Shown here one piece after another: positions 1 to 64,000 of a stretch of DNA of 64,000 bases (the stretch's first letter is position 1; every line of letters starts with the position of its first letter). The stretch comes from Agrococcus sp. ARC_14 (GTDB lineage Bacteria; Actinomycetota; Actinomycetes; Actinomycetales; Microbacteriaceae): assembly GCF_022436485.1 (NCBI RefSeq), contig NZ_JAKUDO010000001.1:62001-126000 (forward strand). Reading direction: 5' to 3'. A program made the translations under genes and the position numbers. Below the pieces are notes generated by a model. It saw nothing but the letters and a program-made list of their open reading frames with translations, did not search any database and was not told the origin of the DNA.

Positions 1-971
1 AGCTTGGCGATCGACGCCACGTTGACCGCATCCGGGTCGCCAGCGTCGACCAGGGTGGCGGCGTGCATCGTGAGCGCGTGGTTCGCTTCGATCGCGACCC
101 GCATCTCGACGAGCTTGTCTGCGATCAGCTGGTGACCGCCGATGGGCTTGCCGAACGTCTGGCGCTCCTTCGCATACGCGAGGCAGCGATCGAGGAGGTC
201 CCGGAGCGCACCGACACTGAGCGCTGCAAGCAGGAGGCGCTCATTCGCCAGGCCCGGCAGGACGCCGTTCCAGCCCTGCCCCACTTCCCCCAGCACCTCA
301 TTCGCGGGCACCCGCACATCGGCGAAGAACACCTCGCAGAGGTCGAGACCCTTGAGCCCCATCTTCGAGAGCTTGCGGACGGAGACGCCGGTGAGCGACG
401 GATCGATCATCAGCGTCGTGATCCCGTCACGCTTGCCGCCTCCGGTGGAGGTGCGCACTCCGGTCACGATGACATCGGAGACCGCGGCGCCCGTGATGAA
501 GACCTTCGATCCGTTCACGATGTAGTCGTCGCCGTCGAGGACCGCCGTCGTCCGCAGCGCGGCAGCGTCGGATCCGGAACCCGGCTCCGTGAGCGCGAAG
601 GCAACGTTGTCGCCGTCGAGGATGCGCGGCATCCACACGGCCTTCTGCTCGTCGGTGCCCAAGCGATCAATCGCCTCGGCGCCCAGCACCCAGAGGGAGA
701 AGTACGCCTGGCCGACGACGAGGTTGTGGCGGGCGAGCGCCTCGTGCACGAGCACGAGATCCTGAGCGCTCGCGCCGGCACCGCCGGCCTCCTCCGAGAT
801 GGGGAGTGCCGACCATCCTGCGCTCGCGAGCGCGTCCATGACCTCTTGCGGGTACCGCGCCTCACGATCGAGCATCGCGGAGTACTCGTCGGTGACGATG
901 CTCGCGCAGATCTGATCGATCGCGTCGATCATCATCTGCTGCTCTTCACTGAGCGTGCTCGAGATTGCCAT
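1..971 (-). CDS. Acyl-CoA dehydrogenase (C-terminus beyond left edge)
   Basis: About 323 residues are visible and no stop is reached, so the gene is cut by the window edge. The order of parts is that of the acyl-CoA dehydrogenase family: an N-terminal helical domain (MAISSTLSEEQQMMIDAI), a middle beta domain with FALTEPGSGSDAA near residue 130 and the start of the C-terminal helical domain (YAKERQTFGKPI near 277). The family oxidises acyl-CoA to enoyl-CoA with FAD and electron-transfer flavoprotein. ATG 971 is preceded by GAAGGA at good spacing. A TTGACA / TTACCT promoter with a palindromic operator in the spacer lies upstream, so it is probably transcribed on its own rather than only from the liv operon. 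The likely role is alpha,beta-desaturation of the CoA ester made by the ligase at 6.3 kb (inference). Confidence 0.93.
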   Translation of the reverse strand, partial: MAISSTLSEEQQMMIDAIDQICASIVTDEYSAMLDREARYPQEVMDALASAGWSALPISEEAGGAGASAQDLVLVHEALARHNLVVGQAYFSLWVLGAEAIDRLGTDEQKAVWMPRILDGDNVAFALTEPGSGSDAAALRTTAVLDGDDYIVNGSKVFITGAAVSDVIVTGVRTSTGGGKRDGITTLMIDPSLTGVSVRKLSKMGLKGLDLCEVFFADVRVPANEVLGEVGQGWNGVLPGLANERLLLAALSVGALRDLLDRCLAYAKERQTFGKPIGGHQLIADKLVEMRVAIEANHALTMHAATLVDAGDPDAVNVASIAK

Positions 972-1001
972 CACATTTCCTTCTCGCTTGCCTACGTTTG
1001 T

Positions 1002-1031
1002 AGGTAATCATGCTTGTCCTACAAGTGTCAA
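1002..1031 (-). promoter_or_regulatory. Promoter with operator in spacer, upstream of acyl-CoA dehydrogenase
   Basis: On the minus strand TTGACA (1031-1026) is separated by 18 bp from TTACCT (1007-1002). The spacer is almost filled by the perfect palindrome CTTGTCCTACAAG (1013-1025, arms of five). A second inverted repeat, CCTAC-GTTT-GTAGG, lies at 991-1004. A repressor bound at 1013-1025 would block polymerase. The same motif recurs in front of other units of this island. Confidence 0.6.
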
Positions 1032-1070
1032 GTCGACAAGAAAAATGTCCTCGACCTGCGTGGGTCAGTA

Positions 1071-1589
1071 CTACGAGACGTGGGACATGCGGCTGCTCAG
1101 GGCCGAGCTGGCCAAGGAATCCCAGGCAGCGAACTCCGCGTCTCGAGCCAAGCCCTTGGTCAGTAGCGCCACGGTGTCGCCGGCGAATCGCACGACGCGC
1201 CTGGTCTCAAGGCTCACATTCAGCAGCACGGTCTCCAGGCTGCTGGAGAGCAAGCCCCGATCCTCGTCGACGAGGTACGTCATCGTCTGCACGGCGGTCT
1301 CCGTCGCATCGACCAAGCGCATCCTGCAGGTAAATCGGGTGCCCAATCGCACCTCCCGCAGGTAGCGCGCGCGGTGCTCGATCGAGAACAGGCCCATGCC
1401 CGTCCGCACCGGGTACTCCAGGTCGAGGCCGAACGCACCGCATCCGGCTATCGTCGCCCTCGTCTGCACGTTCAGGTACTCCAGCACGGTCATGTGGCCC
1501 ATGACATCCAGTTGCTCCGGCTCAACGGATCCTTCGCTTACGATCGGCACGCCGGCCAGATCGTCGAACGCGGGGGCACGGAGGCTCAT
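1071..1589 (-). CDS. Hotdog-fold acyl-CoA thioesterase-like protein
   Basis: The protein has 172 residues, the size of a single hotdog domain. The N-terminal stretch EQLDVMGHMTVLEYLNV, with Asp near residue 28 followed by GHM, matches the 4-hydroxybenzoyl-CoA thioesterase / FcbC-like active-site helix. The central ARYLREVRLGTRFTCRMRLVD is the typical following strand region. It probably releases CoA from a pathway intermediate or guards against dead-end CoA esters. The start codon overlaps the stop of livM (ATGA), so it is translationally coupled as the last gene of the liv operon. The specific substrate is unknown. Confidence 0.8.
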   Translation of the reverse strand: MSLRAPAFDDLAGVPIVSEGSVEPEQLDVMGHMTVLEYLNVQTRATIAGCGAFGLDLEYPVRTGMGLFSIEHRARYLREVRLGTRFTCRMRLVDATETAVQTMTYLVDEDRGLLSSSLETVLLNVSLETRRVVRFAGDTVALLTKGLARDAEFAAWDSLASSALSSRMSHVS

Positions 1590-2656
1590 GTCCGCGCACC
1601 GCTCGGCGCCGGGACGGCCGGCTCATCGAGCCCTGCCACTGGCTTCACGCGCGACCGCCGACGACGGACGAGCGAGATCAGCCCGCCCGGCACGAACAGC
1701 ACGAGCAGGATGTAGACGATGCCGAGCACAAGGTCGTGCGAGGTCACGGCGCGCTCGAGGTAGGTGGGCAGCTCATGCACCCACGCCTGGCGATCGAGCT
1801 GGTCCAGCATCGGGCCGCTCAGCCGCACCAGGAACGCACCCAGGATCGGGCCGAGCAGGGTTCCGGGGCCACCGATGATGACGATGAGCAGCACCTGCAC
1901 CTGGATGTGCAGGCCGAGCTGCTCCGGCGAAGCGATCTGCAGCAGCACGGCGTTCAGCGCGCCGGCAAGGCCTGCGATCGCCCCCGACACGGTGAGCGCG
2001 ACAAGCTTCTGACCGGCGATGTTGACACCCAGTGATTGCGCGCGCACGCGGTTGTCACGAATGCCAGCCCACAGTGACCCTATGGGAGCCCGCTTCAGCA
2101 CCGTCATGATGCCGAGGACCACGAGCATCAGCACGGCGGTCAGCATGTAGAAGCCGGTCGAGCCGAAGTTCACGTTGAGCGCATCTGGCAGTCCCGTGAC
2201 GCGCAGGCCGTTCTCGCCACCCGTCAGCCCGAGGATGTCGGTGCCGGCTGCCGTGAAGGCCGCCTGCGCAATCGCGAGGGTGACGATCCCGAAGAAGATC
2301 CCGCGGATGTGCGAGGTCATCAATCCGAGCACGAAGCCGACAGCCGCCGTCATTGCGATTGCCAGCAGGATGGCGGTGACGATGTCGACGCCGAGCTTGG
2401 TCAGGTTGGCCACCGTGTAGCTCGCGAAGCCGAAGAAGAGCGCCTGCCCAAGCGAGAACAGCCCCATCTGGCCGAGCAGCACGTTATACGACATCCCGAA
2501 GATCGCGAAGATGCAGATGTCTGCTGCGACGAGCACCCAGTACTCGTTGGCGAGCCACAGCGGCAGCGTCAAGATCGCGAGCACCGCGACTGCCCCGATG
2601 GCGATCCGGATCCAGGTCTGCCGAGAGAACTCGGGGAGCAATGTTGTGCGGCTCAC
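1586..2656 (-). CDS. livM: Branched-chain amino acid-type ABC permease LivM
   Basis: A 356-residue, strongly hydrophobic integral membrane protein with about nine predicted segments. Family landmarks are YNVLLGQMGLFSLGQALFFG and GGPGTLLGPILGAFLV, typical of LivM. The open frame continues far upstream of the real gene. GTG 2656 is chosen because it overlaps the livH stop (GTGA) and brings the length to the family norm. It forms the translocation pore with LivH. The Liv family also imports aromatic and other carboxylates and amides, so the substrate here need not be an amino acid. The surrounding acyl-CoA genes argue for an organic acid (inference). Confidence 0.93.
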   Translation of the reverse strand: MSRTTLLPEFSRQTWIRIAIGAVAVLAILTLPLWLANEYWVLVAADICIFAIFGMSYNVLLGQMGLFSLGQALFFGFASYTVANLTKLGVDIVTAILLAIAMTAAVGFVLGLMTSHIRGIFFGIVTLAIAQAAFTAAGTDILGLTGGENGLRVTGLPDALNVNFGSTGFYMLTAVLMLVVLGIMTVLKRAPIGSLWAGIRDNRVRAQSLGVNIAGQKLVALTVSGAIAGLAGALNAVLLQIASPEQLGLHIQVQVLLIVIIGGPGTLLGPILGAFLVRLSGPMLDQLDRQAWVHELPTYLERAVTSHDLVLGIVYILLVLFVPGGLISLVRRRRSRVKPVAGLDEPAVPAPSGART

Positions 2657-3543
2657 GTTCGTGACACTTCCTTCGAGAACAGCCCTTGCGGCCTCAGCAG
2701 CAGGACGATGATCAGCAGGCCGACGACCACGAAGTTCTGCGCGCCGAGCCAGAAGTACGAGACGAAGGAGGAGAGCACGCCGATCAGGATCGCTCCGACG
2801 GCCGAACCCACATAGGAGCCCAATCCGCCAACCACGACGATGCCGAATGCGAGGATCAGCAGCTCGTCGCCAAGCAGGGGATACGTGCCTTGGTAGAAGT
2901 AGAGACCGGCTGCGCCCGCGAATCCGGCCATGGCAGCACCGATGGTGAACACCCACATGAACACCGAGTTCACATTGATGCGCAGCGACTGCACCATGTC
3001 GGGGTCCTGAACTCCCGCGCGGATGAGCAGGCCGATCTTCGACTTGTTCATCAGCAGGTACGCGCCAACGAATACGAGCACGCCGAGTCCGATCAGGATC
3101 AGCCGGAAGATCTGCACGTAGCCGCCCAAGAAGGGGACGGTGTCGCCGATCCCCGGAGTCGGTGCGACCGTTGCGAAGTTGGGCCCGAACCCGATGTGCA
3201 CGAGTTCCGTGAGGATCAGTGCGACGCCGAGGGTCAGCAGCAACTGCCGGAGGTGCGCGGTGAGCTGATCTTGCGCCCTGTAGAAGCGGCGGATCAGCAG
3301 CCGCTCCACGACAAACCCGAGGACACCCACGCCGACGGTCGCTGCCACGAACGCCACGAAGATGTTCGAGACAGCCGCGACGCTCAGGGCGATGTATGAG
3401 CCGACGAGGAAGAACGCTCCGTGTGCAAAGTTGGGCACGTCGAGGAGCCCGAAGATCATGGTCAGGCCCGACGACACGAGGAAGAGGATGGCCGCGAGCG
3501 CGAGCCCGTTCACGAGGAGCGTGGCGGTTGTAGCGAGATCCAT
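2653..3543 (-). CDS. livH: Branched-chain amino acid-type ABC permease LivH
   Basis: A 296-residue permease with about eight membrane segments. LTMIFGLLDVPNFAHGAFF near residue 30 and FGIVVVGGLGSYVGSAVGAI near 240 are LivH hallmarks. It starts directly after livF ends and overlaps livM by four bases, consistent with one polycistronic unit in the order SBP-livG-livF-livH-livM-thioesterase. It heterodimerises with LivM in the cytoplasmic membrane. Confidence 0.95.
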   Translation of the reverse strand: MDLATTATLLVNGLALAAILFLVSSGLTMIFGLLDVPNFAHGAFFLVGSYIALSVAAVSNIFVAFVAATVGVGVLGFVVERLLIRRFYRAQDQLTAHLRQLLLTLGVALILTELVHIGFGPNFATVAPTPGIGDTVPFLGGYVQIFRLILIGLGVLVFVGAYLLMNKSKIGLLIRAGVQDPDMVQSLRINVNSVFMWVFTIGAAMAGFAGAAGLYFYQGTYPLLGDELLILAFGIVVVGGLGSYVGSAVGAILIGVLSSFVSYFWLGAQNFVVVGLLIIVLLLRPQGLFSKEVSRT

Positions 3544-4260
3544 TTACCGCTCCTTATGGGTGGAGATCGTGAGGTACTTCTCAGTGACCGTGCTTTCGCT
3601 GGTGAGCTCACTTGCCGGGCCCTCAGCAACGGTGACTCCGTCGTCGATCACCATGAAGTGCTGGCTGAGACGCCGAGCGGCGTCGAGATTCTGCTCGACC
3701 AGCAGGATCGAGATCTCTCCCTTCAGCGCCCGAAGCGCTGCGACGAGCTCGTCGATGGCCAGCGGAGCAAGCCCCTTCGTCGGCTCATCGAGCACGAGCA
3801 GCTTCGGGTCTTGCAGCAGCGCGCGACCGATTGCGAGCATCTGCTGCTGGCCGCCCGAGAGCGCGCCCGATGGCTGCTTCAGGCGCTCCCGAAGGATCGG
3901 GAACATGTCCAGGATCGTGTCCCGCGACAGCGAGCCACGAGCTTCGACCATTCGCAGGTTCTCTTCGACCGTGAGCGTCGGAAACATCCCGCGGCGCTCC
4001 GGCACGTAGCCGATGCCGCGCCGGCTGACTTCGTAGGGCGCGAGACCCACAAGAGATTCGCCGTCGAACTCCACCGTGCCGCTCGTCAGTGGCAGGAAGC
4101 CGAGGATCGCTTGCAGCGTCGTGGTCTTGCCTGCGCCATTGCGACCCAGGATGACCGTGACATCGCCCTCGGGTAGATCGACCGATACGTCGGTAAGGAT
4201 GTGGAACGGCCCGATCGACACATCGATCTTCCGCACTTCGAGCAGTCGGTTGTCAACCAA
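3544..4260 (-). CDS. livF: ABC transporter ATP-binding protein LivF
   Basis: A 238-residue ATPase. The Walker A motif GRNGAGKT is at 39-46, the signature LSGGQQQ at 134-140, and Walker B LLVLDEP at 154-160, followed by TKGLAP, which is specific for LivF proteins. The first residues overlap the end of livG by eight bases, so translation is coupled. It energises import together with LivG. Confidence 0.95.
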   Translation of the reverse strand: MVDNRLLEVRKIDVSIGPFHILTDVSVDLPEGDVTVILGRNGAGKTTTLQAILGFLPLTSGTVEFDGESLVGLAPYEVSRRGIGYVPERRGMFPTLTVEENLRMVEARGSLSRDTILDMFPILRERLKQPSGALSGGQQQMLAIGRALLQDPKLLVLDEPTKGLAPLAIDELVAALRALKGEISILLVEQNLDAARRLSQHFMVIDDGVTVAEGPASELTSESTVTEKYLTISTHKER

Positions 4261-5044
4261 GGGACGGGTCCTCTCCGAGATATGCCTTCTTCACTGCAGC
4301 GTCACCGGCGACCGCCGCGGGCGTGTCGAACGCGATGAGCGTCCCGCGGTCGAGCACCGCGACCCGATCGGAGATCTCGAAGATTAGCGAGATCTTGTGC
4401 TCGACGATCACCATGCTCGCTCCCGTTCGCTCGCGGGCACGTGCGATTGTTTCCGTGAGGCCCGCAACGTCGCCGGCAGCCATGCCCGCGCTCGGCTCGT
4501 CGAGGAGCATCACCCGGCCACCGGCCGCCAGGAGCATCGCGACCTCAAGGCCTCGCGCCTGTCCGTGCCCAAGCGTGCTCGCCGGTCGGTCTTCTGAACC
4601 CTCAAGTCGCGTTGCAGACAGCGCCTCGCGAACGGCGACCGAAACTCGGTCCCCGCGCACCCGGCCCATCCACCAGGAGAACTGTCCCCCTCGGCTGGCA
4701 AGTGCGGCGTAGCGGATGTTCTCCCCAACTGTCATGGTCGGAAACACCGTCGTCGACTGGAAGCTGCGCGCCAGCCCGGATCGCGCTCGCTGATACACCG
4801 GCACGCGGGTGATGTCGTTCCCAAAGAACGACACCGACCCCGCGTCCGGCTTGCTCTGGCCGCTGATGATGTTGAGCAGCGTGCTCTTGCCTGCGCCATT
4901 CGGCCCGATGAGCCCGACGACTTCACCGTCCTTCACGTCGATCGACACGTCCTGGAGCGCTCGGATGCCGCCGAATGTCACCGAAACTTCGTGAGTCTCT
5001 ATCACCGCTGGGGGCGAGGCAGTCGTCATGGTGCGGCCCGTCAC
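4253..5044 (-). CDS. livG: ABC transporter ATP-binding protein LivG
   Basis: 263 residues with Walker A GPNGAGKS (47-54) and Walker B VMLLDEP (178-184). The signature is degenerate, LGHGQARGLE instead of the usual LSxGQ, which is common in LivG-type subunits. GTG 5044 overlaps the stop of the binding-protein gene (GTGA). ATG 5029 is an alternative start that would remove five residues. The typical LivG stretch LARSFQSTTVFPTMTVGEN follows Walker A. Confidence 0.94.
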   Translation of the reverse strand: MTGRTMTTASPPAVIETHEVSVTFGGIRALQDVSIDVKDGEVVGLIGPNGAGKSTLLNIISGQSKPDAGSVSFFGNDITRVPVYQRARSGLARSFQSTTVFPTMTVGENIRYAALASRGGQFSWWMGRVRGDRVSVAVREALSATRLEGSEDRPASTLGHGQARGLEVAMLLAAGGRVMLLDEPSAGMAAGDVAGLTETIARARERTGASMVIVEHKISLIFEISDRVAVLDRGTLIAFDTPAAVAGDAAVKKAYLGEDPSLG

Positions 5045-6261
5045 TGCTCGATCGGGCTGATGACCGGAGTTGCGCTGTCTTCAAGCGTGAAGGTGTCGAC
5101 GATCGTCACAGCGCCATCGGCGCCGACCGTCGCTTCATAGAAGCTCTGCAGGAAGGTGTGATCCTCTGCTCGCACCTCGAACTCGCCCTTGATCGATTCG
5201 CCGGTGAGATTCGAAAGCGCAGCCGTGACAGATTCGCTGTCAGTGGTCCCCGCTTCCCGAATCGCCTGCACCGCGATCATGCCGGCGACACCCGAGTCTC
5301 CCGCGTAGACGTCGGGTTCGATGCCGCCGCTGAGCTCTGTGAAGGTCTCGACGAACTGCGCATTCAGATCGCCCGGAACGGACGCGGAGTAGATCGCGAA
5401 GTACTTGAGCTTCGGTGCGACGCCACCCATCGCTTCGATCGTGTCGCGCTGCGGCAGCAGCGTGACAACCTCAGAGGAGTCGGGGATGCCCGCATCGCCC
5501 AGGTTCTGCCAGAGCGTCGGACCTCCCGATCCGGCGAAGGTGACGACGACGAGGACATCGGGACTCGCGTTTCGGATGCGCTCCGCCACTGCCGTGTAGT
5601 CACGGGAATCGAGCGGAGCGAAGATGGGCTCGCTCACTGACTCACCGCCAGCTGCGGTGAGGTTCTCCTGCCAGGCTGCCGCGGCCGACTGCCCGTAGGC
5701 GTAGTCGGGAGCGAGCACGAGGAAGCTCTCGCCCGCCTGGATATCCGCGACTGCGGCACCCATCTGCGCCTCCTGCAGCGCATCGCGCGATGTGCGGAAC
5801 GTATAGGGGCTGAAGCCGGTGAGATCGCTCGTCGCAGAGATCGAGAAAATAGCAGGAACCTGCGCGTCGGCAAAGATCGGCGCAGCCGAGACGGCGCTTG
5901 CCGACGACATCGGACCGAATACGAGGTCGGGCTGATCCTGCTGCAGGAGACCGCGAGCCTGCGCTGGCACGGCGCCTGCGTCGGAGCCGTCGTCGAGAAC
6001 GACGAACTGAATCTCCCGGCCGTCAATCTCGTTCGTGCCGTCGGTCGCGAGCGAGACGCCTGCACGCACGCCGTACTCGAAGTCGGGGCCGAGCGCTGCG
6101 AGTGAGCCGGACGAGGTTGAATGGATGCCGAGGACGATGGGGCCAGCGTCGTCACTGCCCGTTCCCCCTGTCGCCGGCCCGCTGCACGCACTGATGAGCA
6201 GTGCCGTCGTGGCCAGAGCAGCAACCGCTGCCCCTGACCTCAGTTTGCGAGATGAATGCAT
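5041..6261 (-). CDS. Liv/LivK-type periplasmic-binding lipoprotein of the ABC importer
   Basis: 406 residues. A lipoprotein signal peptide ends in LISAC with the lipidated Cys at 26, followed by a Gly/Thr-rich linker. The mature part has the type I periplasmic-binding (Peripla_BP_6) fold: IVLGIHSTSSGSLAALG at the start and FLVLAPDYAYGQSAAAAW around 190. It captures the substrate and delivers it to LivHM. It is the first gene of the import operon. GGAGG lies seven bases before the ATG, and a CTTGTCCTACAAA operator abuts the Shine-Dalgarno sequence, so repressor binding would close this operon. The ligand cannot be read from sequence. Confidence 0.93.
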   Translation of the reverse strand: MHSSRKLRSGAAVAALATTALLISACSGPATGGTGSDDAGPIVLGIHSTSSGSLAALGPDFEYGVRAGVSLATDGTNEIDGREIQFVVLDDGSDAGAVPAQARGLLQQDQPDLVFGPMSSASAVSAAPIFADAQVPAIFSISATSDLTGFSPYTFRTSRDALQEAQMGAAVADIQAGESFLVLAPDYAYGQSAAAAWQENLTAAGGESVSEPIFAPLDSRDYTAVAERIRNASPDVLVVVTFAGSGGPTLWQNLGDAGIPDSSEVVTLLPQRDTIEAMGGVAPKLKYFAIYSASVPGDLNAQFVETFTELSGGIEPDVYAGDSGVAGMIAVQAIREAGTTDSESVTAALSNLTGESIKGEFEVRAEDHTFLQSFYEATVGADGAVTIVDTFTLEDSATPVISPIEQ

Positions 6262-6272
6262 GTCAGGACCTC

Positions 6273-6285
6273 CTTGTCCTACAAA
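6273..6285. promoter_or_regulatory. Operator, CTTGnCTnACAA type, before the liv operon
   Basis: CTTGTCCTACAAA is a near-perfect palindrome, the same core as at 1013-1025. It lies directly upstream of the GGAGG of the binding-protein gene that starts at 6261. Confidence 0.55.
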
Positions 6286-6313
6286 GACTTACGATGAAGA
6301 TGACTGTACGGAA

Positions 6314-6326
6314 CTTGTCAGGCAAG
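6314..6326. promoter_or_regulatory. Second operator-like palindrome before the liv operon
   Basis: CTTGTCAGGCAAG (minus strand CTTGCCTGACAAG) has perfect five-base arms, extended by one base on each side. It lies 53 bp upstream of the binding-protein start, 41 bp from the first site and just downstream of the ligase stop codon. Two sites four helical turns apart would allow cooperative binding. Confidence 0.5.
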
Positions 6327-6338
6327 TGCAACTGCGCG

Positions 6339-7856
6339 CTACCTGGCGTCTCGGAGCCTTAGGGCGGCCTTATCGGGCTTGCCTAGACGCGTCAAGGGAA
6401 GCCCGGCGAGCTCGATGACGTCATCGGGCGCCCACCACTTCGGCAATGTATTTGTGACATGAGCTCGAACCGCGGCGGCCGAGGGAAGCTGCACACCAGT
6501 TCGCATCACGACATAGGCGATCGGGCGTTCACCCCATCGATCATCCGCACGCGCGACGACGGCTGCTGCTTCGACATCTGCCATGTCCAACAGCGCGCGC
6601 TCGAGTCGCAGCGTCGAGATCCACTCGCCACCGGATTTCACGGCGTCCTTCTCCCGGTCGAGAAGGGTCAGCTCTTCGGCCTCCCCGATCGCTGCGATGT
6701 CTCCGGTCGCGTACCAGTCACCATCGCCAGCGAGCACGAAAGGGCCGCGAATCTGGAGTCGAGGGCTCGCGTCGTCACTCTCGACCAAGCTGCGGATCTC
6801 TAGCAATGGCACGGGCCGGCCCATGTCGTCAGCATCCGACGACCGCTGATAGGTGCCGGTGCCCATCGACTCCGTCATGCCCCAGCCGGTCACGGGCTCG
6901 GCACCGAGCTGATCGCGGATTCGTGCCCGCAGCCCGGGTTCGAGCACGGATCCGCTGCAGATGATTTCCCTGAGATGGCGTGGCCGTAGGCTCGGATCGG
7001 CCTCGACGCTCGCACAGATGTCGTGCCACAGGGTCGGAACACCGCCGGCCAGCGTAACCGCTGCATCACGCAACAGCGCCGCGATAGCCGCCCCCCTCGT
7101 GTCACGACCGGGCAGCACCACATCCGCTCCCGCCAGGATGGCGACGAACGGCATGTTCCACGCGTTCGCGTGGAAGAACTGCGGGAGCGGCATCACTCGG
7201 TCCGAGCTGCGAATGCCCATCGCGTTCGCGTTGCCCTGCACCAATGCATGCAGCAGCACACGACGGTGGCTGACGGGGAAGGATTTCGGCGCCCCCGTCG
7301 TGCCCCCTGTGTGGAAGACATAGGCCACGTCGGTCTCAGGATGAGTTGGCAGTTGCTCGAGGCACGCGGGCTCCCGCTCCGTCAATGCTTCGAACGCGAC
7401 CCAGCCGGCAGCATCAGCGGCCACGTGACTCCCGATCACGATGATCGTCACGCCGTCGGCTTCCAGCTTTCGCACGATCGGCAGAATTGTCTGCTCGAGA
7501 TCGGGGGTGCTGAGCAGTTCGACGTCGACGATGGCGGCAGCCACCGGGGCTTCGGCCATCAGCCGCCCGATGTCGTCGCCTGCCAGCCGGAAGTTGATGT
7601 TGTCCAGGGTTGCGCCCAGCACTGGCACGGCGAGCATGCACTGCAGGTACTCGATGCTGTTCCAACCGAGCCCGACGACCCTCGACCCCCTGGTGACGCC
7701 GATCGCCCGCAACCCTTCGACGAGTCGCAGCGTCGCTTCGGCGACCGCCCGCTGGGTCACGGCCTGGCGCTGCCCATCGTGCGCCCAAGTGATCTGGCTG
7801 TGTGGCGCTGCATGCGCCAACCGCCAGAGGATGTGCCGAATCCTCAGGTCATCCAC
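6339..7856 (-). CDS. AMP-dependent acyl-CoA ligase
   Basis: 505 residues of the adenylate-forming superfamily. The A3 P-loop HTGGTTGAPK is at 182-191, GWGMTES is the A5 aromatic/Glu motif, YATGDIA is A7, DREKDAVKSGGEWIS is A8 and the C-terminal LGKPDKAAL carries the catalytic Lys of A10. It activates a carboxylate to acyl-AMP and then acyl-CoA, most like medium/long-chain fatty-acyl or terpenoid-acid ligases. GTG 7856 is preferred over the upstream TTG at 7880 because AAAGGAG stands seven bases before it. It is divergent from the EthD-like gene at 7962 across an operator. It is probably the entry enzyme of the island's pathway. Confidence 0.9.
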   Translation of the reverse strand: MDDLRIRHILWRLAHAAPHSQITWAHDGQRQAVTQRAVAEATLRLVEGLRAIGVTRGSRVVGLGWNSIEYLQCMLAVPVLGATLDNINFRLAGDDIGRLMAEAPVAAAIVDVELLSTPDLEQTILPIVRKLEADGVTIIVIGSHVAADAAGWVAFEALTEREPACLEQLPTHPETDVAYVFHTGGTTGAPKSFPVSHRRVLLHALVQGNANAMGIRSSDRVMPLPQFFHANAWNMPFVAILAGADVVLPGRDTRGAAIAALLRDAAVTLAGGVPTLWHDICASVEADPSLRPRHLREIICSGSVLEPGLRARIRDQLGAEPVTGWGMTESMGTGTYQRSSDADDMGRPVPLLEIRSLVESDDASPRLQIRGPFVLAGDGDWYATGDIAAIGEAEELTLLDREKDAVKSGGEWISTLRLERALLDMADVEAAAVVARADDRWGERPIAYVVMRTGVQLPSAAAVRAHVTNTLPKWWAPDDVIELAGLPLTRLGKPDKAALRLRDAR

Positions 7857-7888
7857 CGTGGCTCCTTTGCAACCTGTCAATGGTCCCT

Positions 7889-7901
7889 CTTGACTGACAA
7901 T
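7889..7901. promoter_or_regulatory. Operator in divergent ligase/EthD intergenic region
   Basis: CTTGACTGACAAT is identical over all 13 bases to the site at 12968-12980 and has the same core as the sites at 1013, 6273 and 14153. It sits between the divergent starts at 7856 and 7962 and could control both. Confidence 0.6.
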
Positions 7902-7961
7902 AGCGGTCTGCTACGTTGATGGACAATCGCATGACTGCATATCCCGACGAAGGGAACGCTC

Positions 7962-8303
7962 GTGACTCCGAGGCCGACGCCACCGCCGACGTCGATTCTC
8001 GTCCGTGCAGTCCTCACCCCGGCCGTGTCGGAGGACGAGTTCGATGCCTGGTATCGCGAGGAGCATCTGCCGCAGGCTGCAGTCCAGCTCGGCGCACGCA
8101 CTGCAAGCCGGTTGTGGAGTCTGGACGAGGCCGACGGACTCGTCCACTACGCCCGCTACGACTTCGACACCAACGAGCATCTCGAGGCAGCGCTGCAGGG
8201 CGAGCCGATCTCGTTCCTGATCACCCACTTCACCTCCAGATGGGGAGACACTGTCGCGCGCACGCGCTCCCGCGCGACTGCCGTCGAAAGCCTGGCCGGG
8301 TGA
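7962..8303 (+). CDS. EthD-like dimeric alpha/beta-barrel protein
   Basis: 113 residues. The segment DEFDAWYREEHLPQAA near 25-40 is the EthD / dimeric alpha-beta barrel signature (W-Y-x-E-E-H-L-P). Small proteins of this fold often accompany oxidation pathways, either as accessory proteins or as cyclases/monooxygenases. The GTG start follows GAAGGG. The stop overlaps the next start (GTGA), giving a three-gene rightward unit with the racemase-family gene and the flavoprotein. A catalytic role is not established. Confidence 0.75.
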   Translation: MTPRPTPPPTSILVRAVLTPAVSEDEFDAWYREEHLPQAAVQLGARTASRLWSLDEADGLVHYARYDFDTNEHLEAALQGEPISFLITHFTSRWGDTVARTRSRATAVESLAG

Positions 8304-9046
8304 ACGCCGCAGCTATGCGAGTCGGTGTCGTGATGCCGAGCGTCAACACGGTGCTCGAGTCGTGGTTCCCCTACGCGCTCCCGGAACACATCCGGATGGC
8401 ATCTGCACGGATGCCGCTCGGCGCGGAGGCGACGCCGCAGGCGATCGAGGCGATGGACGAGTTCGGCATCGAAGCCGCGATCACGCTCTCGGGCAGCAGA
8501 CCATCGGCGATCCTCTACGCCTGCACGGCGTCGAGCCTGCTTGCCGGTCGTGCGTACGACCTCGAGCTGATGCGCCGGATCAGCGCTGCCACAGGCGTGA
8601 CCACGTTGACCACGACGGAGTGCGTGCTGCGCGCCCTGGACGAGCTCGAGATCGGCACCATCGCGGCTGCGTCACCGTATGCGGGCAAGCTCGCGAGCGC
8701 GGAAGGGGCATTCCTGCGCTCGTGTGGGCTGGACGTCGCCGGTGAAGCGCATCTGGGGATAGCCGGCAGCTTCGAACTTGCGCTTCCGACGGATGCCGAG
8801 ATCGTGCATCTGGGTCTGGATGCGTGGGGGGCCGCCGAAGGGCGCGCCGAAGGGCTCTTCATCGGGTGCATGAACCTGCACTCCCATCGGGTCGCCGCGC
8901 AGCTGGAGCAGTTGATTGGGGCACCGGTGGTGACCGCCACCACCGCGAGCCTGTGGGCCATGCTGCAGACCGTCGGATCCGATGTGACGCTGGAGGGATT
9001 CGGTCGACTGCTCGCTCGAACCACCTGCCGAGCGCCACGTGACTAG
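8300..9046 (+). CDS. Asp/Glu racemase-superfamily protein (maleate isomerase / arylmalonate decarboxylase-like)
   Basis: 248 residues from GTG 8300, which overlaps the preceding stop; ATG 8315 is the alternative. MRVGVVMPSVNTVLE resembles the N-terminus of maleate isomerases and arylmalonate decarboxylases. Cysteines stand at both expected catalytic positions, YACTAS (Cys75) and GCMNLHS (Cys190). Two cysteines are the arrangement of the racemase/isomerase branch, while the arylmalonate decarboxylases keep one. The likely chemistry is cis-trans isomerisation of an unsaturated diacid or epimerisation next to a carboxylate. The substrate is unknown. Confidence 0.8.
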   Translation: MNAAAMRVGVVMPSVNTVLESWFPYALPEHIRMASARMPLGAEATPQAIEAMDEFGIEAAITLSGSRPSAILYACTASSLLAGRAYDLELMRRISAATGVTTLTTTECVLRALDELEIGTIAAASPYAGKLASAEGAFLRSCGLDVAGEAHLGIAGSFELALPTDAEIVHLGLDAWGAAEGRAEGLFIGCMNLHSHRVAAQLEQLIGAPVVTATTASLWAMLQTVGSDVTLEGFGRLLARTTCRAPRD

Positions 9047-9060
9047 TGCGAGGAGCACAC

Positions 9061-10398
9061 ATGCCTGCAGAGACTGCTGACGATAGCTTCGCCGTCGACG
9101 TCATCGTCATCGGCGCGGGAATAGGCGGCCTGACGATCGCGTCCGAGCTCGCGCGCCGCGGCTATGAGGTTGGCGTCGTCGAGATCGGCGATCACGTCGG
9201 AGGATCGGCCGTGCTCTCCGAGGGGTACGTCTGGACCGCACTCGACGAGGATGCGTTCCTCAATGAGGATCCGGACGGGGATGCCTCCAAGTTCCTTGCG
9301 ATGCGCGCCGAGCTGTTCGAAGCCCTCGCGGAGCTCGAAGGGAGAGGCATCGAGGTCGGTCCGGTGCTCGAGAACGTCCTCGGCTTCGGAACCGGTCGCC
9401 AGCTGGACATCGGGCGCTACATCGATCACTGCACGCGCGTCGTCGAGAGTGCGGGCGGATGGGTGCTGCTCGAGCATGAGGTCGAGTCGCTCGTGACGCG
9501 GTCGGGGGCCGTGACCGGAGTCGTCGTCCGGGATCCCGAGGGTGCGACCGAGCCGATCGCTGCACGGGCAGTGGTGATCGCCACCGGCGGGTTCCAGGGC
9601 AGCCCCCAACTGCGCTCGGAGTTCATCGGCCCGTGGGCAAGTGATCTGCTGCTGCGTGCCAACCCCGCGAGCATCGGTGGCGGAGTCGAGCTGGGCCGGA
9701 GCGTGGGCGCAGCCCTTTCACTCGGTGGCGACGGTTTCTACGGCCACCTTGTTCCGTATCCGCTCGATCGCTGGGACCCCTCGAACTACACAGCGCTGTC
9801 GCAGTACCACAGCGATGAAGGCGTCTTGCTCTCGCGCGAGGGTCAACGCTTCGCCGACGAGGCGCACGGCGACCATGTCAACGCGCAGGAAGTCGCGAAG
9901 GTCGGCCGAGCGCTGCTGTTCATCGACGATGAGTTGTGGCAGAGGCGTGGGGCAGCTGTCTTCATCCCCGGGATGCCCGCGCTGGACAAGGTCAGGGATG
10001 CCGTCGAGATCGGCGCGCATGTTTCGGTCGCGGACAACCTCGCCGAGCTCGTCGCGCCCGTCGCATCATGGGGATTCGACGCCGACGCGACGCTCGCCTC
10101 GCTGACTGAAGTGCAGCGTACGGCGACCGGCCCGCGAGGCAGCGCGCTTCGGCAGCCCCCATTTGCCCTGATGGAGGTGCAGTCCGCGATCACCTTCACC
10201 CTCGGAGGCCTCAGCACGGGCGTGCACGGCCAGGTTCTGAATGAGGCTGGCGGCACCGTTCCTGGGCTCTGGGCCGCCGGCGTGGACGCCGGAGGGTTGA
10301 ACGTCCGCGGCTATACAGGAGGCCTCGTGCGTGGGCTGGTTCTCGGTCGCATCACCGCTCGTGCGATCGACGCCGCGCTGCAGCGCGACGAGCGCTAG
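9061..10398 (+). CDS. FAD-dependent oxidoreductase, fumarate reductase / ketosteroid-dehydrogenase-like
   Basis: 445 residues. The dinucleotide-binding motif VIVIGAGIGGLTIASELARR has GAGIGG at 18-23, and Glu at the end of the second strand (VVEIGDHVGGSA). The C-terminal WAAGVDAGGLNVRGYTGGL closes the FAD site as in the FAD_binding_2 family (flavocytochrome c, 3-ketosteroid delta1-dehydrogenase, urocanate reductase). ATG 9061 is chosen over GTG 9046 because GAGGAG stands five bases before it. It probably performs a C=C forming or reducing step. It ends convergently with the regulator gene, overlapping by four bases. Confidence 0.88.
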   Translation: MPAETADDSFAVDVIVIGAGIGGLTIASELARRGYEVGVVEIGDHVGGSAVLSEGYVWTALDEDAFLNEDPDGDASKFLAMRAELFEALAELEGRGIEVGPVLENVLGFGTGRQLDIGRYIDHCTRVVESAGGWVLLEHEVESLVTRSGAVTGVVVRDPEGATEPIAARAVVIATGGFQGSPQLRSEFIGPWASDLLLRANPASIGGGVELGRSVGAALSLGGDGFYGHLVPYPLDRWDPSNYTALSQYHSDEGVLLSREGQRFADEAHGDHVNAQEVAKVGRALLFIDDELWQRRGAAVFIPGMPALDKVRDAVEIGAHVSVADNLAELVAPVASWGFDADATLASLTEVQRTATGPRGSALRQPPFALMEVQSAITFTLGGLSTGVHGQVLNEAGGTVPGLWAAGVDAGGLNVRGYTGGLVRGLVLGRITARAIDAALQRDER

Positions 10399-11168
10399 TT
10401 TCGCGCCGCTGTCTGCTGCTCCAGAGCCTCGGGGCCCGCCTTAGCGTTGATGTGCTCGCGCAGATAGTCGAGGTGGTTGCGCATTGCGAGCGCCGCAGCT
10501 TCGCTGTCCTCATCGCGGATCGCGTGGTGCAGCGCGATGTGGTGGCCGACTGCCACGCGCCCGAACTCCTCATCGATATAGACGAAGGCCAGCGGTCGTG
10601 CCGTGGAGTGCAACGCGGCGACAAATGCCGCAAGCACCCGGTTTCCCGAGGCATTGGCGATCTCCGAGTGGAACCGCGCGTTGAACTCCGGAACCGCGGG
10701 ATCGTCGAAGGTCGTGCTGCGCTCTTGATCGATGATCTCGCTCAGCACGGCCAGACTGGCCTCGGAACGATGCTGCGCAGCAAGCCTCGCGCTCGGCACC
10801 TCGAGTAGATCGCGGAAATTCGACACCTCGGCCGGAGTGACCGAGCCCAGATCGAGGATCGCCCCCAACCGCTCCGCGACGATGCGTGACAGCGCGTTGT
10901 GATCCACGCTTTGCACGTACATGCCGCTCGTCGTGCCGTGACCCTTAGCCAGCAGTCCCGCTTCAGAGAGTGAGCGGAGCGCTTCCCGGATCGTTGCCCG
11001 GCTGACGTTGAAGGACTGCGCCAGTGCGTTCTCGCTGGGGATGCGATCGCCCTCAGCAAGTTCGCCCTCAAGGATCGCGCGCCTGAGCTGCGTCTCGACC
11101 TGCTGCCGCGGGCGCTGCACCGGGATGGCTGCGAAGCCCAACTCGGCTGCAACTTTTAGATTCGTCAT
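10395..11168 (-). CDS. FadR-subfamily GntR transcriptional regulator (candidate island regulator)
   Basis: 257 residues. A GntR winged helix spans about 20-85 (DRIPSENALAQSFNVSRATIREALRSL). An all-helical FCD ligand domain spans about 100-245 with FHSEIA, HHIALHHAI and NHLDYLREH supplying the histidines that bind metal in this family. FadR-type repressors bind short palindromes of the T-G-T/A-C-A kind and release on binding an acid or acyl-CoA effector. It is the only regulator among genes 1-14.2 kb, its own upstream region carries the CTTG...ACAA motif, and it is therefore the best candidate to bind all of those sites (inference). Confidence 0.93.
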   Translation of the reverse strand: MTNLKVAAELGFAAIPVQRPRQQVETQLRRAILEGELAEGDRIPSENALAQSFNVSRATIREALRSLSEAGLLAKGHGTTSGMYVQSVDHNALSRIVAERLGAILDLGSVTPAEVSNFRDLLEVPSARLAAQHRSEASLAVLSEIIDQERSTTFDDPAVPEFNARFHSEIANASGNRVLAAFVAALHSTARPLAFVYIDEEFGRVAVGHHIALHHAIRDEDSEAAALAMRNHLDYLREHINAKAGPEALEQQTAARN

Positions 11169-11228
11169 ACGAACTCTCCCTTGCTCAGGTCACCTTGACC
11201 AGCGCGGCCTACGCCGCCAGCATATGAC

Positions 11229-11241
11229 ATGGTCAGACAAG
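11229..11241 (-). promoter_or_regulatory. Operator upstream of the FadR-type regulator gene
   Basis: On the minus strand CTTGTCTGACCAT lies 60 bp upstream of the regulator start. It sits between a possible -35 TTACAG and a possible -10 TCATAT (18 bp apart), the same geometry as at 1002-1031. This suggests autoregulation. One arm is imperfect (ACCA instead of ACAA). Confidence 0.5.
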
Positions 11242-11303
11242 CATTCTGTAAGTCGCGCCCACTGCCGGACAGTCGGCCGTGGGACTAGAGCAATGCCACG
11301 GGT

Positions 11304-12934
11304 TCAATGCCAGATCCCGGTCTCGCCTGCGATGTGGCGGGCCGCAAGCCAGCTGAACGCCGTCGCTCGGGCGTTCGCAATGCCGCTGTTGTACCAATAC
11401 CCCTCGACCAGGGCGGCGCCGGAGTTGCCGGTGCAGTAGAGGCCGTCGATGGGCCGATCTCGCCAGTCGAGCACGCGCGCATTGGTGTCGAATCGAAGAC
11501 CGCCTCGCCCGCCAAGCGTTGCCTGCTCCATCTTGAACGCGTAGAGCTTGCCCTCGAGCGGGCGCAGGTTCGGGTTCGGCGTCACGTCGCGGTCACCGTT
11601 GTTGCGCCCATACGCCATCGTTCCGCGCCCGAACTCAGGGTCCTCACCGCTCGCTGCATGCTCGTTGAACCTCGCGAGCGTAGCCTCGAAGGCGGCCGCG
11701 GCGAGGCCGAGAGCGTCGGCAAGCGAGGAAGCATCGTCGGCACGAACGAGCCAATCGGGAACCTCCCCCGGGGCGACAGAGCCCAGCCAGTACTTGTCCT
11801 TCCATGCCTGGTCGAAGACGAAGTACGCCGTGCGATTCGGATACTGCTGCGTCTTGGCGTCGATACGGTTCATGGCCGAGACGACATCGCGGTAGAACGA
11901 CTCGTCGGCGAACCGCACACCCTTGTCGTTCACGACCATCCCACCCGGGAACGCAGGCTCGCGCACGAACAGGCGCCACAGCGGTCGACCGTTGAAGACC
12001 TCGCCCGGGATGTTGACGGCTGGCACGAGGATCTCACCGCTGATCGGGGAGAACGAGGCGCCTGCCTCGAGGGCGAGCGTGATCGCCTCGCCGTCGACCG
12101 TCGGGATGCCCGCGGGGTTCGCGGGCGGGTGCGGATCGAACATCTGCTGCATCCGCTTGTTCCAGTCGTACGCACCGGCCGCGAGGACGACGTTGCTGGC
12201 GGTGAGTTCGACGGGCCCGTCGGGCGTCTCAAACTCGAGCCTCCAGTGGTCCCGCTCGCGACGCAGGCCGACCAGCCGGTGCTCGAGGGCAACGGTCGCG
12301 CCACTCGCCAGAGCCGAGCGGAGCAGGTAGCCGGCCGTTGCCGATCCAAACCCGACCCAGCCGTCCTCACGGCGGGATGCGAGGAGTTCGTGATCCCACC
12401 GGTCGACCGTTCCATAGCCGCCCCACCGCTGGACCTCGGCCCAGGACGTCGGAATCCGTTCGTAGATCGGCGACCGGAGCAACGCATCCGCCCACTCACC
12501 AGGAAGCGTCTTCGTGTCGAAGACCGGTGATGCGATGTAGCGGCCCGCGGCAGTGCCAAACGGTGACTCGGCGTAGTAGTCGGGGTAGTTCGAGATGACC
12601 TCGTACGGCACGTCGCACGCGTCGGCGAGCTCATCGACCGACGGCGCCACCGCTTCCATGAAGGCCCGTGTGATGGTGATGTCGTTGTGGCCAGCGGCGA
12701 GGTGGTCGACGTGGGCGATCGCATCCTCGACGCTGTCGACGTACCCCTCGGCCCCGGCGCGCGCTGACCCCGGCACCCACGTCAAGCCGGTCGAGTAGGC
12801 GTAGGTTCCGCCCACCGACCCGGATGCCTCGAGGACGGCGACGGAGAGTTGCGCTTGCGCGCATAGACCGCTGCCGCCAGACCCGCTCCGCCAGCGCCGA
12901 TCACTGCAACATCAAGATGCGACTCCATCGTCAT
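11304..12934 (-). pseudogene. FAD-binding oxidoreductase (ketosteroid-dehydrogenase-like), frameshifted near its N-terminus
   Basis: The two parts lie in different frames. ATG 12934, preceded by GGAGG, opens MTMESHLDVAVIGAGGAGLA, a textbook FAD GxGxxG motif. Near 12850-12856 the reading frame breaks; adding one base after the AAG codon restores VYARKAQLSVAVLEASGSVG followed by GTYAYSTGLTWVPG and then about 500 clean residues to the stop, including GLYCTGNSGAALVEGYWYNSGIA near the end. So a single-base deletion, or a sequencing error, interrupts an otherwise intact ~540-residue flavoprotein of the FAD_binding_2 family. ATG 12815 would give a 503-residue product lacking the nucleotide-binding loop, which could not work as such. 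The gene is divergent from the EthD-like gene at 13036. Confidence 0.8.
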
Positions 12935-12959
12935 CACTTCCTCCGCCTCACTGCGAATC

Positions 12960-12988
12960 TTGCTCCGCTTGACTGACAATGTACTATC
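12960..12988 (+). promoter_or_regulatory. Promoter with operator, divergent flavoprotein/EthD region
   Basis: TTGCTC (12960-12965) and TACTAT (12982-12987) are 16 bp apart. CTTGACTGACAAT (12968-12980) fills the spacer. That 13-mer is identical to the site at 7889-7901. The promoter reads towards the EthD-like gene at 13036. The operator also lies 34 bp upstream of the flavoprotein start on the other strand. Confidence 0.55.
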
Positions 12989-13035
12989 AGACGCAAAACG
13001 ACAGCAAGCCCGACGATCACCCCACGGAGGCGACG

Positions 13036-13740
13036 ATGCTGCATCTCGGCACCGGCCAACTGCTCTGGATGCTGCAGCCCGACGACACCGTCGAGGACGA
13101 GTGGAACGAGTGGTACGACACCGAGCATGTGGCGGCGCTCATGCGTGTGCCGGGCTTCCTCAACGGCGCTCGCTACCGACTCGAGCGCACATTGGCCGGC
13201 GTGACACCGCCGCGCTATCTCGCCTCGTATGAGCTCGACGACCTCGACGTGCTGGAGTCGGAGAGCTACCGCTCGAACCGCTCCTCGCTCGGTGAGGGGA
13301 TGCGCCGTCACTGGACGCAGCGGATGCTCGGTGAGGTCACGTACGCAGCCGGCGGGATGTACCACGTGCGCGACGCGTGGCAGCGGCCGGCGACGCAGCC
13401 GGTGCTGCCGGCACCGCGACTGCTGCTGATCGGGTTGGCAAGCGGTGCCGCACAGGAGTCGTGGCTCGACGAGCACCTTCCGAGCCTGCGAGCACAAGCC
13501 GGTGTTCGCGGATACCGCAGCCTCGCCCTCGCAGCAGGCTCACCGCGGATCGCGGGCATGCGAGACCGCGCAGAGGCGGCACAGCTGCTGATCGTCTGCG
13601 CTCTCGATGCTGAGAGCGACCCCCAGGAGCCGCTGGTCGCTCTGTGCGCGGATCGGACGGCGTCGGAGGTCACCGCTGCGAGCTACCTACCGATCTTCGC
13701 CGCCTTTGGCCAGGCGGCTACAACCCCTTCGGCTCCGTGA
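13036..13740 (+). CDS. EthD-like protein with two related halves
   Basis: 234 residues from ATG 13036, which has GGAGG five bases upstream. An earlier in-frame ATG at 12979 overlaps the operator and is unlikely. DEWNEWYDTEHVAALMRVPGFL (residues about 20-41) is a clear EthD-type motif, and ESWLDEHLPSLRAQAGVRGYRS in the second half looks like a degenerate repeat of it, so this is probably a fused dimeric alpha/beta barrel. This is the second such protein in the island. The function is unknown. The 3' end overlaps the convergent SnoaL-like gene by 23 bases. Confidence 0.72.
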   Translation: MLHLGTGQLLWMLQPDDTVEDEWNEWYDTEHVAALMRVPGFLNGARYRLERTLAGVTPPRYLASYELDDLDVLESESYRSNRSSLGEGMRRHWTQRMLGEVTYAAGGMYHVRDAWQRPATQPVLPAPRLLLIGLASGAAQESWLDEHLPSLRAQAGVRGYRSLALAAGSPRIAGMRDRAEAAQLLIVCALDAESDPQEPLVALCADRTASEVTAASYLPIFAAFGQAATTPSAP

Positions 13741-14074
13741 TCCGAAGCCATGGCGGGATGGTCGTCACATCCGACTGCCACAGCGCGACGTGCTGGCGCC
13801 GAACGATCAGCCAGGTGCCGCCGGCCTCGACCCCGTCGCCGGTCAGTTCGACGTGACACCCCGCTAGGTCGTGGACGGTGGACGCGTACTGTGCGGTCGC
13901 GCGCTGCACGAAGGCGGCAACACCTGCACCGCCGACCAGCACTTGGGCGTCACCGTTGTAGACACTTTGCGCCTCCGGGGAGAAGCATTCCCAATCCCCC
14001 ACGTCGATGCACACCACGCCGCGCTGCAGTGTGTAGCGGATCGCGACTGAGGCCTCCGCGGACGGTCTCGTCAT
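13718..14074 (-). CDS. SnoaL-like (NTF2-fold) small protein
   Basis: 118 residues from ATG 14074; an in-frame TTG at 14128 would add 18. The stretch AIRYTLQRGVVCIDVGDWECFSP resembles the first helix of SnoaL_4 / NTF2-fold polyketide cyclase and dehydratase-like proteins. The fold normally continues into a strand with an Arg-rich ending; here WLRITEPKGL ends abruptly at the convergent gene, so it may be slightly shortened. Members act as cyclases, isomerases or hydratases on hydrophobic intermediates. The start is weakly supported. Confidence 0.6.
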   Translation of the reverse strand: MTRPSAEASVAIRYTLQRGVVCIDVGDWECFSPEAQSVYNGDAQVLVGGAGVAAFVQRATAQYASTVHDLAGCHVELTGDGVEAGGTWLIVRRQHVALWQSDVTTIPPWLRITEPKGL

Positions 14075-14128
14075 CTCGCGCTGTTCCCGACTGGCTGGCC
14101 CGGCAGTGCAGGTCACGACCTTGATCAA

Positions 14129-14165
14129 ATTGCTAACAATGGACAGAATAGGCTTGCCTTACAAT
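14129..14165. promoter_or_regulatory. Operator pair between SnoaL-like and LLM oxidoreductase genes
   Basis: CTTGCCTTACAAT (14153-14165) matches the island motif. A shorter palindrome ATTGCTAACAAT lies at 14129-14140, 24 bp away centre to centre. The pair sits between divergent genes starting at 14074 and 14237 and marks the right end of the presumed regulon. Confidence 0.5.
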
Positions 14166-14236
14166 TGACGCGTCGCGCTTCATCTGTCGACGCCGGAGGC
14201 ACGGACTGTCAGCATCAACGAAGAGAGACGGTAGTC

Positions 14237-15094
14237 ATGAGAGTCGGAGTCCACCTTCCCCAGTGGGGCGCCGGAGCGAATCGCTCGGCCGTGATCGATC
14301 TCGCGCAGGCCGCGGAGGAGAGCGGCTTCGACTCGGTCTGGGTCGCCGACCACATCGTGCTGCCCGTCGAGTCGAACTCCGACTATCCGTATCGCGGCAG
14401 CGGTACGCCGTTCGCGCCGGAGGACGGATTCCTCGAAGGTCTCACGATGCTCGCCGCGGTCGCAGGCGCGACCACGAAGGTCGGCCTGGGTACGAGCGTG
14501 CTCGTGCTGCCCATGCGGCACCCGCTCGAGGTCGCGAAGATCGCAAGCACGATCGACCTGCTGTCCGACGGCAGACTGCAGCTCGCGGTCGGCGCAGGCT
14601 GGATGCGCGAGGAGTTCGACGCGCTTGACCAGCGTTTCGATGCGCGCGGGCGCCGCATGGACGAGCAGATCGAGATCATGCGGCTCGCGTGGACCAAGGG
14701 GATTTTCGCTTACTCCGGCGAGTTCTACGACTTCCCAGAGCTCGCCTGCCTGCCGCTGCCCGTGCAGCCGAGCGGTCCACCACTGCTGATCGGGGGACTC
14801 GGCCCGACCGCGTTCCGTCGCATCAAGCGTCACGGCGACGGCTGGCAGGTGCTCGGCGCCGACTTCGACGCACTCACCGAGATGCGCACCAGGCTCGACG
14901 AGCTCGGTCCCGGCAAGATCCTCAGCACGTCGACAGGCATGCCTCGCACAGCAGAGAAAGCCATCAACCGTCTGCGCTCGCTGGCCGCCGCCGGAGTCGA
15001 CCAAGTCGTGCTCAACTCGATCGAGACGCCGGCCGATCTGCTGGCCCGACTCCAGATGTATCGCGACGAGGTGTTCCCCGCTGTTTCTACTTGA
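14237..15094 (+). CDS. LLM-class (F420-dependent type) oxidoreductase
   Basis: 285 residues from ATG 14237. MRVGVHLPQWGAGANRSAV, WVADHIVLPVES, LGTSVLVLPMRHPLEVAK, DLLSDGRLQLAVGAGWMREEF and GPPLLIGGLGPTAFRRI follow the order of the luciferase-like monooxygenase TIM barrel, in the branch annotated as F420-dependent oxidoreductases. Such proteins reduce or oxidise C=C, ketones or alcohols with F420H2, or with FMNH2 and oxygen in the monooxygenase branch. It is transcribed away from the operator pair. It is the last gene of the lower-GC island. Its reaction is unknown. Confidence 0.88.
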   Translation: MRVGVHLPQWGAGANRSAVIDLAQAAEESGFDSVWVADHIVLPVESNSDYPYRGSGTPFAPEDGFLEGLTMLAAVAGATTKVGLGTSVLVLPMRHPLEVAKIASTIDLLSDGRLQLAVGAGWMREEFDALDQRFDARGRRMDEQIEIMRLAWTKGIFAYSGEFYDFPELACLPLPVQPSGPPLLIGGLGPTAFRRIKRHGDGWQVLGADFDALTEMRTRLDELGPGKILSTSTGMPRTAEKAINRLRSLAAAGVDQVVLNSIETPADLLARLQMYRDEVFPAVST

Positions 15095-15224
15095 CCACGC
15101 TGCGGGGGCGGGGCTTGGCACCCCTGCCGTGGCAGCACGTCTGACGGCGAAGTGCGCAAGCTCGACCCCGAATCGCTCGGCCCGCGGCCGACGGCGTGCG
15201 AGCGCCGCCGCGTCGCGTGCAAAC

Positions 15225-15530
15225 TCAGCCGATGACGCCGTCGCCCTCGTAGCCGACGACCACGCGGCTCTCCAGCAGCGGGATGATCTGCATCTTGCCG
15301 ATCGAGGCGAAGTGGGCGCTCTCGCGATGCGCGGTGAACGCATCCCGGCCCTCATAGACCTCGACGATCGTGAACACGTGCGGGCGCTCGAGGTCGCGAG
15401 CGATCTCATACGAGAGGTTGCCCGGTTCCTGCCGGCTCGCGGCTGCCAGCGTGGGCAGCAGCTCCGCCACCCGATCGGCAGTGTCGGGCTTGGCGGTGTA
15501 GGTCGCGACGACCAGGTAGTTGCTGCTCAC
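15225..15530 (-). CDS. Antibiotic-biosynthesis-monooxygenase (ABM) domain protein
   Basis: 101 residues. NYLVVATYTAKPDTADRVAELLP, PGNLSYEIARDLERPHVFTIVEVYEGRDAFTAHRESAHF gives the ABM dimeric alpha/beta barrel with a conserved E-x-Y and H-x-x-S-x-H-F. GTG 15530 overlaps the glpP stop (GTGA), so it is the translationally coupled last gene of the glycerol operon. Small ABM proteins can be quinone-type monooxygenases or simple binders; the link to glycerol use is unexplained. Confidence 0.8.
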   Translation of the reverse strand: MSSNYLVVATYTAKPDTADRVAELLPTLAAASRQEPGNLSYEIARDLERPHVFTIVEVYEGRDAFTAHRESAHFASIGKMQIIPLLESRVVVGYEGDGVIG

Positions 15531-16123
15531 ACGTCTTCCTTCCGGTAGTTCCAGAGCGAGCGCTGGCTCGTCGAGACGCCGGCGGCACCGCACGCCAGCG
15601 CCGCGAGCAGCGAGCGCTCGTTGGTCACGAACCCACCCGCGATCACGGGCGAGATGTTCATCACCGGCTCATCCATCACATAGGGCAGCACGGGAGCCGG
15701 CATGATCTGCACGAAGCTGGGATGCGACCCCTCCAGCCCGTGGGTCGAGCGCGGCAGGTTCAGCCGATCGGTGACGAAGAGCTTCTGCATCGCCACCATG
15801 CCGGTCGACTCGATGCGGCCCACGGCGCTCGCCCGGGTGGTGACGATGCCGGCGGCACCGATCTTCGCGAGGAAGTCGATGCCGCCGCGGTCGACGACGA
15901 GTCCTGCGACGCTGTCGGCGTTCACGAACCCGAAGCGCTCATGCGCCGCCAGGTTCGCCAGCGCCGGCTCGAGGTCGAGCAGGTCGAGGTTGGCGACGAT
16001 GCCGATCGGCGCATCGGCGTCGAGGAACGCGCTCACGTCGTCTCGCGTGAACATCGCCGGGATCACCGGCCGCGTGCGGAGCTTGGTGGTGAGCCAGCCA
16101 CGACGCCGTGTGAGCGCATCCAT
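15527..16123 (-). CDS. glpP: Glycerol-3-phosphate-responsive antiterminator GlpP
   Basis: 198 residues. FTRDDVSAFLDADAPIGIVANLDLLDLEPALANLA, FVNADSVAGLVVDRGGIDFLAKIGAAGIVTTRASAV, LPYVMDEPVMNISPVIAGGFVTNERSLLAALACGAAGVSTSQRSLW follow the GlpP (Pfam GlpP/G3P_antiterm) TIM-barrel layout. In Bacillus GlpP with bound glycerol-3-phosphate acts on the glpD leader mRNA to prevent early termination. It sits inside the glp operon here, downstream of the FAD oxidase, and a terminator-like leader hairpin precedes the operon, so feedback on its own operon is likely. Confidence 0.88.
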   Translation of the reverse strand: MDALTRRRGWLTTKLRTRPVIPAMFTRDDVSAFLDADAPIGIVANLDLLDLEPALANLAAHERFGFVNADSVAGLVVDRGGIDFLAKIGAAGIVTTRASAVGRIESTGMVAMQKLFVTDRLNLPRSTHGLEGSHPSFVQIMPAPVLPYVMDEPVMNISPVIAGGFVTNERSLLAALACGAAGVSTSQRSLWNYRKEDV

Positions 16124-16132
16124 CGGCTGATG

Positions 16133-17665
16133 CTACCCGCGCAGCCCCAGCTTGCCGGGGTTCAGGATGTTCTTCGGGTCAAGCACGCGCTTGACCGTCT
16201 CGAGCACCCCGAATGCCCCGCCGAGCGAGCGCTCCATGAAGCGAGAGCGCAACAGACCGACGCCGTGATGGTGGCTGAGCGTCGCACCGTGGCGGATGAT
16301 CACCTCGTTCGCCGCGTTCCAGGCCGCCTCGTACCAGTCGGCACGCTCCTCGACCGCGACGTCGCCGCGGAGCGAGAAGTAGAGGCAGGCACTGTCGACG
16401 TAGGCGTGCGACTGGTGCGCAGAGCCCGCGAGCGTGCCGGGCACGCCCTGCAGCGCCTCGACGACCTCATCGTAGATGGCCGGCAGATCCTTCCAGACGC
16501 CGATCATCTCGAGCGTGTCGGCGACGAGGCCCGGGCTCTTCTTGAATCCCTCGGCGCTCTTACCTGTGAGGTAGCGAGTGTCGAGCCAGCGCTCGAAGAT
16601 CACGTCGCTGTCCAGCGGGGTGCCGCCCACCTCGCGGCAGACTCGCTCCGCGATCTCGAGGCCCGCATCCACCAGACCTGGCGCGCCCTCGTCGGCGACG
16701 AGCAGCACGTGGCGCTCGGGCTCGTCGAACTGCAGGCCGCTCTCGAGCGCGTCATAGAGGCGCAGCGCCGCAGGCGTCGCACCCTCCTGCATGATGCGGC
16801 GGCATGCCTCAAGCCCATCGGCGAACGAGTCGAAGCCGTAGGCGATCGCACGACCGTAGTCCGGCAGGCGCTCGAGCTTCAGCCGCACGCGCGTGATGAC
16901 GCCGAGCGTGCCCTCCGAGCCGATGAACAGCTGCATGAGATCCGGCCCGACGGCCGCGCGAGCGGTGCCGCCGAACGACACCCTCTCGCCGTCGGCGAGC
17001 ACGACGTCGATGCCGACGACCATGTCTTCGATCTTGCCGTAGCGGGTCGAGAGCTGGCCTGCGCCGCGGCACGCGACCCAGCCGCCGACCGTCGAGATCG
17101 CATAGCTCGAGGGCCAGTGGCCGGAGGTCATGCCGAAGTCGCGCTGCACCATCTCTTCGAACAGATCGCCGAACATGCCGGCCTCCACGTCGATGATCTG
17201 GCTCTGCTCGTCGAACGAGACGAACCTGTCGAGCCCGCACACGTCGAGCACGATGCCGCCCTTGAGCGGCAGTGCGGCGCCCGTCACGTTCGAGCGGCCC
17301 GCCGAGACGGTGAGGGGGATCGCGTTCGCCGAGGCGATGCGGCACACCGCCTGCACCTGCTCCTCGGTCGAGACCTTCACGATCACCGCGTCCGTGATCG
17401 CCGGTGCGCCGCTGGTCTCAGCGACCATCGTGCGCGCCCACCAGTCGCGCGTGCCGGCGATGACCTCCGCCTGCTCGGTGATGACGGTGTCGGATGCGTC
17501 ACGCAGCTCGGCGAGCACGGCCTCGGAGACGTCGGTGGTGCCGATGGCGAGCGATGCGCGCTCCGCCGGAGCCGCATTGGCCGGTGCCCAGCCCGGTTGG
17601 CTCGGCGCGCCGACGGTGTAGTTGCCGCGGTTGTACCCACGCTTCACTGCTTCCTTGCTGATCAT
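16133..17665 (-). CDS. FAD-linked oxidase of the alkyl-DHAP synthase / glycolate-oxidase type
   Basis: 510 residues in the VAO/PCMH flavoprotein superfamily. The FAD pyrophosphate loop is LTVSAGRSNVTGAALP (about 120-135), followed by YAISTVGGWVACRGAGQLS and GSEGTLGVITRVRL. The C-terminal LSHHHGVGLLR carries the triple His typical of alkyldihydroxyacetonephosphate synthase-like proteins, and VKRVLDPKNILNPGKLG ends the domain. ATG 17665 overlaps the glpD stop (ATGA). Its place between glpD and glpP suggests it oxidises a glycerol-phosphate-like compound, or a second enantiomer, rather than making ether lipids (inference). Confidence 0.85.
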   Translation of the reverse strand: MISKEAVKRGYNRGNYTVGAPSQPGWAPANAAPAERASLAIGTTDVSEAVLAELRDASDTVITEQAEVIAGTRDWWARTMVAETSGAPAITDAVIVKVSTEEQVQAVCRIASANAIPLTVSAGRSNVTGAALPLKGGIVLDVCGLDRFVSFDEQSQIIDVEAGMFGDLFEEMVQRDFGMTSGHWPSSYAISTVGGWVACRGAGQLSTRYGKIEDMVVGIDVVLADGERVSFGGTARAAVGPDLMQLFIGSEGTLGVITRVRLKLERLPDYGRAIAYGFDSFADGLEACRRIMQEGATPAALRLYDALESGLQFDEPERHVLLVADEGAPGLVDAGLEIAERVCREVGGTPLDSDVIFERWLDTRYLTGKSAEGFKKSPGLVADTLEMIGVWKDLPAIYDEVVEALQGVPGTLAGSAHQSHAYVDSACLYFSLRGDVAVEERADWYEAAWNAANEVIIRHGATLSHHHGVGLLRSRFMERSLGGAFGVLETVKRVLDPKNILNPGKLGLRG

Positions 17666-19422
17666 GCTGACGTTCCCATCTGTGCTGGCTGGTTCGCGGA
17701 TGCGCCGGTGGTGCCGGCGGGGTCGGTGGACGTGGCGGCGGGGATCGCGGTGCCGAGCAGGATCGCCTTCTCCTTGGCGGTCGCGGCGCGATACTCCTGC
17801 ACCTGGCGCTCACGCTCGGCATCGCTGAAGCCGAGCTCGCGCTGGAGCAGCGCGGCCACTCGGGGGGCGGCGGCAGCCGAGGCGTCGCGCGCCTGGATGC
17901 GGCTGCGCGTGCGGCGGCTGAGGATGTCGTCGACGCTGCGAGCCAGCTCGTGGCGGGCCGAGTAGACGACCTCCGCCTCGAGGTAGGGCAGGCCCGCAAC
18001 GATCGGCGCAGCCAGCGACGTGTCGGCGGCCAGGATCTGGCTGACGAACGCCGACTCGGTGCCGTAGCGCTCGCCCAGGTGCGAGGCCAGCCCGCCGGAG
18101 GCGACGACCGCCTCGGGGTCGTAGCCAGCCGCGCCCAGCACGTAGGCGTCCTTCGTCTGCACGCGGCGGCGCTCGCCCAGCACCTTCTGCGCGGCGTCGA
18201 TCGTCTGCTCTGCCATGTGGCGGGATGTGGTGAGCTTGCCGCCCACGACCGTCACGAGGCCGTCGTGGTCGGTGCGGATCTCGTGGTTGCGCTTGACCTC
18301 GATGGTCTTGCCGCCCGGCGGGGCGACGAGCGGGCGGGTGCCGGCGATCGAGCCGAGCACCTCCTCGGGCTCGATCTCCATGTTGAGCGCGGTGCGGGCG
18401 CCATCGAGCAGGAAGTCGAGCTCCTCGCGCGTGCAGTGCACGTCGTCGAGGTCGCCGCGGTAGTCCTCGTCGGTGGTGCCGAGATAGGAGGTGTCGCCCC
18501 AGCGGGTGATGGTGGCGCGGCGATTGCGGCCCGGCACCGGGATCGTCACGGTGCAGTCGTTCTGGATCTTCAACCACGGCACGGCCACGTGCACGCCCTT
18601 GGCAGGTCGGATGCTGGGCACATCGGCGTCCTTCGCTGCACCGTTCCAGTCGCGCAGCCACGAACCGACCGCGATCACGACCGAGCGGCCGTGCACGTCG
18701 ATCTGCTCGCCGTCGACCTCGGCGACGACGCCAGCGACCTTGCCGGCGTGACGGCGGACATCCGTCACCTTCGCGCCGTTGAGCACCGTCGCACCGTGGA
18801 AGGCGGCCGTGCGCGCGATCGCAAGTGTGAGACGGGCGTCGTCGGCGCGCGCGTCGAAGTAGAGGAAGCCGCCGTCGAGGTTGTCGGTCTTGAAGGTCGG
18901 GCAGTGGGCGAGCACCTCGTTCTTGGAGAGCTTCTGGTGCAGGATGCCCTCGCGCCAGCCGCCGGCCAGGTCGTACGTCCACAGCAGCGACTCGAAGCCA
19001 GCCGCCAGACGGCGGTCGAAGACGCCGTCCACGCTCATGACGGGGAAGAGGAACGGCAGCCGCTGCACGAGGTGGCGGGCGTTCTTGCGCAGCCGCTGGC
19101 GCTCGAGCAGCGAATGCCGCACGAGTGGCAGGTTGCCCTGCTCGATGTAGCGCAGGCCGCCGTGGATCATCTTCGACGACTTCGACGACGTGCCGGAGGC
19201 GAAGTCGTCCTTCTCGAGCAGCGCCACCATGTAGCCGCGCAGCGCCGCATCCATCGCGGCGTAGGCGCCGGTGATGCCGCCGCCCACGATCACGATGTCG
19301 TAGCGCTCGGTGCGCAGCTGCTCGACCTGCTGCGCACGGGTGAGCTGCAGCGGCTCGGTGATCGTCATGCGCTCTCGCGCCCGGTCGGTCTTGCGGGCCG
19401 GCAGGCCCATCAGCTTGGCCAT
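17662..19422 (-). CDS. glpD: Aerobic glycerol-3-phosphate dehydrogenase
   Basis: 586 residues. YDIVIVGGGITGAYAAMDAALRG carries the FAD motif GGGITG at 47-52; SGTSSKSSKMIHGGLRYIEQG is the conserved glpD substrate/FAD loop; a C-terminal DAO_C helical domain follows about residue 430. It oxidises sn-glycerol-3-phosphate to DHAP and passes electrons to the quinone pool at the membrane. ATG 19422 has GAGGAGA upstream; MTITEPLQ (19368) is an alternative start. It directly follows glpK with one base between. Confidence 0.95.
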   Translation of the reverse strand: MAKLMGLPARKTDRARERMTITEPLQLTRAQQVEQLRTERYDIVIVGGGITGAYAAMDAALRGYMVALLEKDDFASGTSSKSSKMIHGGLRYIEQGNLPLVRHSLLERQRLRKNARHLVQRLPFLFPVMSVDGVFDRRLAAGFESLLWTYDLAGGWREGILHQKLSKNEVLAHCPTFKTDNLDGGFLYFDARADDARLTLAIARTAAFHGATVLNGAKVTDVRRHAGKVAGVVAEVDGEQIDVHGRSVVIAVGSWLRDWNGAAKDADVPSIRPAKGVHVAVPWLKIQNDCTVTIPVPGRNRRATITRWGDTSYLGTTDEDYRGDLDDVHCTREELDFLLDGARTALNMEIEPEEVLGSIAGTRPLVAPPGGKTIEVKRNHEIRTDHDGLVTVVGGKLTTSRHMAEQTIDAAQKVLGERRRVQTKDAYVLGAAGYDPEAVVASGGLASHLGERYGTESAFVSQILAADTSLAAPIVAGLPYLEAEVVYSARHELARSVDDILSRRTRSRIQARDASAAAAPRVAALLQRELGFSDAERERQVQEYRAATAKEKAILLGTAIPAATSTDPAGTTGASANQPAQMGTSA

Positions 19423-19423
19423 C

Positions 19424-20959
19424 TCAGCTCTCCTCGTCGTTCTCGGTCACGGTCGTCTCGCGCACTCGGCGCACCTCCTCGTTGACGCGCTCACGCCAGA
19501 CGCCGACTCGTTCGTCGCGCTCGGCGCGGTCGATGGCGGGCTCGAACACGGCCTCCTGCACGAGCGTCGCCGTGGCGGCCTCCATGTCTGGCCAGACGGA
19601 GCCGCTGCCCGCAAGGAATGCGGCGCCGCGGATGCTCGCCACGTCGGTCGTGCGCAGCCGGCGCTGCGGCACCTGCGTCAGATCGGCCTGCATCTGCAGC
19701 AGCGGGTCGCTCAGCGACAGGCCACCGCCGACGAGCACGCTCGCCACGTCGACGCCGGCGACCTCCGCGTCCGCCTCGAGGCTCCACGCCATCGAGTGCG
19801 CGATGCCCTCGAGCACCGCGGCGGCCACATCGGCCTTGGTGGTCGAGAAGTCGAAGCCGGTGAGGGCCGAGCGCACGCCCGGCTCGACGACAGGCATCCG
19901 CACCCCCGTCATCGCCGGCAGGAATCGCACCTGGCGGCGAGCGGATGCGCTGGCCGCGGCGGCAGAGATGGCACGCGCGTCGTCGAACCAGCCGAGCGTG
20001 CCGCACAGCCAGTCGATCGCGCTGCCGGTGGCGGCGGTGAAGGTCTCGACCGTGAAGCGGGAGCGCTGCTGCGCACGCCAGGCGACGAGCGACAGCGTGC
20101 CCTCGTAGCGGCCGGGGTTCGCGGGCGTCGACGAGCCCAAGTTGAGGTCGACGAAGGAGCCCGTGCCGTGCACGCACATGGCGTCGCCCGGCTCGAGGGC
20201 GCCGAGGCCCAGCATCCCGGCGTGCTGGTCGCCGAGCACTGCCCACACCGGCACCTCGATGCCGAGCAGCGCCGGGTCGGTGATGCCGAAGTCGTCCTGG
20301 TCGTCGCGCAGCGCTGGCAGCAGCTCGCGAGGGAAGCCGAGCGCGTCGAGGTAGTCGGTCTCGTAGCGGTGCTCGGCGATCACGTAGGCGCCGCAGCTGG
20401 TGGCGTTCGTCGCGGTGGTGAGCAGCGGTCGGCCCTGCACCAGGTTCCAGAGCAGCCAGGTGTCGACGGTGCCGAACCCCAGCGTGCCGCGCTGATGCGC
20501 CTGCCGCACCCGCGCATCCGTCTCGATCAACCGCATCGCGGTGAGGTACGGCGAGCGCACGCCCACCGGGCGGCCGACGGCGGGGATCAGTCGCGCATCC
20601 CACTCGGGGGCGATGGCCGCGAGCTCATCGGCATGCCGGGTGTCCTGCCAGACGATGGCCGGGGTGAGCGGCTCGCCTGTGGCGGTGTCCCACAGCACGG
20701 TGGTGGCGCGCTGGGTGGCGATCGCGCAGCCGACGATCGCCACCCCCTCGCGCCGAGCATCGGCGACGGCGTGCTGCACGGCCTCGATCGTCTTGCGGAG
20801 GATCTCGGCAGGGTCCTGCTCGACCACGCGGGGTCGCGGGGCCGACACGGTGAGGCGCTCGTAGTGGAGGCCCCCGACCGTGCCGTCGCCTGCGACCCAC
20901 GCGGCACGGGTGCCGGTGGTGCCCTCGTCGATGGCGAGGATGCCGTTGCGAATGCTCAT
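19424..20959 (-). CDS. glpK: Glycerol kinase (FGGY family)
   Basis: 511 residues from ATG 20959; the open frame extends further upstream but overlaps the carrier gene. ILAIDEGTTGTRAAWV is the N-terminal phosphate loop of FGGY kinases, WQDTRHADE matches the glycerol-kinase W-Q-D-x-R motif, and GDQHAGMLG and GTGSFVDLN are family landmarks. Product: glycerol-3-phosphate, the substrate of glpD and effector of GlpP. The sequence is rather divergent from typical GlpK, so another polyol is possible, but the glpD/glpP context favours glycerol. Confidence 0.88.
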   Translation of the reverse strand: MSIRNGILAIDEGTTGTRAAWVAGDGTVGGLHYERLTVSAPRPRVVEQDPAEILRKTIEAVQHAVADARREGVAIVGCAIATQRATTVLWDTATGEPLTPAIVWQDTRHADELAAIAPEWDARLIPAVGRPVGVRSPYLTAMRLIETDARVRQAHQRGTLGFGTVDTWLLWNLVQGRPLLTTATNATSCGAYVIAEHRYETDYLDALGFPRELLPALRDDQDDFGITDPALLGIEVPVWAVLGDQHAGMLGLGALEPGDAMCVHGTGSFVDLNLGSSTPANPGRYEGTLSLVAWRAQQRSRFTVETFTAATGSAIDWLCGTLGWFDDARAISAAAASASARRQVRFLPAMTGVRMPVVEPGVRSALTGFDFSTTKADVAAAVLEGIAHSMAWSLEADAEVAGVDVASVLVGGGLSLSDPLLQMQADLTQVPQRRLRTTDVASIRGAAFLAGSGSVWPDMEAATATLVQEAVFEPAIDRAERDERVGVWRERVNEEVRRVRETTVTENDEES

Positions 20960-20970
20960 GCGGCTGCCTC

Positions 20971-22404
20971 TCAGCGAGCCGCGACCGGGGCGGCCTCGGC
21001 GTCGGCGAACTGCGGTGCGTCGAGCTCCTCGTCGGGGCTGACCGCTGCACGGCCGGGCTCCCACTTGATGATCGAGCAGATGATGCACGCGGTCAGCGGC
21101 ACGAGCGCCAGGATCAGGAAGGTCGGGCCCAGGCCCAGCTGCTCCTTGAGCAGCGGGAAGACCATCAGGCCCAGCGCTGCGCCGAGGGAGCCGATCGCAC
21201 CGATGATGCCGTTGGCACCGGCCCGCAGCTCGCTGCGGAACGACAGCGTCGACAGGCTCTTGCCGTTGGCACCGGGGCCGCCGGAGTGGAACAGGATGAA
21301 CAGGCTCGGCACGACGAAGGCCAACCACAACGGCATGGTCTCGAAGAAGAAGCCCATGATGACGAGCATCGCGAACACCAGACCGAAGCCGATGGCCGAG
21401 GCGCGGCGCAGGCCGAGCTTGCCGGCGATGAACGACGACGAGAAGCCGCCGACGATGCCGAACAGGTTGAAGATGAGCGCCCCGACCGTCGCGAGCACGA
21501 AGTCGCCTTCGCCGAACAGCGCGATGGAGATGATCGGCAGATACCAGCCGACGGCGAAGTACTGGATCGACTGGCCCATCTGCACCGTGGAGGCGAGGAT
21601 CGTGCGCTGCAGGTAGGTGCCGCGGAAGATCAGTGCGACGTTCCGGATGCCCTTGGTCGCGAGGTTACGCACCGGAACGCGATCTTCGAGCGGCGCTGCC
21701 TCGAAGCGCTCCTTGTAGATCTTGGACATCGACTGCGCGGCGCGCTCGAGGCGCTCCTTGCGGGCGAGCCAGGTTGGGCTCTCGACCATGAACGTCGCCT
21801 GGGCGATGAACAGCACGAGCGCGACGGCGCCGGCGGCTCCGACGGCCCAGCGCCAGATGGCGTCGCCGACATCCATGTTGTAGAACATGATCGCCAGCAG
21901 CAGGTTGCTGGAGACGGCGGTGTACCAGATGCCCTGCCAGGTGTTCAGGCGGCTCTTGAAGCGGGCGGGCGTGAACTCGGCGAGCAGCGCCATCGCGATC
22001 GCGAAGTCGATGCCATAGGCGGCGCCCACGAAGAAGCGGCCGGCGACGACGAGCTCGAAGGTGGGGGCGAATGCCGCGATGCCGGCGCCCGCGAGTGCGA
22101 GCACCTTGGCGATCAGCAGCGGCGGGATGCGGCCCCAGCGGTCGGCCATCCAGCCGCCGATCGGGTTGAACACCAATGCGACCCACGACGCCATCGACGT
22201 GAGCAGGGCGATCTGGGTGGGCGAGAGCTCGAGGTCGCGCGTCATCGGCCCGAGACCGGCGCTCAGTGCGGAGTTGGAGAACGCGTCGAGGAACAGGCCG
22301 CCGAGGGCCAGCCACCAGATGACGCCGGCGCGACCACGGATGCCGGGGCGCGAGTCGATGTAGCTCACGACGTCGTGGACGCCGCGAAGGATGTTCGTTG
22401 CCAT
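20971..22404 (-). CDS. MFS transporter, sugar/polyol type, first gene of the glp operon
   Basis: 477 residues from ATG 22404 with twelve hydrophobic segments. GGWMADRWGRIPPLLIAKV (loop 2-3) is the MFS D-R-x-G-R motif, and FVGAAYGIDFAIAMALLAEFTPARFKSR resembles the sugar-porter P-E-x-x-P-x-x-x-R loop. A long cytoplasmic loop sits in the middle. It replaces the usual GlpF facilitator and most likely imports glycerol, a glycerol derivative or another small polyol with protons. Eleven bases separate it from glpK. Confidence 0.85.
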   Translation of the reverse strand: MATNILRGVHDVVSYIDSRPGIRGRAGVIWWLALGGLFLDAFSNSALSAGLGPMTRDLELSPTQIALLTSMASWVALVFNPIGGWMADRWGRIPPLLIAKVLALAGAGIAAFAPTFELVVAGRFFVGAAYGIDFAIAMALLAEFTPARFKSRLNTWQGIWYTAVSSNLLLAIMFYNMDVGDAIWRWAVGAAGAVALVLFIAQATFMVESPTWLARKERLERAAQSMSKIYKERFEAAPLEDRVPVRNLATKGIRNVALIFRGTYLQRTILASTVQMGQSIQYFAVGWYLPIISIALFGEGDFVLATVGALIFNLFGIVGGFSSSFIAGKLGLRRASAIGFGLVFAMLVIMGFFFETMPLWLAFVVPSLFILFHSGGPGANGKSLSTLSFRSELRAGANGIIGAIGSLGAALGLMVFPLLKEQLGLGPTFLILALVPLTACIICSIIKWEPGRAAVSPDEELDAPQFADAEAAPVAAR

Positions 22405-22536
22405 GGGATTGACCTCTCTGTCAGCCCCGACAGGTGCAACGTCAACATGAGAAAAGGGCACACGAAGAACTCCTGTCAGGAGTCTTCGTATTGCCCTGTT
22501 CACCGCGACACTACACGAGCCCCGATGCACCGGCAA
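22405..22536 (-). promoter_or_regulatory. glp operon promoter and 5' leader
   Basis: Minus-strand TTGCCG (22536-22531), 17 bp, TAGTGT (22513-22508) is a plausible sigma70-type promoter that would start RNA near 22500. The leader of about 95 nt up to ATG 22404 begins almost at once with the hairpin described separately. No other gene fits here. Confidence 0.5.
22450..22497 (-). terminator. Leader intrinsic terminator, presumed GlpP target
   Basis: Read on the minus strand, an outer stem AGGGC/GCCCT and an inner stem TACGAAG...CTTCGTG then ACTCC/GGAGT give about 18 base pairs with two single-base bulges and a UGACA loop, followed at once by TTTTCT. That is the form of a rho-independent terminator, placed 46 nt before the first start codon of an operon that encodes GlpP. 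No second terminator-like hairpin was seen between the operon genes. Confidence 0.6.
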
Positions 22537-22618
22537 CGAGCGGCGCCTCGGCTTGCCCTCGCCACTGCGATGCACAGGGCTGACCGCGCAACCTGACTGT
22601 GCGGCTGCCGGAATCCCT

Positions 22619-23572
22619 TCAGCCTCGCAACAGCTCGTCAGCCAAGGAGTCGTCGACGATGACGGTGTCGACGTAGCCTCCGGCGATCGCGGCGCGCGCC
22701 GCGCTCGCCTTCGCAGCGCCCGCGGCGATGCCGATCGACCGCTCGCGCTCGCGCAGGGTGGCGAGATCGACGCCCATGGTGCGTGCATCGAGCAGCGCGT
22801 CGACAACCTCACCGTCGGCACCGATGAACCGAGAGATCACGTCGCCCATGGCGCCCTCGGCCTGCAGCGCATCGATGCCGCTCGACTGGATGTAGCCGGA
22901 GGAGACCAGCACCGACTCGCGCGTGAGCCGGCCGAGGGAGAACATCGCGATGGGCGCGCGCGCTGCGCCCTCGAGCGCCGCGCGCACGCTCCGATCCGTC
23001 TCCAGCGCCACGCGAACCTCGGCGCTGTCGACGATCGCCGGCACCTGCAGGATGTGCGCCCGACCGTGCCCCCGCTGCGCGAAACGGGTCATCATCTCGC
23101 CAGCGCTGTTCGCGTAGCCACTCACGGGAATCGCGCCGTTGAGCTGGAAGACCTGCACGTCGCGCGCCCAGCGGTCGGCGAGCACCTCGCTGACCGCATG
23201 CATCGTGGTGCCCCACCCAACGGCGATCGAACCGCCCGTCAGCTCGAGCGAGGCGAGGTAGAACGCCCCCGCCGACGCGACCGCGAAGGTGCGAAGCTCC
23301 GACTCGTCGCCGTGCTCGGCTGCCGATGCGACGACGACGGCCTCTCGCAGCCCGAAGCGCTGCTCGAGCGCGACTTCTGCATCGGTCAAGCGGCTCAGCG
23401 GATGACGGATGTCGATGTGCACGATGCCTCGGCGCTCGGCCGACGCGAGCAGCCTGCCCACCTTGACGCGGCTGACGCCCAGCTTCGCCGCGACCTGCGC
23501 CTGCGTCAGCTCGGAGCGATAGTAGAGGTAGGCCGCGCGCAGCGTCAGTCGGTCTTCCATCATCCCCATCAT
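22619..23572 (-). CDS. SorC/DeoR-type sugar-responsive transcriptional regulator (SorC1)
   Basis: 317 residues. The N-terminal HTH is RAAYLYYRSELTQAQVAAKLGVSRVKVGRLL (about 11-41). The C-terminal phosphosugar-binding domain has SIAVGWGTTMHAV, RFIGADGEVVDALLDARTMGVDL and SIGIAAGAAKASAARAAI, the SorC-family order. It is the last gene of the unit ADH - FGGY kinase - ABC importer, 39 bases after the permease, and probably senses a phosphorylated sugar of that pathway. Four in-frame ATGs lie within the first 13 bases; 23572 is the outermost. Confidence 0.92.
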   Translation of the reverse strand: MMGMMEDRLTLRAAYLYYRSELTQAQVAAKLGVSRVKVGRLLASAERRGIVHIDIRHPLSRLTDAEVALEQRFGLREAVVVASAAEHGDESELRTFAVASAGAFYLASLELTGGSIAVGWGTTMHAVSEVLADRWARDVQVFQLNGAIPVSGYANSAGEMMTRFAQRGHGRAHILQVPAIVDSAEVRVALETDRSVRAALEGAARAPIAMFSLGRLTRESVLVSSGYIQSSGIDALQAEGAMGDVISRFIGADGEVVDALLDARTMGVDLATLRERERSIGIAAGAAKASAARAAIAGGYVDTVIVDDSLADELLRG

Positions 23573-23611
23573 GTGTAGCGGCCGTGCAACAGGCTCAGGT
23601 CGAGGGCCGGC

Positions 23612-24607
23612 TCACGCCGGCGCCCCGCGACGACGCAGCCGATCGATCAGCACAGCCGCGAGGATCACGACACCCATGATGATCTGCTGGTAGAACGACG
23701 CCACATTCATCAGCGTCATCCCGTTGGAGAGCACGGCGATGAACAGCGCGCCGATGAGCGTGCCGATGAGCGAGCCGCGACCTCCCATGAGCGACGTGCC
23801 GCCAAGGACGATCGCCGCGATGGCGTTCAGCTCGTAGCCAGAGCCCAGGTCGGGTACGGCGCTTTCGAGCCGCGCGGCAACGATCAAGCCCGCGATGCCA
23901 GCGCACAGCCCCGAGATGACGTAGGTCGCCATGATGACGCGTCGCACCGGGATGCCACTCAGACGAGCGGCCTCGGCGTTCCCGCCGATCGCGTAGAGCT
24001 GTCGCCCGAACACCGTGCGGTTGAGCAGGAACCAGCCGCCCACGTAGACGATGGCCATGATGATCACGGCGTACGGAACCCCCAGCAGGCTCGCCTGCCC
24101 GATCCAGGAGAACTCGACGTCGGCCGGCACGACCGTGGTGCCACCGGTGCCCACGTAGACCACGCCGCGCAGGTAGGTCAGTGCCGCCAGGGTCACGATG
24201 AATGCGGGAAGTGCGAACCGCGCGACGAACACCCCGTTGATCGCGCCGACCGCGGCGCCAGCGATCAGCGCGAGCAGGATCGCCGCGATCGCGGGCAGCG
24301 AGCTGTTCGCGGCCACGATCGCGACCATCGCAGCGACGCCGAGCGCTGAACCGACCGACAGGTCGATGCCCGCCGTCAGGATCACGAACGTGCCGCCGGC
24401 CGCGAGGATCGCGATCGCCGAGACCTGTCGCGTGACCTCGATGAGGTTGCTCACCGTCCAGAAGTACGGCGCGATCGCCGCCATCAGGGCGATCAGTGCG
24501 ATGAGCGCGATGCCGACACCCAGTTGATCGTTGCGATCGAAGAAGCTCTTGAGCGCGCCGGCCCTCGACGAGCCCTGCGTCTCCTTCTCGAGCGTCGAAG
24601 TGGTCAT
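23612..24607 (-). CDS. Ribose-type sugar ABC transporter permease
   Basis: 331 residues, about ten membrane segments. AAGGTFVILTAGIDLSVGSALGVAAM (about 73-98) is the RbsC/AraH hallmark, and the cytoplasmic GNAEAARLSGIPVRRV loop contacts the ATPase. The start overlaps the ATPase stop (ATGA). It forms the homodimeric pore for the sugar delivered by the lipoprotein at 26.2 kb. Confidence 0.94.
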   Translation of the reverse strand: MTTSTLEKETQGSSRAGALKSFFDRNDQLGVGIALIALIALMAAIAPYFWTVSNLIEVTRQVSAIAILAAGGTFVILTAGIDLSVGSALGVAAMVAIVAANSSLPAIAAILLALIAGAAVGAINGVFVARFALPAFIVTLAALTYLRGVVYVGTGGTTVVPADVEFSWIGQASLLGVPYAVIIMAIVYVGGWFLLNRTVFGRQLYAIGGNAEAARLSGIPVRRVIMATYVISGLCAGIAGLIVAARLESAVPDLGSGYELNAIAAIVLGGTSLMGGRGSLIGTLIGALFIAVLSNGMTLMNVASFYQQIIMGVVILAAVLIDRLRRRGAPA

Positions 24608-26193
24608 GATCGTGCTCCTGTAGCGATGTCGTCCGTGCCGGCGGACGCGGATGTGGGTGCGATCTGGTGAGCACCGGTGAACGCGGATCCCTCGGCGAGA
24701 CCGAAGGCGTGCGCCATGACGGTCTCCTCGGCGAGGTCTGCATTGGCAAGGTCTGCGACGAGCTGGCCCTCGCGCATGACGACGATCCGATCGGCGAGCC
24801 CCAGCAGCTCAGGCAGCTCCGACGAGATGACGACGATCGCCATCCCGCGCGCGGCGCAGTCGTCGATGATGCGATAGATGTCCGCCTTCGCGCCGACGTC
24901 GACGCCGCGGGTCGGCTCGTCGAGGATCAGCACCATCGGCTCAGTGCCGAGCCACTTGGAGAGCAGCACCTTCTGCTGATTGCCGCCCGAGAGCTCCCGA
25001 ACAGGCTGATGGATGGATGCGCCACGGATCCCAAGGCGGTCACGAGCGGCGACCGCCGTCTTGGCGACCGCACGGCCGCTGACGATGCCGCCGCGTGCGA
25101 CGCGGCCGAGGCTCGCAAGCACCACGTTCTCGGCCACGCTGCGACCGAGCACGAGGCCCTGGTCCTTGCGGCTCTCTGGCACGAGCGCGATGCCGCTGCG
25201 CATCGCTCGCCCAGGGGAGCTGGCGCGGACCACCGTGCCGTCGACGGACACGGTGCCCGTGGTGTGGCGATCGGCTCCGAACACGAGACGCGCGAACTCC
25301 GACCGTCCGGAGCCGACGAGTCCGGCGATGCCGACGACCTCGCCGGCCCGGGCGGTCAGGTCGATCGGCCCGATCTCCTTGCCATCGCCCAACCCGCGAA
25401 CGTCGAGGACGACGTCGCCGGGCTCACCGCGCTGATCTGTGAAGAGGCTCTCGATGGAGCGCCCGACCATACGGGTGACGATCGCGTCGGGCGTGGCTTC
25501 GGCAGCCGGCAGCGTCTCGACGTGGCGACCGTCGCGGAGCACGGTGACCGTGTCGGCGAGCTCAGAGATCTCATCCATCCGGTGAGTGATGTAGACGATC
25601 GCGACGCCCTGATCACGCAGCTCACGGACGATACGGAACAAGTTGACCGTCTCGCGCTGGGAGAGCGACGCCGTCGGCTCGTCGAAGATGATCACCTTCG
25701 GGTGCATCGACAGCGCCCTCGCGATCTCCACGAGCTGCTGCTGCCCGGTGCTCAGGTGCTCCACCCGCTGGAGCTCGGAGAACGTCGCCTTGACACGGTC
25801 GAGGTGCTCCCGAGCACGGATGCGCGTGGTGCGCCGGTCGAGCAGCCGGCTTGCGGTGCGGTGCTCCCGGCCGAGCGCCAGGTTATCGGCGACCGAGAGA
25901 TTCGGCGCCATGAGGAGCTCCTGGTGCACGAGCGCGATGCCCGCCTCCTGCGCACCGCGCACATCGAAGGACACTTCCTCCCCCTCGAGCTCGATGGTGC
26001 CGCTGTCGGCTCGGTGGATGCCTGCGAGCACCTTCATGAGCGTCGACTTGCCCGCCCCGTTCTCGCCGGCCAGCACGTGCACCTGGCCGGCGAGCAGGTC
26101 CAGATCGACCCCGTCGACGACGGTCGTGCCCGCGAAGCTCTTGACGATCCCCCGCATGCGGACCACCGTGCGGGGTGCGATCTCGACCGTCAT
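24604..26193 (-). CDS. Ribose-type sugar ABC transporter ATP-binding protein (tandem domains)
   Basis: 529 residues with two ABC domains. The first has Walker A GENGAGKS, signature LSTGQQQLVEIARAL and IIFDEPTASL. The second has the altered P-loop GLVGSGRSEF, signature LSGGNQQKVLLSKWL and LILDEPTRGVDVGAK. This asymmetric pattern is that of RbsA/MglA/XylG. Four bases separate it from the binding-protein gene. Confidence 0.95.
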   Translation of the reverse strand: MTVEIAPRTVVRMRGIVKSFAGTTVVDGVDLDLLAGQVHVLAGENGAGKSTLMKVLAGIHRADSGTIELEGEEVSFDVRGAQEAGIALVHQELLMAPNLSVADNLALGREHRTASRLLDRRTTRIRAREHLDRVKATFSELQRVEHLSTGQQQLVEIARALSMHPKVIIFDEPTASLSQRETVNLFRIVRELRDQGVAIVYITHRMDEISELADTVTVLRDGRHVETLPAAEATPDAIVTRMVGRSIESLFTDQRGEPGDVVLDVRGLGDGKEIGPIDLTARAGEVVGIAGLVGSGRSEFARLVFGADRHTTGTVSVDGTVVRASSPGRAMRSGIALVPESRKDQGLVLGRSVAENVVLASLGRVARGGIVSGRAVAKTAVAARDRLGIRGASIHQPVRELSGGNQQKVLLSKWLGTEPMVLILDEPTRGVDVGAKADIYRIIDDCAARGMAIVVISSELPELLGLADRIVVMREGQLVADLANADLAEETVMAHAFGLAEGSAFTGAHQIAPTSASAGTDDIATGARS

Positions 26194-26197
26194 TGCA

Positions 26198-27166
26198 TTA
26201 GCCCCAGGGCGTGTAGTCGGGGGCAGACTCGACGTCGATCAGCTCGGTTGGCAGCTCGATCACGGTCTGCTCAGGCTGCTCGCCCTCGAGGATCCCGAAG
26301 CCGATCTCGACACCCTGGCGGGCTAGCGCCGCCGGATCCTGCGCCGCGGTGGCGGTGATCATGCCGCCGGCGAGGATGACGTCGACCGCGCTGCTCGCCC
26401 CGTCGACCGAGGTGATGATGATGTCGATGCCGCGCTGTTCGGCTGCGAGCATCACGCCAGCCGCCGTCGGGTCGTTGATGGCGAACACCCCATCGATGTC
26501 AGGGTTCGCGGTCAAGATGTCGGTCGCCACGGGCAGTGCCTGATCGCGGCTGTTGTCACCGCGCTGCTCCGCGACAATCTCGATCTCCGGGTAGTTCTCG
26601 AGCGCTGCCTTGCAGCCGATCACGCGGTCGGCGACAGCGGAGATGGGTGTGCCGTCGACGATCGCGATGCGGCCCTCGCCGCCGAGCTGCTCTGCAAGCG
26701 AGGTGCAGGAGATCTCGCCCGCCTGCATGTTGTTGGTGGTGACCGAGACGGTCGCGTTGGTCACCACCGAGTCGATGCCGATGACGGCGATGCCGGCGTC
26801 GATCGCGCGCTGCACGGCGGGGCCGACGCCCTCGGAGTCGACGGGATCGATCACGATGAAGTCGACCTGCGAGGTGATCAGCTGATCGATCTGGTTGGAC
26901 TGCACCTGCACGTCCTCGCCCGCCTCCTGCGAGATGACGCGCGCGCCCATCTCCTCCGCCGTCGCCTGCGCAGTCTGAGACTCCGCGACGTAGAACGGGT
27001 TGGTGCTGTTCGAGACGGTGATGCCGACGACGACCTCGTCCTCCCCACCGCCGCCCCCTGCTGCGGCACAGCCGCTCAATGCAATCGCGGCACCTGCGAT
27101 GAGCACGGGTGCGGTCAGGAGGCGTCGGCGACTGCGGACGCGGGTCGATTGGACTTCGTTGGCCAT
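26198..27166 (-). CDS. Ribose-type sugar-binding lipoprotein
   Basis: 322 residues from ATG 27166; an in-frame ATG at 27190 would add eight. An Arg-rich N-terminus and the lipobox LSGC precede a Gly-rich linker. The mature protein begins VVVGITVSNSTNPFYVAESQTAQATAEEMG, the Peripla_BP_4 (ribose/galactose-binding) fold, with FIVIDPVDSEGVGPAVQRAIDAGIAVIGID and NDPTAAGVMLAAEQRG. It supplies the ABC importer of this operon. The exact sugar cannot be told. Confidence 0.93.
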   Translation of the reverse strand: MANEVQSTRVRSRRRLLTAPVLIAGAAIALSGCAAAGGGGGEDEVVVGITVSNSTNPFYVAESQTAQATAEEMGARVISQEAGEDVQVQSNQIDQLITSQVDFIVIDPVDSEGVGPAVQRAIDAGIAVIGIDSVVTNATVSVTTNNMQAGEISCTSLAEQLGGEGRIAIVDGTPISAVADRVIGCKAALENYPEIEIVAEQRGDNSRDQALPVATDILTANPDIDGVFAINDPTAAGVMLAAEQRGIDIIITSVDGASSAVDVILAGGMITATAAQDPAALARQGVEIGFGILEGEQPEQTVIELPTELIDVESAPDYTPWG

Positions 27167-27206
27167 GGGATTCTCGTTTCTTTCTGACATCGGGGGTGAA
27201 GGTGGA

Positions 27207-28745
27207 TCAGTCGGTGTCGCCGGCGGAGAACTGCTCGAGCCGCTGGAAGACGGGATCGACGCGCTCGGTCAGCTCGTCGAAGATGCCGCGCAGCTCGCGG
27301 TAACGGGCATGGCGGGCAGGGTCGGGCTCGGTCGCCGCGGGCAGCTCGTGCCAGCTCGTCGCAGCGGCGGCGATGTCGGTGATGTGGCCCGTGGCCGTCG
27401 CCGCGATCAGCGCGTTGCCCAGCAGCGCGCACTCGGCACTCGACATGCGCACGAAGGGAACGCCGAGCACGTCGGCCTTGATCGAGACCCACAGGTCGGA
27501 CTTCGAGCCACCACCGAGCGCGCGCACCTCGGTGAGCGGATGCCCCGTGACCGCCGGCGCCCGCTCTGCCCACTCGGCGTACTGAAAGGCGATGCCCTCG
27601 AGGATCGAGCGGTAGAGGTGGCCGCGCCCGTGGCTCGCGGTGATGCCGACCCAGCCGCTGCGCAGATGGGGTCGCGCGGGGGTCACGCCACCCTGGATGT
27701 GGGGCAGCCACAGCAGCGCGCCGGAGCCGACGGGCGCGGCCGCGGCGAGCGTCTCGAGCTCGGCGAACGCCTCGTCGGGGGTGCCGGGGTGCTGCAGGAT
27801 GTCGCGGCGCAGCCACTCGTTGGCGAGGCCGCCGCCATTGACGAACGCGGCGCTGACGTACTGCCCCGGCACGATCGACGGGCCGGTGACGAGCGACATC
27901 CGTTCGGTGTCTGGCGCCCAGCGGTCGAGTGCCATCAACAGCAGGCTCGCGGTGCCTGCGGAGTCAGAGGCCTGACCTGGTTCGACGATGCCAGCGCCCA
28001 GGCCGCCGACCGGCTGGTCGCCGCCGCCGGCCGAGATCGGCGTGCCGACCGGGATTCCGGTCGCCCGGCTCGCGGCTGCGCTGACGGTGCCGATGATGTC
28101 GGTGGGTTCGACGATGCGCGGCAGCTTCTCGATGTCGAGCCCGAACAGATCGACGAGCTCGGGCGACCACTGGCGAGCCGCCGTGTCGGCGAGGCTGGAG
28201 AATCCCAGGTAGGAGGAGTCGATGTAGGCGTCCTCGACACCGAGGCCCGCGAGCCGCGCGGCGAGGAACGGCCCAGGCACCTGGAAGCGCGCAGTGGCGC
28301 GATATGCCTCGGGCTGTGTGCGCTTCAGCCACCGCTCCTTGGTGCCGTGCGTGTAGGTGGGTGGTGCGCCCGAGATGCGGGTGACGGTCTCGGCCACATC
28401 GCTGAGCTCGCGGATGTCGCCGCTGCACCGGGAGTCGAGCCACGAGTCGAACGGGAAGACCGGGTCGAAGTCAGCACCCACGGCCCCGATGCCTGCCATC
28501 TGGCTCGAGAACGACACGCCGACGATGTCGGCGGCTCGCCCCGACTCCGCGACCGCGCGACCGATCGCCGTGTGTGCGTGCTGCTCGATCTCGAGCAGAT
28601 CCTGGTCGACCACGCCCGGGCGAGGCGTGCGCAGCCGGGCGGGCACGGACGCGCTCGCCAGGATGGTGCCATCCAGATCGATCACGGCTGCCTTGACGAG
28701 CGTCGTACCGGCGTCACAGGCGACGAAGACGGGAGATGAGGTCAC
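27207..28745 (-). CDS. FGGY-family carbohydrate kinase
   Basis: 512 residues. The N-terminal phosphate loop is ACDAGTTLVKAAVIDLDG, WLDSRCS corresponds to the substrate-contact W-x-D-x-R, GGGDQPVGGLGAG to the adenosine motif region and ALGGGSKSDLWVSIKADVLGVP to the C-terminal ADENOSINE motif. It groups by eye with xylulokinase-like FGGY kinases. GTG 28745 overlaps the dehydrogenase stop (GTGA). It probably phosphorylates the ketose formed by the alcohol dehydrogenase or the imported sugar itself. Confidence 0.9.
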   Translation of the reverse strand: MTSSPVFVACDAGTTLVKAAVIDLDGTILASASVPARLRTPRPGVVDQDLLEIEQHAHTAIGRAVAESGRAADIVGVSFSSQMAGIGAVGADFDPVFPFDSWLDSRCSGDIRELSDVAETVTRISGAPPTYTHGTKERWLKRTQPEAYRATARFQVPGPFLAARLAGLGVEDAYIDSSYLGFSSLADTAARQWSPELVDLFGLDIEKLPRIVEPTDIIGTVSAAASRATGIPVGTPISAGGGDQPVGGLGAGIVEPGQASDSAGTASLLLMALDRWAPDTERMSLVTGPSIVPGQYVSAAFVNGGGLANEWLRRDILQHPGTPDEAFAELETLAAAAPVGSGALLWLPHIQGGVTPARPHLRSGWVGITASHGRGHLYRSILEGIAFQYAEWAERAPAVTGHPLTEVRALGGGSKSDLWVSIKADVLGVPFVRMSSAECALLGNALIAATATGHITDIAAAATSWHELPAATEPDPARHARYRELRGIFDELTERVDPVFQRLEQFSAGDTD

Positions 28746-29785
28746 GGCTGCACCATCGCTTTCAATGCCTCTCCGCCGGCCATCGCGGCCATGGCGGCAG
28801 CGATCTCGCGGAGGGGATAGGTCTTCGAGACGATCCGCAGGTAGGGCTCGGGGTCGGCGAGCAGCAGCTCGAGCGCGTCGACGCAGTCCTGCGTGGTGTT
28901 GGCGGTCGAGCCAGTCACGATCAGCTCTCGGTAGTGCACGAGGTTTGCGTCGAGCTCGACGCCGCCGCGCCCGCTCGGCAGCCCGGCGAAGAAGTTGATG
29001 CGGCCGCCCAGCGCTGCCGACGGCAGCGCCTCACGGAACGCGCTCGGCGCGGGCGTGCACACCAGCACGCAGTCGGCGCCGCGACCGCCGGTCTCGGCGT
29101 ACACCCGCTCGGGCAGCTGCTCGGCTCGCGGGTCGATGGTGCTGGTGGCCCCGAACTCGAGCGCCAGCCGTCGCCGCAGCTCGGAGGTCTGGCTGACCAG
29201 GATCTGCTCGACGCCGAACTGGCGTGCGATGAGGACCGCAATCAGTCCGATCGGGCCCGCACCGCTGATCAGTAGGGTGTCGGATGCGGTGAGGCCGATG
29301 GCGCGGATCCCGCGGAGCACGGCCGCGACCGGCTCGACGAGTGCGCCCACGACGGGGTCGGTGCCCGACGGCAGCAGCAGCAGGTTGCCCTGCTCTACGG
29401 CCCGGGCGGGCATCGCGACGGTCTCGGCGAAGGCGCCATCGAAGGTGAGCCCGACCGACTGGTATGCGGTGCAGAGGTTGCTGCGCCCGCCCGTGCACGC
29501 GACGCAGGTGCCGCACCCGACATTGGGGGCGATGGCGACGAGTGAGCCAGGGACGAGGTCGGAGCGATCGGAGCGGTTCTCGCGGACGCGGCCGACGAAC
29601 TCGTGGCCCGGCACGCGCACGGTGCCCTCCGGGAAGAGGCGATGCTCGCCGCGGGCGATCTTGAGGTCGGTGCCGCAGATGCCCGCCACGACCACCTCGA
29701 GCAGCACGCCGCCCGGCTCGGCCTGCGGCGTGGGGCGCTCGACGAGCGTCATCGTCGCTCCTGGGGAAAATTCGTAGGCAAGCAT
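28742..29785 (-). CDS. Zinc-dependent sugar alcohol dehydrogenase
   Basis: 347 residues from ATG 29785; the frame is open further upstream into the palindrome region. GICGTDLKI and GHEFVGRV hold the catalytic zinc ligands, CGTCVACTGGRSNLC the four structural-zinc cysteines, and LISGAGPIGLIAVLIARQFG the Rossmann loop. It belongs to the medium-chain threonine/sorbitol dehydrogenase group. It is the first gene of the operon. The expected role is NAD-linked oxidation of a polyol or sugar before kinase action. Confidence 0.9.
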   Translation of the reverse strand: MLAYEFSPGATMTLVERPTPQAEPGGVLLEVVVAGICGTDLKIARGEHRLFPEGTVRVPGHEFVGRVRENRSDRSDLVPGSLVAIAPNVGCGTCVACTGGRSNLCTAYQSVGLTFDGAFAETVAMPARAVEQGNLLLLPSGTDPVVGALVEPVAAVLRGIRAIGLTASDTLLISGAGPIGLIAVLIARQFGVEQILVSQTSELRRRLALEFGATSTIDPRAEQLPERVYAETGGRGADCVLVCTPAPSAFREALPSAALGGRINFFAGLPSGRGGVELDANLVHYRELIVTGSTANTTQDCVDALELLLADPEPYLRIVSKTYPLREIAAAMAAMAGGEALKAMVQP

Positions 29786-29914
29786 GACCGTTCGATACCT
29801 CATTGGATGTCGCGGTGAACAAATGCGCACTCGCTCTTCACAAGTGCAGTTCGTCGAGCGTGGCTCTCGTCGACGTGTGGTGTCAACGCGAGCAACGGAT
29901 TCGCGCATTGGTGG

Positions 29915-29944
29915 ATGGTTTCTGCTCATGTGAGCAGAAACCAT
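29915..29944. promoter_or_regulatory. 30-bp perfect palindrome, candidate SorC operator
   Basis: Two 14-base arms (ATGGTTTCTGCTCA and its exact complement) flank TG. The core TGCTCATGTGAGCA, on the other strand TGCTCACATGAGCA, is identical to the palindrome at 35743-35756. It lies 130 bp upstream of the alcohol dehydrogenase at 29785 and three bases after the stop of the ALDH-like gene. No T-run follows on the minus strand, so an operator is more likely than a terminator. Confidence 0.6.
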
Positions 29945-29947
29945 CGC

Positions 29948-30808
29948 TCAGATCATGCTCTTGGTGTGCCAGACGGTCTTCGTCTCGGTGAACGCGCGGA
30001 TGCGTTCGAGCGATGGCGCGACCGCCGCTGCCCCGGTCTCGGGCCAACGCACGCGCTTCACGGTGCCGACGGCCGCTGTCTCGAGCGCGATCCAGTCGAG
30101 CTCGCCCGCTCCGACCAGGTCGAGCGCGTTGACGTCGGCGTGCGACGCGAGCCAGGGCGCGATCTCGGCCGGGGAGCCCGTGAGCACGTTGAGCACGCCA
30201 CCCGGCAGATCGCTGGTCGCAACCGCCTCTGCGAGGCTGATCGCCGAGAGCGGGAACCGCTCGCTCGCGATCACGACCACCGTGTTGCCCGTCACGAGTG
30301 CCGGCGCAATGGCGCTCACGAGGCCCAGCAGCGAGGAGTCCTGTGGCGCGATGATCGCGACAACGCCCGTCGGCTCCGGCACCGAGATGTTGAAGTAGGG
30401 GCCGGCGACGGGGTTCGCATTGCCCGCGACCTGCGCGAACTTGTCTGCCCAGCCGGCGTACCAGACCCAGCGGTCGATGGCCTCGTCCACCTGCGCGGCG
30501 GCCGCCGCTCGCGAACCGCCCTCCTGCGCCACGATCTCATCGACGAACTGGCCGTGCCGGCCATCCAGCACCTCCGCGACGCGGTACAGCACCTGGCCGC
30601 GGTTGTACGCGCTCGCCCCTGCCCAGCCGCCGAACGCGGCGCGGGCTGCACGCACCGCATCCCTCGCGTCCTTGCGCGAAGCGAGCGACGAGTTCGCCAG
30701 AAAGCGGCCCTTCGGCGACTGGACGACGTAGCTGCGCCCTGACTCGGAGCGCGGGAACGCGCCTCCGATGAACAGCTTGTAAGTCTTGGGAACGGCAAGT
30801 CGATTCAC
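29948..30808 (-). CDS. Half-length ALDH-like protein without catalytic residues (ALDH16 C-terminal-domain-like)
   Basis: 286 residues against about 480 for a normal aldehyde dehydrogenase. YKLFIGGAFPRSESGRSYVVQSPKG and AFGGWAGASAYNRGQVLYRVAEVLDGR match the N-terminal ALDH region. The usual I-x-P-W-N-F-P is changed to IIAPQDSSLL, and both the E-L-G-G-K Glu region and the Cys loop are absent. GTG 30808 overlaps the stop of the preceding full ALDH (GTGA). No remnant of a C-terminal half follows. This is a catalytically dead partner, like the second domain of ALDH16 but encoded separately. It probably binds the active ALDH or its nucleotide (inference). Confidence 0.82.
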   Translation of the reverse strand: MNRLAVPKTYKLFIGGAFPRSESGRSYVVQSPKGRFLANSSLASRKDARDAVRAARAAFGGWAGASAYNRGQVLYRVAEVLDGRHGQFVDEIVAQEGGSRAAAAAQVDEAIDRWVWYAGWADKFAQVAGNANPVAGPYFNISVPEPTGVVAIIAPQDSSLLGLVSAIAPALVTGNTVVVIASERFPLSAISLAEAVATSDLPGGVLNVLTGSPAEIAPWLASHADVNALDLVGAGELDWIALETAAVGTVKRVRWPETGAAAVAPSLERIRAFTETKTVWHTKSMI

Positions 30809-32352
30809 TTGGCGGCCTTCTTCCGGGACGAGGTCTTGGCAGGCAGCGCGGCGGGCGTCGCGGCGGTGATGGATCGGCGGCTCGCACCGCGCGGAGTCGA
30901 GGTGGACTGCTGAGCCTCGGAGGCCTGCAGGTAGGCGCCGATGCCCTGGCGCCCGCCCTCTCGGCCGTAGCCCGACTCCTTGTAGCCACCGAATGGTGAG
31001 GTGGGATCGAACTTGTTGAACGTGTTCGCCCAAACCACGCCGGCCCTCAGCTGATCGGCGAGCGCCAGGACCCGCGACCCCTTGTCGCTCCAGATGCCAG
31101 CGGACAGCCCGTATGGCGTGTTGTTGGCCTTCGCGATGGCCTCGGCCGGGGTGCGGAAGGTGAGGATGGAGAGCACCGGTCCGAAGACCTCCTCCCGCGC
31201 GATGCGGTGGCTGGTCTGCACGTTCGTGAAGATCGTCGGCGCGTACCAGAACCCCTCGCTCGGCAGCACGCAGTCCGGACTCCACTTCTCGGCGCCCTCG
31301 GCCTCGCCTGCGTCGGCCAGCTCGGCGATGGTCGCGAGCTGCGCGGCCGAGTTGATGGCGCCGACGTCGGTGTTCTTGTCGAGCGGGTCTCCCACGCGCA
31401 GCGTCTGCATGCGCGCCTTGAGCCGGTCGACGAACTCGTCGTGGATGCTCTCCTGCACGAGCAGCCGGGATCCTGCGCAGCAGACCTGGCCCTGGTTGAA
31501 GAAGATGCCGTTGACCACGCCCTCGATCGCCTGGTCGATGGGCGCGTCGTCGAAGACGAGGTTCGCGCCCTTGCCGCCGAGCTCCAAGGTGAGCCTCTTG
31601 CGCTGACCCGCGATCGATCGAGCGATCGTCTGGCCCACTCCGGTCGAGCCCGTGAACGCGACCTTGTCGACGCCGGGATGTGCAACCAGCTGGCCGCCCA
31701 TCGAGCCGGGCCCTGTCAGGATGTTGACGACGCCACGGGGCAGATCGGCCTGCTGCAGGATCTCGGCGAACAGGATCGCTGTCAACGGAGTGGTGGAGGC
31801 CGGCTTGAGCACCACGGTGTTGCCGGCCGCGAGCGCGGGTGCGATCTTCCACGCCAGCATCATCAGTGGGAAGTTCCAAGGGATGACCTGCGCGGCGACG
31901 CCCAGCGACCTCGGGTTCGGTCCGAGCCCCGCGTGCTCGAGCTTGTCGGCCCATCCGGCGTAGTAGAAGAACCACGCGGCGACCGTCGGGATGTCGAAGT
32001 CGCGGGTCTCCTTGATCGGCTTGCCGTTGTCGAGACTCTCCGCAACGGCCAGCTCGCGGCCGCGCTCCTGCACGAGCCTCGCGATGCGGAACAGGTACTT
32101 GCCACGGTCGCGCCCGGAGAGCTTCGACCAGGTCGTGTCGTAGGCGCGACGGGCCGCCGTGACGGCACGCTCGACGTCGTGGCCGTCAGCGCACGACATG
32201 GTGGCCAGCTTCTTGCCGGTGGACGGGGCGATGGTGTCGAAGGGTGTGCCACCGCCTTCGACGAACTCGCCGTCGATGAACAGGCCGTACTGATCCTGCA
32301 GCCGCAGGATCGAGGTCGACTCCGGAGCCGGGGCGTACTCGAGGAAGCTCAT
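30805..32352 (-). CDS. Aldehyde dehydrogenase (catalytic partner)
   Basis: 515 residues from ATG 32352; the longer open frame reads through deo[30 protein letters not shown] is the NAD-binding/oxyanion region, LTLELGGKGANLV supplies the general-base Glu and FFNQGQVCCAGSRLLV the catalytic Cys. An extra C-terminal tail of about 35 residues (STSTPRGASRRSITAATPAA...KKAAK) is unusual. Eleven bases after deoC, it is well placed to oxidise the acetaldehyde released by the aldolase to acetate (inference). Confidence 0.92.
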   Translation of the reverse strand: MSFLEYAPAPESTSILRLQDQYGLFIDGEFVEGGGTPFDTIAPSTGKKLATMSCADGHDVERAVTAARRAYDTTWSKLSGRDRGKYLFRIARLVQERGRELAVAESLDNGKPIKETRDFDIPTVAAWFFYYAGWADKLEHAGLGPNPRSLGVAAQVIPWNFPLMMLAWKIAPALAAGNTVVLKPASTTPLTAILFAEILQQADLPRGVVNILTGPGSMGGQLVAHPGVDKVAFTGSTGVGQTIARSIAGQRKRLTLELGGKGANLVFDDAPIDQAIEGVVNGIFFNQGQVCCAGSRLLVQESIHDEFVDRLKARMQTLRVGDPLDKNTDVGAINSAAQLATIAELADAGEAEGAEKWSPDCVLPSEGFWYAPTIFTNVQTSHRIAREEVFGPVLSILTFRTPAEAIAKANNTPYGLSAGIWSDKGSRVLALADQLRAGVVWANTFNKFDPTSPFGGYKESGYGREGGRQGIGAYLQASEAQQSTSTPRGASRRSITAATPAALPAKTSSRKKAAK

Positions 32353-32363
32353 GGCGATGATCC

Positions 32364-33371
32364 TTAGTCGATGGTGACGTAGTCGGGGCCGGAGTAGCTG
32401 CCGGTGGTCAGCTTCTGGCGCTGCAGCAGCACGTCGTTCAGCAGCGAAGACGCGCCGAAGCGGAACAGGTGCGGCTGGAGCCAGTCCTCGCCGACCGTCT
32501 CGGCGACGGTGACGAGGTACTTGATCGCGTCCTTCGAGGTGCGGATGCCGCCGGCAGGCTTGACGCCGATGCGCTCGCCCGTGATGCGGTGCCAGTCGCG
32601 CACGGCCTCGAGCATCAGCAGTGTCACCGGCAGCGTCGCCGCCGGGCTCACCTTGCCGGTGGAGGTCTTGATGAAGTCGCCGCCGGCGAGGATCGAGAGC
32701 CAGGAGGCCCGGCGCACGTTGTCGTAGGTGGTGAGCTCGCCGGTCTCCAGGATGACCTTGAGGGATGCCGCGGAGCCGTCGGGGCGGCGGCAGGCCTGCT
32801 TGACCGCGACGATCTCCTCGAAGACGTGCCCGTAGCGCCCCGCGAGGAAGGCACCGCGGTCGATGACCATGTCGATCTCGTCGGCGCCGGCCGCGACCGC
32901 CTCGGCGGTGTCGGCGAGCTTGACGGCGCGCGATGCGCGACCACTCGGGAAGGCGGTCGCGACGGCGGCGACCGCGATCTTGCCGTCGTCCGGGTCGCCG
33001 TGGGCGGCGCCGAGCGCTTCGACCGCCGCCCCGACCATGTCGCCGTAGACGCACACAGCCGCGACGCGCGGCGCCGACGCGTCGGACGCATCCGTCGTGA
33101 CTGCCTTGCTCGCGAGCGAGCGCACCTTGCCCGGCGTGTCCGAGCCCTCGAGCGTCGTCAGGTCGATGAGCTCGATGATGCGGTCGAGCGCCCATCGCTT
33201 CGAGGTGGTCTTGATCGATCGCGTGCCCAAGCCTGCGGCGCGCTGCTCGAGGCCGACGGCGTCGACGCCCGGCAGCCCCTCGAGGAATCCGCGCAGTGCG
33301 GACTCACTGACGTCTGGCCCGAGCATGTCGACCGCGCGCTGCGCGGGTGCCATTGCTCTCACGATGCTCAT
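32364..33371 (-). CDS. deoC: Deoxyribose-phosphate aldolase
   Basis: 335 residues from ATG 33371 with AGAGGA upstream. GGDFIKTSTGKVSPAAT carries the Schiff-base Lys and VKPAGGIRTSKDAI the second active-site Lys of class I DeoC aldolases; EIDMVIDRGAFLAGRYG is also typical. It is longer than the short (about 220-residue) bacterial form, with an N-terminal extension of about 90 residues as in the long actinobacterial/eukaryotic type. It cleaves 2-deoxyribose-5-phosphate, or a related phosphate ester, to glyceraldehyde-3-phosphate and acetaldehyde. Confidence 0.95.
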   Translation of the reverse strand: MSIVRAMAPAQRAVDMLGPDVSESALRGFLEGLPGVDAVGLEQRAAGLGTRSIKTTSKRWALDRIIELIDLTTLEGSDTPGKVRSLASKAVTTDASDASAPRVAAVCVYGDMVGAAVEALGAAHGDPDDGKIAVAAVATAFPSGRASRAVKLADTAEAVAAGADEIDMVIDRGAFLAGRYGHVFEEIVAVKQACRRPDGSAASLKVILETGELTTYDNVRRASWLSILAGGDFIKTSTGKVSPAATLPVTLLMLEAVRDWHRITGERIGVKPAGGIRTSKDAIKYLVTVAETVGEDWLQPHLFRFGASSLLNDVLLQRQKLTTGSYSGPDYVTID

Positions 33372-33469
33372 GTCGTTTCGTCCTCTCAGATCGCGCGCGC
33401 GTGCGCGTCGATCAGCGTGCTCAGGTGCGCGTGACGCGTCCGTGGTCGTGCCGTGGGCGGCATCCGGGA

Positions 33470-34420
33470 TCACTGCTCGCCCTCGAGCAGATATCTCGCG
33501 GTCTCGTCGTCGGTGACGAGCACGGTGCAGAGACCGCTGGCGACGATGGTGCGGCAGATGTCGTGCTTCGCCTCGCCAGCGAGGACGGCGATGGCGACCT
33601 TCGCCTGCCGGATCGTCTCGATCGAGATCCCGAGCGTCCTCGCGTCGAGCGAGGGGTCGATGATGTTGCCGTCGGCGTCGATGAAGCGGCCGAGCACATC
33701 GGCCACCGCGCCCTTGCGCACCAGCTCGGCCACGTCGTCGGTCGACAGATAGCCGCTCTCGACGAGCACGGAGCGGCTGTCGACCGCACCCGCGCTGAAC
33801 ACGTAGGCGCTGGCGCCTCGGCCGAGCTCCAGCACGCCTGCGACCGTGCGATCGCCCTCGATCACCTCTCGTGTCGCGCGCTCCTCGAGGATCGCCGGGC
33901 TAGGCAGCAGGGTCGCGCTGCCGCCCGCCTTCTGGGCGATCGTCACGGCGGTGTTGGCTGCATTGGAGGCACGTCGGTTGAGGCTGACACCGCCGTTGAC
34001 CTGCACCACATTGACGTTGTTCGCCCACCCCTCGACCAGCTGGTCGGCGATGTCGTGCATCGTGCGTCCCCAGCTCAGGCCAAGGGTGCGCGGCACCGGC
34101 CGCAGTCCCGTGAGGTACTCGGCGGCGCCAGCGGCGACTCGGCGGCGCAGCTCTGGCTCAGTCTCGGCACCGGCCTCAGGCACGACGACGGCGTCCAGCA
34201 GCCCGAACCGCTCCTTCAATGCGCGCTCCAAGGGCAGGCGCCGCGCGCGCGGGTGCACGATCTCGATGCGGATGAAGCCGGCCTCCTTGGCTTGCGTCAG
34301 CAATCGGCCGACTTTCCAGCGCGTCAGCCGCAGGATCGCTCCGATCTCATCCTGCGTCTTGCCATCCTCGTAATAGAGCTCGGCGGCCCGGACGGCTAGC
34401 AGCTCGGTCTCTGCCTTCAT
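33470..34420 (-). CDS. SorC/DeoR-type transcriptional regulator (SorC2)
   Basis: 316 residues. The HTH RAAELYYEDGKTQDEIGAILRLTRWKVGRLLTQAKEAG occupies about 11-48. The sugar-phosphate domain shows LGLSWGRTMHDIAD, NVVQVNGGVSL, GRFIDADGNIIDPSLDARTLGI and VAIAVLAGEAKHDICRTIVASG. It is paralogous to SorC1. First gene of the unit with deoC and the two ALDH genes, so a deoxyribonucleoside-regulator-like role is likely. Its upstream region carries the GATGGC tandem repeat. Confidence 0.92.
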   Translation of the reverse strand: MKAETELLAVRAAELYYEDGKTQDEIGAILRLTRWKVGRLLTQAKEAGFIRIEIVHPRARRLPLERALKERFGLLDAVVVPEAGAETEPELRRRVAAGAAEYLTGLRPVPRTLGLSWGRTMHDIADQLVEGWANNVNVVQVNGGVSLNRRASNAANTAVTIAQKAGGSATLLPSPAILEERATREVIEGDRTVAGVLELGRGASAYVFSAGAVDSRSVLVESGYLSTDDVAELVRKGAVADVLGRFIDADGNIIDPSLDARTLGISIETIRQAKVAIAVLAGEAKHDICRTIVASGLCTVLVTDDETARYLLEGEQ

Positions 34421-34545
34421 GCGTGCGCTCCTGCAGTCGATGCGGTCGTGGGGGCCCTACTGCTGGGTCGACGTGACCAGCGAGTGGACGTGGTGATGGA
34501 TGTCGGGGGTCGCCTCCGTCGCCCGCTGTCGACCGTGTCACCGTC

Positions 34546-34580
34546 GATGGCGATGGCGATGGCGATGGCGATGGCGATGG
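34546..34580. repeat. GATGGC hexanucleotide tandem repeat
   Basis: Nearly six perfect copies of GATGGC lie in the 168-bp gap between the alcohol dehydrogenase stop (34589) and the SorC2 start (34420). It is the only clear simple-sequence repeat in the window. A change in copy number would alter promoter spacing for the SorC2-deoC unit without affecting a reading frame. Confidence 0.9.
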
Positions 34581-34588
34581 TCATGAGC

Positions 34589-35632
34589 TCACCCCTGGTT
34601 GGGGAGGAACAGCACCTTCGAGCTGAAGATCGAGCGATCGAACAGTTGCCTCATGGTGTCCGGCAGCTCATCGAGACCGAGCTCGTGCGTGATCATGAAC
34701 TCCCAGCGCAGCTCTCCGCTCGCGAGGCGCTCGGCCGACTCGGTCCACTCGCGGCCCGGGAACGGCGCCGAGAACGAGTTCCAGCTGCCATGCAGCGTCA
34801 CCTCGTTCCTGAGGAAGTGGCTGAACACCTTCTTCTCCAACTCGACGGTGGCATTCGGGATGCCGATGAATGCCGCGTGACCCCGTCGAGCGACCAGAGA
34901 GACCGCAAGCGCGATGGTGGGCGGCACGCCGGCCGATTCGATGACCGCGTCGTAGCCCTTGCCTGCGTGGCCGCGAGCCTGGTCATCGTTGACCGCGGTG
35001 TGCGTCGCGCCGGCTTCGACGGCCATGGCTGTCTTCTGCTCGTTGAGATCGACTGCGAGCACCTCGGTGGCCCCCATGATGCGTGCCCACTGCACTGCGA
35101 ACAGGCCAATCGGACCGGCCCCGATGACGGCGACCCGCGATCCCTCGCCGATGCTCGTGCGCAGCAGGGCGTGCAGGGCGATGGCACTGGGATCGATCAT
35201 CGCGGCGGCACGCGGGTCAAGCCCTTCAGGCATCCTCAGAGCGTTGTCCTGGGGCACGGTGACGTACTGCGCATAGGCGCCATCGCGGCGGCTGCCGAAG
35301 TAGTCGTAGTCCTCGCAGAGGCTGAAGTGGCCCGCCTCGCAGCTCTCGCACTGGCGGCACGGCAGCAGCGGGGGGACGGAGATCAGGTCACCGACGGCAA
35401 ACGCGGTGACGTCGGCGGCGACGCTGACGACGTGGCCGGAGAACTCGTGGCCGCAGATGATCGGGGCACGGTAGGCGCCGTTGACGTTCATGCGCGGGAT
35501 GTCGGAGCCGCAGACGCCGCACGCGGCGACGGCGACGAGCATCTCACCGGCACCCGGCACCGGCACCTCGACCTCCTCGACCCGGAGGTCGCCCGGCGCG
35601 TACATCTGGACTGCGGTCATCTTGTTGGTCAT
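34589..35632 (-). CDS. Zinc-dependent sugar/polyol dehydrogenase
   Basis: 347 residues. AACGVCGSDIPRMNV and GHEFSGHV hold the catalytic zinc, CRQCESCEAGHFSLC the structural zinc, and VAVIGAGPIGLFAVQWARIMGATEVLAVDLNEQK the NAD-binding fold, with an acidic residue at the end of the second strand favouring NAD. It resembles galactitol-1-phosphate / sorbitol dehydrogenases. It is separate from SorC2 by 168 bp but in the same direction. The palindrome at 35743 lies 110 bp upstream, like the one before the other dehydrogenase. Confidence 0.9.
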   Translation of the reverse strand: MTNKMTAVQMYAPGDLRVEEVEVPVPGAGEMLVAVAACGVCGSDIPRMNVNGAYRAPIICGHEFSGHVVSVAADVTAFAVGDLISVPPLLPCRQCESCEAGHFSLCEDYDYFGSRRDGAYAQYVTVPQDNALRMPEGLDPRAAAMIDPSAIALHALLRTSIGEGSRVAVIGAGPIGLFAVQWARIMGATEVLAVDLNEQKTAMAVEAGATHTAVNDDQARGHAGKGYDAVIESAGVPPTIALAVSLVARRGHAAFIGIPNATVELEKKVFSHFLRNEVTLHGSWNSFSAPFPGREWTESAERLASGELRWEFMITHELGLDELPDTMRQLFDRSIFSSKVLFLPNQG

Positions 35633-35964
35633 CCGTCGACTCCTGGTTCTCAGCGCGGTCGCACTGGTGCTCCGTCAGGCAGTGCTTCGTGAACCTCACG
35701 GTATGACCAGCGATCACCAAAATCTGCGGATGTTGCCTCTCTTGCTCACATGAGCACAACCTATTGCTCCATGTCTACATCTGAGCAGCATCCGCGAGCA
35801 GTGACCAACGAGGCTGGGCCAGTGCCCTGCTGGCGGTCGGCCACGCTGCAGGAGTCGTCGAAATCGCGGCGATGATCGAGGGCGGCGTTGCCGCGGTGTC
35901 CGGGTTGCCCTCGCCACGACGACGCGCAAGGCTGTCCGTGTACCCCGACCCGAAGGAGGCAGCG
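35633..35964. other. Intergenic region between divergent genes
   Basis: 332 bp. The part next to the dehydrogenase is AT-richer and holds the TGCTCACATGAGCA palindrome. At 35764-35788, TTGCTC and GAGCAG half-sites occur with a longer spacer. The remaining part before the gene at 35965 shows only the GAAGGAGG ribosome-binding site. No further gene was seen. Confidence 0.6.
35743..35756. promoter_or_regulatory. Candidate SorC operator
   Basis: TGCTCACATGAGCA has six-base arms around CA. It is identical to the core of the palindrome at 29915-29944. Its position 110 bp upstream of the second alcohol dehydrogenase suggests that both dehydrogenases answer to the same SorC protein. Confidence 0.6.
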
Positions 35965-36477
35965 ATGAGCGGGAGCTCTCGTAGCGACGCCGACGAGCAC
36001 CTCGCCACCTACCTCAACGAGCATCTGCTGGCGAGCGAGGGCGGTCTGCAAGCGTTCCAGGCAGCCGCCCGCACCTTCGAGGGCACACGTCACGAGCCTG
36101 CGCTGCTCGCCCTCGCCGAGGACATCGCGCGCGACCGACGCGACCTCGCCCGACTCATCCAGCACCTCGGCTTCCGGCCGGCCGGCTGGAAGCGTCTGCT
36201 CACGCTGGCCTTCCAGACGGTCGGCTCGATCAATCCGGTCAACCTGCTGCGCATCCGGCGCGGCTCCATGGCGCAGCTCGAGCTCGACGTGCTGACCGGC
36301 ATGGTGCGCGCGAAGCTGTCGATGTGGGATGCGCTGCTCGAGCTGGCCGAGCGGGATGACCGCTTCGACCGCGCGCTGCTGACCGACCTGCAGGGCCGCG
36401 CTGAAGGCCAGATCATCGAGCTGCAGCGCATCAGCCGCGAGTCGGTGCGCGAGCGCTTCGTCGAGGGAGGCGCGTGA
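35965..36477 (+). CDS. Hypothetical helical protein
   Basis: 170 residues from ATG 35965, with GAAGGAGG nine bases upstream; an upstream ATG in the same frame (35872) lacks one. The sequence is almost all amphipathic helix (HLATYLNEHLLASEGGLQAF, QLELDVLTGMVRAKLSMWDALLEL) with no signal peptide, reminiscent of ferritin-like four-helix proteins but without the usual E-x-x-H ligands. Its stop overlaps the start of the flavoprotein gene (GTGA), so the two are coupled. Function not recognised. Confidence 0.75.
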   Translation: MSGSSRSDADEHLATYLNEHLLASEGGLQAFQAAARTFEGTRHEPALLALAEDIARDRRDLARLIQHLGFRPAGWKRLLTLAFQTVGSINPVNLLRIRRGSMAQLELDVLTGMVRAKLSMWDALLELAERDDRFDRALLTDLQGRAEGQIIELQRISRESVRERFVEGGA

Positions 36478-37895
36478 CCACCGCCGTCATCGTCGGCGCG
36501 GGCCCCAACGGGCTCACGGCCGCCGCGGTGCTGGCCCGCGCAGGGCTCGAGGTGACCGTGGTCGAGCGGCTCGACGGCATCGGCGGCGCGGCCGCGAGCG
36601 CCACCGCCTTCGACGACCAGGCGACGATCGACCTGGGCGCCGCCGGCCACCCGTTCGGCGCCACGAGCCCCGCCTTCCGCGCGCTCAAGCTCGAGCAGCA
36701 CGGGCTCGAGTGGGTGCACGCCGCGTCCCCCATGGCGCATCCGCTGCCCGGCGGCCGCGCGGCCATCCTGCACCGCGACGCCGAGCAGACCGCCCGCGAG
36801 CTCGGCGTCGATCGCGACGCCTGGCTGCGGCTCCACGCGCCCGCGACCGAGCATCCCTATGCGACGGCCGCGAGCATCCTCTCGCCCCTCATCCGCGTGC
36901 CCGACGACCCGCTGCTGCTGGCGCGCATCGGGCTGCGCGGCGCCCTGCCCGCGAACCTGCTGGCACGCACGATCTTCCGCTCGGGGGCCGCGCAGGCGCT
37001 CTTCGCCGGCTCGGCAACGCACGCGACGCTGCCGCTGGGCGCGCCGCTGACCAGCGCCTTCGGCGTCGCGTTCGGCGGCGTCGGCCACGCGACCGGCTGG
37101 CCGTTCGCCAAGGGCGGCTCGCAGGCGATCCCGGATGCCCTGGCTCGCGTCGCACAGGCGGCCGGCGCTCGCATCGAGACGGGCGTCGAGATCACCGACC
37201 TGCGGCAGCTCGACGGCGCGGATCTGGTGCTGCTCGACGTCACCCCGCGCCAGCTGCTCGGGCTCGCGGGCGACCGACTGCCTCGCCGCTATGCGCGCCG
37301 GATGGCCGACTGGCACTACGGCCCCGCGGTCTCGAAGCTCGACCTGCTGCTCGACGGTCCGATCCCCTGGGAGGACGAGCGCGTCGCCGGTGCCGGCACC
37401 GTGCACGTGGGCGGCACGCTGCGAGAGATCGTCGAAGCCGAGTCGGCCGTCGCGCGCAGGCAGATGCCAGAGCGGCCCTTCGTGCTGCTCACCCAGCCGA
37501 CTGCCGCTGACCCGGGGCGCGCGCCCAGCGGCAAGCACGTCGTATGGGCCTACGCGCATGTGCCGAACGCCTGGCCGGGTGACGCATCCGACGCCATCGA
37601 GGCGCAGATCGCGCGCTTCGCGCCCGGCTTCCGCGAGCGCATCCTCGACCGGCGGTCGACGCCTCCTGCCGCGCTCGAGCGCTGGAACCCCAACCTGGTC
37701 GGCGGCTCGATCGGCGGCGGTTCGCTCGCCGGCACGCAGCAGCTCATGCGACCACGCCCGTTCAAGCCCTATCGCGTGCCGATCGACGGGCAGTTCTACC
37801 TCTGCTCCTCGTCGGCCCCGCCCGGCGGCGGCGTGCACGGCATGAGCGGATGGCACGCGGCGCACGCGGCGCTCAAGGAGCTCAGGGCGGGGTGA
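36474..37895 (+). CDS. Phytoene-dehydrogenase-like NAD(P)/FAD oxidoreductase
   Basis: 473 residues from GTG 36474. TAVIVGAGPNGLTAAAVLARAGLEVTVVERLDGIGGAAAS is the FAD Rossmann motif with the second G-G of the phytoene desaturase/CrtI and RetSat-like branch; WPFAKGGSQAIPDALARVAQAAGARIETG is the conserved central region and SSSAPPGGGVHGMSGWHAA the C-terminal FAD contact. No carotenoid synthesis genes are nearby, so its substrate is unknown. It is coupled to the helical protein before it. Confidence 0.88.
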   Translation: MTTAVIVGAGPNGLTAAAVLARAGLEVTVVERLDGIGGAAASATAFDDQATIDLGAAGHPFGATSPAFRALKLEQHGLEWVHAASPMAHPLPGGRAAILHRDAEQTARELGVDRDAWLRLHAPATEHPYATAASILSPLIRVPDDPLLLARIGLRGALPANLLARTIFRSGAAQALFAGSATHATLPLGAPLTSAFGVAFGGVGHATGWPFAKGGSQAIPDALARVAQAAGARIETGVEITDLRQLDGADLVLLDVTPRQLLGLAGDRLPRRYARRMADWHYGPAVSKLDLLLDGPIPWEDERVAGAGTVHVGGTLREIVEAESAVARRQMPERPFVLLTQPTAADPGRAPSGKHVVWAYAHVPNAWPGDASDAIEAQIARFAPGFRERILDRRSTPPAALERWNPNLVGGSIGGGSLAGTQQLMRPRPFKPYRVPIDGQFYLCSSSAPPGGGVHGMSGWHAAHAALKELRAG

Positions 37896-38020
37896 GCCTC
37901 ACCGCCGGTCGATGGCGAGATCGGTCGGATGCTGGACGCCAGCGAAGCCCGGAGGCTAGGTTTCGAGCGAGGCTGACGGCACGTCACGTGACGCGCGGGG
38001 CCGCGCACGAGAGGAAACCC

Positions 38021-38239
38021 ATGGGCGCACTGGATGACCTGACCAACGCAGCGAAGAACTTCGTCGCTGAGAACAAGGACCAGATCGACTCGGCTCTGAA
38101 GAGCGAGAAGGCCGAGGAGATCAGCGACTCGGTGCTCGGCGCCGTCGCCGAGAAGGCGAACGAGGTCACCGGCGGGCAGCACGCGGAGAAGATCGAAGAC
38201 GTGCGCACCTCGATCGACGGCAAGCTCGGCAACCAGTAG
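38021..38239 (+). CDS. Rv0909/MT0933-type small antitoxin-like protein
   Basis: 72 residues, charged and helical: MGALDDLTNAAKNFVAENKD, ALKSEKAEEISDSVLGAVAEKANEVTGG. This matches the MT0933 antitoxin family (Rv0909-like) found across Actinobacteria. GAGAGGAAA precedes the ATG. No toxin-sized ORF lies next to it, so it may be an orphan with another role. A strong hairpin follows 32 bases after the stop. Confidence 0.75.
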   Translation: MGALDDLTNAAKNFVAENKDQIDSALKSEKAEEISDSVLGAVAEKANEVTGGQHAEKIEDVRTSIDGKLGNQ

Positions 38240-38599
38240 GACAGCCGCCATCGGCTCGCGCCGGTGATCGCGCAGCCCGTCGCCCCTGCTGGGCGGCGGG
38301 CTGCGCGGCGTGCACGGCGCACACGGCTGACACGCGGCGGTGCGCCGGAGCAATTCGGTCAGAGCGGCGCTCCAGTTGGATAGTCCGATCGAGTGCACCC
38401 ACAGCCAGAAGAGTTCCGGACGCACTCGCCCCACCCGACGTCGCCATCTCGCCGAGGTCGCCCCGGCAGCGCGGCGTGCGCGTGCTGCCGGGCTGACGGG
38501 GCTTGTCCCGCGCCAAGTGGCGCGCAACGCTGACGGGAAGGGTGCCGAGACGCCGGGCCTCGCCCGGCTGCTCGACCAGTGGGTCGGAGGAGGTGAGCC
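38240..38599. other. Gene-free stretch with terminator
   Basis: 360 bp between the small antitoxin-like gene and the LMF gene. The terminator hairpin at 38271-38305 is the only clear element. The rest is very GC-rich, with no convincing promoter or ORF beyond shadows. GAGGAGGTG before 38600 is the ribosome-binding site of the next gene. Confidence 0.6.
38271..38305 (+). terminator. GC-rich hairpin terminator
   Basis: CGCAGCCCGTCGCCC, a CTGCT loop and GGGCGGCGGGCTGCG pair over 15 positions with one mismatch, 32 bases after the stop of the antitoxin-like gene. There is no T-run, as is common in high-GC Actinobacteria. Confidence 0.6.
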
Positions 38600-40063
38600 A
38601 TGGATTGGGCAGCGCTCACCTGGCTCGACGCCCCATACGCCGAGCTCGCCCGACAGGTGCTGCAGCGCGGCACCGCGGCCGTCTTCGCGATCGCATTCGT
38701 CTCGACGCTGCTGCAGTTCCCGGCGCTCTGCGGCGAGCGCGGGCTGCTCCCCGCCCCGCGCGTGATCGCCGCCGGCGCCCTCGACGGCCAGCCCAGCATC
38801 TTCCGCTGGCACTACTCCGACCGGCTGCTGCGCATCCTCTGCCTCATCTCGATCTCGATCGCGCTCACCCTCGTCGCCGGCCTCCCCCAGCTCGGCCCGC
38901 CCTGGCTGCCGATGCTCGCCTTCCTCGCGCTCTGGATCGTCTACCTCTCGATCCTGCCGCTCGGTCAGACCTTCTACGGCTTCGGCTGGGAGCTGCTGCT
39001 CTGCGAGGCGGGCTTCCTCGTGGCGTTCCTGGGGTCGGATGCGTCGGCACCCCCGACCTTGACGCTGCTGTTGGTCGTGTGGCTGGTGTTCCGGCTGGAG
39101 TTCGGCGCCGGCATGATCAAGATCCGCGGCGGTCGCGAGTGGCGCGACCTCACGGCGCTCACCTTCCACCACGAGACGCAGCCGATGCCGGGGCCGCTCA
39201 GCCGCACCGCGCACCTGCTGCCGCGCTGGTTCCACCAGGGCGAGGTGGTCGCCAACCACGTGGCGCAGCTGGCCGTGCCGTGGCTGCTGTTCGCGATCGT
39301 CATCCCGCACCCGGTGTCCGCCGCGATCGCGAGCGCCGCCGCAGCGGTCGTCATCCTCACGCAGCTCTGGCTGGTGATCACCGGCAACTTCGCCTGGCTC
39401 AACTGGATCACGATCGTGCTCGCCTTCGCCGCCGTCGACGACCGCGCGGTCGCGTGGCTCGTCCCCGCCTGGACCGCCCGCGAGCACGCGCCGACGCCCG
39501 CGTGGTGGAGCATCCTCGTGGCCCTCGTCTTCCTCGCCTCCGTCTGGCTGTCGATCCCGACCGTGCGCAATCTCGCCTCGCGCCGCCAGCTCATGAACGC
39601 ATCCTTCAACCGGGTGCGGCTCGCGAACGCCTACGGCGCGTTCGGCACCGTCACGAGGGTGCGCGAGGAGATCGTGATCGAGGGCACGATGGCTGAAGAC
39701 CTCGGGTCGGATGCGTCAGGTGACGCCGAGTGGGTCGAGTACGGCTTCCGGGGCAAGCCGGGAGACGTGCGGCGGGTGCCCGGCTGGTTCGCGCCGTACC
39801 ATCTGCGGCTCGACTGGCTCATGTGGTTCCTGGCGCTGGGGATGCGCGGAGCGTGGTTCACGGTGCTGCTCGAGCGGCTGCTCGAGGCCGATGCGCCGAC
39901 GCTGCGGCTGCTCGGGCACGACCCCTTCGACGGCGAGCGGCCGCGGTGGGTGCGAGCGCGCATCTATCGCTACCGCTTCGCGACGCGCGCCGAGCACCGC
40001 GCAACCGGTCAGGTGTGGATGCGCGAGGACCGTGGGCTGCTGGTGGGGCCGATGCGGCACTGA
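38600..40063 (+). CDS. Lipase maturation factor (LMF1)-family membrane protein
   Basis: 487 residues from an ATG with GAGGAGGTG upstream. Eight to nine membrane segments cover the first 330 residues. FGWELLLCEAGFLVAFLG, WLVFRLEFGAGMIKIRGGREWRDLTALTFHHETQPMPGPLS and a soluble C-terminal part with EWVEYGFRGKPGDV, RRVPGWFAPYHLRLDWLMWF and ARIYRYRFATRAE match the LMF1/LMF2 family. Vertebrate LMF1 helps fold secreted lipases in the ER. Bacterial members are widespread in Actinobacteria with no established role. It appears monocistronic. Confidence 0.9.
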   Translation: MDWAALTWLDAPYAELARQVLQRGTAAVFAIAFVSTLLQFPALCGERGLLPAPRVIAAGALDGQPSIFRWHYSDRLLRILCLISISIALTLVAGLPQLGPPWLPMLAFLALWIVYLSILPLGQTFYGFGWELLLCEAGFLVAFLGSDASAPPTLTLLLVVWLVFRLEFGAGMIKIRGGREWRDLTALTFHHETQPMPGPLSRTAHLLPRWFHQGEVVANHVAQLAVPWLLFAIVIPHPVSAAIASAAAAVVILTQLWLVITGNFAWLNWITIVLAFAAVDDRAVAWLVPAWTAREHAPTPAWWSILVALVFLASVWLSIPTVRNLASRRQLMNASFNRVRLANAYGAFGTVTRVREEIVIEGTMAEDLGSDASGDAEWVEYGFRGKPGDVRRVPGWFAPYHLRLDWLMWFLALGMRGAWFTVLLERLLEADAPTLRLLGHDPFDGERPRWVRARIYRYRFATRAEHRATGQVWMREDRGLLVGPMRH

Positions 40064-40101
40064 CGCGAGCGGGCGCGCTTGGAGCAGCGCCCGCGCGCGA
40101 A

Positions 40102-40746
40102 TCAGGCGGCGGCTGCTTCGCCGAAGGCCGCACGCCCTTGCGCGGCCGAGGTGCCCAGGTCGCTCTTCGGGAGCACCGCATCCGCCTGCACCGCATCGGT
40201 CCACGCGGCGGTCGTCGCGACCGCCGCGAAGTTCGAGTGCAGCAGCACCATGAGCGTCTCGTGCACCTGCTGTGCCGAGGCGCTCCCGGCCTCGTTCGCG
40301 AGGTGGATGGCTCCCGTCGCGTCGGAGAGCACCTCGACGGCGAAGCCCATCGGCTCGGCTGCGGCGGCGGTGCCGAGGACGCAGTTGTTGGTCATGTAGC
40401 CGACGAGCGTGAGCGTGTCGACCTGCTGCTCGCGCAGCCGGGCGACGAGCGCGTCGTCGGCGAGCACGCTCGCGACGGCCTTGCTGGAGCGCAGCCAGGC
40501 GTCGGTCGCCCGAGCCTCGACGGCGTCGTGCACCGCGTGCGCCGCCGAGCCCTTGGCGAACACCGGCGCATCCTCGGGCAGCTCGTGCTGCACGGCGACG
40601 ATCGGCATGCGGGCACGCTCGGCCGCGTCGATCGCATCGACGATCTTCGCGAGCGAGCCGTCGCGAGCGGGGTGCTGGATGGGCAGCACCGGCCCATCGA
40701 AGTACTCGTTCTGCACGTCGATGATGATCAGGGCGCGGTTCGGCAT
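40102..40746 (-). CDS. Isochorismatase-family cysteine hydrolase
   Basis: 214 residues from ATG 40746 with AGGAGG upstream. ALIIIDVQNEYFDGPVLPI carries the catalytic Asp (position 10) and GYMTNNCVLGTAAAAEPMGF the nucleophilic Cys, with the cis-peptide motif before it. The family includes nicotinamidases, N-carbamoyl hydrolases and other C-N hydrolases. It is divergent from a GlxA-type regulator, a frequent pairing in which the regulator controls the hydrolase gene. Substrate unknown. Confidence 0.88.
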   Translation of the reverse strand: MPNRALIIIDVQNEYFDGPVLPIQHPARDGSLAKIVDAIDAAERARMPIVAVQHELPEDAPVFAKGSAAHAVHDAVEARATDAWLRSSKAVASVLADDALVARLREQQVDTLTLVGYMTNNCVLGTAAAAEPMGFAVEVLSDATGAIHLANEAGSASAQQVHETLMVLLHSNFAAVATTAAWTDAVQADAVLPKSDLGTSAAQGRAAFGEAAAA

Positions 40747-40823
40747 GGGTCCTCCTCGAAGCCGGTCGGCGGCCGATCGGCCCGCCTGCATCCATCGTGG
40801 CCTCCACTGCTCAGGTATCGTGA

Positions 40824-41834
40824 GTGGCGCAAACGCACAGTTTCGATGAGATCGGGCCAATCCTGCGCATCGCCATCCACGCCTTCGACGACATCACCGC
40901 CTTCCACCTGTCGACGCCGCTGCTCGTCTTCGGCGAGGTGGCCCGCGCCGGCCTCGCCGATTGGAGCACCGTCGTCTGGAGCGACGACGGTGCCAACGTG
41001 CGCACGACCGAGGGACTACTGGTCGCCGGGCTCGCGGATGCGCAGGCGGCGATGGATGCGGATCTGCTCATCTGGCCGTCGTGGCCTGATGCGCTGCCGC
41101 CCGTTCCCGAGGCGCTGATCACCCTGATGCGCGATGCCCACGCGCGCGGCGCGCGCATCGCTGGGCTGTGCCTCGGCGCCTTCCCCGTCGCCGCGAGCGG
41201 GCTGCTCGACGGGCGCGCCGCCGTCACCCATTGGGCACGCGCCGACGAGCTCGCGCGACGGCATCCCGCCGTCGACGTGCGGCCCGCCGCGCTCTCCATC
41301 GACCACGGCGACGTGCTCACCTCCGCCGGCACCGCATCCGCCCTCGACGCCTGTCTGCACATCGTGCGCGAGCAGCTCGGCGCGGCCGCCGCGGCGACCG
41401 TCGCCCGCGCGCTCGTCGTCGCTCCGCACCGCGACGGCGACCAGGCGCAGTACGTCGAGCGCCCGCTGCCCGAGCAGGCCGGCCAGGGCGCGATCACCGA
41501 GGCACTCGAGTGGGCGATCGGCAATCTCGACCAGCCGATCGCGGTGGCGTCACTCGCTGCACAGGCGCACATGAGTCCGAGGAGCTTCACCCGCCGCTTC
41601 CGCGAGACGACGGGCACGAGCCCGGCGAGCTGGGTGCTCGCGCGACGCCTCGACGAGGCGCGTCGGCTGCTGGAGACCACAGAGCTCTCGGTGACGCAGG
41701 TCGCCGAGGCGTGCGGCTTCGGCAGCCCGGTGACGCTCCGGCAGCGCTTCGTGCGCGCGTACTCGACGACGCCCACCTCGTATCGTCGCCGGTTCAGCGT
41801 CGGCGGCGTGACCGCTGGGGCTCCGGTGCGATGA
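40824..41834 (+). CDS. GlxA-family AraC-type regulator with DJ-1/PfpI domain
   Basis: 336 residues. The N-terminal half (about 12-175) is a DJ-1/PfpI-like domain with GLCLGAFPVAASGLLDGRAAVTHW at the nucleophile elbow and LTSAGTASALDACLHIVREQLG. The C-terminal AraC domain (about 225-320) has two HTHs, IAVASLAAQAHMSPRSFTRRFRETTGTSP and LSVTQVAEACGFGSPVTLRQRF. It starts 77 bp from the divergent hydrolase gene and probably regulates it. The stop overlaps the next gene (ATGA). Confidence 0.92.
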   Translation: MAQTHSFDEIGPILRIAIHAFDDITAFHLSTPLLVFGEVARAGLADWSTVVWSDDGANVRTTEGLLVAGLADAQAAMDADLLIWPSWPDALPPVPEALITLMRDAHARGARIAGLCLGAFPVAASGLLDGRAAVTHWARADELARRHPAVDVRPAALSIDHGDVLTSAGTASALDACLHIVREQLGAAAAATVARALVVAPHRDGDQAQYVERPLPEQAGQGAITEALEWAIGNLDQPIAVASLAAQAHMSPRSFTRRFRETTGTSPASWVLARRLDEARRLLETTELSVTQVAEACGFGSPVTLRQRFVRAYSTTPTSYRRRFSVGGVTAGAPVR

Positions 41835-43063
41835 GGCTGGTCGTGCGCTCCTCGACCGAACGCGCCCGCGGTCGGCGCCGCAGACCGGCGAGATCCGCCA
41901 CCCTGCCCGCGCTCGCGCTGCTCCTCGTCGCTGCGCTCGCCGGCTGCACGCCCGGCGCGCTCGCACCCATGCCGGAGCCGTCGACCACAGCGCCCGCGGT
42001 CGGCGAGCCCTCCGCGACACCGACGTCGGAGCCCGTTGACGCATCCGACGCCAGTCCGGCGCTGCTCGTGACGCTCGCCGCATCCGACGGCCTCGCCATC
42101 CTCGACCCCGAGGCAGCGGATGCGCTGCTCGACGTCGTCGAGGTCGGCCAGGCACCGTGGGGCGTCGCCGCGCATGACGGCACCGCCTACGTCTCGACGG
42201 CGGAGGGCCTCGCTGTCGTCGACCTCGCCACCCGCAGCCGCACGGCGCTCGTGTCCTATGAGCACCAGCCCAGCGAGGTCGGCTTCGGCGAGTATCGCGA
42301 CGGCGGGCTCGGCATCGCGGTCGCGCCCGACGGCGAGCACGTCTACGTCGCCGTGCACCGCTGGCCCGACCCGGCCTGGCTCGAGGTCTACGACGTCGAC
42401 GAGGAGCGCTTCACAGGGAGCGTCGACGTGGGGATCCGGCCGTTCGACGTGCTCGCCGACCCTGCCGGCGAGTGGGTGGCGACGATCGACCACGACAGCT
42501 ACACGGTCTCGATCGTCGACACTGCGTCGGGGTTCGACCCGCAGGACCTCGAGGTGCGGCAGGTCGAGATCGCACCCTTCGGCAACCTGGGCTTCGCCGG
42601 CTGGGAGAAGCCGCACTACGCCTCGATCACGGCCGACGGCCGCATGGCGCTGCCCTACCAGGGGCTCGTCACGGTGCTGCTGGATCCCGCGACCGGCGAG
42701 ACCGAGCGCATCGAGACGACCGCGAACTCGCACCAGCACGGCATCGCGACGGCGCCCGACGGCACGCTCGTCGCGGCCGGCACGGGCCCATTCGGCACCG
42801 CGACCGGCCAGCCGAACGCCTCCTTCCTCGACCCGGCGACCGGCGAGGAGGAGGTCGTGGCGCTCGAGCATCCGCACGAGACGGTCGCCATCTGGCAGCC
42901 GGCCGACGACGCCGCCTGGCAGGCCGTGCTCGCCGGCGGCTTCACGCGCGACGGCTGGTGGGACGGACTGACGCTCATCGATCCGGCATCCGGCGCCGTG
43001 CGCGAGATCCCACTGGAGGGCAGGCCGCAGCACGTGATCGCGGCTGAGCTGCCCGCCCGGTAG
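41831..43063 (+). CDS. Lipoprotein with YVTN-type beta-propeller
   Basis: 410 residues. The signal peptide ends in ALAGC (lipobox), then a Pro/Ser/Thr-rich spacer. Repeats of the form [88 protein letters not shown] and [16 protein letters not shown] are propeller blades. It would sit on the outer face of the membrane. ATG 41831 overlaps the regulator stop. The role is unknown; coupling to a GlxA regulator may reflect read-through only. Confidence 0.82.
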
Positions 43064-43198
43064 GGATCGGGCCGGTCCGCCAAGCCGACCGCCGTGGTTC
43101 GCGTGCGCGCCCACCACCGGCCGCCCCGATCGCCCGGCACGTCGCGAGCGCCCGCAGCTACACTGATCGACACGCTCCCCGATGGCGAACGGAGCCCC

Positions 43199-44515
43199 AT
43201 GCCCACATGGACAGAGCCGCGCGACGGCGCCTCCCGACTGCTGGTCGAGCGCGCCCACGACGAGCTCGTCGCCGGCAACGCGGACGATCCGCGCCTCGCC
43301 GCCATCCGCCCGCTCGTGCGCGACAGCTGGAGCCGCTCGCTCGCGAGCCTCGCCGGCGTCGAGGGTGCCCCGACCCTCGATCTCGACGCCGAGGCCCTCG
43401 CCGCCTACCGCAGCGCGCATCCGCTCGCCGGCGCGCTCGAGCTGATCCGCTCGCTGCTGCTGCCCGGCGACGCGCTCGACTCGGGCGTCGTCGTGGCACT
43501 CGGGGATGCCTCCGGTCGCCTCCTGTGGGTCGAGGGCGATCGGCGCGTGCGGGCCCTCACCGGCGACATGGGCTTCGTCGAGGGCGCGAACTGGTCGGAG
43601 GACGTCGTCGGCACCTCCGCGCCCGGCACTGCTCTCGCGCTCGACCGCTCGGTGCAGATCCACGGCCCGGAGCACTACAACCGGCTCGTGCAGCCGTGGT
43701 CGTGCACCGCGGCACCCGTGCGCGACCCCGAGACGCGCCGCATCCTGGGCGTGCTCGACGTGACGGGCGGGCCCGAGGCGGCGACCGCCCAGGCGCAGCT
43801 GCTCGTCGACGCCACCGCGCGGGCCGTCGAGGGCGAGCTGCTGGTCGCGAGGCTGCGCGCCCGCGGCGAGCAGCCGAGGCGCTCGGCTCCCCGCCCGGCC
43901 CGCCGCTCGACCCCGCGCGTGCCGACCTCCACCCTGCGCGTGCTCGGCCGCGACCTCGCGATGCTCGAGCTGCGCGGCGACGAGGGCGAGCGCTCGGTCG
44001 AGCTCAGCGAGCGCCATGCAGAGCTGCTGCTCATGCTCGCGACCCACCGGCAGGGCCTCGCGGGCGATCGCCTCGCCGAGCTGGTCTACGGCGACCCGGG
44101 CTCCGAGTCGCTGCGGCCGGAGATGGTGCGCCTCAAGCGCGTGCTCGCGGAGGCCGCCCCACACCTCGTGCCCGCCTCTCGCCCCTATCGGCTCGAGGCC
44201 CCGCTCGAGACCGACCTGCAGCAGATGCTCTCGCTGCTCGACCGCGGCGCGCACCGCGTGGCGCTGGCTGCCTACCCCGGCGACGCGCTGCCCGGCTCGC
44301 GCGCGCCCGGCGTCGAGGAGCTGCGGGAGACGGCGCTCGCCGCGCTGCGCGAGTCGCTCATGACGGAGGCGGGGGTGGATGTGCTGCTCGCGTTCGCCGA
44401 CACGGCCGCCGGCAGCGACGATGTCGAGCTGCTGCGGCAGTGCTTGCGGATGCTGCCGGCGCGCTCACCGCGGCGGGCGGGGCTGGTGGCGAGGCTGGAG
44501 CGGCTGGAGCTCTAG
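43199..44515 (+). CDS. GAF-domain transcriptional regulator with C-terminal winged helix
   Basis: 438 residues from ATG 43199 with GGAG upstream. About residues 10-245 resemble the N-terminal sensor of AcoR-type regulators ([75 protein letters not shown]). Instead of the usual AAA+ and Fis domains, a winged-helix-like segment follows ([32 protein letters not shown]...[17 protein letters not shown]). It lies just upstream of an aldehyde dehydrogenase and DUF779 gene and is the likely activator of both, sensing an aldehyde or alcohol (inference). Confidence 0.85.
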
Positions 44516-44520
44516 GGAGA

Positions 44521-44577
44521 CCGAGGCCCGGGACGGGCCTCGGCGCTGGGGTCGCGGCAGAGGCCCGAAAGGGCCTC
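44521..44577 (+). terminator. Two tandem hairpins after the GAF regulator
   Basis: CCGAGGCCCG-GGA-CGGGCCTCGG (44521-44543) starts five bases after the regulator stop. GAGGCCC-GAAA-GGGCCTC follows at 44560-44577. The two separate the regulator from the aldehyde dehydrogenase start at 44692, so the latter should have its own promoter. Confidence 0.65.
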
Positions 44578-44691
44578 CGCCCTCAGCTCCACCGCGCAAC
44601 GGGATGCAACGTGCCCCTGCGTAGCGTGCGCAGCACCGCACCGTCGCGGCTCCCCGTCGCGACGCGTCATGCCGAGTCGAAGGAGACCGCG

Positions 44692-46275
44692 ATGACCATC
44701 GTCGAGGACGACATCCAGACCCCGTCCGACGGCACCGGAGCCCAGGGCCCCGCCGTCTACGCCGCGCCGGGCCAGCAGGGCTCCGTCGCCACCTACCGCT
44801 CGCGCTACGGCCACTACATCGGCGGCGAGTTCGTCGACCCGGCAAAGGGGCAGTACTTCGAGAACATCACCCCCGTCACCGGCAAGCCCTTCTGCGAAGT
44901 CGGCCGCGGCACCAGCGAGGACATCGATCGCGCCGTCGAGACCGCCTGGAAGGCGTTCGAGAGCTGGAAGCACACCAGCCCCACCGAGCGCGCGAACATC
45001 CTCAACAAGATCGCGGACCGCATCGAGGCCAATCTCGAGCAGATCGCCGTCGCCGAGACGTGGGAGAACGGCAAGCCGGTGCGCGAGACGCTGGCGGCCG
45101 ACATTCCGCTCGCCGCCGACCACTTCCGCTACTTCGCGGGCGTGCTGCGCGCGCAGGAGGGCTCGCTCAGCCAGCTCGACGGCGACACCGTGGCCTACCA
45201 CTTCCACGAGCCGCTCGGCGTGGTCGGCCAGATCATCCCCTGGAACTTCCCGATCCTCATGGCCACCTGGAAGCTCGCCCCCGCGCTCGCCGCCGGCAAC
45301 TGCGTCGTGCTGAAGCCTGCCGAGCAGACGCCGGCGTCGATCCTGCTGCTCATGGAGCTCATCGGCGACCTCATCCCGCCTGGCGTCGTGAACGTCGTGA
45401 ACGGCTTCGGCATCGAGGCCGGGGCACCGCTCGCGCAGCACCCCCGCATCCGCAAGGTCGCCTTCACCGGTGAGACGACGACCGGGCGGCTCATCATGCA
45501 GTACGCCTCGCAGAACCTCATCCCCGTCACGCTCGAGCTCGGCGGCAAGAGCCCCAACCTGTTCTTCGAGGATGTCGCGCGCGACACGGGCGACAGCTAC
45601 TACGACAAGGCGCTCGAGGGGTTCACGCTCTTCGCGCTCAACAACGGCGAGGTCTGCACGTGCCCGAGCCGCGCGCTCATCCAGGGCTCGATCTACGACC
45701 AGCTGCTGGGCGATGGCCTCGACCGCGTCGCGAAGATCACGCAGGGCAACCCGCTCGACCCGACCACGATGATCGGCGCACAGGCGTCGAACGACCAGCT
45801 CGAGAAGATCCTCAGCTACATCGACATCGGCAAGGAGGGTGGCGCGAAGCTGCTCACGGGCGGCGAGCGCGTCGACCTCGGCGGTGACCTCTCCGGCGGC
45901 TACTACATCGAGCCGACCGTCTTCGAGGGCACGAACGACATGCGCATCTTCCAGGAGGAGATCTTCGGGCCGGTGCTGTCGGTCACGAAGTTCACCGACT
46001 TCGACGATGCCATCTCGATCGCGAACGACACGCTCTACGGCCTGGGTGCCGGTGTCTGGAGCCGCTCTGGCGACATCGCCTACCGGGCGGGCCGCGCGAT
46101 CGAGGCGGGTCGCGTGTGGACGAACACCTACCACCAATACCCGGCGCACGCGGCCTTCGGCGGCTACAAGCAGTCGGGCATCGGGCGCGAGAACCACCTG
46201 AAGATGCTCGAGCACTACCAGCAGACGAAGAACCTGCTGGTCTCCTACGCAGAAAGGCCCATGGGCTTCTTCTGA
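44692..46275 (+). CDS. Aldehyde dehydrogenase, acetaldehyde/AcoD-ExaC type
   Basis: 527 residues from ATG 44692 with GAAGGAGA upstream; the frame is open for 1.5 kb before it. [51 protein letters not shown] (catalytic Glu) and [16 protein letters not shown] (catalytic Cys) are in place. [11 protein letters not shown] and the ending [19 protein letters not shown] are typical of the AcoD/ExaC/AldB class that oxidises acetaldehyde from alcohols. It is followed by DUF779, a usual partner. Confidence 0.94.
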
Positions 46276-46351
46276 TCAGCCGGCCCGGGCGATCGACGCC
46301 CCGTCTCGCCCGGGCCGAACCACCCGCCGCGGCAGCCAAGAGGAGCGCGCC

Positions 46352-46744
46352 ATGACCGCATCCGCCACCCGATCACGCGTCGCGATCACCGCCGACGCAG
46401 CAGCCATGGTGCGCCAGCTCACTGCCCAGCACGGACCGCTCATGTTCCACCAGTCGGGCGGATGCTGCGACGGCTCGTCGCCCATGTGCTACCCGATCGG
46501 CATGTTCATCACCGGCCCCGGCGACGTGCTGCTCGGCGCCGTCGACGCCGGGCTCGACGACCCGATCGAGATCTACATGTCGACCTCGCAGTTCGAGTAC
46601 TGGAAGTTCACGCACCTCACGATCGACATCGTGCCCGGCCGCGGCGCCGGCTTCTCGGTCGAAGGCCCGACGGGGATGCGCTTCCTCATCCGGTCACGGA
46701 TGCTCACCGACGACGAGCTGATGCACTTCGGGCTGGCGGTGTGA
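46352..46744 (+). CDS. DUF779 family protein
   Basis: 130 residues. MFHQSGGCCDGSSPMCYPIG, FITGPGDVLLG, PIEIYMSTSQFEYWKFTHLTIDIVPGRGAGFSVE match the DUF779 family over its full length. The two adjacent Cys followed by Asp and a third Cys suggest metal or cofactor binding. The family is found next to NAD aldehyde dehydrogenases and has no established function. It lies 76 bases after the aldehyde dehydrogenase stop and probably shares its transcript. Confidence 0.92.
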   Translation: MTASATRSRVAITADAAAMVRQLTAQHGPLMFHQSGGCCDGSSPMCYPIGMFITGPGDVLLGAVDAGLDDPIEIYMSTSQFEYWKFTHLTIDIVPGRGAGFSVEGPTGMRFLIRSRMLTDDELMHFGLAV

Positions 46745-46921
46745 GGTGTCTGCCGCACCCGCGCGCCGACCGGCCGGTGTACGGATGCAGCTGCGTCGAT
46801 AACGTTTCCGCAACAGCACCTTCTTCCGCGGCGAGCGGCCCCCTAGGATCCGAGGTACGGCACCCCAGCGGCTTCTCCCGATCGCGCCGTCCTCTGCTCT
46901 CGGGCCCCGCGACAGGTCACC

Positions 46922-48703
46922 ATGCCGACTCCCCTGCTCTCTGCGCAGCGCACCCCGCCGGGCAGGCTGCGCACTGCCACCCTTGCCATCGTCATCGTCG
47001 TCGCCACAATGCTGGGGATCGTGGTGGCTCCCACCGTCGCTGCCGCCTCGAGCAGCGCCGTCGTCCGCGCCAACTGGATCGGCGGCAAGGATCTGTACGC
47101 GACGAGCGTGCTCATGTCTCAGCAGATGGGCGGAGCCCGCGTGCTCTACCTGGTCTCCGGCGAGTCGGGCGGCGACGCGCTCTCGGTGCCGCCCGCCGCG
47201 CGAGCCGAGGGTGCGCACGTGCTCATGGTGCGCCGAGATTCGATCCCTTCGACCGTCGCCACCGAGATCCGACGGCTGAACCCACGCTACGTGCACATCG
47301 TCGGCAGCCGCAGCGTGCTCAGCGACCGTCTGTGGGCGGCGACGCGCCAACTGCTGCCGGGTGCGCGCATCAATCGAGTGGGCACGAACGCGGGCGACCG
47401 CGTCGACTCTGCCATCGAGCTCTCGCAGCAGATCCGGCACGCGAACGGGCGGCTCGGCGATGTCTTCATCATCGGACGCAACGGCTACTCCGACGGCCTG
47501 GCGGCCGGCAATGTCGCCGCGCGGATGGGGGCGGCGGTGTTCCCCGCCATCGGCGACCCGCGGGCCTGGGCGCAACGACTGCTGCCGCACATCCAGGGCC
47601 CGCGCAACATTGTCTTCGTCGGCTCGACCTCGGTCCTCCCTGACGACTACCTGCGGGCGCTGCAAGGCGCCGGCCTCGCGCGCAAGGGTGCGGAGTTCTC
47701 ACGCATCGGCGGCCCCGACCGCTATGCGACGAACGCGCTGATGATCCAGCGGTTCGTGCCCTCCATCGTTGGCAACCGCGCCATCCTCGTCGCCGGCAAC
47801 GGCCACGGCGACACGATCGGCGCATCCGTCTACGCCGCAGAGGTCGGCTCGGTGCTGATGCTCTCGGGCCGCTTCTGTCATGAGCACACACGCGTGCCCG
47901 AGCAGCTGCAGCGTCTCGGCGTCCGGAACGTGACGGGGATCGGCACAAAGTTCTGGATCACGCTCGACGCCCTGCGGCTCACGGTCTGCGATCAGGCTCC
48001 AGATGCGCACGTCACGATACAGACGGACGGCGCGACCGGGCACGTCGCCTGGGGTGAGCGGACCACGACGACCTTCACGCTCAGGAACCATGCGAACTTC
48101 GGCGTCGAGGTGCCGCTCGAGATGCACTTCGGCACCAACCTGTTCGACAACCGGCTGGAGGCCAGAGGACGCACGATCGCGCGAGGGTCGGGCGAGCTCA
48201 TGATCGGCCTGTGGCCAGGCGAGACGCTCGAGTTCACCGCCAGCGGCCGCGCCGAGGTGCCTGCGGACGCCTATTCGCGGCGGGTGTCGATCGACGTCAT
48301 CTTTGATGAGTACCGGTATGTCGACTACACCGAGGTCGATCAGCCGCGCTCGGAGCACGTGCTCCTCGGCACGACGCCCGGCGAGGGCATGCACGGCAGC
48401 CAGGTCGTCGGGATGGCAGCGGCCGTGACGAACGTCGGCGACGCCACCGGCAGGCCGAGTGTGCGCATCCGCTACCCCGCCGAGCTCGTGCAGCCGATGC
48501 TGCGCTTCAACGGCGACTACTGGCGGTCGTCCCAGGTCGGCTACACGCTGCCGCCGATCGCACCGGGCGAGACCGTGCTCGTCGAGGTGATGGGCATCGC
48601 GAGCGGTCCCACGACCGGTGGCGAGTACTCCGTCGTCGTGGAGTTCGTGGGCGTCGGCGAGAGCACCATCCCCTTCACCGTGCTCCCTGCCCCGTCACCC
48701 TGA
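46922..48703 (+). CDS. Secreted protein with cell-wall-binding repeat 2 modules
   Basis: 593 residues. An N-terminal signal/anchor (LRTATLAIVIVVATMLGIVVAPTVAAA) leads into about 330 residues of CW_binding_2-type modules: ARVLYLVSGESGGDALSVPPAA, FIIGRNGYSDGLAAGNVAARMG and IGGPDRYATNALMIQRF, AILVAGNGHGDTIGASVYAAEVG. The C-terminal 230 residues are beta-rich, with a CARDB-like look (TTTFTLRNHANFGVEV, GMAAAVTNVGDATGRPSVRIRY). It is probably cell-wall associated. A weak ribosome-binding site makes the exact start uncertain. Confidence 0.85.
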   Translation: MPTPLLSAQRTPPGRLRTATLAIVIVVATMLGIVVAPTVAAASSSAVVRANWIGGKDLYATSVLMSQQMGGARVLYLVSGESGGDALSVPPAARAEGAHVLMVRRDSIPSTVATEIRRLNPRYVHIVGSRSVLSDRLWAATRQLLPGARINRVGTNAGDRVDSAIELSQQIRHANGRLGDVFIIGRNGYSDGLAAGNVAARMGAAVFPAIGDPRAWAQRLLPHIQGPRNIVFVGSTSVLPDDYLRALQGAGLARKGAEFSRIGGPDRYATNALMIQRFVPSIVGNRAILVAGNGHGDTIGASVYAAEVGSVLMLSGRFCHEHTRVPEQLQRLGVRNVTGIGTKFWITLDALRLTVCDQAPDAHVTIQTDGATGHVAWGERTTTTFTLRNHANFGVEVPLEMHFGTNLFDNRLEARGRTIARGSGELMIGLWPGETLEFTASGRAEVPADAYSRRVSIDVIFDEYRYVDYTEVDQPRSEHVLLGTTPGEGMHGSQVVGMAAAVTNVGDATGRPSVRIRYPAELVQPMLRFNGDYWRSSQVGYTLPPIAPGETVLVEVMGIASGPTTGGEYSVVVEFVGVGESTIPFTVLPAPSP

Positions 48704-48726
48704 GCGTCCGCGCGGTGCCCTCTCCC

Positions 48727-48796
48727 ATATTGGTCGAACCAATATTGACAAGCAGCGCCCTCGTGCCGTAGCGTGCCGAGCATTGGTCGAACCAAT
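48727..48796 (+). promoter_or_regulatory. FadR-regulator promoter flanked by twin operators
   Basis: ATATTGGTCGAACCAATAT (48727-48745, eight-base arms around CGA) and ATTGGTCGAACCAAT (48782-48796) share the 15-base core ATTGGTCGAACCAAT. Their centres are 53 bp apart, five helical turns. TTGACA (48745-48750) and TAGCGT (48769-48774) lie between, and the second operator ends 32 bp before the regulator ATG. This fits autorepression by looping or roadblock. Confidence 0.65.
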
Positions 48797-48828
48797 CTGG
48801 TCCGACTGCTCAACGGTGAGGGGCCAGC

Positions 48829-49542
48829 ATGCACGAGACGCTCGAGGCGTTCGCCGTCCAGCTGATCGACCTCTCGCATCCCGAGCCCGACGGCTCCCGG
48901 CGGCTCATCCCCGAGCGCGAGCTCTGCGCCCGACTCGACGTCAGCCGTGGCGCGCTCCGCGAACGCCTCTCGCAGCTCGAGTCGATCGGCATCCTCGATC
49001 GCCGCCAAGGCCACGGCACCTACCTGCAGTCCCCCGGCCCCGACGTCATCCGCACCTACTTCACGACCATGCGCGCGCTCGGCTTCCTCGACTCGAGCGA
49101 GATCGCCGAGGCCCGCGAGATGCTCGAGACCGTCGTCACCGTGCAGGCGGCCCGCCGCGCCACCCCCGCCGACGCCGAGCGCCTGCGCACCCTCGTCGAC
49201 GAGATGGTCGCCTGCACCACCGCCGGCGAGCACGATGCCGCCAGCGAGGCCGACCTCGCCTTCCACGCGGGCCTGTTCCGCATCGTGGACAACCCCGTCT
49301 TCACGATGATGCAGTCGGGGCTCGCCTACGCGCTGCAGCAGGCCATGCACGAGCGCCGTGCCGCCGCGCTCGCCGCAGAGCTCCCCGACGCCCACGGCCG
49401 CATGGAGACCGACGTCGTGCACTACCCGATCGTCGACGCCATCGCCGCGAACGACCCCGACGCTGCCCGCGCCGCGATCCGCCGCCACTTCGAGATCCAC
49501 TCCCTCATCACCCTCGAGACCACCAAGGAGGGCTCCGCGTGA
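48829..49542 (+). CDS. FadR-subfamily GntR regulator
   Basis: 237 residues. The winged helix (RRLIPERELCARLDVSRGALRERLSQLESIGILDRRQGHGTYLQ, about 24-67) is followed by a FCD domain with EADLAFHAGLFRIVDNPV and HYPIVDAIAANDPDAARAAIRRHFEIH supplying metal-binding residues. It is the first gene of the dehydrogenase - MFS - transketolase operon and likely binds the twin operators before it. FCD effectors are usually sugar acids or organic acids. Confidence 0.93.
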   Translation: MHETLEAFAVQLIDLSHPEPDGSRRLIPERELCARLDVSRGALRERLSQLESIGILDRRQGHGTYLQSPGPDVIRTYFTTMRALGFLDSSEIAEAREMLETVVTVQAARRATPADAERLRTLVDEMVACTTAGEHDAASEADLAFHAGLFRIVDNPVFTMMQSGLAYALQQAMHERRAAALAAELPDAHGRMETDVVHYPIVDAIAANDPDAARAAIRRHFEIHSLITLETTKEGSA

Positions 49543-50417
49543 GCCACGCATCCGTCACCTTCATCGGCCTGGGCGCCATCGGCACCCCCATGTCGCAGCG
49601 CATCGCAGCAGCCGGCTTCGCCGTGACCGGCGTCGACCCCTTCGAGGCCGCCCGCGAGCGCGCCGCCGAGGCGGGCATCGCGGCCGTGGCCTCGATCGCC
49701 CAGGCGCCAGCCGACGGCACCGTGGTCGTCATGGTCGCCACCCCCGACCAGCTCGACGCGCTCGTCGACGAGGCGAGCGCCGCATCCGTCGTCGCCGGCC
49801 GCACCTGGCTCATCATGTCGACCGTGGGCCCGGATGCGGTGCGTCGCGCAGGCGAGCGCCTCACCTCCCAGGGCGCCACCGTCGTGGACGCCCCGGTCAC
49901 GGGAGGCGTCGCGCGGGCGGCCACGGGCGAGCTGATCATCTTCGCGTCGGGCGCGCAGGCCGACCTCGAGGGCGTCGCCGAGGTGCTCGCACCGCTCGGC
50001 GCCGTGCGCACCGTCGGCGCCGAGCTCGGTCAGGGCCAGGCGATCAAGGTCGTCAACCAGCACCTGTGCTCGGTGCACATCGTGGCGGCCGCCGAGGCGC
50101 TCGCGCTGGGCGAGTCGCTCGGCCTCGACAAGGCCGACGTGCTCGACCTCGTCGGCGGCGGCGCTGCCGGCTCGTGGATGCTCGCCGACCGCGGTCCGCG
50201 CATGCTGCTGGGCACCGACGCGCCCGTCACCAGCACCGTCGGCATCTTCGTGAAGGATTCCGGCCTCGTCGCCGATGCCGCCGCATCCGTCGGCGCTGAC
50301 GTGCCGGTGCTCGCCGCAGCCCGCGAGCGCTACCTGCTGGCAGCAGCCGCCGGCCTCGAGCGCCGCGACGACAGCCGGGTCATCGAGACCTACCAACACG
50401 AGGCCCCACAGGGCTAG
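49539..50417 (+). CDS. HIBADH/tartronate-semialdehyde-reductase family dehydrogenase
   Basis: 292 residues from GTG 49539, overlapping the regulator stop. VTFIGLGAIGTPMSQRIAAAGFAVTGVD is the Rossmann motif of the beta-hydroxyacid dehydrogenases, VVDAPVTGGVARAATGELIIFASG the substrate-binding DxPVSGG motif, and GQGQAIKVVNQHLCSVHIVAAAEALALG contains the catalytic Lys of the KxxxN motif. The family oxidises 3-hydroxy acids or four-carbon sugar acids such as L-threonate. Asp at the end of the second strand suggests NAD. Confidence 0.9.
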   Translation: MSHASVTFIGLGAIGTPMSQRIAAAGFAVTGVDPFEAARERAAEAGIAAVASIAQAPADGTVVVMVATPDQLDALVDEASAASVVAGRTWLIMSTVGPDAVRRAGERLTSQGATVVDAPVTGGVARAATGELIIFASGAQADLEGVAEVLAPLGAVRTVGAELGQGQAIKVVNQHLCSVHIVAAAEALALGESLGLDKADVLDLVGGGAAGSWMLADRGPRMLLGTDAPVTSTVGIFVKDSGLVADAAASVGADVPVLAAARERYLLAAAAGLERRDDSRVIETYQHEAPQG

Positions 50418-50520
50418 ACCCCGGGACGAGACCCCACAGCTCCCCTGCCGGCGCGGCTCTGACGCGCCGCACCGATCGACCGCGCCCGCGGCCGTCCCAC
50501 CCGCGCTTCGAGGAGGAAGC

Positions 50521-51882
50521 ATGTCCACCACCAGCCCCGCGCCCGCCCAGGGCGCCGAGCAGCTCGAGACCAAGAAGGACAATCCGGTCAAGGTCTCGCT
50601 CGCGTCGATGATCGGCACGGCCGTCGAGTCGTACGACTTCTTCATCTACGCGACCGCGTCGGCCACCTACTTCGGCACCGTGTTCTTCGCCACCGACGAC
50701 CCGATCGTCGGCGCGCTCGCCTCGTTCGCGACGCTCGCGATCGGCTTCCTCTTCCGCCCGCTCGGCGGCTATCTCGCCGGCCACTTCGGCGACCGCATCG
50801 GCCGCAAGCGCATCCTCATCTGGTCGCTCGTGGTGATGGGCATCGTGACCACCGCCATCGGCATCCTGCCGACCTTCGCGATGGTCGGCATCCTTGCACC
50901 GATCCTGCTCATCATGCTGCGCATCGTGCAGGGCGTCGCCTACGGCGCGGAGTGGGGCGGTGCCGTGCTGATGGCCGTCGAGCACGCCCCTGCGCGCCGC
51001 CGCGGCTTCTTCGGCGCGCTGCCCCAGATCGGCATCCCCGCGGGCCTGCTGCTGGCCAACGGCGTGATCCTCCTGACCGCCGGACTGCCCGGCGACTGGG
51101 CGTGGCGGGTGCCGTTCCTGCTCGCGAGCGTCATGGTCATCATCGGCCTGTTCATCCGCCTGCGCGTCGCCGAGAGCCCCGAGTTCGAGACCGTGCAGCA
51201 GCAGGACGGTGTGCTCAAGCAGCCCGCGCTCGAGACCCTCAAGAAGGATTGGCCGATCATCCTGCGCATCATCGGCCTCCGTCTGGCAGAGACCGGCGGC
51301 TACTACGTCACGACCGCGTTCACCGTCACCTACGTCGGCCTCGCCGTGATCAGCGAGAGCTCGAACGTGCTGATCGGCACGTTGGTCGGCAGCGCGATCG
51401 GCCTCGTCAGCCACCTCGCGTTCGGCGCGCTCAGCGACCGCATCGGCCGCAAGAAGGTGTTCCTGATCGGCTCGATCTTCACGATCGCGTTCGGCATCCC
51501 GATGTTCCTGATGATCAACACCGGCTCGCTCGTGATGATCGTGGTCGCGATCGCGCTCTCGCTCGTGCTCAGCCACGACCCGATCTTCGCCGTCGAGTCG
51601 AGCTGGTTCTCGGAGCTCTTCCCCGCGAACCGACGCACCTCCGGCATCTCGCTCGGCTACAACGGCGCCGCGATCGTCGCCGGCTGCCTGCCCTTCATCG
51701 CCACGGCGGTCTACGGATGGGTCGGATGGATCGGCGTCGGACTGCTGTTCTCGGCGCTCGGCGTCATCTCGACGCTCGTGGGGCTCACCGTGCGCGAGAC
51801 CGCCCCGCGGGTGATCGGCACCGCGACCGACGAGCGCGCCGCGATCGTCACCCCGGCAGAGCAGCAGGAGGTGCTCACGTGA
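50521..51882 (+). CDS. MFS transporter, metabolite:H+ symporter (MHS) type
   Basis: 453 residues from ATG 50521 with GAGGAGGAAG upstream; twelve segments. SLASMIGTAVESYDFFIYATASATYFGTVFF and FLFRPLGGYLAGHFGDRIGRKRILIWSLVVMG are the signature start of the MHS family (shikimate, citrate, alpha-ketoglutarate, proline/betaine carriers). YGAEWGGAVLMAVEHAPARRRGFFGALPQIG follows. It most likely imports an organic or sugar acid for the enzymes encoded around it. Confidence 0.93.
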   Translation: MSTTSPAPAQGAEQLETKKDNPVKVSLASMIGTAVESYDFFIYATASATYFGTVFFATDDPIVGALASFATLAIGFLFRPLGGYLAGHFGDRIGRKRILIWSLVVMGIVTTAIGILPTFAMVGILAPILLIMLRIVQGVAYGAEWGGAVLMAVEHAPARRRGFFGALPQIGIPAGLLLANGVILLTAGLPGDWAWRVPFLLASVMVIIGLFIRLRVAESPEFETVQQQDGVLKQPALETLKKDWPIILRIIGLRLAETGGYYVTTAFTVTYVGLAVISESSNVLIGTLVGSAIGLVSHLAFGALSDRIGRKKVFLIGSIFTIAFGIPMFLMINTGSLVMIVVAIALSLVLSHDPIFAVESSWFSELFPANRRTSGISLGYNGAAIVAGCLPFIATAVYGWVGWIGVGLLFSALGVISTLVGLTVRETAPRVIGTATDERAAIVTPAEQQEVLT

Positions 51883-52862
51883 GCCTCGCACAGCCTGCGA
51901 CGACCGCACCCCGCACGGCCGGCCACGTCGGCCGCACCCGCGCCGAGCGCATCCGAGCCATCTCCGAGGCGGCCTACCGCGCCCGCCACCACGCCATCGA
52001 CATGGGCGAGGTGCAGGGGCAGGGCTACGTCGGGCAGGCGCTCGGTGCGGCCGACATGATGGCGGCCGTCTACGCCGACCAGCTGCGCTACGACCCAGCC
52101 GACCCCGAGTGGGCGGGGCGCGACCGCTTCCTGCTCTCGACCGGTCACTACGCGATCGGCCTGTACGCGGCGCTCGCAGAGGCAGGCATCGTGCCCGTCG
52201 ACGAGCTCGTCACCTATGCGTCTGACGACTCGCGGCTGCCGATGTCGGGCATGGCCTCGTACACCCCGGGCATGGAGATCTCAGGCGGCTCGCTCGGCCA
52301 CGGCCTGACGGTCGCGGTCGGCATGGCGCTCGGCATGCGACTGCAGGGGCAGACCGAGCAGCGCGTGATCAACTTCCTCTCCGACGGCGAGCTCGACGAG
52401 GGCTCCACCTGGGAGGCAGCGATGGGAGCCGCCCACCACAGGCTCGGCAACCTCACCGCGCTCGTCGACATGAACGCGCTGCAGGCCGACGGCCCGACCA
52501 GCACCGTGCTGCGCATCGAGCCCGTCGAGGCGAAGTGGCGCGCGTTCGGCTGGCACGTCGTGCGCATCGACGGCAACGACGCGGGCGCGCTGGCGGATGC
52601 GTTCGACGCGTGCCGAGCGCACGTCGCGCCCGAGGGTCAGCCGCAGGTGATCATCTGCGACACGAAGGTCGGCAAGGGCGTGCCGCTGCTGGAGGAGCGC
52701 GAGAAGGCGCACTTCATGCGCATCGAGGAGCAGGAGTGGCCGATCTGCCGCGCGCAGCTCACCGCTGGCCACGAGCCTGCCGGAGACACCGAGCAGTCAG
52801 CAGGTGCCGAGCAGTCAGCAAGCGCCGAGCAGTCACCAAGCGCCGAGGAGGCCGCACGATGA
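51879..52862 (+). CDS. Transketolase, N-terminal (TPP-binding) subunit
   Basis: 327 residues from GTG 51879, overlapping the transporter stop. DRFLLSTGHYAIGLYAALAEAG, SGGSLGHGLTVAVGMALGMRLQG and FLSDGELDEGSTWEAAMGAAHHRLGNLTALVDMNALQADG give the thiamine diphosphate motif (G-D-G-E-x-D-E-G ... N). It pairs with the next gene to make a split transketolase. The last 30 residues are an added Glu/Gln/Ser/Ala-rich tail encoded by three 18-base repeats. Confidence 0.93.
   Translation: MSLAQPATTAPRTAGHVGRTRAERIRAISEAAYRARHHAIDMGEVQGQGYVGQALGAADMMAAVYADQLRYDPADPEWAGRDRFLLSTGHYAIGLYAALAEAGIVPVDELVTYASDDSRLPMSGMASYTPGMEISGGSLGHGLTVAVGMALGMRLQGQTEQRVINFLSDGELDEGSTWEAAMGAAHHRLGNLTALVDMNALQADGPTSTVLRIEPVEAKWRAFGWHVVRIDGNDAGALADAFDACRAHVAPEGQPQVIICDTKVGKGVPLLEEREKAHFMRIEEQEWPICRAQLTAGHEPAGDTEQSAGAEQSASAEQSPSAEEAAR
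52791..52844 (+). repeat. Three tandem 18-bp repeats inside the transketolase N-subunit gene
   Basis: Units of 18 bases, each starting GAGCAGTCA, encode EQSAGA, EQSASA and EQSPSA at the extreme C-terminus. The tail is outside the catalytic domain and overlaps no other element. It probably arose by slippage. Confidence 0.85.
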
Positions 52863-53869
52863 CGACCACCACCACCCCGCCCCGCTTCGAGCGCAAGGGT
52901 CCGAGCACGAGCGCGATGATCGCGTCCATCGCCGATCCCGACCAGCGCACCACCGCTGCCCCCTTCGGACACGCGCTCGCGCAGCTGGCCGAGACCGACC
53001 AGCGCGTGGTCGGGCTCACCGCCGACCTCGGCAAGTACACCGACATGCACATCTTCGCGAAGGCCCACCCCGAGCGGTTCTTCCAGATGGGCATGAGCGA
53101 GCAGCTGCTCTTCGGCGCGGCCGCCGGCATGGCTGAGACGGGCCTCGTGCCCTTCGCCTCGACCTACTCGGTCTTCGCCGCCCGCCGTGCGTACGACTTC
53201 ATCGCGCTCGACATCGCCGAGCCGAACCTCAACGTCAACGTGGTCGGCGGCCTGCCGGGCCTCACGACCGGCTACGGCCCGAGCCACCAGGCGACCGAGG
53301 ACGTGGCGATCTTCCGCGGCCTGCCGAACTTGACGATCGTCGACCCGTGCGACGCGATCGACATCGCGCAGGCCGTGCCGCAGCTCGCGGCCCACGAGGG
53401 CCCGACCTACCTGCGCCTGCTGCGCGGCAAGGTGCCGACGGTGCTCGACGAGTACGACTACACGTTCGAGCTCGGCAAGGCCAAGGTGCTGCGCGGCGGC
53501 GCCGACGTCGTCTTCGTGTCGTCGGGCCTCATGACCATGCGTGCGCTGCAGGCGGCGGATGCGCTGGCGGCCCACAAGGTCGACGTGGCGGTCGTGCACG
53601 CTCCCACCATCAAGCCGTTCGACGCCGAGACCGTGCTCGCAGAGCTCGACACCCCGCGCCTGGCGGTGACGCTCGAGAACCACACGGTGGTCGGCGGGCT
53701 GTTCGAGACGGTGGCGGCTGCGGCCGCCCGCAGGGGCCTCGGCCGGCGGATCGTGCCGATCGGGCTCCCGGATGCGTTCCTGGACGCGGGCGCGCTGCCC
53801 ACGCTGCACGACCGCTACGGTCTGACGAAGGACCGCATCGTCGAGACCGTCCTGCGCGAGCTCGGCTGA
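52859..53869 (+). CDS. Transketolase, C-terminal subunit
   Basis: 336 residues; ATG 52859 overlaps the N-subunit stop (ATGA). FFQMGMSEQLLFGAAAGMAETGLVPFASTYSVFAARRAYDFIALDI contains the catalytic Glu of the pyrimidine-binding domain, GLTTGYGPSHQATEDVAIFRGLPNLTIVDPCD follows, and the last third is the transketolase C-terminal domain. The two-subunit form is used in several sugar-acid and apiose-type pathways in place of the housekeeping enzyme, so a specialised ketol transfer is likely (inference). Confidence 0.93.
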   Translation: MTTTTTPPRFERKGPSTSAMIASIADPDQRTTAAPFGHALAQLAETDQRVVGLTADLGKYTDMHIFAKAHPERFFQMGMSEQLLFGAAAGMAETGLVPFASTYSVFAARRAYDFIALDIAEPNLNVNVVGGLPGLTTGYGPSHQATEDVAIFRGLPNLTIVDPCDAIDIAQAVPQLAAHEGPTYLRLLRGKVPTVLDEYDYTFELGKAKVLRGGADVVFVSSGLMTMRALQAADALAAHKVDVAVVHAPTIKPFDAETVLAELDTPRLAVTLENHTVVGGLFETVAAAAARRGLGRRIVPIGLPDAFLDAGALPTLHDRYGLTKDRIVETVLRELG

Positions 53870-53883
53870 ACAGGAGCGACGAC

Positions 53884-54222
53884 ATGACCGAACCCATCAC
53901 ACCCGACGAGGCGCTCGTCGTCACGGCGACCTTCCGGCCGGTGGAGGGCGCGCGCGAGCGTGTGCTCGCCGCCATGGAGCGCGTCATCCCGCGTGTGCAC
54001 GAGGAGGCGGGCTGCAACCTCTACGCGATCCAGGAGGCCGAGGACGGCACGATCATCATGATCGAGCATTGGGATTCCGCCGCCCTGCTCGACGAGCACG
54101 GCGCCGGCGTGCCGGTCGCGGAGTTCAACGCAGAGCTCGAGGGGCTGCTCGCCAGCCCCGTCGAGGTGACGCGCTACACGCCGATCCCGATCGGCGGGCG
54201 CAAGGGCGTCGTGCTGGGCTGA
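53884..54222 (+). CDS. ABM-domain protein
   Basis: 112 residues from ATG 53884 with AGGAG upstream. ALVVTATFRPVEGARERVLAAMERVIPRVHEEAGCNLYAIQE and GTIIMIEHWDSAALLDEHGAG show the antibiotic-biosynthesis-monooxygenase dimeric barrel, with E-x-G-C-x-x-Y and E-x-W. Last gene of the operon before a strong terminator. This is the second ABM protein in the window attached to a sugar operon. It may be an aldehyde/quinone-handling accessory enzyme; unproven. Confidence 0.82.
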   Translation: MTEPITPDEALVVTATFRPVEGARERVLAAMERVIPRVHEEAGCNLYAIQEAEDGTIIMIEHWDSAALLDEHGAGVPVAEFNAELEGLLASPVEVTRYTPIPIGGRKGVVLG

Positions 54223-54232
54223 CGCTGCGCTG

Positions 54233-54270
54233 CGCGAAGAGGGGCTGCCTGCGGGCGGCCCCTCTTCGCG
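54233..54270 (+). terminator. Strong hairpin terminator after the transketolase operon
   Basis: CGCGAAGAGGGGC and GCCCCTCTTCGCG pair perfectly over 13 bases around a 12-base loop that can itself partly pair, starting ten bases after the ABM stop. It separates the two FadR clusters. Confidence 0.75.
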
Positions 54271-54300
54271 TGCGTGGCCCACGCACGGGAACTTTTCCTG

Positions 54301-54330
54301 TTGATTGTCAACAGTTCAACGTCATACACT
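54301..54330 (+). promoter_or_regulatory. Promoter with FadR-type operator before TIM-barrel gene
   Basis: TTGATT (54301-54306), 18 bp, TACACT (54325-54330) forms a plausible promoter. ATTGTCAACAGT (54304-54315) overlaps it and matches ACTGTCAACAGT at 62178 and the reverse of the site at 63606. Confidence 0.55.
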
Positions 54331-54374
54331 GGTGGCGGCGCCGCCGAGTCGCGACGGCGCGGGAGGAGACATCG

Positions 54375-55253
54375 ATGTCGCTACCCAGCAGGCTGGGGTG
54401 CTCGACGATCACGTTCCAGCACCTGTCGCTGGCGGACGCGCTCGTCGAGATCGCCGCACTCGGCGCGACCGAGATCGACCTCGGCGCGCTGCCCGGCGTC
54501 TGCGATCACGTGCCCTTCGACCTCGACGATGCCGCCATCGCTCGCGTCGTCGCAGCGGTCACCGCCTCCGGCCTGCGCGTCCGCAGCGTCAACGGCGACA
54601 TCGGCGATCTCAACGACCCGGCTGCCGACGAGCTCGCCCGCGCGCAGCACCTCGACCGCTTGCTGCGGCTGTCGGCGGCGATCGGCGCCGACGCGCTCGT
54701 GCTCCCCTGCGGCGCGCTCGACCACGCGCCGATCACCGACGAGCGATCCGATCTCGATCGCGTCGCCTACGCTCTCGCCACCGCCGCCGATGCCGCACAC
54801 CTCCGCGGTGTCGAGCTCTGGATCGAGTCGCTGCACTTCCTGCGCTTCAGCTGGAGCCGCGAGCGCGCCGACGCCCTGCACGCGCGGCTCGACGCCGCCG
54901 GCGCCCGGGTCGGCATCGTGCTCGACGTCGCCCACGTCACCGCAGCTGGCGACAGCATCGCCCAGACCGTCGCCGACTGGCAGGGCCGCATCACCCACGT
55001 GCACCTGCGCGACGCGGTACGCGGCGACTTCAGTCGCCGCATCGGCGAGGGCGAGGTCGACTTCGCCGCCGCCTTCGACGCCCTGACGGAGATCGGCTAC
55101 TCGGGCGGCTTCTCCCTCGAGCAGCCCACCCGCGCCTACGTCGATGACGCCACCGCCGTCGCCGGCGACGATCGCCGCGTCGAGCTCGCCTCCATCGCCG
55201 ACCGATCCCTCACCCGCCTGCGCGACGCGATGGCCGCGTCGCTGCACCAGTGA
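54375..55253 (+). CDS. Sugar phosphate isomerase/epimerase (xylose-isomerase-like TIM barrel)
   Basis: 292 residues from ATG 54375 with GGAGGAG upstream. RLGCSTITFQHLSLADALVEIAALGATEIDLG, LRVRSVNGDIGDLND, LWIESLHFLRFSW, VGIVLDVAHVTAAG and ITHVHLRDAVRGDFSRRIGEGEVDFAAAFDALTEIGYSGGFSLE follow the AP_endonuc_2 barrel with metal-binding Glu, Asp, His and Glu. Members interconvert sugars, hydroxypyruvate/tartronate semialdehyde or 2-oxo-tetronates. First gene of the rightward arm of the TRAP cluster. Confidence 0.9.
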   Translation: MSLPSRLGCSTITFQHLSLADALVEIAALGATEIDLGALPGVCDHVPFDLDDAAIARVVAAVTASGLRVRSVNGDIGDLNDPAADELARAQHLDRLLRLSAAIGADALVLPCGALDHAPITDERSDLDRVAYALATAADAAHLRGVELWIESLHFLRFSWSRERADALHARLDAAGARVGIVLDVAHVTAAGDSIAQTVADWQGRITHVHLRDAVRGDFSRRIGEGEVDFAAAFDALTEIGYSGGFSLEQPTRAYVDDATAVAGDDRRVELASIADRSLTRLRDAMAASLHQ

Positions 55254-55272
55254 CGAGACTGAAGGAGCTTCC

Positions 55273-56061
55273 ATGACCGACCCCACCGCATCCGCCCCGC
55301 AGCGCACTGCTGTCGTCACCGGTGCCGCCTCAGAGCGCGGCATCGGCATGGCCGTGGCCGACCGCTACGCCCGCGAGGGCTGGGCGGTCGTGATCCTCGA
55401 CCTCGACGGCGAGCGCTCCGCGCAGGTCGCCGCCGAGATCGGCGCACGGCACGGCGTGCCCGCGTTCGGCACCGTCGTCGACGTCGCCGACGAGGCCAAG
55501 GTGCTCGCCGCCCATGCTGCCGTGCAGGCCGAGGTCGACGCAGGCCGCCTGCCGCTGGTCGGCGCGCTCGCCAACATCGCCGGCATCACATCCCCCGTGC
55601 CCTTCCTCGAGACCACGCTCGCGCTCTGGAACACCGTGATGGCCGTCAACGCCACCGGCACCTACCTCGTGACGAAGGCGTTCCTGCCGGGGATGCTTGA
55701 CGCCGGCTGGGGCCGCATCGTCACCATGTCGTCGGTCTCGGCGCAGCGCGGCGGCGGCGTGTTCGGCAAGGTGCCCTATTCGGCTGCGAAGGCAGCGATC
55801 CTGGGCTTCACCAAGGCGCTCGCGCGCGAGATCGCCGACTCGGGCGTGACGATCAACTCCGTCACGCCGGGCGCGGCCGACACCAACATCCGCGTCGGCT
55901 CGACGGCGGAATCCGAGGCTCGGCTCGCCGCCGACATCCCGATCGGCCGGGTCGCGACCACCGACGAGATCGCTGCAGTCTTCAGCTTCCTCTCCAGCGC
56001 CGATGCCTCCTACCTCCAGGGCACGAACATCGACATCAACGGCGCAAGCCACCTCCACTGA
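55273..56061 (+). CDS. Short-chain dehydrogenase/reductase
   Basis: 262 residues from ATG 55273 with GAAGGAG upstream. TAVVTGAASERGIGMAVADRYAREGWAVVILDLDG is the NAD-binding T-G-x-x-x-x-x-G-I-G with Asp after the second strand (NAD preference). ALANIAGI replaces N-N-A-G, MSSVSAQRGGGVFGKVPYSAAKAA holds the catalytic Ser, Tyr and Lys, and the end LQGTNIDINGASHLH is typical. It lies 19 bases after the isomerase gene. Substrate: probably a hydroxyl of the sugar acid handled by the cluster. Confidence 0.92.
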   Translation: MTDPTASAPQRTAVVTGAASERGIGMAVADRYAREGWAVVILDLDGERSAQVAAEIGARHGVPAFGTVVDVADEAKVLAAHAAVQAEVDAGRLPLVGALANIAGITSPVPFLETTLALWNTVMAVNATGTYLVTKAFLPGMLDAGWGRIVTMSSVSAQRGGGVFGKVPYSAAKAAILGFTKALAREIADSGVTINSVTPGAADTNIRVGSTAESEARLAADIPIGRVATTDEIAAVFSFLSSADASYLQGTNIDINGASHLH

Positions 56062-56113
56062 TGGCCCGGAGCATGCACATGAACTCGACGATCGTTCAGG
56101 TACGGTGACAGCC

Positions 56114-56806
56114 ATGGCTATCGACGCCCAGTTCTCCTCGCTCGGCGCCATCGAGCGCGTCACCCGGCGCGAGCTCATCCTCGACCGGCTCCGCGAGGCG
56201 GTGACGACCGGCGAGCTCGCCCAGGGCACCCACTTGGGCGAGACCGAGCTCAGCGCGTCGCTCGGTGTCTCCCGCGGCACGCTGCGCGAGGCGCTGCGGC
56301 ACCTCGAGGAGGAGGGGCTGCTGACGAAGGATGCGCGCGGCCGGCTCTCGGTGCGGGTCGTCACGACCGCTGAGGTGCGCGACATCTTCGACGTGCGCTT
56401 CGCCCTCGAGGCCCTCGCCATCGATGCCGTGTGCCAGCGCGACGATCTCGACACCGTGATCGAGACGCTCCGCGCGGCTCTCGAGCGCATGGTCCAGAGC
56501 GAGCGGGGCCCGATCGCCGACCAGGTGGCCGCCGACCTCGCGTTCCATGAGTCCATCTGCATCGCCAGCGGCAATCACACGCTCGTCGAGTCGTGGCGCC
56601 GAGTGAGCGGCCTCGCCCGCGCGGTCATCACTGCCGCCGGCCGCGACACCGCCATCGCCAACATGGCTGCCGAGCGCCACGCTCCGATCGTCGACGCAAT
56701 CGCCACGGGCGATGCCGACGCGGCGCGGGCCGTGCTGCGCGAGCACAACAGCTCGGCCCGCGAGGCGATCGTCGGCAGGCTCGAGGACGCCGAAGCGCGC
56801 GCCTGA
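56114..56806 (+). CDS. FadR-subfamily GntR regulator of the TRAP cluster
   Basis: 230 residues from ATG 56114. TRRELILDRLREAVTTGELAQGTHLGETELSASLGVSRGTLREALRHLEEEGLL (about 18-71) is the winged helix. The FCD domain has DLAFHESICIASGNHTL and ERHAPIVDAIATGDADAARAVLREHN. There is no good Shine-Dalgarno, and TACGGT stands eight bases before the ATG, so the mRNA may be leaderless. It is convergent with the leftward arm and is the best candidate to bind the ACTGT-NN-ACAGT sites at 54.3, 62.2 and 63.6 kb. Confidence 0.92.
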   Translation: MAIDAQFSSLGAIERVTRRELILDRLREAVTTGELAQGTHLGETELSASLGVSRGTLREALRHLEEEGLLTKDARGRLSVRVVTTAEVRDIFDVRFALEALAIDAVCQRDDLDTVIETLRAALERMVQSERGPIADQVAADLAFHESICIASGNHTLVESWRRVSGLARAVITAAGRDTAIANMAAERHAPIVDAIATGDADAARAVLREHNSSAREAIVGRLEDAEARA

Positions 56807-56815
56807 CGCGCACGC

Positions 56816-57697
56816 TCAATCCCTCAGCACCTGCCGGTAGACGCCGCTGTGATCGAGGCCGCCGTCGCCGGCAGCAGAGGCCGCCTCGAACATCGCGAGC
56901 GCCGTCTCAGCAGCACGCAGGCGCAGGCCCGCGGCAGCCGCCGCCTGCTGCGCGTAGCGCAGATCCTTCACCTGGTAGTCGATCGTGCCGCCGGCCTCGA
57001 ACGCCTCGTCGATCCAGTGGTGGCGCTTCTGCCGCAGCACCTCGCTGCCGGCCAGGCCCGAGCCAAGCGCGTCGGCGAGCACCGCGGCGTCGATGCCGCT
57101 CGCGCGCGCGAGCGCGAAGGCCTCCGACAGCGCCGTCACCGACTCCGCCACGACCAGCTGGTTGCAGAGCTTCGCGGTCGCGCCTGCGCCGACCGGTCCC
57201 ATGCGCGTGACCCGGCTGGCGCACGGCTCGAGCACGGCGGCCACCTCGGCCGCCTGCGCGTCGGTGCCGCCGACGAAGATGCTCAGCCGCCCCGCTGCCG
57301 CGCCCAGCACGCCGCCCGACATGGGCGCATCCACGACCTCTACTCCCTGCTCGGCCAGCTCCGCCGCCAGCTCCCGCAGCGCCACCGCAGAGACCGTGCC
57401 CATGACGACGAGCATCGGGCGGGCGACGGATGCGTCACGCCAGCCCGCGAGCAGGCCGTCGGGGCCTGCGAGGATCGCGCGCACCTCCGGCAGATCGGGC
57501 AGCACGGTCAGCACCACCTCGGCGGCCGCGCCAGCGGGCGTCGGTGCGACCGTGATCGAGGCGGCCTCCGCAGCCAGCGCGTGCGCCCGCGGCACGCTCC
57601 GGTTGTGCACCGTGAGCGCGCCGCGAGCGGCCAGCAGACGGGCCATCGGCAGGCCCATCGCCCCCAGCCCGATGAGGCTGAGCGAGCGCGTCGTCAC
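56816..57697 (-). CDS. HIBADH-family NAD(P)-dependent dehydrogenase
   Basis: 293 residues. SLSLIGLGAMGLPMARLLAARGALTVHNRS is the nucleotide-binding motif, with Asn-Arg after the second strand pointing to NADP. EVVDAPMSGGVLGAAAGRLSIFVGG is the substrate motif, and GAGATAKLCNQLVVAESVTALSEAF contains the catalytic Lys. It is the last gene of the leftward arm and starts six bases after the SAF-domain gene. With a TIM-barrel isomerase in the same cluster this recalls L-threonate-type pathways, but the 4-oxo-acid kinase of those pathways is missing. Confidence 0.9.
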   Translation of the reverse strand: MTTRSLSLIGLGAMGLPMARLLAARGALTVHNRSVPRAHALAAEAASITVAPTPAGAAAEVVLTVLPDLPEVRAILAGPDGLLAGWRDASVARPMLVVMGTVSAVALRELAAELAEQGVEVVDAPMSGGVLGAAAGRLSIFVGGTDAQAAEVAAVLEPCASRVTRMGPVGAGATAKLCNQLVVAESVTALSEAFALARASGIDAAVLADALGSGLAGSEVLRQKRHHWIDEAFEAGGTIDYQVKDLRYAQQAAAAAGLRLRAAETALAMFEAASAAGDGGLDHSGVYRQVLRD

Positions 57698-57703
57698 TGG
57701 CGC

Positions 57704-59047
57704 CTAGTGCGCGACGGCTGCCGCGAGCGCCTCGGTCTCGCGCCGCAGCTCGATCGCCTGGGCGAGCGAGTCGTCGACCTCGACGTCGGACCAGCGCACG
57801 CTCTCGCCCTGTGCGATGTCGCGCTTGAGCGGCACGTGGTGCGCGAGCGCCACCGGCAGGTAGCCCTCGGCCACCGAGGTGCGGGCCGAGACGAGCTTGC
57901 CGTAGACCGCGAAGCCGCCCTCGCCGTCGAGCGTGTCGCCCGCGGCCAGATCCTTCTTGGCCGTCGCCACCACATCCGCCGTGAACCCCACAGCCGTGCC
58001 CGTCGCGACGCCGCGCAGCACAGCATTGGCGATCGAGACGTTCAGCTCGAGCCCGACGTAGTGGTACGGCCGGTAGAGCGCCGCGTACTGCCCCGTGGGG
58101 TCTGGATGCCACGGGTACTCCTGGAAGCACTCGGCGACGTAGGCGTTCGTGGCCTTGACCACGACGAAGACGCCCTCCTGCGTGTTGTGGGGAATCCAGT
58201 CGCCCTCGCGGGTGTAGCTCGACATCACGTCGACGGTGCCCTTGTGCGCGAGCACGCCACCCACCTCCTTCGGACGGCAGACGGTCGCGATCTCCTCGAG
58301 GTTGCCGGGCGTGAACGAGATGCCCTCATCGCTCGGCACGAGCGCTGAGGCGTTGGCGACGGCGGCCATCTCGATCGCGGCCTTCGTGCCGTCGCGGAAC
58401 GAGGTGTGCATGTATGGGTTGAGCTGGCCCGACTGCTTCAGCTCGTCCGAGAACTCCCAGTGGTCCCACACGTTGTCGGGGTTCATCTGGTTGTAGCCGG
58501 GCAGGTACTTCGCGCCCTTGCCGGCGCAGACCACCTCGAAGCCCGAGGTGCGCGCCCAGTCGATGAGCTCCCAGATGAGCGCCGGCTGATCGCCGAAGGC
58601 CATCGAGTAGACGACCCCGGCCTGCTTGGCGCGCTGCGCGAGCGCGGGGCCAGCCAGCGCATCCGCCTCGACCGTGACCATCATCACGTGCTTGCCGGTC
58701 TCGATCGCGGCGAGCGCGTGCTTGATGCCGACGATCGGGTTGCCGGTCGCCTCGACGATCACGTCGATGTCGGTGCGGAACAGCTCCATGGCGTCGGCGA
58801 TGACCGCCGTCTTGCCTTCGGCGAGCTCATCGACCGAGTCGACGATGGCGTCCTCCGGCCAGTCGACTCGGGCCAACGACTCACGGGCTCTTGCGGTGTT
58901 GATGTCGGCGATCGCGGCGACGCGCACACCGGGGATGTTGCGCGCCTGTGCCAGGTACATGGTGCCGAAGCGGCCGGAGCCGATCAGCCCGACCGTGATC
59001 GGCTTGCCCTGTGCTTCGCGCTCCTTGAGCAGCTCGTGCAGGTTCAT
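57704..59047 (-). CDS. SAF-domain NAD(P)-binding oxidoreductase, DRL (DXR-like) family, copy 1
   Basis: 447 residues from ATG 59047. ITVGLIGSGRFGTMYLAQARNIPGVRVAAIADINTARARESL is a homoserine-dehydrogenase-like Rossmann domain. IDVIVEATGNPIVGIKHALAAIETGKHVMMVTVEADALAGPAL and MAFGDQPALIWELIDWARTSGFEVVCAGKGAKYLPGYN follow, and VATAKKDLAAGDTLDGEGGFAVYGK...LPVALAHHVPLKRDIAQGE is the C-terminal SAF domain. This is the family of Brucella DRL, a DXP-reductoisomerase-like enzyme; most relatives are uncharacterised. It is paralogous to the gene at 62204. A reductoisomerase or oxidoreductase step on a branched or four-carbon substrate is plausible. Confidence 0.87.
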   Translation of the reverse strand: MNLHELLKEREAQGKPITVGLIGSGRFGTMYLAQARNIPGVRVAAIADINTARARESLARVDWPEDAIVDSVDELAEGKTAVIADAMELFRTDIDVIVEATGNPIVGIKHALAAIETGKHVMMVTVEADALAGPALAQRAKQAGVVYSMAFGDQPALIWELIDWARTSGFEVVCAGKGAKYLPGYNQMNPDNVWDHWEFSDELKQSGQLNPYMHTSFRDGTKAAIEMAAVANASALVPSDEGISFTPGNLEEIATVCRPKEVGGVLAHKGTVDVMSSYTREGDWIPHNTQEGVFVVVKATNAYVAECFQEYPWHPDPTGQYAALYRPYHYVGLELNVSIANAVLRGVATGTAVGFTADVVATAKKDLAAGDTLDGEGGFAVYGKLVSARTSVAEGYLPVALAHHVPLKRDIAQGESVRWSDVEVDDSLAQAIELRRETEALAAAVAH

Positions 59048-59133
59048 GGGTGTCTCCTTGGAGTGGGCACGCTGGCGCGCAGCGTGGGGTTGGTGGGCCG
59101 CGCAGCCTGGGTGTGCGGCGCGGAGTGGGGTGT

Positions 59134-59168
59134 GGTGGCGGGGCCCGCTCGGGGCAAGCCCCGCCACC
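59134..59168 (-). terminator. Hairpin between SAF-domain copy 1 and dctP
   Basis: GGTGGCGGGGC and GCCCCGCCACC pair perfectly over 11 bases around a 13-base loop, 27 bases downstream of the dctP stop. It may terminate most transcripts, or protect the 3' end of the abundantly needed dctP message while some read-through reaches the next two genes. Confidence 0.6.
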
Positions 59169-59195
59169 GTCAGCTCGTCAGGGCAGACGGATGCG

Positions 59196-60206
59196 TCACA
59201 TGGTCCGGATCTGCTCGACCCAGGTCTGCACCTGGTCGGGCAGTCCCTCGACGACCGGCTGCGTCGCGTCGATCCAGGCCTCGCGATCCTCGAGCTCGTG
59301 GAAGACGGCGCCGCCCTCCTCGAGCTGCGTGCGGTAGTCCTCCAGGTTCGTCACGGTGTTCTCCGTGTACTCCTGGCCCACCTCTGCCGAGACCTCCTGG
59401 ATGGCCGTGCGGATGTCCTCCGGGTAGCCCTGCAGCGCTTCGTCCCACATGAGGAAGTGGTAGTTCGCGTACATGTGGTCGCTCATCGTGACGTTGGGCG
59501 CGACCTCATGGATCGAGTTGAACAGGATCGCGTCGAGCGGGTTCTCCTGGCCGTCGAGCACACCCGACTCGAGCGCGGAGTAGACCTCGTTGAACGGCAG
59601 CGCCTCTGCGCGGGCGCCGAGCGCGTTCCAGGTGTCCATCATCGTCTGCGCGCTGGGCGTGCGGATGGTGAGGCCCTCGACGTCGGCGAGCGAGGTCACC
59701 GGATCCTTGGTGGTGAGCTCGCGCGATCCGCGATACATGTTGCCCAGCAGCGCGTAGCCCGATGCCTCGGTCACAGCGCCGTGGATCTCCTGGCCGAGCT
59801 CGCCCTCCCAGACCTCGAAGAACTGCTCGTCGCTGTCATAGAGGAACGGGGCCGTCTCGATCGAGGCGAGGTCGGTGTAGGCCTCGACGGAGAGCATCGA
59901 CTCGATGACGATGTCGGTGCTGCCGATCTGCAGCCCGTCGATCATCTCCTCCCAGGTGCCGAGGGTGGAGTCGGAGTGCACCTCGACGGTGACGCGACCG
60001 TCGGTGGCCACCTCGATCCGCTCGGCGAACTGCTCCGCAGCCCACTGGCGCGGATCCTCGGTGGAGCCGGCGTGGCCGAGCACGAGCGAGTAGGTGCCGT
60101 CGCCGTTGCCGGCGTCGCCGCCGGCGGGGTCGCCTGCAGATGAGCAGCCGGTGAGAGCGAGGGCGACGATGCCCACGCCCGCGAGAGCCTTGATGGAGTT
60201 GCGCAT
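59196..60206 (-). CDS. dctP: TRAP transporter substrate-binding lipoprotein DctP
   Basis: 336 residues. The signal peptide ends in LALTGC (lipidated Cys 21), then a Gly/Asp-rich linker. YSLVLGHAGSTEDPRQWAAEQFAERIEVATDGRVTVEVHSDSTLGTWEEMIDGLQIGSTDIV and LTIRTPSAQTMMDTWNALGA follow the DctP fold; the Arg of IRTP is the usual carboxylate-binding residue, so the ligand is probably an organic or sugar acid. GVLDGQENPLDAILFNSIHEVAPNVTMSDH is also typical. Confidence 0.94.
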   Translation of the reverse strand: MRNSIKALAGVGIVALALTGCSSAGDPAGGDAGNGDGTYSLVLGHAGSTEDPRQWAAEQFAERIEVATDGRVTVEVHSDSTLGTWEEMIDGLQIGSTDIVIESMLSVEAYTDLASIETAPFLYDSDEQFFEVWEGELGQEIHGAVTEASGYALLGNMYRGSRELTTKDPVTSLADVEGLTIRTPSAQTMMDTWNALGARAEALPFNEVYSALESGVLDGQENPLDAILFNSIHEVAPNVTMSDHMYANYHFLMWDEALQGYPEDIRTAIQEVSAEVGQEYTENTVTNLEDYRTQLEEGGAVFHELEDREAWIDATQPVVEGLPDQVQTWVEQIRTM

Positions 60207-60234
60207 GGTGTTCCTTCCTAGGGGCTTGCAGTCG

Positions 60235-61563
60235 TCACTCGGCGCTGACCGACAGCAGCGACGGCAGCCAGAGTGAGATCTGCGGGATGTAGGTGATGAG
60301 GATCATGTAGACGAGGCCGCACAGCAGGAACGGCCACGAGGCGCGGATCGCCGAGATGAACTTCACCTTCGCGATCTCGGACGACAGCATCAGAGCGATG
60401 CCGACGGGCGGCGTGATGAGGCCGATGCCCAGGTTGACGACGATGATGATGCCCAGGTGCACGGGGTCGACGCCGAGCTCGGTGAGCACCGGGTAGAGGA
60501 TGGGCGTGATGATGATGAGCGCCGCGTTCGCCTCGATGAACATGCCTGCGATCAGCAGCAGCACGTTCACGAGGATCAGCAGCACCACGAGGCTGTCGCT
60601 GAACCCGAAGATCGCGTCGGCAGCAGCCTGCGGCACGCCGCCAGAGGTGAGCGCCCAGGAGTAGAGCTGCGCTGCGGCGAGCACCAGCATGATCAACCCG
60701 ACCATGAGCGAGGACTCCGCGAGCGAGGAGATGAGCTTCTTCAGCGTCAGCTCGCGGTAGATGAAGACGCCGACGAGCAGCGCGTAGACCACGGCGACCG
60801 CGGATGCCTCGGTGGCGGTGAACCAGCCGAAGCGGATGCCGCCGAGGATGAGCAGCGGCAGCAGCAGCGCGGGCGTGGCGCCCCACAGCGACTTCCAGAA
60901 CGGCGGGCGCTCCTCCTTCGGCGTCTTGCCGATGAGGTCGATGTTCGCGGTGTTGGCCTGGAGGTCCTCGGTGAAGCCGCGCTTGCGCACCGTCAGGTGC
61001 ACCGTGACCATCACCATCGCGATGTAGAGGATCGCGGGCACGATGCCGGCGAAGAAGAGCTGCCCGATCGACGTGCCAGAGACCACGCCGTAGACGATCA
61101 TCGTGATCGACGGCGGCATGATGGGCGCCACGATCGGGGCAGCGGCGGTCACCGCTGCCGAGTAGGCGGCCCGGTAGTCGCGTGCCTTCATCGCGGGGAT
61201 GAGGATGCGGCCGAGGCTCGAGATGTCGGCGACGGCCGAACCCGAGATGCCGCCGAAGAAGAGGGCGGAGAGCACGTTCGTCTGCGCCAGGCCGCCGCGC
61301 ATCCCACCGACGATCGAATCGGCGAGGTTGAGCAGGCGCTTGGTGATGCCGCCGGCGTTCATGATGCCGCCGGCAAGGATGAACAGCGGAATGGCCAGCA
61401 GCGCGAACGGCGTGATGCCGGCGACGATGCGCTGCGCACCGATCGCGAGCGGGGTGTCGGTGACGATCCAGATCGTCAGCATGGAGGCGATGGCCAGCGC
61501 GAAGCCGATGGGCACGCGCAGGAGCATCGCTCCGGCGAAGTTTCCGAGCAGCAGCGGCCCCAT
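60235..61563 (-). CDS. dctM: TRAP transporter large permease DctM
   Basis: 442 residues with about twelve membrane segments. LAIPLFILAGGIMNAGGITKRLLNLADSIVGGMRGGLAQTNVLSALFFGGISGSAVADISSLGRILIPAM and APIMPPSITMIVYGVVSGTSIGQLFFAGIVPA are DctM hallmarks, and VVNLGIGLITPPVGIALM closes the C-half. ATG 61563 overlaps the dctQ stop (TGATG). It carries out sodium-coupled transport together with DctQ. Confidence 0.95.
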   Translation of the reverse strand: MGPLLLGNFAGAMLLRVPIGFALAIASMLTIWIVTDTPLAIGAQRIVAGITPFALLAIPLFILAGGIMNAGGITKRLLNLADSIVGGMRGGLAQTNVLSALFFGGISGSAVADISSLGRILIPAMKARDYRAAYSAAVTAAAPIVAPIMPPSITMIVYGVVSGTSIGQLFFAGIVPAILYIAMVMVTVHLTVRKRGFTEDLQANTANIDLIGKTPKEERPPFWKSLWGATPALLLPLLILGGIRFGWFTATEASAVAVVYALLVGVFIYRELTLKKLISSLAESSLMVGLIMLVLAAAQLYSWALTSGGVPQAAADAIFGFSDSLVVLLILVNVLLLIAGMFIEANAALIIITPILYPVLTELGVDPVHLGIIIVVNLGIGLITPPVGIALMLSSEIAKVKFISAIRASWPFLLCGLVYMILITYIPQISLWLPSLLSVSAE

Positions 61564-62117
61564 CAGATCTCGCCCTTCACCATGGTGTCCTCCTCGGACT
61601 GGAACAGCACTGCCGAGGGCAGCGGGTCGACCTCGGGGTCTGGCTCGCGCACGAGCTTCCACCAGGCCTCGACCGCGAAGATCGCGGCGATCGCACTGCC
61701 GACCGGCACCGCGAGCGAGATGAAGCCGAACGGCAGATCCATGCCCGGCATGGTGCGCCGCATCGCGCTGGGCAGCGCCTCCATGCCGAAGACGGTCAGC
61801 GCGACGAGCGTCGCGAGCACGAGCACGCTCGCGATCGTCGTGATCGTGATGCGGAGCCAGCGACGCTCAGGCACGTACTCCCAGATGTCGAGCACCATGT
61901 GGCGGCCCTGGCGCACGCCCAGCGCGATCGCCAGCATGGACAGCCAGACGAAGGCGAGCGAGGCGAGCTCGACGGTCCACGACGCGGAGTCGCGGGTGAC
62001 GTAGCGGGTGAGCACCTGCCAGCTCACGGAACCCGTGATCACGACCAGTGCGATGACGCATGCCCATTGGACGATGCGGTCGAGCAGCGTCAGTACGCGC
62101 TCGAGCAGTGCTGGCAT
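61563..62117 (-). CDS. dctQ: TRAP transporter small permease DctQ
   Basis: 184 residues from ATG 62117 with AAAGGAG upstream; the frame is open further but overlaps the preceding gene. Four membrane segments. VVITGSVSWQVLTRYVTRDSASWTVELASLAFVWLSMLAIALGVRQGRHMVLD is the DctQ family core. A long acidic C-terminal tail follows the fourth segment. Operator-like repeats lie 60-87 bp upstream. Confidence 0.92.
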   Translation of the reverse strand: MPALLERVLTLLDRIVQWACVIALVVITGSVSWQVLTRYVTRDSASWTVELASLAFVWLSMLAIALGVRQGRHMVLDIWEYVPERRWLRITITTIASVLVLATLVALTVFGMEALPSAMRRTMPGMDLPFGFISLAVPVGSAIAAIFAVEAWWKLVREPDPEVDPLPSAVLFQSEEDTMVKGEI

Positions 62118-62177
62118 GTTCGCTCCTTTGCGAAGTGGACGGCTGGGTCGTGGAGAGTGAAGCAAGCGGGGACTGCT

Positions 62178-62204
62178 ACTGTCAACAGTCGGACTGTCAC
62201 CAGT
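62178..62204. promoter_or_regulatory. Tandem FadR-type operators upstream of dctQ
   Basis: ACTGTCAACAGT (62178-62189, perfect five-base arms) and ACTGTCACCAGT (62193-62204, also perfect arms) repeat at 15-bp spacing. The second touches the stop of the upstream SAF-domain gene. They imply an internal, separately controlled promoter for the TRAP genes. Confidence 0.6.
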
Positions 62205-63565
62205 TACGGGATCGTTGCGGCGTGCTCCGCGCGGAACTCCGCCTCGAGCTCGCGACGGACCCGCACTGCCGACAGCGACGCATCCGTCTCGACGTCGTCC
62301 CAGGTGACCGAGCGGTCCTTGGGCACATCGCGGATGAGCTTGGCGCCGTGTGCGAGACCGAGGGGAAGGGCATGGTGCTCGAGCGAGAAGCGGGCGGGGC
62401 GCAGCTTGCCGAAGACGGTGAAGCCCCCTTCGCCGTCGAGCGTCTCGCCGGCTCGAAGGTCGCGCTTGGCGGTCGTCACGACGTCGCCGCGGAAGCCCGT
62501 TGGCGCTCCTGTGGCCTCGCCGCGCAGCACGGCGCTGGCGATCGAGACCCCGAGCTCGAGGCCGATCATGTGGTACGGCCGGTAGAGGGAGCCGAAGCGG
62601 CCGGTCTCGTCGGTCTTGACGCCGTACTCGGCGAAGCACTGCACCGCGTAGTCGGTCTTCGCCTCGAAGGTGACCCAGACGCCCCAGCGCAGGTCGCGCT
62701 CGACCTCGCTGCCGTCGCGGTGAAGGCTCGAGGCGATCTCGACCGTGCCGGCATGGTCGAGCGAGCCGCCGATGGCGTGCGGACGGAAGATGTGCGGCAG
62801 GTCGTCGACGCCGGCGGGCGGGAACGCCAGCCCGTCGAGCTGCGGCGTGAGGCCGGCGCCGTTGGCGACCGCGGCCATCTCGATGGCCGACTTCGTGCCG
62901 TCGAGGAAGGAGTTGAACATCTTGGGGTTGAAGTCGCCGGAGGCGAGCTGCTCGTCACTGAAGCCGTAGTGGTCCCACACGGTGTCGGGGGTCGAGTAGT
63001 GGTACTCGGGGAGGTACTTCGTGCCCTTGCCCGCGCCGACGACCTCGAAGCCGACCGTGCGGCACCAGTCGACCAGCTCGGAGATCAGAGCGGGCTGATC
63101 GCCGTAGGCCATCGAGTAGACGACGCCGGCCGCGGCGGCGCGGCGCTGCAGCAGCGGCCCCACCATGCAGTCTGCCTCGACGTTGACCATGATCACGTGC
63201 TTGCCGTTGTCGATGGCGGCGATCGCATGGTCGGTGCCGACGAGCGGGTTGCCGGTGATCTCGAGGATGACCTCGACAGACGGGTGCGCGATGAGCGCCA
63301 TCGAGTCGTCGACGACGGCCGTGAGCCCGGTGCGGGCGGCCTCGTCGAGGCTCGTCGCGGCGTAGCGCTCGGCACTCCAGCCGGTGCGCTCGAGCGCGTC
63401 CTTCGCCTTGGGCACGTTGATGTCGGCGACGCCGATGACGTGAAGCTCGGGCGTGACCGATGCCTGGGTCAAGAACATCGAGGCGAACTTGCCCGCCCCG
63501 ATCACACCGACGCGGATGGGGCCGGCGTCTGCGGCGCGGCGCTGCAGCAGCGAGTGCAGGTTCAT
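62204..63565 (-). CDS. SAF-domain NAD(P)-binding oxidoreductase, DRL (DXR-like) family, copy 2
   Basis: 453 residues from ATG 63565 with AAAGGAG upstream. The same domain order as copy 1: IRVGVIGAGKFASMFLTQASVTPELHVIGVADINVPKAKDAL, VEVILEITGNPLVGTDHAIAAIDNGKHVIMVNVEADCMVGPLL, MAYGDQPALISELVDWCRTVGFEVVGAGKGTKYLPEYHYSTPD, and a C-terminal SAF domain with VVTTAKRDLRAGETLDGEGGFTVFGK. The two copies are clearly homologous but diverged, so two successive or alternative substrates are likely. First gene of the leftward arm, behind an operator. Confidence 0.87.
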   Translation of the reverse strand: MNLHSLLQRRAADAGPIRVGVIGAGKFASMFLTQASVTPELHVIGVADINVPKAKDALERTGWSAERYAATSLDEAARTGLTAVVDDSMALIAHPSVEVILEITGNPLVGTDHAIAAIDNGKHVIMVNVEADCMVGPLLQRRAAAAGVVYSMAYGDQPALISELVDWCRTVGFEVVGAGKGTKYLPEYHYSTPDTVWDHYGFSDEQLASGDFNPKMFNSFLDGTKSAIEMAAVANGAGLTPQLDGLAFPPAGVDDLPHIFRPHAIGGSLDHAGTVEIASSLHRDGSEVERDLRWGVWVTFEAKTDYAVQCFAEYGVKTDETGRFGSLYRPYHMIGLELGVSIASAVLRGEATGAPTGFRGDVVTTAKRDLRAGETLDGEGGFTVFGKLRPARFSLEHHALPLGLAHGAKLIRDVPKDRSVTWDDVETDASLSAVRVRRELEAEFRAEHAATIP

Positions 63566-63605
63566 GGACTGCTCCTTTGCAGTGGGCGAAACGACCTGGT
63601 GTTTG

Positions 63606-63617
63606 ATTGTTGACAGT
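63606..63617. promoter_or_regulatory. FadR-type operator before SAF-domain copy 2
   Basis: ATTGTTGACAGT, read on the minus strand ACTGTCAACAAT, matches the sites at 54304 and 62178 and lies 41 bp upstream of the start at 63565. Confidence 0.55.
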
Positions 63618-63722
63618 AGAACGGCGACGCGCGCCTGTCAAGCCACACCGTGTGCAAGCCGCGTGAGGTCAAGCCATATGGGCGACCGTCTGGAGCCCCC
63701 TCGCAGCCGAGCCAGCGCTGCC

Positions 63723-64000
63723 TCAGGCCTCGGGGTCCTGACTCACCGCCCAGTCGATCCGCTCGCGAATCGCGCGCAGCGCGAAGACCACCGACGCGAG
63801 CCCGGACTGCGGCTCATCCGCGTCGATCACCCGCCGGTAGAGCGCGTCGATCGCCTCGCCCGAGGCGGCGGATGCGGCAGGCGCGTCGCCGCGGGCGTGC
63901 CACGCGTGCATGTGGGCGGCCAAGGCGCCCATCGCGTCGGCAGCGAGCTGCCGCTCGTCGTGCTCGATGCTGATGCCGACGGGGCGCTCCCACGCTGTGC
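63723..64000 (-). CDS. Unidentified protein, C-terminal part (N-terminus beyond right edge)
   Basis: The frame is open from the right edge to the stop at 63723, giving at least 92 residues: WERPVGISIEHDERQLAADA, MGALAAHMHAWHARGDAPAA, then IDALYRRVIDADEPQSGLASVVFALRAIRERIDWAVSQDPEA. It is mostly helical, with no recognised motif. The ATG at 63932 is probably internal, because the coding pattern continues upstream to the edge. Confidence 0.5.
   Translation of the reverse strand, partial: TAWERPVGISIEHDERQLAADAMGALAAHMHAWHARGDAPAASAASGEAIDALYRRVIDADEPQSGLASVVFALRAIRERIDWAVSQDPEA

Follow-up and report, generated by a model that had tools for sequence, protein, structure and literature searches.

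The catabolic island

The window analysed here, a stretch of 64,000 nucleotides from Agrococcus sp. ARC_14, opens with an island of genes for CoA-dependent catabolism, in which the following features were recognized:

3..971, minus strand: acyl-CoA dehydrogenase, first gene of a leftward operon that runs past the window
1071..1589, minus strand: thioesterase (4HBT_2)
1586..6261, minus strand: liv-type ABC transporter genes (livM, livH, livF and livG named by eye)
5041-6261, minus strand: livK substrate-binding protein (Pfam)
6339..7880, minus strand: AMP-forming acyl-CoA ligase
7962..8303, plus strand: small protein, EthD-like by eye, no Pfam or NCBIfam match
8315..9046, plus strand: arylmalonate decarboxylase (Amdase) / maleate isomerase family (PF17645, 1.6e-27)
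9046..10398, plus strand: FAD-dependent dehydrogenase (FAD_binding_2)
10395..11168, minus strand: FadR-type regulator with GntR winged helix and FCD domain (Pfam), the putative repressor
11304..12928, minus strand: FAD-dependent dehydrogenase, 3-ketosteroid / 4-oxocyclohexanecarboxylate dehydrogenase superfamily
12979..13740, plus strand: ORF, EthD-like by eye, weak DUF4286 match, likely start 13039
13718..14128, minus strand: small ORF, SnoaL-like by eye, no NCBIfam match
14237..15094, plus strand: luciferase-like monooxygenase (PF00296, run from the ORF start 14165)

The operon headed by the acyl-CoA dehydrogenase gene leaves the window leftward and comprises 14 genes by adjacency, ending at C1:49575. 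The product of 3..971 resembles acyl-CoA dehydrogenases in many models, though with scores short of the curated cut-offs, and with respect to the pathway substrate the family models yield only broad names, most of them below curated cut-offs as well. Search listings of the literature on that substrate contained nothing on this cluster. The A subunit encoded in the leftward operon has glutaconate CoA-transferase as its best PDB match (2e-32); the next matches, at 2.8e-30 to 8.7e-29, carry the name CoA-transferase alpha subunit, and we take these chains to be IpdA. The pair is provisionally called IpdAB-like here, a label of our own. An apparent frameshift lies close to the start of the FAD dehydrogenase gene at 11304..12928.

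A palindrome between the genes

The first-pass annotation had described one palindromic operator that recurs through the island, and all seven of its 13-bp sites are present:

1013..1025, minus strand: CTTGTCCTACAAG, candidate operator before the acyl-CoA dehydrogenase operon
6273..6285, minus strand: CTTGTCCTACAAA, candidate operator about 12 bp from the livK start
6314..6326, minus strand: CTTGCCTGACAAG, second candidate livK operator, 41 bp upstream of the 6273 site
7889..7901, unstranded: CTTGACTGACAAT, candidate operator common to the divergent ligase gene (minus) and the EthD-like/Amdase/FAD operon (plus)
11229..11241, minus strand: CTTGTCTGACCAT, candidate operator before the gntR gene itself (possible autoregulation)
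12968..12980, unstranded: CTTGACTGACAAT, candidate operator common to the divergent FAD dehydrogenase gene (minus) and ORF 12979-13740 (plus)
14153..14165, unstranded: CTTGCCTTACAAT, candidate operator common to ORF 13718-14128 (minus) and the luciferase-like monooxygenase gene (plus)

All seven sites lie wholly between genes, given the gene starts adopted here (12927 for the FAD gene and 13039 for the next ORF), in a segment (window 3-15094) where intergenic DNA amounts to 623 of 15,092 bases. If the two ORFs are instead begun at the mechanical start 12979 and at 14165, two bases of the 12968 site fall inside the former and one base of the 14153 site inside the latter. The palindrome itself holds; its consensus, on the other hand, is better written as the 13-bp (A/C)TTGTC-N-GACAA(T/G). 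Several sites are lopsided, with T, C or A at position 5, which counts against the operator reading given below. Sites 1013, 6273, 6314, 7889, 11229 and 12968 are one mismatch away from the perfect core TTGTCNGACAA, and 14153 is two away. The consensus quoted for the FadR subfamily, TNGTNNNACNA (PMC2230225), is fitted in full at 1013, 6273 and 11229 (minus strand) and missed at one position by 6314, 7889, 12968 and 14153. A further match with one mismatch, at window 4250, falls in coding sequence where livG and livF overlap and was not kept among the operators. Nine transcription units are counted here, and the regulon, first put at about 14 genes, is larger, with about 29 genes by adjacency and possibly further members leftward of these.

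Distribution of the motif in the genome

A genome-wide scan, which could have found the motif equally frequent elsewhere, left the proposal standing: CTTGNCYNACAA has seven exact matches in the 3.27-Mb genome (backwards control, 11), six of which are within the 13 kb of the island. Exact matches to CTTGNCTNACAA number four genome-wide, all in the island; with at most one mismatch there are 22 in the genome, eight of them in C1:62001-76300 (including the coding match at window 4250), and 44 for the backwards control in the genome. At the same tolerance TTGTCNGACAA occurs at 21 places, with an exact match at C1:35690. The 13.2-kb island has six of these (binomial P 2.3e-10), and C1:14166-74979, a stretch picked after the fact, has 11 (P 2.8e-14); the other 10 are outside C1:14-75 kb. 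Since genome totals of these patterns do not surpass their backwards controls but the matches are bunched in the island, it is the clustering and not the total that is unusual. When two mismatches are allowed the window contains 21 matches against 14.8 by chance, a count reached by 4 of 100 shuffles, and this looser motif, being close to chance, is of no use for site finding.

Some matches were set apart. The seventh exact match, C1:1121033, lies within an ORF that is aminotransferase-like by eye (L009:5525-6748) and was not counted as a site. Among the ten outlying neighbourhoods, at most four of which were viewed (L009, L096, L097), the matches at L096:4631 and L097:4409 are inside called ORFs. 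Site L008:3866 scores 14.7 bits with a widened matrix and is missed at 14 bits or more by the matrix built from the window alone; the pair of SDR genes that it precedes therefore count as candidates only.

The regulator and its relatives in other genera

The protein of 257 residues encoded at 10395-11168 is of the FadR type, as had been proposed, with an N-terminal GntR winged helix (PF00392, 8.2e-19, residues 21-75) and a C-terminal FCD domain (PF07729, 2.6e-20, residues 114-234). FCD domains carry a metal/ligand-pocket pattern, (D/N)xxxH...H...H. Residues N163, H167, H210 and H232 are invariant in 26 aligned relatives and correspond in a profile alignment to D, H, H and H of 6az6. Also invariant among the 26 are R57 and R61, likely the equivalents of R45 and R49 of the repressor AlkR, as judged from their place in the recognition helix. 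The claim that this is the only regulator of the island is correct for 1-14 kb, which contains one of the 17 FCD regulators of the genome, but fails farther left: C1:6-44 kb holds two further FCD-GntR genes and one IclR gene (Pfam), together with one GntR-like and one IclR-like ORF recognized by eye.

Counting the regulator itself, 569 proteins match it at E<=1e-20, and a plasmid collection yielded two Streptomyces matches of 47-48% identity. At E<=1e-40 a relative is absent from all 23 same-genus genomes searched. Exact CTTGNCYNACAA is likewise missing from 15 of 22 same-genus genomes and occurs one to three times in the others, although these 22 genomes encode 6-17 FCD regulators each.

Loci of relatives in other genera were scored with a matrix built from the seven window sites only, with permuted, composition-matched matrices as controls. 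With a threshold of 14 bits this matrix picks up 15 sites, 14 of them intergenic, in four loci from three strains whose regulators are 64-75% identical; the controls average 0.95, and none of 200 reaches 15. These placements rest on redone gene calls for L016-L018, and L016 is 39% uncalled even so, which makes 'intergenic' weak for its five of the 15 sites. The signal fades as regulator identity falls. At 53-58% identity (four loci) there are four sites at 14 bits, where controls give 0.77 and 2 of 200 reach the count, and one site at 16 bits, where controls give 0.21 and 39 of 200 reach it; at 39-50% identity (23 loci) there are six at 14 bits against 1.6 (7 of 200) and none at 16 bits. The loci of 48 distant GntR relatives hold 30 sites against 14.1 for permuted matrices (0 of 60), and this enrichment, taken with the 17 FCD regulators of the genome, indicates that the palindrome is partly a family-wide signature.

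Several sites in these loci stand before genes of the same kinds as in the island. Sites at L017:9942 and L018:2097 precede gntR, as do weaker ones (<14 bits) at L016:9650 and 9695; those at L015:4255 and 4291 of Microbacterium aoyamense precede an acyl-CoA dehydrogenase gene; and L044:16504 of Mycobacterium aquaticum lies 207 bp from an acyl-CoA dehydrogenase gene, in the gap between it and a beta-keto acid cleavage gene. The IpdAB-like pair and parts of the leftward-operon set adjoin the regulator in five of the eight close or intermediate loci (L015, L017, L018, L020 and L044); the pair was not found beside it in L016, L019 or L021. This neighbour comparison displayed 13 of the 31 searched loci. 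Neither livK, the Amdase gene, the two FAD genes nor the 7962 ORF has a relative at E<=1e-6 in the 31 loci L015-L045, so that the leftward operon alone is shown to go with the regulator.

Comparison with known systems

KstR2 is a TetR-family protein with a different operator, whereas the regulator here is GntR/FCD by Pfam. The two cases would share a dedicated regulator for a pathway that includes ipdAB, which in Mycobacterium tuberculosis is among the KstR2-regulated genes (PMC5380842). The closest parallel in operator sequence is AlkR, an FCD-GntR repressor of a catabolic gene with a DNase I footprint on ATTGTCAGACAAT, whose 13-bp palindrome is identical and has TTGTCNGACAA as its core (PMC12042122). 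The footprint sequence also occurs at L018:8397. Use of the AlkR operator requires R45 and R49 of helix 3, and AlkR is released by C16/C18-CoA (PMC12042122). It differs in being a VanR-type FCD protein with six C-terminal helices and an effector domain that extends to residue 219, against 257 residues here, and the paper treats the alkB2 promoter where we count nine transcription units (PMC12042122). CrgA, a LysR-type protein, has been reported on the alkB2 promoter that contains the AlkR palindrome, so such a palindrome need not be a GntR protein's (PMC6422896).

PrpR of P. aeruginosa resembles the present regulator: it is a GntR protein for the catabolism of organic acids, its half-sites are the same and a predicted site lies upstream of its own gene. 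Its predicted palindrome, ATTGTCGACAAT, differs in having 12 bp without the central base, and the pathway is another one (PMC9765439). GntR1 and GntR2 of Corynebacterium glutamicum are likewise actinobacterial members of the FadR subfamily that serve several catabolic promoters through sites near TNGTNNNACNA; they differ in governing gluconate catabolism and in that both activation and repression have been proposed (PMC2230225).

A probable single switch and its alternatives

The palindrome stands before each gene group and travels with one regulator, which makes control of the pathway by a single switch very probable. We consider it likely, from the sequence comparisons above, that the motif is the operator of the 10395-11168 protein, which would act as a local repressor, control its own gene and be released by an acid of the pathway or a CoA ester. 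A regulator dimer would bind the 13-bp palindrome with one winged helix per half-site, and occupied sites would cover the promoters of the island's units, including the regulator's own, in keeping with the site at 11229 that was correctly assigned to gntR. In the absence of substrate the transporter, the ligases and the degradation operons would be blocked together; as the substrate or its CoA ester built up, the regulator would be released and the whole pathway, transport included, would be turned on at once. Binding, repression and the effector (an acid or CoA thioester of the pathway) are thus predicted properties of the protein.

Alternatively, the palindrome could be a generic FCD-type operator whose sites are bound by another FCD regulator, or several, of this genome. 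The 17 such regulators, two others of which lie in C1:7-43 kb, and the enrichment around distant GntR relatives mean that another protein could bind some sites, above all those in C1:14-36 kb, and this palindrome, or one very close to it, is bound by AlkR and predicted for PrpR (PMC12042122, PMC9765439). As a general explanation this is nevertheless unlikely: the same-genus genomes, with their own FCD regulators, have 0-3 exact matches each, the sites in other genera remain beside close relatives of the 10395-11168 protein, and this protein is encoded by the sole FCD gene of the 1-14 kb island and has its own site.

The position of the sites relative to promoters bears on the sign of control. 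A strict sigma-70 scan found no promoters and, with the loose pattern TTGNNN/TANNNT, boxes fit three of the seven sites (6314, 7889 and 12968), both of which count against the proposal; the flanking -35 and -10 boxes that the first-pass annotation saw at 1013, 11229 and 12968 are recovered for 12968 and not for the other two. Promoter-like boxes overlap the 6314 site and, on both strands, the 7889 and 12968 sites. An activator that sits close to the -35 box and, given inducer, recruits polymerase would suit the 7889 site, which spans a -35-like box of a rightward promoter, and the positions of GntR1/2 sites fit activation of ptsG as well as repression of gntP and gnd (PMC2230225). Such a role is improbable here: the 7889 and 12968 sites overlap -10-like boxes of leftward promoters, the latter also fills the spacer of a rightward promoter, the 6273 site is suited to blocking by its place before the livK start, and AlkR, on the same palindrome, represses (PMC12042122). 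Finally, chance or the composition of AT-rich intergenic DNA would agree with the near-shuffled two-mismatch counts and with genome totals not above the backwards controls, but is hardly conceivable in view of the clustering in the genome and the out-of-sample recovery of sites near close relatives against composition-matched controls.

Implications

The repressor proposed here is of a kind already known; the particular control circuit seems to be undescribed. A wider reading, which we regard as evenly poised between acceptance and rejection, holds that one FadR-type regulator and its palindrome govern a single dispersed regulon of about 30 genes over about 60 kb for a horizontally spread, undescribed pathway that degrades a ring-bearing carboxylic acid. 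Its steps would be Liv-type uptake, CoA ligation, 3-ketosteroid-dehydrogenase-like oxidation, IpdAB-like ring opening and beta-keto acid cleavage. Regulator, palindrome and IpdAB-like core would recur in Microbacterium, Arthrobacter/Paenarthrobacter, Amycolatopsis and Mycobacterium, with genes for transport and ring oxidation exchanged around the core.

The operator would tie the pathway to one switch and supplies an objective list of candidate pathway genes, which extends to transporter genes that lie 27-30 kb to the left of the first site in the island. The effector of the regulator would in turn indicate the pathway substrate. More broadly, the comparison points to a single FCD operator sequence in use for unrelated catabolic pathways of Pseudomonas and of actinomycetes.

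Putative operator sites and predicted transcription units

The window covers positions 62001-126000 of contig C1. Within its first 14 kb the first-pass annotation read seven sites, each 13 bases long and following the pattern CTTGnCTnACAA, all positioned between genes. The seven are present with their strands correctly assigned and, given the adopted gene starts, 7/7 lie outside genes. Every predicted transcription unit of this catabolic island, drawn by adjacency and strand, has a site.

Sites (window positions) and the units assigned to them by adjacency and strand
1013: acyl-CoA dehydrogenase operon
6273 and 6314 (spacing 41 bp): liv genes and thioesterase
7889: ligase, and divergent EthD-like/Amdase/FAD operon
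11229: gntR, the regulator gene (10395-11168, minus strand)
12968: FAD dehydrogenase, and divergent ORF 12979
14153: small ORF 13718, and luciferase-like gene

The operon behind site 1013 leaves the window leftwards and by adjacency totals 14 genes, encoding an acyl-CoA dehydrogenase, two SDRs, an IpdAB-like CoA-transferase family pair, a ligase, a citryl-CoA-lyase-like protein, a beta-keto acid cleavage enzyme, EtfB (by eye), EtfA, a cytochrome b561-like protein, a CoA-transferase pair and a luciferase-like protein. Since this operon has 14 genes, the predicted regulon would comprise 29 genes by adjacency. Over the 64 kb of the window there are ten matches to a loose -35/-10 pattern, five of them overlapping three of the seven sites; a strict promoter scan found no promoter.

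The FAD dehydrogenase gene (11304-12928, minus strand) occupies two reading frames, the FAD-binding N-terminus starting from 12928 in one frame and the remainder forming ORF 11304-12815; this may reflect a true mutation or a sequencing error. Another inverted repeat, TTGCCTAC-N4-GTAGGTAA, occupies 988-1007, in the interval that separates operator 1013 from the start of the acyl-CoA dehydrogenase gene, and in Microbacterium aoyamense a different one, CGACTC-N5-GAGTCG, is found at roughly the same place (by eye). Both may be sites of other regulators.

Clustering of the operator in the genome

What is high is not the genome totals of the operator patterns but their clustering. All four exact matches of CTTGNCTNACAA in the 3.27-Mb genome fall in the island; allowing up to one mismatch there are 22, eight of them in positions 62001-76300 of the 2.7-Mb contig C1 (44 in the genome for the backwards pattern). 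CTTGNCYNACAA has seven matches (backwards control 11), six in the island; the seventh, within an aminotransferase-like ORF, was rejected. Exact CTTGNCYNACAA matches number 0-3 per genome in 22 same-genus genomes, several of them incomplete, and are absent from 15, against seven in the genome studied; these genomes hold 6-17 FCD regulators each. The comparison is valid within the genus only, because genomes from farther away in the order have up to 11.

Because CTTGNCTNACAA and CTTGNCYNACAA were derived from the sites themselves, two further tests were applied. The first used TTGTCNGACAA, the core of the footprint of the P. aeruginosa GntR/VanR protein AlkR, which protects ATTGTCAGACAAT (PMC12042122). 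With up to one mismatch this core has 21 matches genome-wide, compared with 26 per strand for its backwards control, and 6 of the 21 lie in the 13.2-kb island (P 2.3e-10). Eleven of the 21 lie in C1:14166-74979, 1.9% of the genome (P 2.8e-14), a stretch picked after seeing the sites.

Further sites occur left of the window, all intergenic.

Further sites on contig C1
14165: intergenic
32978 and 33092: upstream of one MFS transporter gene
35689: upstream of another MFS transporter gene

The MFS protein behind C1:35689 is 45-47% identical to those of L016 and L017, two loci around regulator relatives, whose genes also have sites 163-363 bp upstream. C1:6001-44000 (loci L094 and L095) carries more catabolic DNA. 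Pfam identifies a LigB-type dioxygenase, a thiolase, two MFS transporters, one IclR regulator and two regulators of the FCD-GntR type; reading by eye adds an ABC transporter and more ORFs that resemble IclR and GntR.

Operators around regulator relatives

In the second test, a matrix built from the seven window sites only was scanned over 79 loci around regulator relatives, grouped by regulator identity.

Sites found versus control mean, with controls reaching the count in brackets, at 12, 14 and 16 bits
Close (64-75%, 4 loci, L016 and L018 from one strain): 21 vs 3.4 (0/200); 15 vs 0.95 (0/200); 9 vs 0.21 (0/200)
Intermediate (53-58%, 4 loci, L020 and L021 overlapping): 9 vs 2.6 (1/200); 4 vs 0.77 (2/200); 1 vs 0.21 (39/200)
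Far (39-50%, 23 loci): 14 vs 7.3 (32/200); 6 vs 1.6 (7/200); no sites at 16 bits
Distant (<40%, 48 loci): 72 vs 49 (5/60); 30 vs 14.1 (0/60); 14 vs 3.7 (0/60)

The far figures indicate that operator conservation fades at about 50% regulator identity, and the distant figures that palindromes of this kind tend to adjoin GntR relatives generally. Fourteen of the 15 close-locus sites are intergenic, the remaining one lying within gntR of L018, as are 3/4 intermediate-locus sites. The operator precedes the acyl-CoA dehydrogenase gene in the window, L015 (M. aoyamense) and L044 (Mycobacterium aquaticum), gntR in the window, L017, L018 and, in weaker form, L016, and MFS genes in the genome studied, L016 and L017.

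Operators are paired at 36-bp spacing in two genera (L015:4255/4291 and L016:5414/5450), and the livK pair of the window at 41 bp; such pairs may hold two dimers on one helix face. Paenarthrobacter nitroguajacolicus LG01 (L016, L018) has two regulator copies in one strain with operator-like sites near each, and the regulator homologues include further pairs of proteins whose longest contigs are equal in length, each pair probably representing two copies on a single contig.

A proposed mechanism

The regulator combines a GntR winged helix with an FCD domain, and its R57 and R61 are invariant in 26 aligned relatives. The AlkR study describes a repressor of alkB2 whose action requires R45 and R49 and for which C16/C18-CoA is the releasing ligand (PMC12042122); its protected ATTGTCAGACAAT has a letter-for-letter copy at L018:8397. 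On the strength of this precedent, this copy and the invariant arginines, we propose that the regulator would act as a dimeric local repressor, that a pathway acid or CoA ester would release it, and that it would also hold down its own production by way of a less perfect site. The annotation had taken the sites for operators of the sole FadR-type regulator of the island; comparison leaves the predicted assignment of the motif to this protein well supported, while repression and the effector are what we infer. Operator type and regulator family are already known; no description of the regulon was found in the literature searched, which included PMC12042122, PMC2230225, PMC9765439 and PMC6422896 and had most subscription journals outside its scope.

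Distribution of the regulator and its island

Close regulator relatives occur in Microbacterium, Arthrobacter and Paenarthrobacter. The IpdAB-like pair and some neighbours adjoin the regulator in L015, L017, L018, L020 and L044, and the pair is not beside it in L016, L019 and L021; across L015-L045, a cut-off of E<=1e-6 yields no relative of livK, of the Amdase, of either FAD gene or of the 7962 ORF. The regulator's companion elsewhere is thus the leftward operon, not the part in the window. At E<=1e-40 the regulator is matched in none of 59 relatives besides its own genome, 23 of the same genus, and at E<=1e-35 in 4/393 other class members (44-50% identity). For the IpdA-like protein, 21/22 same-genus genomes give nothing at E<=1e-30, and the remaining one gives a 32% match. 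It follows that the island was either acquired or is a trait seldom retained.
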